A DNA stretch of 64,000 nt from Nereocystis luetkeana (taxonomy: Eukaryota; Sar; Phaeophyceae; Laminariales; Laminariaceae): contig JARUPZ010000005.1 in NCBI GenBank assembly GCA_031213475.1, forward strand, positions 9,735,848 to 9,799,847, in the 5' to 3' direction. Positions within the stretch are counted from its first letter, which is position 1. The number at the start of each line of letters is the position of its first letter. This document shows, one piece after another, positions 1-64,000 of this stretch. Position numbers and translations under genes: made by a program. The notes under the pieces are model-generated. The model searched no databases. It worked only from the letters and a program-made list of their open reading frames with translations, and was not told the origin of the DNA.

Positions 1-767
1 TCAATAATTTCAGAACATCCACCGATAAATCGGCAGCAGCTTAAGGGCTACGTATAAACTTGACATGGCAACGAGAAGGGCGTGTCTAAGAAGGGGTGGG
101 GTATTTGTTCCCGCCCCTTCTGACTGGGTGGGCTAATTAACTGAGGGACTCTTCTACGGTATTATGTAGTTGAAAATCGACTGGTGTTTCAATGTTGTAT
201 CCGGTTTTGCCTCTCCCACAGCACAGGATTATTTGTGGGATAGCGCGTGCCGAGCTCAGTTTTCTTAGTAGGGGTGCTTGGCTGAGATATTTAGTAAGAA
301 CCTCCATGTGCTATGTAGGAGGCTGCGCTATGTTTTCTCTCCCCCGCGCTGTATCACGACCCGAAAGCGGAAGCTCAAGGAGCGACAATATATATGCGCG
401 GCCTTGTCCTCACGATGGTCTAGAGGGTGGATCATTCGAGCAAGCAACGCTACCACGACTGCCTACTATATTGGTTGGCAGGGTCGGGGCAACAGTCCGT
501 ATGTCGAACACATCATGATATTCCTGGCCCCGATAGATAGACCAGATGATAGTGAGTTGTAACCTTGTACAGATGACGCAGATCGACCAAAATTATCTGT
601 ACAATGTCTACATACATACAGGCGATCTCGTCCGACGCGTGAAATGTTCCTCCGCTTCCGTGCGTATGTTCTCCGCTTCCTCATCTATATCCCGCACACT
701 GCCTGATGATGGAGCGACTACTGACAATAAAACTGACTCGCTTTGTGCTTCGCCTGCGGTTTTGCAG
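1..767. other. Left edge, no gene recognised
   Basis: I see no convincing exon, tRNA or repeat here. Short open frames exist on both strands but lack codon bias, splice-site pairs or recognisable motifs. The end of the stretch is a pyrimidine-rich run leading into a possible 3' splice site at 766-767. Confidence 0.4.
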
Positions 768-995
768 CTGGCTCATGCCCGACCTCTTCACGTCCCAGCT
801 AGACGTCGCCGCATCGGTGACCGAGCAGATGGCGGAGGCAGCCGAAGACGCAGAATCTCTTCGTCTGCTCGTCGACAACGCCTCCTCCCTGAAACACGGC
901 AGCAAGGTTGCCAGACGGTTCAAGAAGAGCACCGCGGAGGAATTTGAACCACGCGTACGCCCAAGCTTCGAGCAGACCTCGGAATTGGCAAGCAG
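768..995 (+). CDS. Candidate internal exon, unknown protein
   Basis: An open stretch of about 75 codons is bounded by a good acceptor (TTTTGCAG just before it) and a good donor (AGCAG then GTACGAG). It reads WLMPDLFTSQLDV and continues as an acidic, alanine- and glutamate-rich, probably helical segment (SVTEQMAEAAEDAESLRLL) followed by a basic stretch (KVARRFKKS). I do not recognise the family. The predicted exon starts and ends inside codons, so it would need partners on both sides, and none could be joined confidently. Alternatives are a dead exon or chance. Confidence 0.35.
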
Positions 996-1464
996 GTACG
1001 AGTAGTACAAGAAGGGGACAATATTTTTTGGAGGAGGGAGTACTACAAAGACGAGAGCCACTTCAACCACTGTGTTTGCGGTATAATAATAGCGCTTGCG
1101 GTATTTCTCTGCCAGCATGTCAACCCTGTCAACACTACAGTATATATTTAGTAGATTTGTGAACTGTGTAGCGACGTTTACAACGTCAAGATGCCCAATT
1201 TGCACACATTTCCTCGGAAAAAAAGAGGAGAAAATTAAATGGAGAAAGAGAGGAAAAAGAGTGCTGAAATATTGCCCAAGTCAGAAAAATTAACAAGAGT
1301 TTTTCTCCTTGGTGTAGGAGTGCCTAGATTTCCTCTTTTCGGAAAAAAGATCAGGAACGTCAGGCAACGGAGGACAAACGTTATTCGGTCACAACGGCCC
1401 TAAGAGTTGAAGTCCGGGTTTTATCCTCCAACACAGGTGCCACGAGCATGTACTGGCAGGAGTC

Positions 1465-1492
1465 GAAGAAGAAGAAGAAGAAGAAGAAGAAA
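1465..1492 (+). repeat. (GAA)n microsatellite
   Basis: About nine GAA units. In one plus-strand frame it adds a glutamate run directly before the amine-oxidase-like fragment that follows. Confidence 0.9.
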
Positions 1493-1502
1493 GTTCCGAG
1501 GA

Positions 1503-1650
1503 GAACGTAAGGCTTGACGGCGTGTACCTTATCCAGGAAGGCTATGGAGCAGTGTGGGACAAGATCGTTCACCAGGAGCAATTGCGCAGCAAGATCAAGC
1601 TTGGAGTGAACGTCCTCAAGATCGAACGCCGCGGTCTAGGAGACTACTAA
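1503..1650 (+). CDS. FAD amine oxidase-like exon fragment
   Basis: One plus-strand frame reads VRLDGVYLIQEGYGAVWDKI, then a spacer, then SKIKLGVNVLKIERR, ending at a stop at 1648-1650. The pattern 'GGYGxVxDxL ... IKLNxxVxxIER' is the substrate-domain stretch of flavin-containing amine and polyamine oxidases, where a glycine-rich loop and helix precede a beta strand with KIER. Only this short piece is present: no Rossmann GxGxxG motif or FAD-binding C-terminus lies nearby. It could be one exon of a gene running off the left edge or a dead fragment. A weak donor (CGCG then GTCTAG) at about 1634 would end the exon just after KIERR. Family assignment is by eye. Confidence 0.35.
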
Positions 1651-1692
1651 CGAAGCTGCGTGATCCAGATTGCACGAAGAAGGCCGCCCGCG

Positions 1693-1815
1693 GCTTTTGT
1701 TCCCAAGACGAATGAATCGCGCATCCATCTTGGCGGGAAAAATGTTACCTTTGGCGCCACCAAATCATGTGCCAATGATGCCGGTGTTGTTGCAGGAGGG
1801 GGGGTCCAGGCATGA
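1693..1815 (+). CDS. Possible coding fragment, unknown
   Basis: An open frame without its own ATG reads FVPKTNESRIHLGGKNVTFG and ends at a stop at 1813-1815. 'HLGGKNVxFG' vaguely recalls a strand of trimethylamine-methyltransferase (MttB) proteins, but the stretch is too short to assign. It lies 40 bp downstream of the amine-oxidase-like fragment in a different frame and may belong to another decayed exon. Confidence 0.15.
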   Translation, partial: AFVPKTNESRIHLGGKNVTFGATKSCANDAGVVAGGGVQA

Positions 1816-2145
1816 TAATAATTCGTAAGAGCCGTGGGTTTCGTGCGAAGGATGTAGGGTACTGCTGTCAAGGGCGCGTCCGGGGGTTCGACATCAGGGT
1901 TCGAGTATTTGAAAACAACTGTTCGTTGACGAACTCAACTCAAACGTCACGGACTAGGGCTTATCTATGATGAGAGGTCGGACTCCAGGGTGAATCAAAA
2001 GAGGGGACGTATGTATGTGTGGGAGAAAATATCCGCATTGGAATAGCCGAACGTATCGCGGTGCGTGAAATACTTTCTTCGGTCAGGCAGTTTTGCAGGG
2101 ATGTCAACCTGGTGTCATTCTCCGGTTGTAATAAATACCAGTATG
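1816..2145. other. No feature recognised
   Basis: Unique-looking sequence between the exon-like fragments and the tandem array. I see no splice-bounded open frame or repeat in it. Confidence 0.4.
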
Positions 2146-2244
2146 TTAGTACGAGGGGATGGTTGCCGGTTTACCGGTCGCAACATCCAAGCAAAGATGA
2201 AAAAAAAAAAAAATCCGGACGACAAATCAAGAGATGGATAAAAA

Positions 2245-2890
2245 AATCCTGAGGACCTTTAACAATCTGGGAGAAGGGACCTTTAGGTTGGTAGGCTGTT
2301 CGGATGTTTTGGTTCCTGTTGGGATCAAGGTACGGGCGAAGACCCAACCCAACCCCTGACTTATCTTCCTCTTCCTAGATATACTGTTTTTCTTGGGCTG
2401 CACTGAATATATTCGTTTCCCAAAACCAATCAACACCAATAATTCATGCGGCAAATAATATTCCATTCGGCTCGTTCCAATGCTCTCTGGGGGGGGTAAG
2501 ACACACCCTAACCCTAACCCTGACCCCAAACCGCAGCCAAAACGGGCCAAAACTCGCCATAAACGCGGCTACGCCGAGTTTGCATCGAACCAGGAAATTT
2601 CTCAGATAGATGCGGACGACGATGATTCCGAAGTGCAGACCACGCTACACATTTTTCAAGTAAAAGACATCCCTAAAGATCCCTTCTTCCAGACTGCTAA
2701 ACCTACTCAGGACCTTTAACAATCTGGGAGAAGGGATCTTTAGGTTGGTAGGCTGTTCGGATGTTTTTGGTTCCTGTTGGGATCAGGGTACGGGCGAAGA
2801 CCCAACCCAACCCCTAACCCTAACCCCAACCCTAACCCTAACCCTGACCCCAAACCGCAGCCAAAACGGGCCAAAACTCGCCATATAAAT
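2245..2890. repeat. Internal duplication with telomere-like tract
   Basis: The block beginning AGGACCTTTAACAATCTGGG at about 2253 returns almost unchanged at about 2708. A second shared block (GACCCCAAACCGCAGCCAAA) occurs at about 2521 and 2845. The two copies surround a plus-strand open stretch (2560-2719, reading HKRGYAEFASNQEISQ) that is otherwise unexplained. The whole block sits inside the 310-bp array. Confidence 0.75.
2806..2851 (+). repeat. Interstitial telomere-like (CCCTAA)n tract
   Basis: CCCTAACCCTAACCCCAACC followed by further CCCTAA units is a short, slightly degenerate TTAGGG-type tract on the minus strand. A smaller remnant (CACCCTAACCCTAACCCTGA) lies at about 2504. TTAGGG telomeres are known in brown algae as well as in animals and fungi. 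Confidence 0.7.
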
Positions 2891-3297
2891 CCTGGTGTCA
2901 ACAACAACGCAGATCGATGAGTGGATCTGCAGAAGTTGAGTGATGATACTCGACCATCGCCTTTCCTCGCGGGGTATAGCCGGTTCTGGCGACCATCGAG
3001 TCACTTCATCTTCCAGTGGGATGGAGGACGAATCCAGAGCAAGGAGACACATCTTGGTGTGTGATACGTTTCGTATGAATGACGCATAAAAGTGACCGCC
3101 CATGTGAGGAACGCTCTTTTTTGGAGTGTTACTGGTCACAACATTCAGAGATCTGAAAACAAAAAACAATAACACCCCAACGGCGAAGCAAGAGCTCGTG
3201 GTATCCGAGGTTTTTACCATGCGAGGAAGAGTTTTTGGCAAAAATACCGGTCGCAACATCCAAAACCATATAAACCTCATCATAGCGCCAAAAATCT

Positions 3298-3319
3298 ACT
3301 ACTACTACTACTACTACTA
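3298..3319 (+). repeat. (CTA)n microsatellite
   Basis: Seven ACT/CTA units inside the tandem array. Confidence 0.85.
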
Positions 3320-6315
3320 TTAATACTTACTGTAGAGCTGGATCAAACATACCTGGTGGATCCAAATCAGACTGACAAGTATTCGACAGTAGGTCTGCTG
3401 AACATGTATGTCTTGATCAAGCGCACTTCCACGCAGGACGCAGCCGACTGTGGTGATCTTCCAGTGGTGTGATCTCCCAGGGAGATTGAGGATGAATCTC
3501 GACAGCGGGGAGAAATACGCGTAAGTAAGTAGTGTGATACGCGTACAGCACAGCAGTAACGGTGTGAATGATGAAGCCTCCAAGCGTCTGCCCATGCGAG
3601 GAATGACTATTATAATTGGTTTACCCGTCGCAAACTCAAAATGTCTACGAGTACAAAAGATAGATCATATACTTACACCAACGGAAAATCAAGAAGAGGT
3701 TAATCAAAGATACATAGTGGGTCCGCAGCAAATCGACGAGCACGTCTGCTTGAAATATTTCGATCAGAATAGCGTACTCTCACGCAGAACATCCGACTCT
3801 GGCTGGTGGTCATCTAGATACATACGTGATCCCGCAGGAGGATGGAGGGGGAATCCATGGTAGGGATAACTAAGCCGGTGCTTGATACCCTGATACGCGC
3901 GTATCGTGTGAATAATTCATAGTAAATGGCTGCCTGTGTGAGGAAGGAGTGGTTTTCGGTTCACCGGTCGCAACACCCAAAGATCTAAAACCAATATTAT
4001 ATCCAAACGGCAACTGAAGAGCTGAATCAAAGCTACCGGGTGGATGCAAAGGAGATCGACGAGTCTGCTTACCGGGCTTGATCCGAACAGCCCACGTCCT
4101 CGCAGAACACAGTCGACTATGATGATCATCCAGGCCGCCGATACGATCTCCCGGTAGGATGAAGGGCAAATCGATACCAACCAGTACAAGGGAGATTGAG
4201 GTTGGTGTGTCATAAAAACGTGTCGTGTGAAAGAAGCTCGAATGACTGCCCATGCCAGGAATGGTTTTCGGTTTACGGGTCGCCACATACATCCGAAGAT
4301 CTGAAAACAACATGCAAACAGAAAATCAAATCGATGGGTCAAAGATATGTTGTGCACCCCACGCAATTCAGCTACCACTACAGGTAGTATGCCTGCTCAA
4401 GATGTCAGATCAGACCAGCGCACTCATACACAGAACACAGCGGGTTCAGGTCATCGTCGAGGTGTGTGATCTCCCATGGAGACGAAGATTGAATCCAGAA
4501 CAGACAGGGAGAAATAATAGTGTGTGATATGTATCGTGTGGGTGAAGGATATATGTGTCTTACCCTTTGAGGAATGGCTTCAGGTTTACAGGCCCCAACA
4601 TCAAAATATCTTAACCAATATCCAGACGGCGAATCGAGAGTTGGATTGAAGATACCTGGTTGATCCGAATCAGATTCTGGATCATCGAGTGGATCTGGTA
4701 AAACAAGTAAATCCAGCTCATTTTCATGCAGAACACACTCAAATCTGGTCGATGTAGAGCAAGTTATGTGGCCTACAAGGCAAATCGATGGAGGACGACT
4801 CTGTAGTATGGTAAAAAAAACTGGTCTGTGATACGTGCCGTGTGAACAAAGCATAAACGCCTGCCCATGCAAGGAATTATTTTCGGTTTACCGGTCGCGT
4901 CATCCAAAGGCCAACAACAAATATCCAAAGGGCGCATAAAAAGATAAGTCAAAGATACATAGTGGGTTCGAAGCAGATTGACGAGTACGTCTGTGTACAA
5001 TGTTTGATCTGACCACCAGCAGACTTCCACGCAGAACACAGCCGACTTCGGTGATAATACTATGTTGATCTCCCAGGGAAATTGAGGATCAATACGCAGT
5101 AGTAGAGAGAAATATATACCAGTATCCTTGATGAGTGTGATACGTGTAGAGTACGTACAGTAGCAACAGTGTCTAAATGGCCGCCCATGCGGCAGGAACG
5201 TCTTTCGGTTTACCGGTCGCAACATTCCAACAGCTAAAACAATATCGTATCCACACGGCAATCAACAGAGATGAATCAAAGACACCTGCCTGGTGGGCCC
5301 GAAGCAGAATGATGAATAGATCTGCGTACATATTTTGATGAGACAAGCGTATTCCCAAGCAGGACAGGACCTTCCAGTGAGATAGATGCAGGATAAATTC
5401 ACAGCAAGCAGTACAATGCTGGTGGTGTGTCATGTGTGTCGTGTGAATGTGAAGCGTAAGTTACAGCCGAAACCTAGAAAGGTTTCAGTTCACCGGTCGC
5501 GATACCTAAACAAAACTGTACTGCTGTAGCTACAATTACAACCGCCAAACCAAGCTCAGGATCAAAGATACCTGGCAGCTGCAAAGCAGACCGGCAACTA
5601 CACCTGCCGAGATGCTGTTTGACCAGACCAAGAGCGCGATTCCACGCAGAACACAGTCTCGTCTCTAATAATGAGCATCCAGCTATCTATGTGATCTCCC
5701 AGCGTGATAGACCAACAATGCGCACCAGGGAGAAATATGCTGGTGTGTGGTACATGTCGCGTGAATGGAGCAGAAAAGACTGCCCATGCGAGGAATATCT
5801 TTTGGTTTACCAGCCGCAACAACCAAATATCTGCAAACAATATCCAAACGGCACATCAGGAGATAGATCAGAGATACAGGGTGGTTCCGAAGCAGACCGA
5901 GGAGCAGGTTTGCCAAAGCAAATGTTTCATCAGACCAACACTGCCACGCAGAGCACAGCCAGCCCTGGGGGCCATTCAGGCATGCGACCTCGCAGTAAGA
6001 TGGGGAACAAATCCATAGTAGTGGTAGGGATAGACGAGCCGGTGTTTGACACGTATCGTGTGAATAAAGCATAGAGGGCTGCCCATGCGAGAAATAGCTT
6101 CCTCGGTTCACCGGCCGCAACATCCAAAGATCTAACATCAATATTGTAACGGAAAATTAAGAGATAGATGGATCAGAGACATCTTCTTGGTGGCTCTAAC
6201 GCAGACCGAGGAGAGCACGTCGGCTTGAACTGATCGATCAGACCAACGCGCTTCCACGCAGGGCATAGCCGGTGCTATTGAGCATCCTGCTACTTGTACA
6301 TTTAGATCAAGACTC

Positions 6316-6418
6316 TACACATGCCTTATCGCTGGAAATTGCCCTATAAGGCATGCCTTACCGTTGAAAACTACCCTTTAAGGCATGCACTACCGTTGGA
6401 AACTACCAAATAAGGCAC
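6316..6418. repeat. ~37-bp tandem repeat
   Basis: Three to four imperfect units of the form TAAGGCATGCCTTACCGTTG followed by GAAAACTACC. Each unit contains the palindrome AAGGCATGCCTT. It lies right after the 310-bp array. Confidence 0.75.
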
Positions 6419-6792
6419 GTCGCTAACGGTTTTATGGCATCTCCCGATTGAGGGACGCCATTCCAACTGCACACAGACGCCAGCGAGCAAGGCACCGGAG
6501 CCACGCTCACACGCCAGAGAGGGCCGCAGTGCGTGAGTGAGGTACGCCAGCCACGCCGATTGCCGAAGGCGAGATTCAAGCCTTCCTCGAATGAAGCGGA
6601 GGGTCATGGTGGTGCTGTGGATGATCCAGCGTTACAGGCTGTACTACTACTGGTGGGTGGAGGCAATTCGTCTTGGTCAACGACTGCTCCGCCGTGCAGG
6701 AGAAACTGTTCAAGAACTCAAGCCCACTCGAGTGCGTCAAGGAAAAATGGGTTGGACGAAGGGTGTCGGCTGGTGAGAGCGAAACACTATCA
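6419..6792. other. No gene recognised
   Basis: Overlapping open frames occur on both strands (for example a 78-codon minus frame at 6371-6607), but none shows a known motif or a splice-site pair. Confidence 0.35.
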
Positions 6793-6949
6793 GGGGGCGG
6801 GGGAGGGGGTGTACTCGATAGGAGAAATGTACTCAATTTCATGCATGTCCGTAGTCGTACGACCATAGACCCTCGCATCCCCACAATGCTGGGACGTAGC
6901 ATGTCGTGTTTTCACCGACCAGGCAGACATTGGGGGGCGGGGGTTGGGA
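6793..6949 (+). mobile_element. Repeat E copy 1, G-tract on both sides
   Basis: A G-rich tract (6793-6810) is followed by GTACTCGATAGGAGAAATGT and the conserved body (ATGCATG, CCGTAGTCGTACGACCATAG, ACCCTCGCATCC, TTTTCACCGACCAGGCAGAC). The copy stops at ACATT, where a second G-rich tract begins (6933-6949). It is truncated relative to the ~550-bp full copies. Confidence 0.8.
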
Positions 6950-7377
6950 GAAGCTCCGCAGCAATAAACCCGGGCGTAGAGAAAGGCAGACGTGCCTACA
7001 AAGTCAGCTAAATAGGCGCGCAGTGGAGCACAGACCACGGAGAATAGTGCACGTTAACGCCTCCACCGACTCCACGGCCAGGATTATGTTGTCGGAATGC
7101 CATCGCATCGTACCGCGTTTGATGGAGCCGGCCCAGGCGCTGCTGCCGGCGTCGTCGGGAGCAGCGAGCGGCGTGGAGACAGTCGAATACTGGAAGCGAG
7201 CAGCCGTGGGAGGTGCCGTCGACACGTGTTTTCTCAATCGACTCACTTGAGAGAAAGTCTCTCTACCTCGCTCAAAAGCTGGCGAAACGTGAAGCAGGAT
7301 GAGCAATCGCAGGACCTACAGCAGGCATAGTATCCCGTCAGTCATGAAACGGTTTGGCCAAAGCGTGCTCCCTTCAT

Positions 7378-7427
7378 CGGGGAGGAGGAGGAGGAGAAGG
7401 AGGAGGAGGAGGAGGAGGAGGAGGAGG
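7378..7427 (+). repeat. (GGA)n microsatellite
   Basis: About 16 GGA/GAG units with one AGAAGG interruption. Confidence 0.9.
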
Positions 7428-8249
7428 GCCCTCGCCGTCGGCGCAAGGAGTAGGAAAAGAGGAGAACAAAAAAGGTGAGAAGCTGAACAAATGGACACGG
7501 GAACCTGACAGACGCGGCTCGCCGTACACCTCTCTGAGTGTTTCGTTCGGAGGAGCTGAAAGAAACTTTTAAACGGAGAGGCAGGGGAGAGGGGAATTTT
7601 TTTTCTCAACGGCTCGATCATTCCTGCGACCCGGGCGCCAGTCGCTGGCGAAAACCCTATCGAAGGAACGTACAGATCACACCCGTTGGGCGCAAGGACG
7701 AAGGCCCATACAGGCGAACTTGACTTTCAAGGAGTACACGAGACTTACAGCACCGCGCAAGCGGAATACACAGGTTTTCCCGACATGTCAGCAGTGGAGC
7801 AACAACCACCATCCTGGCGGGCCTTGTCCTTCTGTGCCTGCTGTCAAGAGGACCCCTGTCGGGGTTGCAGCCAATCGCGCTGCTGGGGCACAAAGCAAGT
7901 GGTCGGAAGCTCCTGGGAAGTACCTCGCCAAACGACCTGCATAGATACGCTCTTTAAGGATGGCCTAGCGCCGCTGCAAGTGACGCAGGCGGGGACAAGG
8001 TGCAAAGCGGGACCTGCGAGGACCGCACCAGCAACCCAGTCAGTGCTCCGCCAAGGTCGTCCCCGACCCAACCGACTGCTTCGGTGCGGTAAACCCTACG
8101 AAAATAAGCGCCACAATTATCCAGTGTGACTACCCTAGCCGGGGTGGCAGAGTACTGAGCCGCCGGGCAAGGAGTATCTGTGACCACTCCTCTCCATGAT
8201 ACGTAGACCAGGTAGCGGAAGTATATCGTGACACGCCCCGACTGGTGCA

Positions 8250-8282
8250 CAGGGGGGAGGGCGGGGGGGGGGGGGGGGGGGA
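8250..8282 (+). repeat. G homopolymer
   Basis: GGGAGGGC followed by about 22 G residues. Unlike the E and F copies it is not followed by GTACTC. Confidence 0.9.
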
Positions 8283-9760
8283 CGGGTGACTGTGACCTAT
8301 CGAGGACAGTCTGTGTATGTGGGGGGGGTGGGTAGGCAGACGCCAGAAGCAAGGGCGGACTACGGTGTCGACGACAACGACCCACTTGGGAACGTTGCCA
8401 AGGGGGGGGGGGGGCACGCTGGTCATTCCGCGAGCAGCAGTGCCGGGCGTTCTAGCGTTCTTGCACAGTAGCTACGGCCACCGGCCGTTGCGTGGGCCCT
8501 CATGTTGTCTGAGAGCGAGCCGCCAGGAAGCACGTACTATCGTGTGGGTGCGGACCGAGGAAGCCAACGAGGAGCCAACGAAGGGTCATGATGCCTGGCC
8601 GCCTGCTGCCGGCGTGGGAGGTGTTCGGGACTGACCTCGCGAGGATTTAAAGAAGGCCCCCATCACCGCGGGAAAACGGAATTACCTCTACCGGTAGTGG
8701 TGAATCGGTTCAGCAGAGTGTTCGTGCATTGTATGCATCCCCCCTTAGATCCCAAGGATTAGTTGTGCGCGGCGTGAAACCTCCTGGCGTTGCTACTTAC
8801 CTTCGGCGTGCCGCGATTGACCGGCAGTGAAGCTGGTGAAGAAGCTTACCATCGAGTACGTCACAGTAGATACCCATCGAGACTCATGCCACTGGTGGGG
8901 GTTTTCACGTTTTGGCCCGAACATTTTCTGGCCGGTTGAGCTCCTTAAGTGAGCAACTACTAGTGTACCGGTTTACATTATGTGTTTTACTACTACTACC
9001 ACTACTACTACAGTAGAGTAGATTTGTTGTAGGGCTAGCGAGCAAAAACGTATGTCGGGTGGGACGTACGAACTTCTTCAAAGTTACGTTCCCGGCGACA
9101 TGTTGAGCTCCTCTTGTTTGCTAAACAAATCTCAGAAAAAAGTGCAGCACTCATACCGTGGCATTGATCTCTTATCCCAGTGACTGCGACCGTCACCCTC
9201 GCAGATAAAGGGGGCGTGGAGAGGATGGGCGAGTGGGTCCATGACGTATGGGCGGAGCTTTGCTCCACCTGGCCCGTGACTCCTTTCGGGCAGAGAACTC
9301 TTTAGGGTCGTTTTCGGCCGCGACGCGCGCGCGAACCTTGCACTCGACGTCCTGACCGTCGCTCTAGACGGCAACGACTTTCACGCGAGAGACCGGATTT
9401 TTTCTCCTTGGAGAAACAACAGCTGACGTTCATAAACCTACGAGGGTGACTTTGAAACGGTCGCAAGAGGGCAAGAAGAACACGTGACTCTTGCGGCACA
9501 ACGCGGGGTAATACGCACCCTGCGGAACTCCTCGGGCGAGCGGGCGCGTACAGCAGACCTATTTTTGGCCAATCAAGGAGGAAGACGGCAAGCTGACACG
9601 GGAGAGGGCACGCACACACGAAGTTGGCGGACAAGCATCGGACGGGGCCGTGTGCCGAGTAGCAGTCGTCGAGCCGCCGGGCCTCCCCTACCAGGCCACA
9701 CTTGAGTGGTCCCCTCTTCAGGAGGGGAGGCCGGTGTCGGCGGGACTTCTGCGCTATGCC

Positions 9761-9902
9761 GGCGCTTCGCGCTTGGTGCAAGCAATGTCTGCCTGGTCGC
9801 TGGAAACACGACGTGCTGTGTCCCGACATTGTAGGGATGTGATGGTCTATGGCCATACGACTGCTGTACGGCCATGAATGGTATCAAGTACCCCCCTCCC
9901 GC
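9761..9902 (-). mobile_element. Repeat E copy 2, reverse orientation
   Basis: On the minus strand this reads GGGAGGGGGGTACTTGATAC, then the E body through GACCAGGCAGACATTGCTTG to AAGCGCGAAGCGCC, where it is truncated. Identity to other copies is reduced, so it is an older insertion. Confidence 0.75.
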
Positions 9903-11310
9903 CTTCCTGTGTTCGCGGAAAGCCCAACCGAAACGCAAAATCGGTTTTTCGACATTAATATTGGTCGAAACGTATTCAAGTTTGGAGTTAGTTGTACCGC
10001 TGTTTCGTATGTTTGTGAAATCTGGCAGTAAGTCCAGCGCCGCCCATGTTTTCGAAGGAGCTTCTCACCAGGTATCTGCATGTTGCACTAACCTGGTGTT
10101 CAGCCAACACGTCAACAACACCCGGAGAATAAAGACATGGAAGGCGAAAGATTTATGATGCCCCTCTCTCTCGAATATCGCGATATATCACCAGGCTGCT
10201 GGTGGTGTTGGGTGCCAAATAGGTCACCTCAGATCGTTAACGAAAACGATCAACCCTTGCCTCGTACGTACGCAGCATTCATACAATAGGACCTTAACAC
10301 TGTGCACGACGGTGACACTAATAATGTTGTATACATAAGCTGCTGCCTCGAGGTGAATTCCTTAAACGCTCAAAACCGGACCATTTATTTTACCAACATT
10401 AGATAGAACAACTGTTATTGCCGTCGATGAGATGCATTCGAGCGCTGTTCTCAGCTTGCTTGTCTTTTTTTTGTTAAGTCGCAGTTGGAGTTGGTGCGAG
10501 TGTGGATAGAGAGACCAGTCGGCACCGGCACAGACGGCACCCCAGCTGGCGGGGTTGGGCTCTCAGACTCAACGTCTGTTTTTTTTCCTTGGAAAACCAA
10601 GAACAAAAAGCCCACGCTTCGCTCTCGCGTGCCTCATAGTAAAATACTGTTACTATATTACAGGACAGAGTTATATATATATGCCAGGACAGTAGTACGA
10701 TAGCAAGGCGGGAACAGGACACCCCACCCCCCAACAGCCATCAATAGGATGTGATTTGCCTGGTCCCTACGGCGGTGTTGTATTACGGGAAAGCACGTCT
10801 GCCGATATCTGTATATCGCAAAATGTCTCCCCGCGCCTCTAAGAAAAACCCACACGGCTCAACAGTTTAAGCGTGACAGGCACACCAAGACACTGAAAAA
10901 TGTTTGAAATATATACTCCCTGTAAATAAATGTAAAAAATGCAGCAGATCTTGACGTACCAGCACATGAGTACGTTAGTACGTATGTGTTTGTTGGTGAG
11001 TCTCATTACTGTATGATAATCGTACATATTATGGGCCTCTTCTGCTCTTGATATATAAAAAACGCAATATTTATTTATTTAATAGTTTCGGTCAGATTCC
11101 AACTATGAATCGAATATATGTATATATATATATAACGAGGGTCTCGTGCGGGTCAATCCGTCAAAAACACAAAAACACGAACAAACAGCATGCAAAAACG
11201 CGCTCGAAAACAAACAAATAACGTGTCAACTTTATCGGGGTCAAACCACTGTTCGGGGGCGAATACAACTAACTGTTGAAAAGAGCTACAGCTTGCTAAA
11301 TAAATGGTAG
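9903..11310. other. No gene recognised
   Basis: AT-richer sequence with short open frames only (for example 9874-10158 plus). A TATATATATA run lies near 11116. I find no domain, splice pair or known repeat. Confidence 0.35.
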
Positions 11311-11317
11311 AACGTGC

Positions 11318-11690
11318 CGGCTTCATGTGAAGGAGTTACCTACTGAGCTATAGGGGTAAAATATCGATTGATTACCCAGCCCAAGGTAATCCTTATAACA
11401 CTCTCCCCCCCTCTGAACGGCGGGATCTTTGGGGCGTCGGAACCGTATACGTCCGTACGCTGACCTACCCGCTTCGTTTCATTACCTGGGGATCCAGGGA
11501 GATGTGTGTTTTGTGTTTTTGTGTGTGCACGCGCAAGCAAGCGTTTCTGTAAAAGAAACGTTCGAAGTGAGGTTCGAACCCGTGACCTGGACGACGTCAA
11601 ATAAATGTGAAGGTGCTACCTACTAAGCTATAGGGGTAAAAGATCGATCGATTACCCAGCCCAAGGTAATCCTTATAACATTTATCGTTG
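11318..11690 (-). mobile_element. tRNA-like SINE pair (SINE-3)
   Basis: Read on the minus strand, 11604-11690 and 11318-11405 are two copies of one block (GGATTACCTTGGGCTGGGTA, then TTTTACCCCTATAGCTTAGT). The upstream copy continues with a pol III A-box-like TAGCTTAGTAGG, and about 45 nt later a B-box-like GGGTTCGAACCTC (about 11572-11587). The second copy carries TAGCTCAGTAGG. No proper anticodon arm can be drawn, so this is a tRNA-derived SINE or tRNA relic rather than a working tRNA gene. Confidence 0.55.
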
Positions 11691-12169
11691 GTTTTGCCCA
11701 ATGAGCGTGCCCAAATCACACGGACGGAGGACACAACCCGCGAAAGAAGTACCTGGTACTCTGGTACGCGTATCATTATGTGCTTTGTTGTCAAAGTGAG
11801 CAAATGAAATCTGTACCGGGGTCCCGTGTGCCAGGCACGAAGAGGCTAATCGACCGAGATCCCCAGCACCCCCACCCCCCCACCCTCTTCACAGCTATTT
11901 TTCCATCTACATACAGCAGTTCTCTTGCCACCATCTTCCCGCACCAAACACGAGTGAGTGTCAACAAAAACAGCAGCTACATGATTGCATTCCCGAATCG
12001 GAAAACCAATAAATATCTGGTACGAGGTCCGACATATTTCAAAATCCAAGTAAATAATGCAAACTCCCCGCTTCTCTTCCCCCCCAGTAGTACAGGGTGT
12101 AGTACGAGTAGTATGAATGATTTTGAAGCCGGGCGACGTCCCAGATAAAGGTATCTTGTTGGATAGTTT

Positions 12170-13050
12170 TAGGTTACACACCAGCAGCCAATTGTTTTTT
12201 TTATCATACGACATGCGCCCTTTTCCGACGAAGCACATACAACTAGCAGTATACTCGTAATAATATTATTTGGTAGTCGTAAAGCTTTTCTGTGGGCCTT
12301 TTTTGTCATACGAGTACCTCGTAGTGTGGGTGTTGTGCCGCAAAAAGTAATCCACTGCTGCATGCTGCTGTACTGCTGTAAAATACCTGCTATAGTATGT
12401 GAATGGAAACGCAAAGTACAAAAGTTTTCTTTGAGCTCGTGCGACGATAGACGCTCGATCTGAAGATAGACTGAGCCCACGGCCAACCCGCTTGGTGGCG
12501 GGCAAGATCAACAAGAGTATAGATGACGGGCTCAAAGAAATCTGGTTGATCCATGCTGAAGGGGGCAAGAGCTTGCCGGCGGCGTCCTACGGTATCCTCC
12601 CAAACGCGAAAAAAAAACGTTTTTCGCCCTTCGAGACGGATGCATTTTTTTTCATACGTAGTGCAATGGTGATGTGCCGTCAAACGTAAACCACTGCTGT
12701 TGTACTGTAAAAGACCTGCTTTAGTATGCGAATGGAAACGCAAAGTACAAAAGTTTTCTTTGAGCTCGTGCGACGATAGACGCTCGATCTCGACATAAAC
12801 TCAGCCAACGGCCAACCCGCTTTGTGGCGGGCAAGATCAACTAGTATAGATAACGGGCTCGAAGAAATCAGGTCGACCCATGTTCTAGAGGGCAAGAACT
12901 TGCCGGCGGCGTCCTACCGTATCCTCCCAAACCTGAAAAAAAAAACATTTTTTGCCATTCGAGACGGATATAGCAGTTGTAGAATTCGTTGAGAACTTTT
13001 TTCATCTATTTTGTGCACACCAGCAGCCAATGCGCTCGCTGCACTGAGCG
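12170..13050 (+). repeat. Repeat D tandem copies
   Basis: Two ~320-bp copies (about 12400-12650 and 12720-12975) share GAATGGAAACGCAAAGTACA, TTTGAGCTCGTGCGACGATA, CGGCCAACCCGCTT and GCCGGCGGCGTCCTAC. Partial third pieces start at about 12170 and 13010 (CACACCAGCAGCCAAT). More diverged copies lie at 24.9-25.35 kb and 31.3-32.0 kb. I see no conserved protein frame between copies, so it is an unclassified dispersed repeat. Confidence 0.75.
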
Positions 13051-13269
13051 TAGGACCCAAGCGTCCGAGCCAACTCTGACTGCCTTTCTTTGGTCTGGCG
13101 GCGGAAAGACGTGCCGAGTCTACTCGTCTTGGTATTCTGTACTTTACAACGTGGCTGCTGCTGCTGGTGGTGATGTTGCTGCTGTGCCGCTGCTGCTGAA
13201 GTCTATACGAGTACGTGCGCACCGAGTACGCTTCTCTTGGTCTCCTGGCCCAAACCCGCACAGTGCCAT

Positions 13270-13450
13270 TGGATAAGGGATATGTTGGTGGTATGGTATA
13301 CCTGGTATGGGAATATGGGATATGTTGGTAGTATGGTATATGGGAATATAGGAACACCACCGTATGTGGGATAGTATGTGTTGACGGTATGGTACGGGAA
13401 AAACACAGTATATGGTATGGTACGTTTGCGGTATGGCACCATAGTACGAT
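13270..13450 (+). repeat. GGTATGGTATAT-rich degenerate repeat
   Basis: Repeated TATGGGATATGTTGGTAGTA and GGTATGG blocks of about 10-30 bp, purine/T-rich on the plus strand. Confidence 0.7.
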
Positions 13451-13599
13451 GTCGTGGATGTAGTATATGGCTAAATTTGCCTGGTGGTATGGAATTTTTA
13501 TTATACAAGGTCCGTAAGGGTCGAATACGTCGTACGAATATCATCCGTAACGAGCTTATATATCGGCCATTGGAAAGTGTTCGAAAATATAGGCATTGC

Positions 13600-13630
13600 G
13601 GACAGACAGACAGACAGACAGACAGACAGA
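13600..13630 (+). repeat. (GACA)n microsatellite
   Basis: Seven GACA units. Confidence 0.9.
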
Positions 13631-13639
13631 TTTGTATTT

Positions 13640-15250
13640 ACCAAAACAGAGACTCAGTTCTACAAACTGAGAATACATACGCTCTTGATCACATCAGATA
13701 CCACGTGTTTTCGTTGCCGAACCTTTGACTGATATTTGCCCGTTTTCTGCCTTCTCCACCATTTCCGATGCTTCACAACACCACGCGTTCACACCAACGG
13801 CCGCGCCCCCTACATAGAACACCCTAGAAACTTCAGGCAACCCTCCACCCGCTGACTTGCTTCACGAAAAACTTTCAAACTGGCATGTTTCAAGTATTTT
13901 CTGCCGCCTATTTTACTCATTTTTTTACCCCCTGACAACTCATGCGCAAGCGCAGGACTTTCGACCGACATCAGGCGAGTCACCCCTGATCATCTAAGGC
14001 CCCTGACAATGATTACCCAGAAAAAAAAACGCAGGACTGGGCCGACATGAGGCAACGAACGCGCCCCGGGGAGAACCTGAGGCGTCCAGTCCCCTCCCAC
14101 GCCAAGCTCCGCCCCAGCGCTTTGGCCTGCCGCTCACCATCGACTGGGGCAACCCCCGTGTGCGCGCGCACACACGACGTCCGCCGCAGTCTACCTGCCC
14201 CTCACAGTTTCCAAACCACGAACCGACATAAAAACAGGCCACATCCAAATCCCGCTGCCCTTCGCTACAAAACGTGCAACATATCCTAAAGGCCATGGAT
14301 AGGCCCGCACGACAAGCCGGTGTACTACTACAACCCCCCCCCCACCTTCACCCCCCCCACCCCCCCCCCCCCCTCCCCCAATCCCGCCCTCCTCTCCCGC
14401 CGTCTTCCCCCAACAACCCCGCCCCCCCCCCTACCCGTCAACGCCTGCGCGCACTTCTACCGCATATACGCACCGGTCCGTGTCCGGGTAGCACACTTTA
14501 CGCTTACATATTTTTTACGTGGGCAAACAAAAGTCCACTACCCGTAAAGCACCCGGAACGTGCCCTCCCCCATCTTCTGCCCTGTGCACCCGCCTGACCC
14601 CCATCTTTGGGCCACCGCGAACACAAGCCCCCGCGACCCATGGCCGCCTATATCAAACATGCATTTCCAGGGATACCAACAACGACCCGCCTAGCGCTCA
14701 GCCTAGCCGTCCGTCTAGAGCGGCAACGGCGGCAACGAAAGGAGGTCCACCACGTCGCATTCTAAACGCGCAGAAAGGTACTCCCAGTGACCTTCAAGAA
14801 TTAAGGTCTCTGTCTCTACCCTGCTAACCCCCTCCCACCCTACACACACACCCCGCCATCGCAGGATTTCCATGGAACTCCCTTCGCCATGTTCAAGCAT
14901 GCCCGAACCCCCCCCCCCCCCCCCCCCCCCCCTCCTTCCCTCCTGGGTTGCATTCGGTTGCTGCTCCTGATGCATGCCTACCTGCCATCCAGTTGCCGAA
15001 TCATTTATATCTCCCAACACTCAAGTTTATAAGACAAAAACGCCTTATCAGGGTGGTGGGAAAAAATACGCTGCCCACCCGTGCGGAATTACGGGAAACA
15101 GGGAGACATACGGCATTAGAGCGAAAAAAAATGCTCTCGGTATCGGGGAAAACGACAATGAAAAAAAGGACTGTTGCGCTGAAACCCCTTTTTATCCGAC
15201 GACCGTCGTGCTAGCCCGAGGCCACGTATTTTAGGCAGGTTTCTACAGCT
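13640..15250. other. C-rich stretch, no gene recognised
   Basis: Contains long C runs on the plus strand (14328-14390, 14405-14440, 14909-14932). Open frames here are proline- or glycine-rich by-products of those runs. I find no supported gene. Confidence 0.45.
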
Positions 15251-15287
15251 GGGGGTGGGGGCAGGGGGTGTGGGTGCGGGGGGCAGG

Positions 15288-15382
15288 GGAGGGGGGGGGG
15301 GGGGGGGGGGGAGGGGGAGGGGGGGGGGTAGGGTCAGCAGGTGAAAGGGGAGAGCCGACTTACCCCCCCCCCCCCCCCCCTC
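15288..15382 (-). repeat. G-tract/C-tract hairpin after PP2A stop
   Basis: In the sense of the PP2A transcript, about 60 nt after the stop codon there is a run of about 19 G (15363-15380), then GTAAGTCGG and about 30 nt, then C-rich runs (15288-15330). The runs are complementary and could form a very stable stem. GTAAGT directly after the G-run is also a perfect 5' splice-site consensus, so a 3'-UTR intron is possible. Confidence 0.6.
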
Positions 15383-15442
15383 CTCCGCGCCTCAAAGGTC
15401 CCAGCGAAAAAAACGTATGAAACATGCCTCCTCGAGAGGATG

Positions 15443-35702
<20,260 letters not shown>

Positions 35703-36390
35703 GGCTCCCTCCTACGCGCGGCGCGCGTTGCGCGCGTGCGTCGCCGGAGATTAAGTTCCCTGCCGACCTCCCCAAGGCCGCGAACCCCTCGTCTTCCCGC
35801 CCCGCGCGAGTGCCGCCACCGGAGAGGGTCCCCGATCTCCTGAAAGAAACCCGGCCCTCCGCGGCGTGTAGAAAAAAGCGTGGGGGGAAATCCGACAAAA
35901 AAGTTTTTGCTTCCCCTTGGCACGCCCTTCCAGTTGATCCTGAACAGCACTATAAGGTCGGTGAGTCCGCTCCCAGTTTTCACCCTTGTTCTCGGATCGC
36001 TATACTGGCACGTCGCCGCGAGAAGGTCCCCTCGGTTAGGGCGATGGCAAAGGCCACCCACCGTCCGTTTGTAACTTTTGCACACCACGCTTTTTTCCGA
36101 AAATGGGTTTCGAAATGTTTTGCGTGTTTGAATAGGGAATCGAGAGGCTGAAATTGATGGGTTGGTTTTCATGAGATTTTTTTTCGCGAGTGCTTTGTGC
36201 TTTGTAGTTTGGGCTTTGCCTCGACACGAGACTGCTGGAGGTCGTTTCCTCGGAGATCGACAAATCCAGGCGAGGTTCGAGTACCCAAGGGTCTTCAGGA
36301 GAACATAGCGAGAACGGAGAATAAAGGGAGGAAGGGTTAACGGTCCTTCCTCCCGAGAGGCCGTCCCCGGCCCGTGAAGTATTTAGACCC
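35703..36390. promoter_or_regulatory. Candidate bidirectional promoter
   Basis: The 688 bp between the two start codons must hold both 5' UTRs and promoters. The PP2A-proximal side is GC-rich with GCGCGC runs. A TATAAGG-type element occurs at 35950, but its position relative to either start site is unknown. Antisense open frames through here are shadows. Confidence 0.6.
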
Positions 36391-36873
36391 ATGGGTTCCT
36401 CAGAGGTCAAGCCGCATGGTGCCGAATCGCAGGGACCTTCGCACGGGTCTATCCGCAGACCACTCTCAAAAAGCCGGCACCACAGCAAGGGTCGTGGGCC
36501 GGCGCTGGCCACAAGCAACAGCTCACATAAGTGCTGCCTGTTGTCCGCTTTGTCGAGTTGCTTCTTCCGCCGTGCGCCGCTGTGGTGGGTGCTCTTGTGG
36601 GTTCTCGCCGGGTTCGTCATGATCCAACAGATCATTTCAGTACGAAACGTTCGAGGCCGTCGAGGACTCGAGAAGCAGCACATCACCCCAACACCGCTAC
36701 GGCCGCCGCCAGTACCGTCACCAGTGGAACGGATGGCATCACGTGGGCAGCACCTCACGCCGCGCGAGGGCGATAGAGGTGGAGCGCCGCTGGGTGGGGC
36801 TGGGGGTGAGCTAACAGGCGCTGCCGTGGTCGAGCTGGTTACGACAGGTCTACTAGCACCCAACAAGAAACAG
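36391..36873 (+). CDS. GT54 exon 1: tail, anchor, stem
   Basis: Starts MGSSEVKPHGAESQGPSHGS after an in-frame TAA at 36322. It holds the hydrophobic anchor APLWWVLLWVLAGFVMIQQI (positions 62-81) preceded by RR, then a Pro-rich stem, ending NKKQ before a strong donor (CAG then GTGAGC). The 296-codon minus-strand frame over it is a shadow. Confidence 0.7.
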
Positions 36874-39800
36874 GTGAGCAGAGCGGAACCAAGTCTTACG
36901 CTACGTGATGTGAAGAACACACACACGATCGTAGTACAGAACGCATGATCAAGGCAACACCCCGCCTCGGAGTATCCTACCGGTGGTCTACGTATTCATT
37001 TTGTGTGGGAAGCACCACGTCTACCACTGCTGTCAGCACTGCTATATATAGAACTACTGTCAGGACTACTACGCCTGTAGCCTATAGCAGTGCGTCGCAA
37101 GCATCTCTAGGCCGAAAATTGATTCGAAGCGTCGTGTTTTGGAAACAGACTCAGCCCCAACCGGGGTATGGGTACTCCAGGTATTTGAATTTCGGGCTAG
37201 AATAACCACAATCATTATATACAGAATACCTGGTACCTACCGACCACAGACACAGATACGTTGGCCCAACAAGAACAACTCTTGGGCGTAAATGTAATGT
37301 CCGTGTAGTCTCGTTGTGAAAGCTCAAACGTTCCTTATATTTGCGTCGAGGGTGGTTCCAGGTGCCATACATCATACCTGGTATATACGTACGTGTACTC
37401 CTACAGTACACGTACATATCATACGTAGCACTACGATACCGCGTGGACGCGAGGACCCACACACAGCAGGAGCGCAGCAGCAGCATCAGCAGCAGCGCGG
37501 CAACGGGCGTATGGTTTTCGTTCAACTGCCGTGCCATTGAAACAAGCGACGAGTCTTCGGCTTTTACCGATATAATACTGCTGTTGATGCGTGAAGCCCC
37601 ACCCGGAAACCTATCGCTTCGCTTCGTCGTATGTACGTTGCGGAGGACAACCAAAGCTCTCAGGTCGCAGCCAAGCGTCACCCCCAAGCCACAGCAATAT
37701 TAATGAAATTCAACCGAAACCGCGGACGGAGTAACAGCTGCGAAATATTAATATGCGATCGTTCTGCTTGCTCCTGCCATTTAACAGCTGTACTTTCAAC
37801 TTATGATCCTGCAGGTCGCGGTGTGCCCTCGGTTCTTTTTTTTGTTTCGCTTTTCCGATTCCTTTTTTTTTTATTTTTTTTTATCGAAAATCGCTCGAAA
37901 CGTAAAAGCGCACATAGAGGCAAAAGCGAGAAACAGCCTACAGCCTACCGTACGTGCGAAGCTCTCTATCCTTCTCCCTTCTCAAACCAATCGTGGAGAG
38001 GGCGCCCGCTCTCAAGAAAGTTGGCCGTACGAAATTTGAGCTTTTTCTCTCGACGAAATATGACCGAAGAAGCACGCAATAAGCTTCAGCAGCGTTCTCG
38101 TACCCGGTACGCTGACATTTCACTTGCTGACACTTGAATTTGCGATTTTTTCATTATTTTTTTTGTCTTCCTCTGTCCCATAGTAGTAGTAGTCTGTGAC
38201 CACAGAATCAGTACCGGGTACCTGGTATCCCTCTAGGATAGGGAATCAGGACGGACACTGGGTGTACTGATGAAGCTGGGTAGAAAGGACGATTTAATGT
38301 GAAGACAACAACAACAGCGTACAGCAGTTCGCGACCTTTAAGAACTCCAGTCCCGTTTTGGGGACACACTACGACTCAAATTCCAAGCCATCTGTCCCCA
38401 ATTGTACGGTCGCCCCGGTGGTTCAAGTGGTTAACCTCGAATTCTACTTGTTTGAGTCCTGGGTTCGAGCCCCAGGAGGGTCGGACTTTGACTTTATTTG
38501 CATAAATAAAAAAAAGGATTCAATTGTTGAGAGCGCCTTGCAGCGTGGGTAGGCACAATTCGATGCGAGTCGACGAGGGAAGAAAATGCTGAAATCTTCT
38601 CGCGATAAAAAATGAAGGCACGTACCGTAGCGGGAAGGGGGGAGAAGAGCCTGCTATGTGACCCCGGATCTGAGTTACGAGTTGGAAGGAGAGAGAGAAG
38701 ATGTGCGAAGATAATGAATGGGATGAAAAAAAAAAAAAAAAAAAAAAAAATGTCCCCCAAAACGAGACTGCGGTCCTAAAAGGGTTAAGCATCTCCCGTT
38801 TTCGCTGCAATAAGGGTCGCAGCTTTCGTGATACCAAGGTATATAGAGCTGCTCTGAAAGGCTACGAGTATTATTAATATGACGGGGGACCGGGGACCAT
38901 AATTAATAGGACCAAATAGTGTTGGTAAAAATGGTTAAATGCACACACACCCTGGTAGGTTTTTATGTATACCATAGGTCCTATTAAATATGGTCCCCCG
39001 TAATACCACAAGTACCTGGTGAGGTTTAAAGTATCAACAGGGTTCCTCGCTATAGCACAAATTATTACAGCTGAATTTCTTAAATTTACATAACCCGGAC
39101 AAAAAAAACACTCGTGTCGCATACTCGTTTGTAGTGCTGTATGATACCAGGTAATGCACTTGGAGTTTTAACATGAAATTTATAAGCAACGGGAGCTGTA
39201 AGTGTTAAATTGACACAGGACACGGTTTTTTTAAACGTGGGAGTTTGTTGGATTCGCCTTACTTTTACCAATCTGCCGGACGATAAAAATATAATTAAAT
39301 AATAAATAAACAACAGCTGCTGTGATTTTTGGTCGAAACTGGTATTTGCAAAAAATTGGCGTGTGACTTGGATCGCGCGTTCTACGGGTTTATACACATA
39401 CGAGGTCTCATGCAGGAAGGAAGACAAATCTGACGCTGCATAATTCAAGGAGTGGGTGTTCCTGTATTCTGTACCCTGGTACGTGTTTTGGGGAAATAAA
39501 ATACGAGTGATACCATGGTATTCGAGAGGGGAAAGAGACCGCATGTGGTCTATTACGGGGGGGCTTTTACCACCGCAGTCCCGTTTTGGGGGCAAACTAC
39601 TTGCAATTTGACTGGTTTGTCCCCAAAACGGGACTGCGGTTCTGAAAGGGTTAAATAGGACCTACGGTAGACACAAAAATATTTTACTTTTCTCTGTTTT
39701 TACGAACAATATTTGGTCCTATTTACTACCAGGGGTATATAGTCACCCGTAATTGTTACCCCGGGTCATGGTTTCTTTTTTTGTGTGTATTGGGTTTATG

Positions 39801-42800
39801 CTTTTATCACCCGAGGTCGTATGCTGTGGTGGACAAACCCGACAATGCAGCATTTTATATACAAGTTTCATTCGAGTGTTGCGTTTGTTTTTATGGGGGG
39901 ATGGGTGATGGGTAGCAGGACGACAGGGGAAAAAAACAAAAACAAAAAACTATAATAGGTGTGTTGAGTACTACGGCAGTATTAATAGTACGTTCTACCT
40001 GGTAGTACTACTACTGCTGTACTTGTCTCTATTGCTGTATCAGTATATTAACCATAACCCTAGCCCCGAACCCCAACCCAACCAGAAACGGTCAGATAAG
40101 GATATCTGCCTCTTCGTCTCGTGCGCGAGGGTAGCTTTCCTTGGGCCGACGAGCTTAGCCCTTAGGTGAGCATACCGCTACTCCTGTTGTATGCGTACAC
40201 CACTTGCGTATGCATACCGGTACTCCTGCTGTACGGGCACACCTCTTGTTACTCGAGAAAATCGTTGACATTGAGTACGATACGAAATGTAGCTATTAAT
40301 ATTAAAATATTAACTTTACCCCTGTCCTTTACCCCATGCCCGAGATCGTACGAGTACACAAACAGTTTAACCCTTTTAGGACTGCAGTCCCGTTTTGGGT
40401 ACAAACCACTCAAATTGTAAGCAGTTTGTTCCCCTAACGGGACTGCGGTGCTAAAAGGGTCAGTAGTGTGGGTCGACGTCACATAGTTGGTGGTGAGCTC
40501 TGCTGGAGTTTGATGTTGGTCTTGCTCCTTTTTTTTTTCTTTTTCTTTCTTTTTCTCATCCCATTCATTATTTTCGCACATCTTCTCTCTCTCCTTCCAA
40601 CTCGTAACCCAGATCCGGGGTCACATAGCAGGCTCTTCTCCCCCCTTCCCGCTACGGCACGTGCCTTCATTTTTATCGCGAGAAGATTTCAGCCTTTTCT
40701 TCCCTCGTCGACTCGCATCGAATTGTGCCTACCCACGCTTCAAGGCGCTCTCAACAATTGAATCCTTTTTTTATTTTTGCAAATAAAGTCAAAGCCCGAC
40801 CCACCCGGGGCTCGAACCCAGGACTCAAACAAGTAGAATTCGAGGTTAACCACTTGAGCCACCGGGGCGACCGGGTTAGTACGTCACGGATATATACCTC
40901 GTATATATTTCTACTCTACCTGGTGTCTGGTATAATACCAGATACCAGGTACTGCTTAAAATCTAGGACCGTGAATCGGCTGTGTTCACCGATCCGTAAA
41001 TAATCGGTTTTCGGCGCAGACGACTTCGGAAGTATCGGCGAATCCGGCGCGTGATTGAATCCTTGTTATGAACGCTTATTTTCTCGATGAATATATGTGA
41101 ATGGGTCCTAACTTTGTGATGCTATCGGGGACGATGTTTTGACGGTATTTTGCCGGTAAGGAGCGTCGTCCCGAATGTCGATCCCGATTTACCGATTCCC
41201 GTTCCGATTGCGAATTGAAATCGCTCCGATTAATCGGGTAAATCGGCTCCGCTGCACAACCCTGAAGTTTTCCCATTTCTGTTTGTCTCCAAAAACGTGG
41301 GTGGATTTCTGCCTTTTGTAACGAGGAAATGAATACATCCCAGCGTTGTAACGGCGGTATGAATATCATACACCTATGAGACATGCCGTGTATCCGAAAT
41401 GGCCACCAATTTATTGGGAGTAAATACGCAAATACCCCCTGGGCCGGAAGGAGAAAGACCGATGCTACGAACGAACACCAAATGTTATCATGTCAAAGAG
41501 GGCGTGTTATTACGGGGGACCATAGTTAGTAGGACCTATGATATACATAAAAAAAAACTACATATTTAACCATTTTTACTAACAATATTTGGTTCTATTA
41601 ACTATGGTCCCCCGTACTAAGAGCGGCCCACTCTTGCTGAAGGTTATTTTACCCTTTTAGGACCGCAGTCGCGTTTTGGGGACAAACTACTTAAAATCTG
41701 TATGGTTTGCCCCGAAAACGGGACTGCTCTCCCAGAATGGCCCAGAAGGGGACAAGGGACTGCAGTCCAGTTTTGGGGACAAACCAGTCAAATTATACCA
41801 GGTATGTAATTTGTCCCCGAAAGGGAACTGCAGTCCTAGAAGGGTTATAACCTGGGGATGAGGCCACGGTAGCGGCTAAGGCTAAGGCTAAGGTAACAGC
41901 TACGGCTGAGGCTAAGGATAAGGCCAAGACCAACGCTAAGACCTACGCTAAGACTGAGTGAGACCAAGGCGACGGTCGAGACTTGTACTAATGAACCTAA
42001 GGCCAATGTCAGGGCTAATCTTAGGTTTTCGCTTACGTTAACATGTGACAGCTACGCTAAAGGTTGCCGCCGAGGCGGCAATTCTAAGTCAACAGCGAAG
42101 ACTGCTGTCTGTTAGTTGAGCCTTTTCGGGCCCCATGGCGTACTCAGCCGACGCCCACTGAGGCCATGTAGGTTGTCCCTGTGGTTTATATTGTATTCAG
42201 TCGGCGCCTGGTGAGGTCAGTAGATTATCCCGAACTACTGATAGCGCTGACTGAAGCCAGTAGGTATCTCTACTTTTTGATAGCCTAGTCGGCCGGCGCT
42301 GACTGCGGACAGTAGTTTGTCCCTGTTTTCCATGGTGTACTCGGTCGGCGCCGACCGAGGCCAGTGGGTCATCCCTGCTATGAATGCCCAAATTTACTCA
42401 TTTGGCGCTGACCGAGTTCAGTAGGTTATCCCTGCTTTTGATAGTCTACTCGGTCAGCGCTCACTGCTGTAGACGAGAGTTATTTCCGCTACTACTTAAC
42501 AGCCTACTCAATCGGCGGCTGACTCAGGCCAGTAACTCATCCCTTCTGATCAACAAATCATGTTGGTGTGGCTATTCTAGAAGCTCTATCACCAATGTAC
42601 GTACTGCTGTGAATTGGAGTGCCGTTCAAGCCACCAAGTATATACATGTGCACTGCTGTTGTACCTACGTAAATGCTCATATTGTATGTCCACCTCGTAT
42701 TTGATGTTTTTTTGTAGACCGCAGGGGAGGAGCCCCAAGCACGCGAAGATGCGATATATCCGTTATTCCATACTCGCTGCCTGACACATACCAAAAACAT

Positions 42801-45800
42801 ACAAAGCTATTATATCCGTTGCGATTTCCTTGCTGCCTGGTCCCTGGTATGTACCAAAACGACAACTAAAATGCAGTTGCACGTAAGATTTTATCCCGGT
42901 ATCATGTTTCATAGCAGCATGCAACTGCTGCTGTACATGTTACGTTCACGTGTTTCTCGGCTTCTGGAATCTTGCAACCATCAATCTACTCCTTGAAGTC
43001 TACTATATACCAGGTAACCCTTATGGGCCTTTCGGAGGGGAAAACAATTTTTTTTTGTTGATGACGAAATTAAAAAAAAAACGACGAAATGAAAATAGCG
43101 AGTAGCGGCGTTGCCACACGAAGCAAACGCGGGCCGCTACGTACAGGTCAAGCGGTGCCGCGATTAACCAACCCCATTCAGGACTGACCGCACTCCGTTT
43201 TCGCGGTCACGTCAATTGGACGTGGAGTTATGTGTGTTTCTGTGAAGTGCGGTACTATAAAGGGGTTGGGTTGTCAGACCCTTTTACGGCAAACTGCAGT
43301 CAGTCCCGCTTTCAGGGACCGATTATCCAAGTTATGAGTGCATTATGTCCCCGAAACGGGACCGACTGCAGTCGTCAAAGAGGGTGAACGCCGGGCTCCA
43401 ATCCAAGCGGATATGCAGCGGTAGGACGCGTGTGCGCGTAGCTCCGACCACCGCATACCGTAGACCGCTCCGGTTGGAATATCTAGGGGCGATATCCCTT
43501 GTAGCACTGCAGTCCAAGTTTGGAGACAAACCACTCTAATTCCAGGTGGTTTGTCCCCAAAACGGAACCGCGGTACTAAATGGATCGAATACAGTTACAT
43601 GAATACCAAGCGGTCCTGACACTTCCGCTCCGAATGTCATCACACGGGCATCAATCACACGGGTGATAAGATAGCACACCCCTTGGGGCCAATTTTAGAG
43701 CCGGTTTCCCCCCCCAAACGTGCCTTCCCCCTTTCAGGGGACTGCAGAGTCCGTTTTGGCGACAAAACACTCGCGTTGTAATTGTTAGTATCACGAACGG
43801 GGGCCGTAGAGGTTGTATGCAGGCGTTTTTTCACCCTCGCGTCCCTGCAATGCCGGGACGGAGCATGTCGGGTTTTCACCGACCAGGCAGACATTGCTTG
43901 CACCAAGCTTTGCGAAGCGCCGTGAGGTGTCCGGCGAGTCGCATGAAGGGCGAGCTGCATCCTGAACCGCTTGTGAGGCGGACTTGCATATGGATGGCGG
44001 CTTCAATGAGTGAATTTAGTTTCCGGTAGGCACTTCCAGAGACAGCAATGGGAGTACTATGTAACTGCCTCTTGGGTGCCTTACCTTGAACACTACGTGA
44101 TACGATCAATTCCCTTGTGCGGTGTAAAGGTTCTCTACCTCTCACGAATGATCAAACTGGACAACCAGCTGCGGGCAACCGCCAACAAAAAAACAAAAAA
44201 AACGGTACCCTGGTTGTCTAGCTCACGTACTGAGCGGCATGTTTTACAGTGTCGTTGCCAACCGACGCCAACCCAACCTACTCTTTGTATATCAAATAGG
44301 GTGTCTGGCGAGTCGCATGAAGGGCGAGCTGCATCCTACTAAGAGCCGCTTGTGAGGCGGACTTACATATGGATGATAGCTTCAACGAGCTGATGCTGTA
44401 TTTTATCAGACGACTGATACACGGCGGTTTATCTTCCACGCTCACACGACGATATGGCCGCTGTCATTCACCGATTACTATTGCGGGGGACCATAGTTAA
44501 TAGGACCTACAAGGCGCTTCGCTCCGCGGGCGGCCAACGCCGCCCGCTACGCTCGCCCAGGAAGGAAAAAAATACGTAAATTATGCGAACCGAACAGAGG
44601 TCCACGATTGAGTTTAGTTTTTTCAAGGATCGTAATTGCAAACCGGCGACTTGATAATGCCAAGAGTCCCGCCGCCATGCTTCAGGGAAAAACAGCTCCG
44701 ACATCAGCTTGGATGCCACATACGTATACGCTTCGCGTCGCGGATGTCGTACGTACGTACATACACCCCAGGTAGGGTACTACTACTGTCTGTACTTATT
44801 TTCTTCTTTCGATATGCTCTAGGTCTGTACTGTATGTACGAAGAAAGCGCAAAGCACAGCACGGAACAGCAGCAAAAACAATGAAAATGAAACCGAAAAC
44901 TCGGAAAGGAAAAAAAATCCCCGTTCCCTCTCGTGTAATATTTTTCTGCCTGATTGGAACACCTTACACCCGGTCGAAAAGAAGAGAAGAAACAAATCGT
45001 ACAGAAAAGCTTCTCTCTCAGCCTCGTACGCCGCCCGCCCCTCTCGCGACCACCTCGCTACCAATTCGGTCCGGGTAAAGCTTTTATCACTCTCTGCCAC
45101 AATCAGCCCCGTCGCCCGCCCCGCGTGAAGCCCGGTGCTCACCGTGGCCGTCGTTCGCCAGCTCGATAACGTTGGTGTTCAAACTGCACACCTCCCTTTT
45201 TCAACTTCAGCGTGGTCGCAAAAATAAGTACCGCTTGAATATTATCTTGCACTCCTGAACGACCTTTATAATCTCGTACATACTCTATCAGCAATCATAA
45301 ATCGAAGCCAGACAAATCCCATTCATGCATCCCTCGTGTCTCGAGGCACACGCGACGCCTAGGCACGAAAGCGGCGACCGCGCTCCTTGCAACCCCCCCT
45401 CTACCCGCCAGCACCCGCTGGCACCCGCGACGGTGCCGGGTCCTCCCGCGATGCCGTGCTCGGAGAACACGCACGCACACGAAACGAAAGAAGAAAAAAG
45501 GAAGGAAGGACCGAGAAAACAAAGAACTGCTGGAAAGGTCCGGCAAGTAATGAAAGGAGGCGGTTTGGAAGTGGGAGCTCTGAGAGGCCAGGGATGCACC
45601 AACCGAGCACGCTCAGGGGTTGTGATCTAAGTATGTAGTTCTATGGTATACATAAAAACCTATATATTTTACCATTTTTACTAACAATATTTGGTCCTAT
45701 TAACTATGGTCCCCCGTAATACTGCACTGCACAGAAACACACATCGAACTCTAATTCCAAGTGCTTCCTCCCCCAATTGTCCCCAACCTGGGAGTGCAGC

Positions 45801-46556
45801 CCTGCAAAAGTGTTACTACCCTTTTAGTTTGTACTGCAGTCCCGTCTCTGGGGACAAACCAGTCGAATTCGAAGTAGTTTGTCCCCAGAACGGGACTGCG
45901 GCCAAGAAAAGGAATTGATGAGATATACTTGCTTTGTTTCATCGCTGTGTGTACGCACGCGGGGCTGGTGCGGGTGGGTTACGGGTGGTGTGCCCACTTT
46001 GACACCATCCGGTCTTTGACCCTTTTAGGACATAACCCCTTTTAGAACCGCAGTCCCGTTTTGGGGACAAACCACTCAAGTTTCAGGTAGTTTGTCCCCA
46101 AAACGCGACTGCGCTTCTAAAGGGGCGAATTAACTGCAGTCCCGTTTTCGGGGCAAATTACTTGGTATATATAGAATTTTACTGGTTTGTCCCCCGAAAC
46201 GGGACTGCGGTTCTAAAACAGTAGAGATGAAAAAAAAACAGGTGGAATCGGCTAGTCACGAAAAAAAAAAAAAAAAAGTTCTTGGAATTTGTGTTTGGGG
46301 TAATTTTTCGGTGGTAAAAGATAATGCCATACTGAAGAGAAGGCCACGTTTTTTCTCCCCCTTTTTTGTCGCGGGGTGGTCTTGGAAAGAATGAATACGT
46401 CACTGCTGTATGCCACACTCCCCGACTAAAAACCTACTCGAGAAATTTGCTAAGAACGGAGGGGGAGGGGGGGGGGGGGGGAAGGGTTCTCCACTCTCCC
46501 GCGCGATTGTGATCATTTCGATCGTTGCTGCTGTTGCTGACGCTGCTGCTGCCGCC

Positions 46557-46593
<37 letters not shown>

Positions 46594-49500
46594 CTTGCGG
46601 TGTTCTCCAAACCTCAACCCGTATGGTGTGGTTCTGCTGCATCGTGCGATCGCGTCGGGCCCTTTGTTTTGGCGTTTCACTCTTGGCGTGTGCGGGACGT
46701 TAGGGACTCCCGTGTATAGTATTCTATTACGGGGGACCATAGTAAATAGGACCATATATTGTTGGTAAAAATAGGCATATATATGGGGTTTTTGTATATA
46801 CCGTAGGTCCTCTTTACTACGGTCTCCCGTGATAGGTCGACGTACAACACAGCTCAAATGTGAAGGTCTCATCATAGGTACCGGCAGCCGAAGGGCACAA
46901 CGCCTCTACTAGACGCCAAGCGGCGGTCTTTCTTTTCCTTTCCTTCCTTTCCTTTCCTTCCTTCCTTCCTTCCTTCCTTCCTTCCTTCCTTCCTTCCTTC
47001 CTTCCTTCCTTCCTTCCTTCCTTCCTTCCTTCCTTCCTTCCTTCCTTCCTTCCTTCCACGATTGAACGAACGGACAATCGAACGGACCAACGAATATACG
47101 AGCCAACGGGCCTCTAGCCAATCAAGCAACCAACCAACTGGCACGGTGGATGTTATTGTAGTCATGAAACGACGAATGTATTCCGTGTTACTCCGGAAGC
47201 AAAGAACGGCAAGACTGCTGTCGCCGTAAATATGGTCAAAATTGAAAAATAGCTTGAGCTTCATGTTTACCAATCCGCCACAGATTTTTTTTTTTTAAGC
47301 TGATACCGATACAATTTTTGAAGAACGAAACAGGTGCCAACCCCCCCCCCCCCCCCCCCTCTCTAAGCGCCCAGCTGTTGGAGGTGCCTCTATTAGGAAC
47401 AGGAACGGTGCTCCGTCTCGAAGGGGATGCGCGTTCAATGGTCAAATGACGACGGCAAGCAACAAATGAGTACGCCCCCCCCTCCCCCCAATCCCACCCC
47501 GACCCCTCCACCTCCCCCACGCAAAAAACATGCAAACATCGCGTAACCCGCCCCACCCCCCCCCCCCCCCCCCCCGCTTCCGCCCTTTTCCCGCCCCTTG
47601 CGTCTTTTCGCCCCCCTGCCCCCGGCCGCCCCCTCTCCCCCCCCCCCGTATTAACGTTCCCTTATTCCGCTACTCAACCATACACCCAACCAAACCATAT
47701 CCCAAACCGAACGAAACCGAAACCCAAACTCAAACCACATCCAAACCCAAACTTGCACCAAACCCGAACCTAAAAACCCAAATCACACCAAAAACGAAAC
47801 CATAACCAAAAACCACACCGACCATAACACCAAACAACAACCAAACAATAACCGCACCGAACCGATTAACACCACCAACCGATAACCATACCTAACCGAC
47901 AATACCACCAACAGCAGATACGAGGCAGCGGCATGGACGAGTCCCATGCCTCCGTCCTCCCCCCAGCCAACACCTTAAACCCGCCGGAAAAAGACTTCCC
48001 CGCGGCAGCGGGCGACGCGCGGAGGGCGGTGGAACACCATCAACCAGCGGACTGCACTGGGGGTTCTCTCAGCGATCCAGGCAGAAGCGGAACCGGGGTG
48101 GACTGTGGGAGAACGGGAGAGGGGGACGCAGGGGTTTTGGTGCCGCTGCTGCCGCGCCCTCCTAGCGTGATCCTCGGCATACCAACCGTGCCGAGACCGA
48201 GGGGGGTGAGCTACCTGGAGGAGACCCTCAGCGCGGTCCTGTCCCAGGTTGGGGAAGAGGTGGGTGGGTGGGTAGGTGTGCGCGTCGGGGGGGGGGGGGG
48301 GGGAGGGGTGTACTGGATAGGAGATATGTACTCGATCTCATGCATGGCCGTAGTCATATGACCATAGACGTCGGGGGGTGAGCGGATGGGGGGACGGGCC
48401 GGTGGGTGAGCCGGGCAGAGTTGGGTAAGGAAGTGGATTGGTTGGGGTTTTTTGTGGGGGACTGTCCTTGTTTGCAGCAGAAGGCGTAGCAGTCGCAGTC
48501 GTGGCCTCGCTTTGCTTGTTTTTTTTGCCTGCGTGCTCGCTTGCTTTGGTTGCGTGTTTTCGTGCTACCGGTGTTTGCGTCACGCTCTAATGCCGGGCCT
48601 TCTAGCTTCCCCCTATTTCCCCTGCTTTTATTGTTCGTCTCTTATGCGCTCGCTCTACCAGGTACGAGATACAGTAGCTCCAGTTGTTTTTGGTAGTTTC
48701 CTGTCATCCTTGCTCCAGTTGTTTTTGTCCTTGATCCTGATCCTGATGTGACGTTTTCCACGTGTCGCTATTACGTACGGAGGGGCGGGGTAATCAGAAG
48801 CAGTTATGGTGTGTGAACATGAGGGGACACATGGCTTTTGGGTCCGTCGTGGGTTCTGAATGTTACTACAAATGCCCACCCTGGACGGCAAAAAAGTGTA
48901 AACATGCAGTACGTGTATTTTTTGTTGTTGAGAAAAGTAATTCAGCTGGTTGGGTCCATCGTGGGCTCCGAATGTTATTACAAATGCCCACCCGGAATAG
49001 CGAAAGAGGGTAAACATGCAATACGTGGATTTTTTGTTGTTGAGAAAAGTAATTCAGCTGTTTGGGTCCATCGTGGGCTCTGAATGTTACTACAAATGCC
49101 CACCCGGAATAGAAAAAGAGGGTAAAACATGCAGTACGTGTATTTTTGTTGTTTTTGAGAAAAGTAAGTCAGTTGGTTGGGTCCATCGTGGACTCTGAAT
49201 GTTATTACAAATGCCCACCCGGAATAGCGGAATAGCAAAAGAGGCTAAAGCATGCAGTACGTGTATTTTTTGTTGAGAAAAGTGAGTCAGTTGGCTTGGC
49301 TTACTTTCGCCATCTAACTCGAACGTCTGACGGGGGGGAGCATACGGTAGTAATCAGAGCCAAGTATAGTGTGTAACCATGAGGGCATACATGGTCTCTG
49401 GGTCCATTGTTGGTTCTGATTACTCGGATATGGTCCTCCGTAGTACTATTACGTGCAGCTTGGCGAGGCGACACTGTACAGCAGCGCCGTCTTTTTTCTT

Positions 49501-52500
49501 TTTCTTTTTTTACTTGTCCTTGTTGCGTCGCCTTTTTGGTTCAAGATTTGTCGGCAGTCTTTCGCCGGCCGGCAGGCAGACAGATTACCGACAGAAACAC
49601 GCCATGCGCGGTGTTGAATAGTATTCTGATCACTTGGGAACATATGAAGCAAATACTGGTGGGGAATATGTGCTCCCCCCCCACGGTGGCGGGGTCGCGA
49701 TAAAGCTGTTATTTGACAAACACGCGGATGTGTGTGAGTTCCTGTATTCCCTGCGCCATTTCATTGCTTCGATCATTTTTTCTCGCACTATTAAAATACC
49801 AATAGGGATTCCCTTCTCCTTATTTCCCAGAAGAAAAAAACTTGAGACTTGGGAGTATTCAACCTGGCTCCTCCACTCTCTCCTGCCTTGGGGGGTTTAG
49901 GACTGTAGTCTCGTTCTGGGGACAATTGCGGACAAATTACTTGGAATTTGAGTGGCTTGTCCCCAAAACGGGACTGCAGTTCTAAAAGGCATCACCTTCC
50001 TGACCAAGGTGGTCAGCTTCACCTCGGTATTCAACGAGAGTGATTGACGTTGACAACCCTAGCGCAAAGGTTGTACTCTAGGGGCAAATCCTGTCTTCGG
50101 TACGCAGTCCAAATTGTTGCGTGTTCGGAACGCGCAACACAACAGACATCCGTGCGTGATAACACTGGAGGCACAGCAGTAGTATCGGTTGAAAGTTGCC
50201 GGTGTACGACGAAAACTATCCAAAAAAGTTGAAAGACGTCCGCTGTTTTGTATATTTAGATGTAAAAGTAGATTTAATTATTACGGGGGGCCATATTAAA
50301 TAGGACCGGCCGTACACACAAAAACCTATGTTTTCGCTATATTTTTCCTAACAATATTTGGTCCTGTTTACTTTGGTCCCCCGTAATAGCATAAATACAG
50401 GACGGGAAGTCTGACACATGGTGGGTTCGACTCCGTCCGGTCGTTGCGACGCGAGTCTTCTGGAATAGACGGCCAGGAGGGGGGGGGGGGGGAGAGGGGC
50501 CCCCCTGGCCTGGCTGCTTCCTAAGAGTGTTTTTTTTTTGTCAATACCCTGTACTTCATATAGTAGTAACCCTAACCCCGACCGCTTACGATTGTGTTCG
50601 GGATATAACAGATGGTTGATGTAATGGGGAGTCAATGTGTGCGGTGGGTATCTATCTAATGGGTATGCTCGATGCCGAGGGGTAGGCGTTATTGTGCTGT
50701 AGTAACCACGCGCAAGTCCATGGGACACGCGCTACTCGTTTTTTGGTTGTCGACAACCTCACTCGCGTGCCGCACGGTAGTGGTATTTTAAACAGACACA
50801 ACCTCTTTCGTCTGCCGCCTCATCGGCCAAGGCGTGCCAGGACAGGAAAACCAGTACTTGGTCTACCGTGTGGCTAAACTCCCGAAACATACGAGTACGA
50901 CACACTCCACTTCGCTGAGACCCGAGAGGGGTGCCGTGAATACTGTGTGGATCATATCCGAGTTGTCGCAGTCGTCGCTCTCACAACAGCGTCCGACATG
51001 CCTTGGGAGGCGCCGAGAGTAAGGGGGTGTCTCATTCGCACCGTTTTTGCACTCAACAGCGTGTGGACATACCTGTGGGGCGCACCAGAAGGAGGGATAC
51101 CGGTCTCTCTTGAATCGCTAGGGCTACTTCCGAAAGGTTATCCTGCGAGTGTTGTTCACACCGCTGACGGCCGAAAGGGGTGCTCTACGTATGGTTATCG
51201 TACACCAGGTAAATATCATCCGCAGTACAAGGCGTACTCCCAGCCTCTTGTAATACGTATCAGTCGTAGGGATTTTGAGGGTTCGACTATAGGCCCGCCA
51301 ACACCATAGAGGGCATCATCAGCAAACGCTGCTCGTGGACCTCGGCTTGCGTCGTCGGCAGCAGCAGCAACAGCAGCAGGAGCGGCGTGATTCGACATGC
51401 GCGGCAGGATCCCGAGCCCCTGGGGTCGGCGACGGGGGGTCCCGGTCCGCGTTCGTTCGCAAAAAAAGAGCTGTCACTCGAAGGAGGAATGGAGTATTTT
51501 TGTCACTATTTCCAAGCCAAACGTATGTTTCAGCCGGGCGACAGGGAAACGCTAAAAAATACTCGTACGACGTACCCTGCTTGTACTCTTGGCTCTAGAT
51601 AAACGAGACCGGTATCAATGCGACTATATCGTTGGGGTGTTGTAGTTGAATGCACCAGCTTGGTGTGTCTGGTGGATGCTGCTCGTCGTGAGGGGGTGGA
51701 CGGGGGGTTCGGTAGTGCTCGACGCGGTGTCGGGTGGGAAAGGGCTCCGACTAAAACCCCGCAACTACAATAAGAGGACGTCAGCACTGACTTGTAAACC
51801 TTTGGAGGGGGGGGGGGGGCGTACTCATTTGTTTGCTTGCCTTAGTTATTTGACCATTGACCACGCATCCCTTTCGAGGCGGAGCACCGTTCCTACTCCT
51901 AATAGAGACACCTCCAGCAATTGGGCGCTCATTGCGTTGTTTCCATACATTACATGGAAACTTTTTGCTAAACTTATCACCTTTGGAGGGGGTGATAATC
52001 AGAAGAAAACAGCGACGGAGGCTGGTGCTACAGGCTCGTGTGGTGGACTATTTTCGGGTAGCAGACTTGTGCGGTTGGTTCGTGTCGATCCGAGCGTTTG
52101 TTCTCGTACGAGCTCTGGCGTGAATCTACTATTACGGGGGACCATAGTTAACAGGACCTATGGTACACATAAAAACCTATATGTTTAACCATTTTTACTA
52201 TTACGGGGGACCATAGTTAACAGGACCTATGGTATGAATAAAAACCTAGATGTTTAACCATTTATACTAACAATATTTGGTCCTGTTAACTATGGCCCCC
52301 CGTAATAACAATATTTGGTCCTGTTAACTATGCCCTCCCTTAATACGTACTGTACATGAGTTTGAAAAGAGAGTGGAAAACTAACATTTTTGAATTAAGT
52401 TGCTTCAATAACCCCAAAAAACCGGTCATCACAACCTAACTCTGTTTCCCTATGGTGAGGTGGGCATCAAAGCTCACCATGTAGAAGTCAGAGATCGCAC

Positions 52501-54004
52501 CCGAATCTGGTGTGTACATGTCGGGTTACTACACAAAAAAAATTGGGGTCCATCGTGAAAGCTGAGCATTCCTACATACCCCCCCCCCCCCCCGTGATAT
52601 GTTTATTCCAGAACCGACGACAAACGCATCCACTGCAACGCAACCCAAACCAGAACCGAACACCGAACACCGAACACCGAACCAAACCCACACCCGAACC
52701 AAAACGTAGACCTAAACGATAACCACAACCAATCCACACCCGAACCCCGAACCCCGAACCCCGAATCCCCCCCCCCTGCTACCAGGATACGTCGGCCCGC
52801 GACCGTTGCTCGATATCTATCCTCGTCCTGAACGTGCACGGCGCGGGGCACACGGCCTTCGACCAGGCCCGAGAAGCGCACGAGGGGAAACCCGGGGTGG
52901 TTTTCCTCACGATTGAGGAGGGGGTGGATGCCAAGGGGTTGCCCATCCAGGTGGGAGATGGGCGCCCGAACCCGCGCGGGGCCAGCAGGAAGGCTATGCC
53001 TACGCCTAAGGTAAGGAGGGGGGGGGGGCGAGGGGTGCGGGGGATGGGGGTGCGGGGGGGGGGGGGTGTACTTGATAGGAGAGATGTACTCGATCTCATG
53101 CATGGCCGTAGTCGTATGGCCATAGACCCTCGCATCCCTGCAATGCCGGGACGGAGCATGTCGGGTTTTCACCGACCAGGCAGACGTTGCTTGCACCAAG
53201 CTTTGCGAAGCGCCGTGAGGTGTCCGGCGAGTCGCATGAAGGGTGAACTGCATCCTACTAGGGGGGGGGCGGGGGGGGGCAGGGGGGGCTTGCTCGGACG
53301 AGCTCTTGCTTTTTTGTCGTTGCTGTCTTGGTTGTTTTTGTTCAGTTTGTAGGGAGGTTGTTTTTGGACGCGGGGGGGGAGGGGGTGGGGGTTAGATGGC
53401 AGGGCAAGTTGTTCGCGCGAGAACACTTGCTTGTTTGTCGTTGCTGTCTTTTGGTTGTCTTTGTTTTCGCTGTGGTTGTTGTTGTTGTTGTTGTGGCTTG
53501 GGTTGTTATTGTCTGTTTGTGTATTTGTTTTCTCTTTTCCTCGCTTTGGAAGGAAAAAATGGGTGGTCTCAAATACCAGGTACCATGTGGTGTTTAATAT
53601 ATTAACACTGCAGACTATTAATAGTCTGGCAGGTTTTGCTCGAACTTTGCTTGTGCCGATGCCCGATACTCTTGTCAGCCGTGGCGAACACGTAGGGGGT
53701 AGGGGATAGACGATAATAGCAAAACAAGCTGGAAGGGCGGCGAAAGCGTTTCAAGGGTGTGTTTAGCGGTTTACTACCCGGGTGCCCCAGAGTGTAATAC
53801 TCACCAAAAGCCTTCGAGGGTTTCATGTTACGTTTCTTTCCTGCGTGTCTTTCCCGTTCCTTTTTTCTTCGTGCTGTTTTCGCGTGTGCTTACATGTCGA
53901 CGTTTAGTTTTGTTGGGATGTTGGTGTTTGGTGTCGGTGTTGATGTCGGCGTTGGTGTTGATGTTGGTTGTTGGTGTCGGCGGTGCTGGTGCTACGGTAG
54001 TATT

Positions 54005-54048
<44 letters not shown>

Positions 54049-57000
54049 GCGCCGTATCGCAGTGTTTACTGCTTTGCCACTGCTGCTTATCTTGTCGCTG
54101 TTGGGATTCCTCCAATGCAGTCAATACACCTTGTGCATTTTCGTATTTCCCTCGGAACAAATATCTCGAACACGTCGATTCTTGCTGTGTATCTGTTGAT
54201 CATTCTTGCTCAAGTGTCGTTTTTTTTATGTTGGTAAACTCTTCGTGTGCTTGCTTTGCTCAGCAGTGCTGTTCATTGCCGATTGTTGTTCTTTCTTTTG
54301 TGTTTCGCGTTGCGTCGTTGTCTGTGCGTGTTCTTGTCCTTCCTGTAGGTGCGGAAGCAGACGCGCGACCTGGTCTACCTGTTGAGAGCCGCAGCAGGCA
54401 GGGCTGACCACTATCTCTTCATGGAGGACGACATGCGCCTGTGCGCGGGGGGGGCGGCGGCGATCGGGCGGATGCTGGGCAAGGCGCATAGGTGAGGAAC
54501 CTCCCACGGGGAATCGGAGGGAGGGGGGGAGGGGGGGGGGGGGGGGGGGGGGGTACTCATTTGTTGCTCGCCTTTTCGAGTCATCTGGCCATTGACAACG
54601 CATCGCTTTCGAGACGGAGCACCGCTCCTACTCCCACTAGAGACACCTCCAACCTCCAACATTTGGGGGGGGGGGGGGGAGGAAGGAGGGGGGGGCATAC
54701 TCATTTGTTGCTTGCCGTTCGGGAAAGTTGACCGCTGACCACTCGTCCCTTCCTACTCCTGATATGACACCTCCAACGGTTGGGCGCTCCGTACGTTATT
54801 TCCACAAGCATATTACGTAGACCAGTACGTATCGATTTTTTTTCGCTTCTCTTGTTCATCCCTCTCCTGTTTCGCCGACTGTGGCCACCATCTACCTTCA
54901 TCGGAAGCGAAGCGATCGTTTTCTCGGCACTACTCTATCACGGAGTGGCCATAGTAAATAGGACCTACGGTACACACAAAAATCTATACATTTATATATT
55001 TTTACTATTATATCAATATTTGGTCCTATTGACTATGGTCCCCCGTAGTAGTATACTAAACTTATCAATTTCACGGGGGTGTGGTGGGGGGGGGAGGGCA
55101 GGAAAAAAGCAGATTTATGTGGCGGGTTGAAAGTGTCGGTGTAAATCAAGGATGCACGTTTGCCCGGGGGGGGGGGGGCGGGGGGGAAGGGTACTCGATA
55201 GGAGATATATACGTACTCGATCTCATACATGGCCGTAGTCGTATGACCATAGACCCTCGCATCCCTGCAATGCCGGGACGGAGCATGTCGGGTTTTCATC
55301 GACCAGGCAGACATTGCTTGCACCAAGCGCGAAGCGCCGTGAGGCGTCCGGCAAGTCGCATGAAGGGTGAGCTGCATCCTACTAAGAACGGTTTGTGAGG
55401 CGGGCTTGCATGTGGGTGACAGCTTCAATGAGCCAATTTAATTTCCGGTGTAGGCATTCCCAAAGACAACAGTGGGAACACTATGTAACTGACTCCTAGG
55501 TGCCTTCACGCGAACACAACGTGATACGATCAATCCCACTTGTGCGGAGTAAAAAACAATCCCTCGCACAAATGATCTACAGTAACTCGACGACCAGCTG
55601 TGGGCGACCGCCAAAAACAAAATAATAGAAGGAATAAAAGTAAGAGGCGGTACCCTGGTTGTCTAGCTCACGTAGTGAGCGGCATGTTTTACAGTGTCGT
55701 TGCCAACCGACGCCAACCCCAATCTATATATAATATAGGGGGGGGTGGGGGCGGGGACGCCCTTGTTGGTAGCCGTTCGCCTTATATAATCCCTCTTGGG
55801 TGTGTTGTAGTATCACGTTGCCCCCGCCGTGCTGTCCGACTGACTGCTGGCGCTGTCACTAGGACCCCGATTTGCATTAATATTAATATTATGAGTATCA
55901 TCCCTCCCAATCACGCGGCGGCCGGCCGTTGCTGGAGTCGTCATAATGTTTTGTCCGTTTTTCTCCTCTCAACGGTTGGGAGGATTTCTGTACGTTGACC
56001 CACCCGGCTGCGGGCGCGAACGTCACTCGCGAAACGGCGACCACCATAAAATATGGAGCGACGTTTGATGGCGGCAAAGGCAAAAACGGAAATCGATCGA
56101 CATCATCTCCGTTCTGGGATTGATCGCCATCGCCAGCTCCCTTCTGGGATGGGTCACGGTCGTCATCCCCCCATCCTGCGGTCTCCAGTACAGTAGTGTA
56201 TTGAGGCGTTTCCCAGCAGGGTCGGTTTTCGCGTTCCGCGAACGGCGATTTGTGTGAGAGCGTCACGCGGACTATATACGAGCGAACGCGTCGTCAGTGT
56301 GGTATGTACTCGTACACGTATCACGCATCGCTGGTGCCAATTGGTGATAATCGGCGCGTTTTTCCTTCGCACACGAAGTGTAAATGTTCTCAGAGTGTGC
56401 TTTAGGCTGCAGGAGGCTCTACCTGCTGCAGTCGGGGGGGGTCGATTTATTTTCACGCACGAGCTTACCTTGTCGGCACGTCGATGTTTTCTGTATGGTT
56501 TCCCGGTGATCACCTGATATACTGCGGTACAAGGAAGGCCGGCCTTGTGCCCGCTTTGCACCCACCAGTTGTTTCCGAACGCTGCCCGCCCCCCCCCCCA
56601 CCCACCCCCGTCCCCACCCCCCTGCCTCCTTCAGACCTTTACGCCAACTTGCCGCTAGTTTGTCGACGTATCAAGGCAGCGACACTTTTTTCGCGATATC
56701 CCGCCCCACGACGACGGTCATGCATGTCATTTTTACAGTATTACGGGGGACCACAGTTATTGTTACGGGGGGCCATAGTCAACAGGACCAAATATTGTTA
56801 GTAAAAATGGTTAAAACATATAGGTTTTTACCTATACCATAAGTCCTGTTAACTATGGTCCCCAGTAATAGCACCAAGTACTGTAAGTAAAAATGGTTGA
56901 ACGTATAGGTTTTTTATGTATACCTCAGGTCCTATTAACTATGTTCCCCCCCCCTGCCCACCTTCGCCGCCGCGTTTGCCCCGTTGCCCCCCGCCCCCCG

Positions 57001-60000
57001 CCCGTCAGCTATTACTCGGACTGGATCGCGATCCGATCGTCCTTCGGCATGAACGGCATCCTCATACAGGAAAGGGACGTGTTGCCCTTCGCGAGCTACC
57101 TCGAGAACCACCAGCAGCGCCGCCCGCCAGACCACCTCGTCGTGAGTGTCCTTATTTTTGTGGACTAGGTTGACAGGTGCAGCATATGCTGCCAGTATAA
57201 TAAACGGACATTATGCTTGTACCGGCAATGTGCTGAGCTAGCGGTATGCCTGTACTGGCAGTACGCTTCTACTGGCCGAGAGCACTGTAGACTTGGAGAA
57301 TATACTGGAACTTATTTCAAATGTCGTACGTCCCTCTACCTGCCATCCCATATATACACCAGGTATATTATATTAATAGTTGTAATTGTGAAATGTTCGT
57401 TCTTTTTCGAGCATATTTCTTAGTACGAGCGCTTTTGGGGCAAAACGCCAAGCAGTCGACACGGGAAGCCCGGCCGGACACATCGGTCGGGGTCCGGGCA
57501 CATCGGTCGAGGTCCGGGCGCGATCCGTGCACTCCGGAGTGCGTGGAGGGCGCTCAAAGTTTTGTTTTCCCCCCGGCGGGAGTGGATAAAAGACGTTTCC
57601 CCTGGTATCAGTGCGAGAGGCATTCTTTTGTACGTACGTACTGGTATATATTATTATATGGTATAGTATTGTTGTCTGTTTGTATGAATATCTAGGGATT
57701 AGTATCGCCCCCCTCCGCCCCAATGGTGGGAGTAAGAGGGGTTGTAGTGCTCTGCATCGCTCTCGAGGGTCACGAGGTAGATACTCCACACAAAGAAAGA
57801 CCTACGATAGGTGAAAGCCCTGATACTCCACACGAAGAAATACCTACAATAGGTGAAAGCCCTGAAGGGAATCGGTCAACATTCTGATACTCCACTCGAA
57901 GATATACAATAGGTGAAAGCCCTGAAGAGAATCGGTCAACATTCTGATACTCCACACGAAGATATCCAATAGGTGAAAGCCCTGAAGAGAATCCGTCAAC
58001 ATTCTACTACGGGGGGCCATAGTTAACAGGACCAAATATTGTTAGTAAAAATGGTTAAACATATACCTGGTAGGTTTTATGTGTACCATAGGTCCTGTTA
58101 ACTATGGTCCCCCGTGATAGCTGTAATAGATTGTGGTATGTGATACGACGGAAAGCTGCATAGAGGAAGAAGTGGGCAACGGAAGAGGGGGGGGGGAGAG
58201 AGAGAGAGAGGGGGGGGCGGGGTGCTTTCCTTCCTTGTCTTCTGCGTCCTTTGTAGTTCCTTCTGCAGTATTTTTGTGTATCTCTGTGGTTCTACAGTAT
58301 ACGCTTCTGTACTTTCCTGTGTTGTGAGAGTTTTTGTTGTTGTTGTTGCGTGTTCTGTGTGTGTGTGTGTTTTTTTTTCTGTTTGTACTCATTGTTGTCG
58401 CGTTCATCGGCCTGATGTCGCTGAGCGAGCGCGCCTACGTGGAACTCTTGATTGTTCAAAAGTTCAGCCAATCATCTAAAACTCCTCGACAAATACCAGG
58501 AGCCCCCCAGGCAAAAAAAAATGCAACACCGGCAGGTTAACCCCGTTAGAACCGCAGTCCCGTTTTGGGGACAAACCACTCAAATTTCTATCAATTTTTC
58601 ATCCTCAATGGGACGCGGCAGTCCTTGAAAGGGTGTGGAGCCTTTGCTTTTCACCAGTTCGCCGGAGGATTTGTATAAGCACAAAAAAAAAAACGTCCCG
58701 ACGGTCTTTTTTTTTCTTTTTTTTTTGTCGTTTTGTCGCGATTTCGGCAAGAACAGGCGCCGTTGTCGAAACCTACCGCCTCGGAAGTATTGAAACTCCT
58801 CTGCATCCCCCCCCACCCCTTCGCGCTCCGCGCTTGGTTCAAGCAATGTCTGCCTGGTCGGTGAAGGCCCGATGGGTCCCGTCCCGGCATATGTGGGGAT
58901 GCGAGGGTCTATGGTCATACGACTACGGCCATGGGTGACATGAGTGCACCCCCTCTCCACCCCTCCTCTCCTTTCCGGCTGCCTAGTGACACGCGTTTTG
59001 GCGCATCCGACGCCGTTGTAAAAGCCCACCGCCTCCTGAGCGTCGAAACCCATGTGTAACCCTCTTCGCTCCTCCGCGTTACCCCCTCCCGACTGCGCAC
59101 GCCTCCGGGGTGTTGACCCCTGCAGGTGGAATGGTTTGCCGGCGAGACGGCAGAAAGGTGAGGGTTGTTTTTTTTGTGTGGTTAGGTTGTGGTTCGGTTT
59201 GTTTTCTCATTCTTCTTTTTTTTCACGCGTGTATGAAAAAAGTGAAGTTGAAAAAAAAAAAAAAAAAAAAACGCAGGTGAGAACCAAGATTGCAGTGGCG
59301 CGTTCACGTGTGTTATTCCGACCCCCTTTGGACGTGCAGCGCACCCCAAGTGTTCGTTCTTATTCGCCGCCTCGTTGCTGTTTATAGTATCTTCCTGCTC
59401 TGAGCGTAGCCCGTCTGCGGCTATATAACCCCGGGAACGGAGGTTATGTGGCCGATCTCGCAATCGTCGTTCGGATTTCGTGGCCTTTTCCCTTTCAAGT
59501 CCGGGTATCACGACTGTCATGCCATCATCCATGGCAAGTGTATCATCGTTGCGTCCGTCCCAAAAACGAAAAAAAGTAACCGCCCACCGTCGTGTTTCCG
59601 CTGAACAACCCCCCTCTCCCCTTGTGAAGTCTCGCGCTCAAGGCCGGGCGGGAACACATGGCCTTCCGCCACAACATTTTCGAGCACCTGGGGTCCGTCA
59701 GCACGCTCAGGGGCAAACTCTCGCCCGCCTACCCATCCTGTTTCGAGGAACTGACCACGAAGACGCTGTTCGCGGTGAGCGCCGCAAATCGCAACGCCCA
59801 CCCAACCACCCACGCACCCACCTATCCCCCCCCCCCGCTCCGTCCCCTCCGTCCCCGCACCCACTCCTTATGTCCCGCCTTGGCGTCTACCTTAGCTACC
59901 TCCTTAGAGTCTGACTTAGGTGCTTCCGGAGCTACCTTCTAGGCTGCCGTCTAAGCTACTGTCTAAGCTGCTGCCTAATCTGCTGCCTTGACTGCTGCCT

Positions 60001-60581
60001 TAGCTGCTGCCTTGGCTACTGCCTTGGCTGCTGCCTTGGCTGCTGCCATGGCTGCTGCCTTGACGTCTGCCTCGACTCTTGCCTTGGCTACTGCCTTGGC
60101 TGCCGCCTTGGCTACTTCCTTGACTACTACCTTAGCCACTGCCTCGGCAAATCCCCTACCTCACGTCCAATACGCTACCTCGCCTGGCCGTGTTCCGTCC
60201 CGCGGCGTGGCGTAACCTTCCGTCCATTCAATGTTTTTTGCTTCCTTCGTACCTGGTATTTCATTTTAACTACGCGAAGTATATTATTAATATTACGGGG
60301 GACCATAGTTAATAGGACCTCTGGTATACATAAAAACCTATATATTTAACCATTTTTACTAACAATAGTTGGTCCTACTAACTATGGCCCCCCGTAATAG
60401 TGTTTTCTTATGTTTTTTTTTAATATATATTGGCAACCGGCGACAGGTGGAAGCGTTCGACTTCTCCAAGTGTTCCTCCGACGACCTGTCGCCATGCGCC
60501 GTCTCCGACAGCGCCAAGATGGGTTTCCCGCAGATAAATTGGCCCCAGCTACACCGGGATAAAAAACAGAGACGGGCCTGA
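36391..60581 (+). CDS. GT54 (MGAT4-like) N-acetylglucosaminyltransferase, eight exons
   Basis: Predicted Golgi type II membrane enzyme of family GT54, which adds beta-1,4-GlcNAc to the alpha-1,3-mannose arm of N-glycans using UDP-GlcNAc. Exons (plus): 36391-36873, 47918-48259, 52786-53010, 54349-54491, 57009-57141, 59125-59156, 59630-59774, 60447-60581; intron phases 0,0,0,2,0,2,0. The 545 residues (animal MGAT4 about 535) comprise a basic cytosolic tail, a membrane anchor at about 62-84, a Pro/Gly-rich stem, then LGIPTVPR (247-254), FMEDDMRLC (374-382) with the acidic EDD sugar-nucleotide/metal motif, SDWIAIRSSFGMNGILI (401-417), RRPPDHLVEWFAGET (435-449) and a C-terminal VEAFDFSKCSSDDLSPC. 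The catalytic exons 3-8 are secure. Exon 1 is joined by phase, topology and total length only. Donor specificity within GT54 is inferred. Confidence 0.85.
38334..38784. mobile_element. MITE-B copy 6, split by SINE-1
   Basis: The left arm (CCTTTAAGAACTCCAGTCCC) ends near 38405 and the right arm resumes at 38751 (TGTCCCCCAAAACGAGACTG, ending AAAGGGTTAA). SINE-1 copy 2 sits between them. Confidence 0.88.
38408..38750 (+). mobile_element. tRNA-derived SINE-1, copy 2
   Basis: Same head, body and A tail (about 25 A) as copy 1. The flanks TGTCCCCAA and TGTCCCCCAA look like a target duplication within the host MITE-B. Sense orientation in GT54 intron 1. Confidence 0.93.
38880..39003. mobile_element. 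MITE-A copy 5
   Basis: Reverse-oriented copy with GGGGACC duplicated in the left arm and a CCTGGTAGG insert in the middle. GT54 intron 1. Confidence 0.9.
39553..39752. mobile_element. MITE-A copy 6, host of a MITE-B
   Basis: Left end TTACGGGGGGG. The element resumes after MITE-B as AATAGGACCTACGG and ends CACCCGTAA. Part of the left arm was lost at the junction. Confidence 0.85.
39563..39650. mobile_element. MITE-B copy 7, nested in MITE-A
   Basis: CTTTTACCACCGCAGTCCCG on the left, and ACGGGACTGCGGTTCTGAAA then GGG and TTAA on the right. Confidence 0.88.
40371..40459. mobile_element. MITE-B copy 8
   Basis: Starts TTAACCCTTTTAGGACTGCA and ends GGTGCTAAAAGGGT. GT54 intron 1. Confidence 0.9.
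40528..40872 (-). mobile_element. tRNA-derived SINE-1, copy 3
   Basis: Reverse copy: the minus strand starts GGTCGCCCCGGTGGCTCAAG, has B box GGGTTCGAGCCCC and ends in an A-rich tail with AAAGAAAAAGAAAA interruptions. Antisense in GT54 intron 1. Confidence 0.92.
41510..41617. mobile_element. MITE-A copy 7
   Basis: Nearly intact: TTACGGGGGACCATAGTTAG left, TTAACTATGGTCCCCCGTAC right. A run of nine A lies in the middle. Confidence 0.92.
41651..41847. mobile_element. Two MITE-B copies in tandem (9, 10)
   Basis: One copy runs about 41651-41745 and another about 41755-41847. The second carries a TACCAGGTATG insert in its loop. Both are diverged at the inner ends. Confidence 0.8.
41868..42060 (+). 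repeat. GCTAAG hexamer minisatellite
   Basis: Degenerate AAGGCTAAGGCTAAGGTAAC and ACGCTAAGACC units over about 190 bp in GT54 intron 1. Confidence 0.8.
42120..42545 (+). repeat. ~58-bp minisatellite
   Basis: About seven units of the type TACTCGGTCGGCGCTGACCG, AGGCCAGTAGG, TTATCCCTGCTTTTGATAG. It starts right after the GCTAAG tract. Confidence 0.8.
43279..43385. mobile_element. MITE-B copy 11
   Basis: Diverged inverted repeat: AGACCCTTTTACGGCAAACT left, GAAACGGGACCGACTGCAGT right. Confidence 0.7.
43503..43585. mobile_element. MITE-B copy 12
   Basis: Both arms are present (GCACTGCAGTCCAAGTTTGG; CCCCAAAACGGAACCGCGGT). TTAA ends are lost. Confidence 0.8.
43735..43780. mobile_element. MITE-B fragment
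   Basis: Single arm: TCAGGGGACTGCAGAGTCCG then TTTTGGCGACAAAACACTC. Confidence 0.6.
43833..44290 (+). mobile_element. Repeat E copy 4, long
   Basis: Lacks the G-tract end but has most of the body: GCCGGGACGGAGCATGTCGG, GGCGAGTCGCATGAAGGGCG, TTCCAGAGACAGCAATGGGA, TGGTTGTCTAGCTCACGTAC, ending in GACGCCAACCCAACCTACTC. Confidence 0.85.
44291..44400 (+). mobile_element. Repeat E fragment, tandem to copy 4
   Basis: GGCGAGTCGCATGAAGGGCG through TGCATCCTACTAAGAGCCGC to GATAGCTTCAACGAG. It shows the empty MITE-A site. Confidence 0.8.
44481..44511. mobile_element. MITE-A fragment (copy 8)
   Basis: Left arm only (TTGCGGGGGACCATAGTTAA then TAGGACC), cut off by a GC-rich palindromic stretch (GCGGGCGGCCAACGCCGCCCGC). 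Confidence 0.8.
45641..45719. mobile_element. MITE-A copy 9, left arm missing
   Basis: CTATGGTATACATAAAAACC to TTAACTATGGTCCCCCGTAA. GT54 intron 1. Confidence 0.88.
45829..45913. mobile_element. MITE-B copy 13
   Basis: GTACTGCAGTCCCGTCTCTG left, GTCCCCAGAACGGGACTGCG right. Confidence 0.82.
46029..46220. mobile_element. Two MITE-B copies side by side (14, 15)
   Basis: Copy 14 at about 46029-46125 (CCCTTTTAGAACCGCAGTCCC-type, right arm GTCCCCAAAACGCGACTGCG), copy 15 at about 46132-46216 with a TTGGTATATATAG loop insert. Confidence 0.85.
46456..46484 (+). repeat. G-rich tract
   Basis: GGAGGGGGAGGG then a G run. It is not followed by GTACTC. Confidence 0.85.
46526..46596 (+). repeat. (CTG)n tract
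   Basis: About 23 CTG-type units with TTG, CCG and ACG variants, ending in a pure CTG run. Confidence 0.9.
46727..46832. mobile_element. MITE-A copy 10
   Basis: Complete reverse copy, TTACGGGGGACCATAGTAAA to TACGGTCTCCCGTGA, with TA flanks. Confidence 0.92.
46933..47057 (+). repeat. (TTCC)n microsatellite
   Basis: About 30 TTCC units. Lysine/glycine/arginine/glutamate-repeat frames over it on the minus strand are by-products. Confidence 0.95.
47335..47490 (-). mobile_element. Repeat F copy 2, C-tracts on both sides
   Basis: Minus strand: GGGGGGGGCGTACTCATTTG, TTGCTTGCCGTCGTCATTTG, CTTCGAGACGGAGCACCGTT, TAGAGGCACCTCCAACAGCT, then GGGCGCTTAGAGAG and a second G run (complement of 47341-47360). 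Confidence 0.85.
47554..47575 (+). repeat. C homopolymer
   Basis: About 20 C, within a C-rich stretch 47500-47660. Confidence 0.9.
47690..47910 (+). repeat. AC-rich tract before GT54 exon 2
   Basis: G-poor, degenerate CCAAACCNAAACC and AACCGATAACC blocks run up to the acceptor CAACAGCAG. Similar to 52620-52775. Confidence 0.7.
47918..48259 (+). CDS. GT54 exon 2: stem and domain start
   Basis: Reads IRGSGMDESHASVLPPANTL, a low-complexity stem, then SVILGIPTVPRPRGVSYLEE and TLSAVLSQVGEE. A nearby alternative acceptor at 47914 keeps the frame (one extra Gln). Donor GAG then GTGGGT. Confidence 0.82.
48287..48372 (+). mobile_element. Repeat E copy 5, short
   Basis: A G-run of about 20 with GGGAGGGG, then TGTACTGGATAGGAGATATG, to ACCATAGACG. 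The next bases are again G-rich. It starts 27 bp after the GT54 exon 2 donor. Confidence 0.85.
48760..49300 (+). repeat. ~115-bp tandem repeat, four units
   Basis: TGGGTCCATCGTGGGCTCTG, AATGTTACTACAAATGCCCA, CCCGGAATAG, AACATGCAGTACGTGTATTT, TTGTTGTTGAGAAAAGTAA. Units start near 48838, 48952, 49066 and 49180. A related flank (GAGGGCATACATGGTCTCTG) follows at 49380. GT54 intron 2. Confidence 0.88.
49896..49989. mobile_element. MITE-B copy 16
   Basis: TTTAGGACTGTAGTCTCGTT left with a 10-bp GGACAATTGC insert, CCCCAAAACGGGACTGCAGT then TCTAAAAGG right. Confidence 0.87.
50281..50386. mobile_element. MITE-A copy 11
   Basis: Complete: TTACGGGGGGCCATATTAAA left, CTTTGGTCCCCCGTAA right, TA flanks. 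GT54 intron 2. Confidence 0.92.
50479..50494 (+). repeat. G homopolymer
   Basis: About 15 G, followed by AGAGGGG rather than an E or F copy. Confidence 0.85.
50876..51309 (+). CDS. Orphan open frame in GT54 intron 2
   Basis: An open run of about 144 codons (first ATG 50947, MDHIRVVAVVALTTASDMPW). The upstream open part reads TYEYDTLHFAETREGCREYC and the downstream part reads KGYPASVVHTADGRKGCSTY. The composition is protein-like, but I cannot match a family. It may be a dead gene fragment or chance. Confidence 0.25.
51807..51935 (+). mobile_element. Repeat F copy 3
   Basis: A G-run, then CGTACTCATTTGTTTGCTTG, GACCATTGACCACGCATCCC, TTTCGAGGCGGAGCACCGTT, TAATAGAGACACCTCCAGCA. GT54 intron 2. 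Confidence 0.85.
52132..52343. mobile_element. MITE-A copy 12, host
   Basis: Outer element whose middle (ATTTTTACTAACAATATTTG) is split at the TA by copy 13. Its right end is TGCCCTCCCTTAA. Confidence 0.92.
52201..52305. mobile_element. MITE-A copy 13, nested in copy 12
   Basis: Complete 105-bp element flanked by TA/TA inside another copy of itself. The junctions show exactly which two bases are duplicated. Confidence 0.95.
52618..52775 (+). repeat. AC-rich tract before GT54 exon 3
   Basis: ACACCGAACACCGAACACCG and GAACCCCGAACCCCGAACCC blocks, then a C run and the acceptor TGCTACCAG. Confidence 0.75.
52786..53010 (+). CDS. GT54 exon 3
   Basis: Encodes DTSARDRCSISILVLNVHGA, GHTAFDQAREAHEGKPGVVF, LTIEEG and on to MPTPK. 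This is the Rossmann-like core between the LGIPTVPR strand and the EDD motif. Phase 0 on both sides; donor GTAAGG. Confidence 0.88.
53017..53290 (+). mobile_element. Repeat E copy 6
   Basis: G-rich run from 7 bp past the exon 3 donor, then TGTACTTGATAGGAGAGATG and the body to TGCATCCTACTA, where a second G-rich run begins. Confidence 0.87.
53470..53502 (+). repeat. (TTG)n tract
   Basis: GTGGTTGTTGTTGTTGTTGT, part of a T/G-rich stretch in GT54 intron 3. Confidence 0.8.
54006..54045 (+). repeat. (CTG)n microsatellite
   Basis: About 13 CTG units, 300 bp before GT54 exon 4. Confidence 0.9.
54349..54491 (+). CDS. GT54 exon 4 with EDD motif
   Basis: Encodes VRKQTRDLVYLLRAAAGRAD, HYLFMEDDMRLCAGG and on to LGKAH. 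FMEDDM is equivalent to the LEDDI acidic motif of MGAT4. Acceptor CTTCCTGTAG, donor GTGAGG, ending two bases into a Ser codon. Confidence 0.92.
54520..54668 (+). mobile_element. Repeat F copy 4
   Basis: A G-rich run (54520-54552), then TACTCATTTGTTGCTCGCC, TTTCGAGACGGAGCACCGCT, CACTAGAGACACCTCCAACC, closing at another G-run. It starts about 30 bp after the exon 4 donor. Confidence 0.87.
54669..54805 (+). mobile_element. Repeat F copy 5, adjacent
   Basis: A G-rich run, then GCATACTCATTTGTTGCTTG, TGACCGCTGACCACTCG, ACACCTCCAACGGTTGGGCG. Confidence 0.82.
54938..55047. mobile_element. MITE-A copy 14
   Basis: TCACGGAGTGGCCATAGTAA left, GACTATGGTCCCCCGTA right. Diverged. Confidence 0.88.
55168..55750 (+). 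mobile_element. Repeat E copy 7, full length
   Basis: A G-run, then GTACTCGATAGGAGATATAT, the whole body, ending CAACCCCAATCTATATATAA then TATAG and another G-run. With copy 11 it gives the full-length consensus of about 550 bp. Confidence 0.9.
56741..56953. mobile_element. MITE-A copy 15 with nested copy 16
   Basis: The outer copy begins at 56741. A complete inner copy runs about 56763-56868, and the outer body then continues (AAGTAAAAATGGTTGAACGT) to GTTCCCCCCCC. A second self-insertion, in GT54 intron 4. Confidence 0.85.
57009..57141 (+). CDS. GT54 exon 5
   Basis: Encodes SYYSDWIAIRSSFGMNGILI, QERDVLPFASYLENHQQ and RRPPDHLV (the first base completes Ser). Matches the conserved W..I..S.G..GI block of GT54. 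C-rich tract plus CGTCAG acceptor, donor GTGAGT. Confidence 0.92.
57765..58005 (+). repeat. ~65-bp tandem repeat
   Basis: CTGATACTCCACACGAAGAA, ATACCTACAATAGGTGAAAG, CCCTGAAGGGAATCGGTCAA, CATT, three to four units of 56-67 bp. MITE-A copy 17 abuts its right end. Confidence 0.88.
58007..58117. mobile_element. MITE-A copy 17
   Basis: CTACGGGGGGCCATAGTTAA left, GGTCCTGTTAACTATGGTCC then CCCGTGA right, with a TACCTGGTAGG block inside. Confidence 0.92.
58545..58636. mobile_element. MITE-B copy 17
   Basis: TTAACCCCGTTAGAACCGCA left, a diverged right arm ending CAGTCCTTGAAAGGG. Confidence 0.8.
58826..58945 (-). mobile_element. Repeat E copy, reverse
   Basis: Minus strand: GGGGGTGCACTCATGTCACC, ATGGCCGTAGTCGTATGACC, then the body to GCTTGAACCAAGCGCG. 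It begins at a C-rich run on the plus strand. Confidence 0.82.
59125..59156 (+). CDS. GT54 exon 6 (32 bp micro-exon)
   Basis: Encodes VEWFAGETAE and two bases of Ser. Acceptor CCTGCAG, donor GTGAGG. VEWxxGET is conserved in GT54-like proteins, and the phase fits exons 5 and 7. Confidence 0.88.
59630..59774 (+). CDS. GT54 exon 7
   Basis: Encodes LALKAGREHMAFRHNIFEHL, GSVSTLRGKLSPAYPSCFEE and LTTKTLFA. The FRPSLFQHVGxxSSL-type block of MGAT4 is recognisable as FRHNIFEHLGSVSTL. The acceptor is taken as TTGTGAAG (not the later TCAAG), because only it keeps frame. Confidence 0.9.
59878..60165 (+). repeat. 12-bp GCTGCCTTGGCT minisatellite
   Basis: About 24 degenerate 12-bp units in GT54 intron 7. 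One frame reads as Ala/Leu/Thr-rich repeats because the period is a multiple of three. Confidence 0.9.
60293..60397. mobile_element. MITE-A copy 18
   Basis: Complete and near consensus, TA flanks, 50 bp before GT54 exon 8. Confidence 0.94.
60447..60581 (+). CDS. GT54 exon 8 (C-terminus)
   Basis: Encodes VEAFDFSKCSSDDLSPCAVS then SAKMGFPQINWPQLHRDKKQ, RRA and TGA. VEAFD..C..D is the conserved end of the GT54 domain. Confidence 0.9.
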   Translation: MEAFDFSKCSSDDLSPCAVSDSAKMGFPQINWPQLHRDKKQRRA

Positions 60582-60800
60582 GAAGCGAAAGGGGGCCCAA
60601 AAGGAAAAAGGCCCTCTGATATTCGAATACCCGGGTGAGACGTGAATAAACCCTGAGATCTACAGACCCCCTGAAAAGTTGGGGGGACCTGAGAATCAGA
60701 GGGGCCTAAGAAGCGAACGGCCGTGAGGAGCGAACGACTCCAAGACGCGAAAGGTCCTGAGATGCAGAATAGTTATCTTGAGATGCGAAAGTGCCCTAGT
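60573..60800 (+). repeat. ~20-bp degenerate repeat from GT54 stop
   Basis: GGGCCTGAGAAGCGAAAGGG, ACCTGAGAATCAGAGGGGCC, AAGAAGCGAACGGCCGTGAG and GGTCCTGAGATGCAGAA recur with variable spacing. The first unit includes the stop codon. Confidence 0.65.
60645..60650 (+). terminator. Candidate AATAAA poly(A) signal
   Basis: AATAAA 64 bp after the GT54 stop codon (GTGAATAAACC). Position and strand fit, but the cleavage site is unknown. Confidence 0.4.
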
Positions 60801-60984
60801 CGAGAAACAGGAGGGGGGTAGGAGAAGGGACACGGCTCGAAACACGGAATGCCCCCGAGGGTGTGATGAACGGGACACCGAGAAGCGGTCGGGGTGGGTA
60901 CGAGGGCGCACTCGCTTGCGCGTCGCCCTCGGGATAGGAAATTACCGGTGAGGAGACGGACAAGAAGGGGGAGAGAGAGGGCGC

Positions 60985-61110
60985 GGGCCGGAGGGGGGGG
61001 GGGGGGGGGGGGCGGGGGGTACTCGATAGGAGAGATGTACTCGATCTCATGCATGGCCGTAGTCGTAGGACCATAGACCCTGGGGGGAGGGGGGGGGGGG
61101 GAGAAAGCAT
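60985..61110 (+). mobile_element. Repeat E copy 8, short
   Basis: A G-run, GTACTCGATAGGAGAGATGT, to GGACCATAGACCC, then a second G-run. Confidence 0.85.
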
Positions 61111-61157
61111 ACCAGGGATGAGGGGGAAATTTGGTCTGACTTGTGTGCGATCAAGCC

Positions 61158-61183
61158 CCCTCTAGGGGGGGGGGGGGTGGGGG

Positions 61184-61226
<43 letters not shown>

Positions 61227-61326
61227 GCACTCATGTCATGCGTGGTAGTGGTCATGAGACCGTAGACCATTGCATCCCTACAATGCCTCGACGGAGCATA
61301 TCGGGTTTTTCATCGACCCCGCAGTA
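61158..61326 (+). mobile_element. Repeat E copy 9 after ~65-bp G tract
   Basis: The longest G tract of the window (61158-61225), then TGCACTCATGTCATGCGTGG, ACCGTAGACCATTGCATCCC, to GGGTTTTTCATCGACCCC. Confidence 0.82.
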
Positions 61327-61659
61327 GCGGGGGGCAGGGGCGGCTTTCCTTGCGAAGTCAGTCAGCAGTTGCTTTCCTTTCCGGTTCCCGTAGTTTTTTT
61401 TTTTTTTTTCGATCAAAAGGCATCAGGGGTGGTGTAAATGCTTGCTACGATAAGAAGCGGCGTCAGTTGACCTGGCTAGGCAACGCGCCTTTACGTACGC
61501 GGATATTTTTTTTCATGTGTTTTAACGTTTGTACGTACAAAAGTACCTTCTCGCGTCCGCTTTCTTTTTTTTCTCTCGATTTTTCCATCTTCAGTCTTAG
61601 CGTTGCCCTTCGTGGTGAAAATACGCCACCGCAGAGAGGGTGGCAAGGTAAACCTCTGA

Positions 61660-61770
61660 ACCAAGATGTGTTCAGCGGTCGGCTGCCACATCAGCGCGAC
61701 GTATGGCTCGCACGACAGCAAGAAGCGCCGCGGAGCATGCCCCCCTCTGCGCATCGTTTTTGTTTTTTCG
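61660..61770 (+). pseudogene. EsV-1-7-like cysteine motif fragment
   Basis: The frame from 61666 reads MCSAVGCHISATYGSHDSKK then RRGACPPLRI. C-x4-C, TYG, SKK and a further Cys after 17 residues match the EsV-1-7 repeat (C-x4-C-x16-C-x2-H) of brown algae and their viruses, but the final His is Leu. A single degraded repeat with no neighbouring repeat was found, so I call it a fragment. Confidence 0.35.
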
Positions 61771-62300
61771 GAACTCCGATTTCGGTTCCCTGGATTTTTC
61801 ACGATTTTGTCGCCTTCCTCATGTATGGTGGACAGTGTTTGGAGCTGACGCCGAAAGCCCCTCCCCCCCGTCCCAGCTCCTGGCTGGCTACCGCGTAGCG
61901 TGTTGCCGTTTTAGAACCGCGGGGGCTTTCCACTTCGGCGTTTCAAAAAAAGGGTGGAAGAAACCGTGAGCGCGCGCTCGCCTCGTCCGACGTACGAGTG
62001 CCCTCGGTTCTATTTCCGGTTACTTTATCGCACCGTCTTGCGAAGAGGAAGGGAAAGGGAAAAATTGAGGCCTGGTGTTTGTGGGGGGGGGTCGTCGGAT
62101 GCTTGGATGCATGTCTTGTCCGTTTGGGTGGGGGTGCCTCTGCCCGCGAGGAGGGCGTGGGGCTGGCGCCGCAGAGTGCTGTCCCCGCGTGCGTGTGTGC
62201 GCGCGTTCAGCGGTTTATTCTCGAGTTCGTTCCTTCGGTAGAACTGACTGCCTGCCTGTGTCTTGTTGCTGGGACGAGAAGGAGGAAGGGATGGATGGAG
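61771..62300. other. No gene recognised
   Basis: T-rich then G-rich sequence. Open frames on both strands show no motif or splice pair. Confidence 0.35.
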
Positions 62301-62384
62301 GGAGGGAGGGGGGGGGCGGGTGCACTCGATAGGAGAGATGTACTCGATTACATGCATGGCCGTAGTCGTATGCAGGGGGGGGGG
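62301..62384 (+). mobile_element. Repeat E copy 10, shortest
   Basis: A G-run, TGCACTCGATAGGAGAGATG, to GCCGTAGTCGTATGCA, then a second G-run of 12. Confidence 0.85.
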
Positions 62385-62439
62385 GGGCACATAGTTACAT
62401 AGCTTTGGTGTGGAGGCATTCGTTGGGCGGGATCTAGAC

Positions 62440-62735
62440 AGGCAAGGCGGCTAGGCCTGTACTGGCATCAAGAAGATAGGGCTGTTCAGGCAGCTAAGTC
62501 TTTACAGGCCTTGAGGCTGAGGCAGCCAGGCAGCCAGGCCTGTAAAGGCGGCTAGGCAGGCAGGCAGCTAGGCTTGTGCATGGCAGCTAGGTAGGTAGCT
62601 AGGAAAGTTGTCGTTTAGGCAGCTAGATCTGTAGGTCTGTACAGGCAGTAAGGCTAGGCAGGCAGGTAGCTAGGCCTGTAAAGGCGACTAGGCCTGTAAA
62701 GGCGGCTAGGCCTGCACGGCAGCTAGAAGGTACCT
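62440..62735 (+). repeat. GGCAGCTAGGCCTGTAAAGG minisatellite
   Basis: About 12 degenerate units of 16-24 bp built from GGCAGCTAGG and CCTGTAAAGGCGGCTAGG. Confidence 0.85.
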
Positions 62736-62759
62736 GGTAACTGGGAAGGTTAGCGCATG

Positions 62760-63120
62760 GGCCCCGGTGAGCCAGTCACCCCAACCCGTGTCGCGCGCCG
62801 CGCCTACCATATGCTCATTCGTCCGTGATTGTCGAGTGGCGGCGCCAGACCAAGCAGAACCGCGGTGAATTTGCTCTGATTTGATGATAAATCGGGTGAA
62901 CGAAATTGGAGGGAGGGAGGGAGGGATGCACGTAAGGATACCTTGCGTGGCCACTTGCTGGCTACGGTGGTGAGAGTATGGGCCGTGTTTGTTTTTGCCT
63001 TCGTGGTGTGAAGGGCTGTTTTTGTCGTTTTTTTGTTATTGCAGTAATGCGTGCTATTAACGGCGCACCTGACTTGTTGTACCTAGCATCTCTGTTTAAT
63101 TTTGGTGGTGCCTGTCTCTC
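62760..63120. other. No gene recognised
   Basis: An 82-codon minus frame (62706-62954) and a plus frame from 62978 have no recognisable motif. Confidence 0.35.
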
Positions 63121-63264
63121 GCTGTCATCGTACTACACAATAGCAGTGGGCCCTGACTGTTGTAGAAAATCAGTAGTTTTCCTTGTTTTTTTCGTGTGTT
63201 CTTGTTTTTTTCTGTGTATGTGCTTGTTTTTCTCGTCTTCCTCGCGTGGGGGCGGAAGTAAGGG

Positions 63265-63815
63265 CGGCGGGGGGGGGGGGGGTACTCGTTATCTCGTTAT
63301 CATGCGTGGCCGTAGTCGTATGACCTTAGACCCTCGCATCCCTGCAATGCCGCGACGGAGCACGTCGGGTTTTCACCGGCCAGTCAGATATTGCTTGCAC
63401 CAAGCGCGAAGCGCCGTGAGGTGTTGGGCGAGTCGCATAAAGGGTGAGCTGCATCCTGTCAAGGACCCGTTTGAGGCGGATTTTCTGGCGTATGTATGAC
63501 AGCGTCAATGAGTTGATTTATTTTCTGGTGTGGCCACTTCCAGAGACAGCAATGGGTTTAATATGTAACTGCCTCGTGGGTGTCTTACCGTATACCAGGT
63601 ACACACTACGTGATACGATCATCCCCCTTGTGCAGAGTGAAGGTTCTCCCCGCACAAGAATGATCTATAGCTCGACCGCCAGCCGTGGTGACCGCAAAGG
63701 AAGAAACAAAAACGGTTCCCGGTTATCTAGCTCACGCAGTGAGAGGCGTGTTTTACAGCGTCGTCGCCAGCCGACGCCAACCCAACCTATATATATATAT
63801 TCCAGGTATATAATA
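63265..63815 (+). mobile_element. Repeat E copy 11, full length
   Basis: A G-run, GTACTCGTTATCTCGTTATC, the full body, ending CGACGCCAACCCAACCTATA and a TATATA stretch with a CCAGGTATA insert, then G's. Confidence 0.9.
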
Positions 63816-63944
63816 TAGGGGGGCTGTCGTGGTACTACACCAGCAGTAATGGGCCCGCCCTGACTGTTGTAGAAAATCAGTGGTTCTCTTGTTTTTTTTT
63901 TCGTGTGTGTTTGTTTTTTTCTTTTTCCTCGTGGGGAGGCGGAA

Positions 63945-64000
63945 GTAGGGGCGGGGGGGGGGGGGGGAGGGGTTATTGGATATCATGCATGCCCATACGG
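63945..64000 (+). mobile_element. Repeat E copy 12, cut by window end
   Basis: A G-run, then TTATTGGATATCATGCATGC and CCATACGG at the last base. Confidence 0.75.

Follow-up and report, generated by a model that had tools for sequence, protein, structure and literature searches.

LINE-1 retrotransposons nick their target at TTTT/AA. In Ectocarpus, RTEX-N1_Ec32 is described as a non-autonomous family of about 600 bp with more than 6,000 copies, whose 3' end is conserved with that of an autonomous LINE and whose 5' region is of unknown origin (PMC12477816). We analysed a stretch of 64,000 nucleotides from Nereocystis luetkeana (the window), in which an initial annotation had delineated a dispersed repeat, E, most copies of which begin at a run of G. 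E is probably a non-autonomous, SINE-like non-LTR retroposon of about 521 bp that is mobilised in trans by a LINE of about 4.1 kb and primed at G-runs.

Results

The E family

The repeat is real: all 13 places named in the initial annotation align as one family. BLAST with the 55.2-kb copy matches twelve of them, that copy counted; the thirteenth, at 63.95 kb, is cut by the end of the window, but the alignment shows it and it belongs to a local duplication. The E copies of the window are as follows, strand + meaning that the G-run comes first and the coding sense of the LINE lying on the opposite strand.

6793..6932, +, truncated E copy, G-run first; G-rich tract at the far end too
9760..9910, -, truncated E copy; far end showing neither G-run nor duplication
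18600..18771, +, E copy interrupted by the TIR MITE that follows
43833..44280, +, E copy without the GTACTC end
44300..44394, +, E fragment
48287..48369, +, E copy, G17 plus a short body; duplication CGTCGGGGGG
53018..53279, +, truncated E copy, both ends with G-runs
55166..55748, +, full-length E copy, both ends with G-runs
58814..58950, -, truncated E copy with a shorter TGCACTC end
60993..61101, +, E copy truncated after about 60 bp, both ends with G-runs
61165..61324, +, E copy behind a G tract containing a 41-G run
62308..62387, +, E copy truncated after about 50 bp, both ends with G-runs
63269..63807, +, near-full E copy
63953..64000, +, E copy cut by the window end, in a local duplication of 63.1-63.3 kb

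The end motif GTACTCGATAGGAGA occurs exactly 8,538 times in the 465-Mb assembly containing the window. Six window copies carry it exactly or with one mismatch (6811, 48310, 53068, 55191, 61019 and 62322), and the remaining ones have an end that is shorter or altered relative to it; allowing up to three mismatches gives 8 window matches, against a shuffle mean of 1.1. E had 0 matches in viral contigs, BLAST against phages returned nothing beyond short weak matches, and Pfam and PDB searches of the window reading frames gave nothing usable for naming genes.

Truncation was assessed in 72 E copies with at least 70/60 bp of flank, shorter ones being excluded. Thirty are full length, with a common far end near position 521, and 42 are truncated at points spread over 51-487, which fit a uniform spread (KS p 0.38). 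The variable far end previously proposed thus holds for the 42 and fails for the 30. Copies sharing both ends had been named as an observation against a retroposon; they do exist, yet they fit a short full-length element and do not call for another mechanism. The overlapping 3-kb loci L002-L007 were excluded from the consensus and from the truncation, duplication and other later counts. L051, the same place as part of L023, is in the 72-copy count and out of the 79-copy tests below, while L030 and L058, paralogous to L017, were retained; L070-L075, fetched later, lie outside the 72-, 79- and 109-copy counts.

E copies have a common 3' end and one-sided truncation at many points; a common 3' end with variable 5' truncation is a criterion for non-LTR elements. 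The G-runs at both ends of full-length copies would also suit a G-rich-ended DNA transposon or MITE, but the truncation argues against such an element, as does the E consensus, which starts GTACTCGATAGG and ends CTATATAAAATAGGGGG, with G on the same strand and none of the terminal inverted repeats expected of such elements. As the tail of E is also common to an element bearing a reverse transcriptase (see below), the chance that E is a DNA transposon is negligible.

G-runs at the ends of E

GGGG lies within 6 nt of the E end in 4,149 of 4,316 reverse-strand copies, compared with a single case for the CCCC control; only reverse-strand copies were used for this fraction, the forward count being one in which overlapping matches were counted. 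Many G-runs are broken by a single C, A or T. At the far end of truncated E copies, 24 of 41 have a run of at least 5 G within 25 bp and 17 do not, the background for such a run being 3.3% of random positions. The G-run that had been assigned to one end of E is therefore found at nearly every 3' junction, but often at the truncated end too. In 18 of 109 copies, another family start in the same orientation follows within 70 bp (random, 1.3%); in the opposite orientation there is none. In the window, 19 of the 45 runs of at least 9 G/C adjoin or sit inside copies, within hand-set intervals.

Target-site duplications

A duplication test counting all bases reached P 0.13 with 14 window copies, because G-runs match one another; later tests discount G. 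Among 79 copies with at least 75/60 bp of flank, 13 have an exact junction word ending in GGG, compared with 1.64 expected from swapped flanks, and these duplicated words measure 8-20 bp. With any junction word holding at least 3 non-G bases, the count is 16 of 79 versus 5.97 expected, and 12 of the 16 end in GGG. A permutation test on the 72-copy set gave 5/10,000. The target duplications proposed in the initial annotation are thus present, and E displays the variable-length target-site duplications that are a further criterion for non-LTR elements. The other 66 of the 79 copies have no exact junction word ending in GGG, as expected if the duplicate is only G, or old. A search with an empty-site pattern for the target of L017/L030/L058 gave 0 matches, and a unit with 8 G and no E beside L058, considered as an empty allele, was rejected as a diverged repeat unit.

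An ordinary dispersed repeat might have acquired spurious G-runs and junction words through misassembly or slippage, given that homopolymers are error-prone and that run length differs among copies. Such an origin is extremely improbable in view of the agreement of 4,149 of 4,316 copies against 1 in the control, and of the non-G sequence within the junction words.

Since the duplicated words end in GGG, at least part of the G-run belongs to the target. In the 13 copies the far target copy has 3-10 G, the minimum of 3 being imposed by the test itself, and the run on the element side exceeds it in 10, matches it in 2 and falls short of it in 1. The run is thus partly target and partly added. If the RNA really ended in a long poly(C) tail, whether encoded or added, insertion would make the G-run and not choose it; the longer element-side run in 10 of 13 copies, for example 21 vs 3 and 17 vs 6, is what such a tail would leave. 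This alternative is nonetheless unlikely: the far target copies carry G-runs themselves, most of the words found without the GGG condition (12 of 16) still end in GGG, the two runs are 10 and 10 in L045 and 7 and 8 in L040, and a G-run follows the truncated end in 24 of 41 copies. Of the poly(C) tail in place of poly(A) put forward in the initial annotation, the added part of the run stands, whereas a long poly(C) is not required.

A probable partner LINE

The initial annotation predicted a LINE ending in GAGTAC-C(n), and one was found. This LINE, of about 4.1 kb, encodes an AP-type endonuclease (PF03372) and a reverse transcriptase (PF00078), the partner activities looked for in a non-LTR retroposon; both were detected in one element on C2, at 2.4e-11 and 5.3e-20, respectively. 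No copy that we read was intact. Its 3' end, GAGTAC(G)-C(n), is homologous to that of E. The window also holds a second family, made up of LINE 3' ends, which lies behind G-runs at 47.4, 51.8, 54.5 and 54.7 kb and without one at 23.4-23.6 kb.

23406..23595, -, LINE 3' fragment, end without a G-run
47366..47481, -, 5'-truncated LINE 3' end, G tracts at both ends
51803..51983, +, 5'-truncated LINE 3' end; 14-bp duplication ACCTTTGGAGGGGG, second copy ending at 51991
54531..54679, +, 5'-truncated LINE 3' end, both ends with G-runs
54680..54937, +, LINE 3' end following the 54531..54679 copy head to tail across a G-run

Two LINE copies with a clear duplication have a target of the kind used by E; L072 has its own G-run duplication, C13TCGCACT / GAGTACG-C10TCGCACT. 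The LINE copy L023 has no C-run at its 5' end. On the reverse strand, 1,163 LINE-tail sites carry GGGG, a bare count and not a fraction of all GTACTCATTTGTTGCTTGCC sites. The stop codon overlaps the 3'-terminal GAGTAC in L072 and L073, which for the RTE-X clade is only suggestive.

A profile of the LINE tail finds the E consensus with an E-value of 0.001, the best of 200 shuffles being 2.7; together with the alignment, this identifies a 3' end common to E and a LINE of the same genome. E could instead be unrelated to this LINE, the tail likeness being due to chance or gene conversion and another LINE moving E. The tail homology is indeed short, about 50-56 bp at E-value 0.001, and no relative was detected for most of E. 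The match, however, occupies the equivalent position relative to the GTAC-G(n) end, which is the same in E and LINE, and both families have G-run ends and the same type of duplication, which makes an unrelated origin very unlikely. Most likely, E is mobilised in trans by the 4.1-kb LINE with which it shares a homologous 3' end.

Other candidates were rejected. L069, the best-scoring reverse transcriptase family of the genome, is without the E tail; besides its reverse transcriptase it has, judged by eye, an endonuclease of AP-like type and, downstream, an AC repeat. An origin of the E head from the 5' end of the LINE found no BLAST match to L073, L075 or L069. A hairpin in the common E/LINE tail is too weak, RNAalifold giving 12 pairs, 1 of them with changes on both sides. 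An ancestry of E in 5S rRNA or tRNA, first suggested by eye, is unsupported by Rfam and ARAGORN: searches of five full-length copies for the Pol III head of a strict SINE (tRNA, 5S or 7SL) gave no Rfam match at E-values up to 5, and ARAGORN listed no gene in the window and, among the matches listed, none for the E head.

Discussion

Target-primed reverse transcription, suggested in the initial annotation from the truncation pattern, is supported by the finding of the LINE and of target duplications. We propose that the endonuclease would nick the strand bearing the G-run, immediately 3' of it. The resulting ...GGGG-3'OH end would pair with the C-ending RNA terminus ...GAGTAC(A/G)CC.. and prime reverse transcription, so that a long poly(C) tail on the RNA would not be needed. 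A second nick 8-20 bp away would yield X(n)G(n)-type duplications. Insertion would duplicate, and often lengthen, the G-run, providing new targets, and members would stack head to tail across common G-runs. There is an even chance, in our estimation, that this amounts to the LINE-1 homopolymer scheme operating on G:C instead of T:A: with every insertion the run would be duplicated and extended, and the family would thereby generate further targets for itself and give rise to head-to-tail arrays.

E is thus a very abundant repeat tied to an identifiable LINE and a simple target rule. It lends itself as a natural test case for whether the insertion site of a LINE depends on primer-template pairing as well as on the preference of the endonuclease. 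Long G/C homopolymers are unstable and difficult to assemble, and the data also suggest a possible source of them; the LINE/SINE pair may be a main source in this genome.

By description, the sequences being uncompared, the closest published relative of E and its LINE is Ectocarpus RTEX-N1_Ec32 with RTEX-1/RTEX-2_Ec32 (PMC12477816). RTEX-N1_Ec32 resembles E in size, abundance, a 3' end common to a LINE and a brown-alga host; the passages of that source consulted make no mention of G-runs or C-ending RNAs (PMC12477816). E is also reminiscent of Bov-tA with Bov-B, a short element with the 3' end of its partner LINE, but differs from such SINE/LINE pairs as outlined there in its G-rich target and in that neither a tRNA nor a 5S head could be detected (PMC3747384). 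The present LINE resembles LINE-1 in its AP-type endonuclease and, if our scheme holds, in a target homopolymer that pairs with the RNA 3' end; unlike LINE-1, the pairing would be G:C and not T:A, and the 3' end is common to the partner, as in the stringent type (PMC3747384). Togen, on (TG)n, is likewise a LINE preferring a simple repeat, but groups with NeSL-type elements; among the target-specific simple-repeat LINEs treated in the sections of that source consulted, no G/C homopolymer target is named (PMC4640811). No G-run-targeting or C-tailed LINE is described in the titles and abstract openings of the open-licence PMC literature searched. The kind of element to which E belongs is thus known, and the G-run looks unusual as its target.

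Repeat E is a single family that ends sharply at a G-run

The 13 places assigned to repeat E by the initial annotation, from 6.8 to 63.95 kb, do belong to one family: all align and share a sharp end at GTACTC, with a G-rich run in front. A BLAST search with the 55.2-kb copy recovers twelve of them, that copy included; the 63.95-kb copy, which runs off the end of the window, is not among these. Six window copies are marked by GTACTCGATAGGAGA (exact or with one mismatch), and the remaining ones end shorter or have diverged. A GTACTCGAT unit is single in some copies and doubled in others.

The 465-Mb assembly that holds the window contains 4,222 forward and 4,316 reverse exact E motifs; the reversed control occurs 0 and 2 times. 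Of the 4,316 reverse-strand copies, 4,149 (96.1%) have GGGG no more than 6 nt from the E end, a share given for this strand only, the forward count having included overlapping matches. The same pattern with CCCC gave 0 and 1.

The E consensus, built from 29 near-full copies, comprises 526 bp, of which ~521 bp are the element and the remainder G. Truncation was analyzed in 72 copies that retain the GTACTC end and have sufficient flank; among them are L017, L030 and L058, which are paralogous, and one place entered twice, as L023 and L051. The full-length end (...CCTATATAAAATA-GGGG) is reached by 30 copies, and the other 42 end early, at positions 51 to 487, with breakpoints that do not differ from uniform (KS p 0.38). 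At least 5 G are present within 15 bp upstream of E in 66 of the 72 copies. Downstream of the breakpoint, 24 of 41 truncated copies and 28 of 30 full ones have at least 5 G within 25 bp, compared with 3.3% of random positions; in full copies, these downstream G may belong to the end of the element itself. The L017, L030 and L058 loci carry the same truncated insertion within three copies of a larger repeat, and some E copies were therefore multiplied by their host repeat.

Target duplications

Chance matching among G-runs complicates duplication tests. A first test on 14 window E copies was not significant (P 0.13), and later tests discounted G. The flank pairs of individual copies then exceeded shuffled pairs, the observed sum being reached in 5 of 10,000 shuffles. 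A strict junction word (an exact sequence repeated at both flanks, ending in GGG and with at least 3 non-G bases) was found in 13 of 79 copies (12 of 71 E, 1 of 8 LINE), against 128 of 6,162 swapped flank pairs, or 1.64 per 79 (Poisson P 2e-8). Without the GGG condition, words were found in 16 of 79 copies versus 5.97 expected, and 12 of these 16 terminate in GGG. Examples are GAGTGGGTCAGGGGGGGGGG, GGGGTACCTAAACCGGGG and TGCCAGTGGGGGGGGG, and in the window:

48.3 kb, E copy, junction word CGTCGGGGGG
51.8 kb, LINE end, junction word ACCTTTGGAGGGGG

In the 13 copies with a strict word, the far target copy holds 3-10 G, the minimum of 3 being set by the test itself. Next to the element, the G-run is longer than in this far copy in 10 cases, of equal length in 2 and shorter in 1. 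The run is thus partly the target's own and often longer beside the 3' end of the element. Most of the 79 copies tested have no strict junction word; duplicates that are old or consist only of G would escape this test.

A LINE shares the tail and the target type of E

A second family lies behind G-runs at 47.4, 51.8, 54.5 and 54.7 kb, and without a G-run at 23.4-23.6 kb. Its copies elsewhere share more than 1.3 kb of sequence and encode, on the strand terminating in GAGTAC-C(n), a reverse transcriptase (PF00078, 5.3e-20). The best solved-structure matches of this enzyme are R2 and LINE-1 ORF2p. An AP-type endonuclease (PF03372, 2.4e-11), which had no match in a PDB search, is located upstream in the C2 copy, giving an element of ~4.1 kb. 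This element begins with GGAAGAGATTAG, preceded by a C-run; L023 begins in the same way and lacks the C-run. A genome search gave 49 matches from 40 scored among 3,946 first-look candidates, the L013 locus itself included. Three copies are 97.5-97.9% alike, and all copies examined are broken, split or truncated.

In the L072 and L073 copies, the TGA closing the reverse transcriptase frame overlaps the terminal GAGTAC, so that the LINE tail forms the last part of the coding region. The 5'-truncated L072 copy sits inside the G-run preceding an E copy, with C13TCGCACT at one flank and GAGTACG-C10TCGCACT at the opposite one. The 20-base LINE tail motif with GGGG within 6 nt occurs at 1,163 reverse-strand sites, an absolute count rather than a share.

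When 12 LINE tails were combined into a profile, it matched the E consensus with an E-value of 0.001; the best value among 200 shuffles was 2.7. Profile and alignment place this match, 50-56 bp long, equally far from the common end in both families. Outside this stretch, E matches none of L073, L075 and L069, and Rfam detects no tRNA, 5S or 7SL family in E. As judged from sequence similarity, an origin is apparent for the LINE-like tail only, and E is a SINE in the loose sense only. E and the LINE form a real LINE/SINE-like pair.

L069 (G000:C5:2842300-2847600), the best-scoring reverse transcriptase family of the genome, was rejected as the partner of E, its tail being unrelated. It has many copies with nearly equal scores, an open frame of ~1,250 aa, an AP-like endonuclease recognized by eye and a downstream AC repeat.

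Other repeats in the window

Several further repeats were observed:

18767-18878, 26338-26451, 41507-41620, 50273-50391, 52127-52345, 54935-55050, 56748-56950, 58001-58120, 60283-60401 and others: MITE-like inverted-repeat family, ~112 bp, TACTATTACGGGGGACCATAG...CTATGGTCCCCCGTAATAG; one copy interrupts the E copy at 18.77 kb
15777-15868, 19925-20022, 27961-28054, 34050-34146, 39564-39654, 40366-40460, 46037-46125 and others: palindromic family, ~90 bp, both orientations
32401-32755, 38407-38750, 40532-40873: ~340-bp repeat, 91-95% identical, with copies also in the loci L009, L013 and L022
63121-63314 and 63823-63997: local tandem duplication, 71% identity, taking in E flank, G-run and E start
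3350, 22804, 41797, 58064, 63594 (examples): ACCAGGTA/TACCTGGT sites

The ACCAGGTA/TACCTGGT sites number 44, against an estimated ~2 for a random 8-mer on both strands, and are sometimes insertions, as in a MITE (58064) and an E copy (63594). Their TA-CCWGG-TA form would be consistent with footprints left when a TA-inserting DNA transposon excises with 5-nt overhangs.

The EsV-1-7 family is expanded in brown algae. In the assembly, 1,713 candidates for its repeat yielded 150 scored matches; 14 control genomes yielded none, a comparison that says little because the three controls named are prokaryotes.

Proposed mechanism and comparison with known elements

E copies share one 3' end, are truncated at scattered points, can show target duplications, many of which end in G, and have a G-run at 96% of ends; the LINE matches E in its end and its type of target. 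We propose that a nick is made 3' of a G-run, that the G-run primes on a C-ending RNA and that a second, staggered nick follows. This would be the LINE-1 scheme with T:A replaced by G:C. One consequence of the scheme was observed: in 18 of 109 copies a family member in the same orientation follows within 70 bp, compared with 1.3% for random positions drawn from these loci. A member in opposite orientation follows within that distance in none of the 109. Such stacking is compatible with re-use of duplicated G-runs.

RTEX-N1_Ec32 of Ectocarpus is described as a non-autonomous element of ~600 bp with more than 6,000 copies, a 3' end conserved with RTE-X LINEs and a 5' part of unknown origin (PMC12477816). 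E is the same kind of element, likened by description rather than by sequence, and is possibly its counterpart; the portions of PMC12477816 consulted do not mention G-runs for RTEX-N1_Ec32. The E/LINE pair differs from the known kind in its G-run target and putative C-ending RNA.
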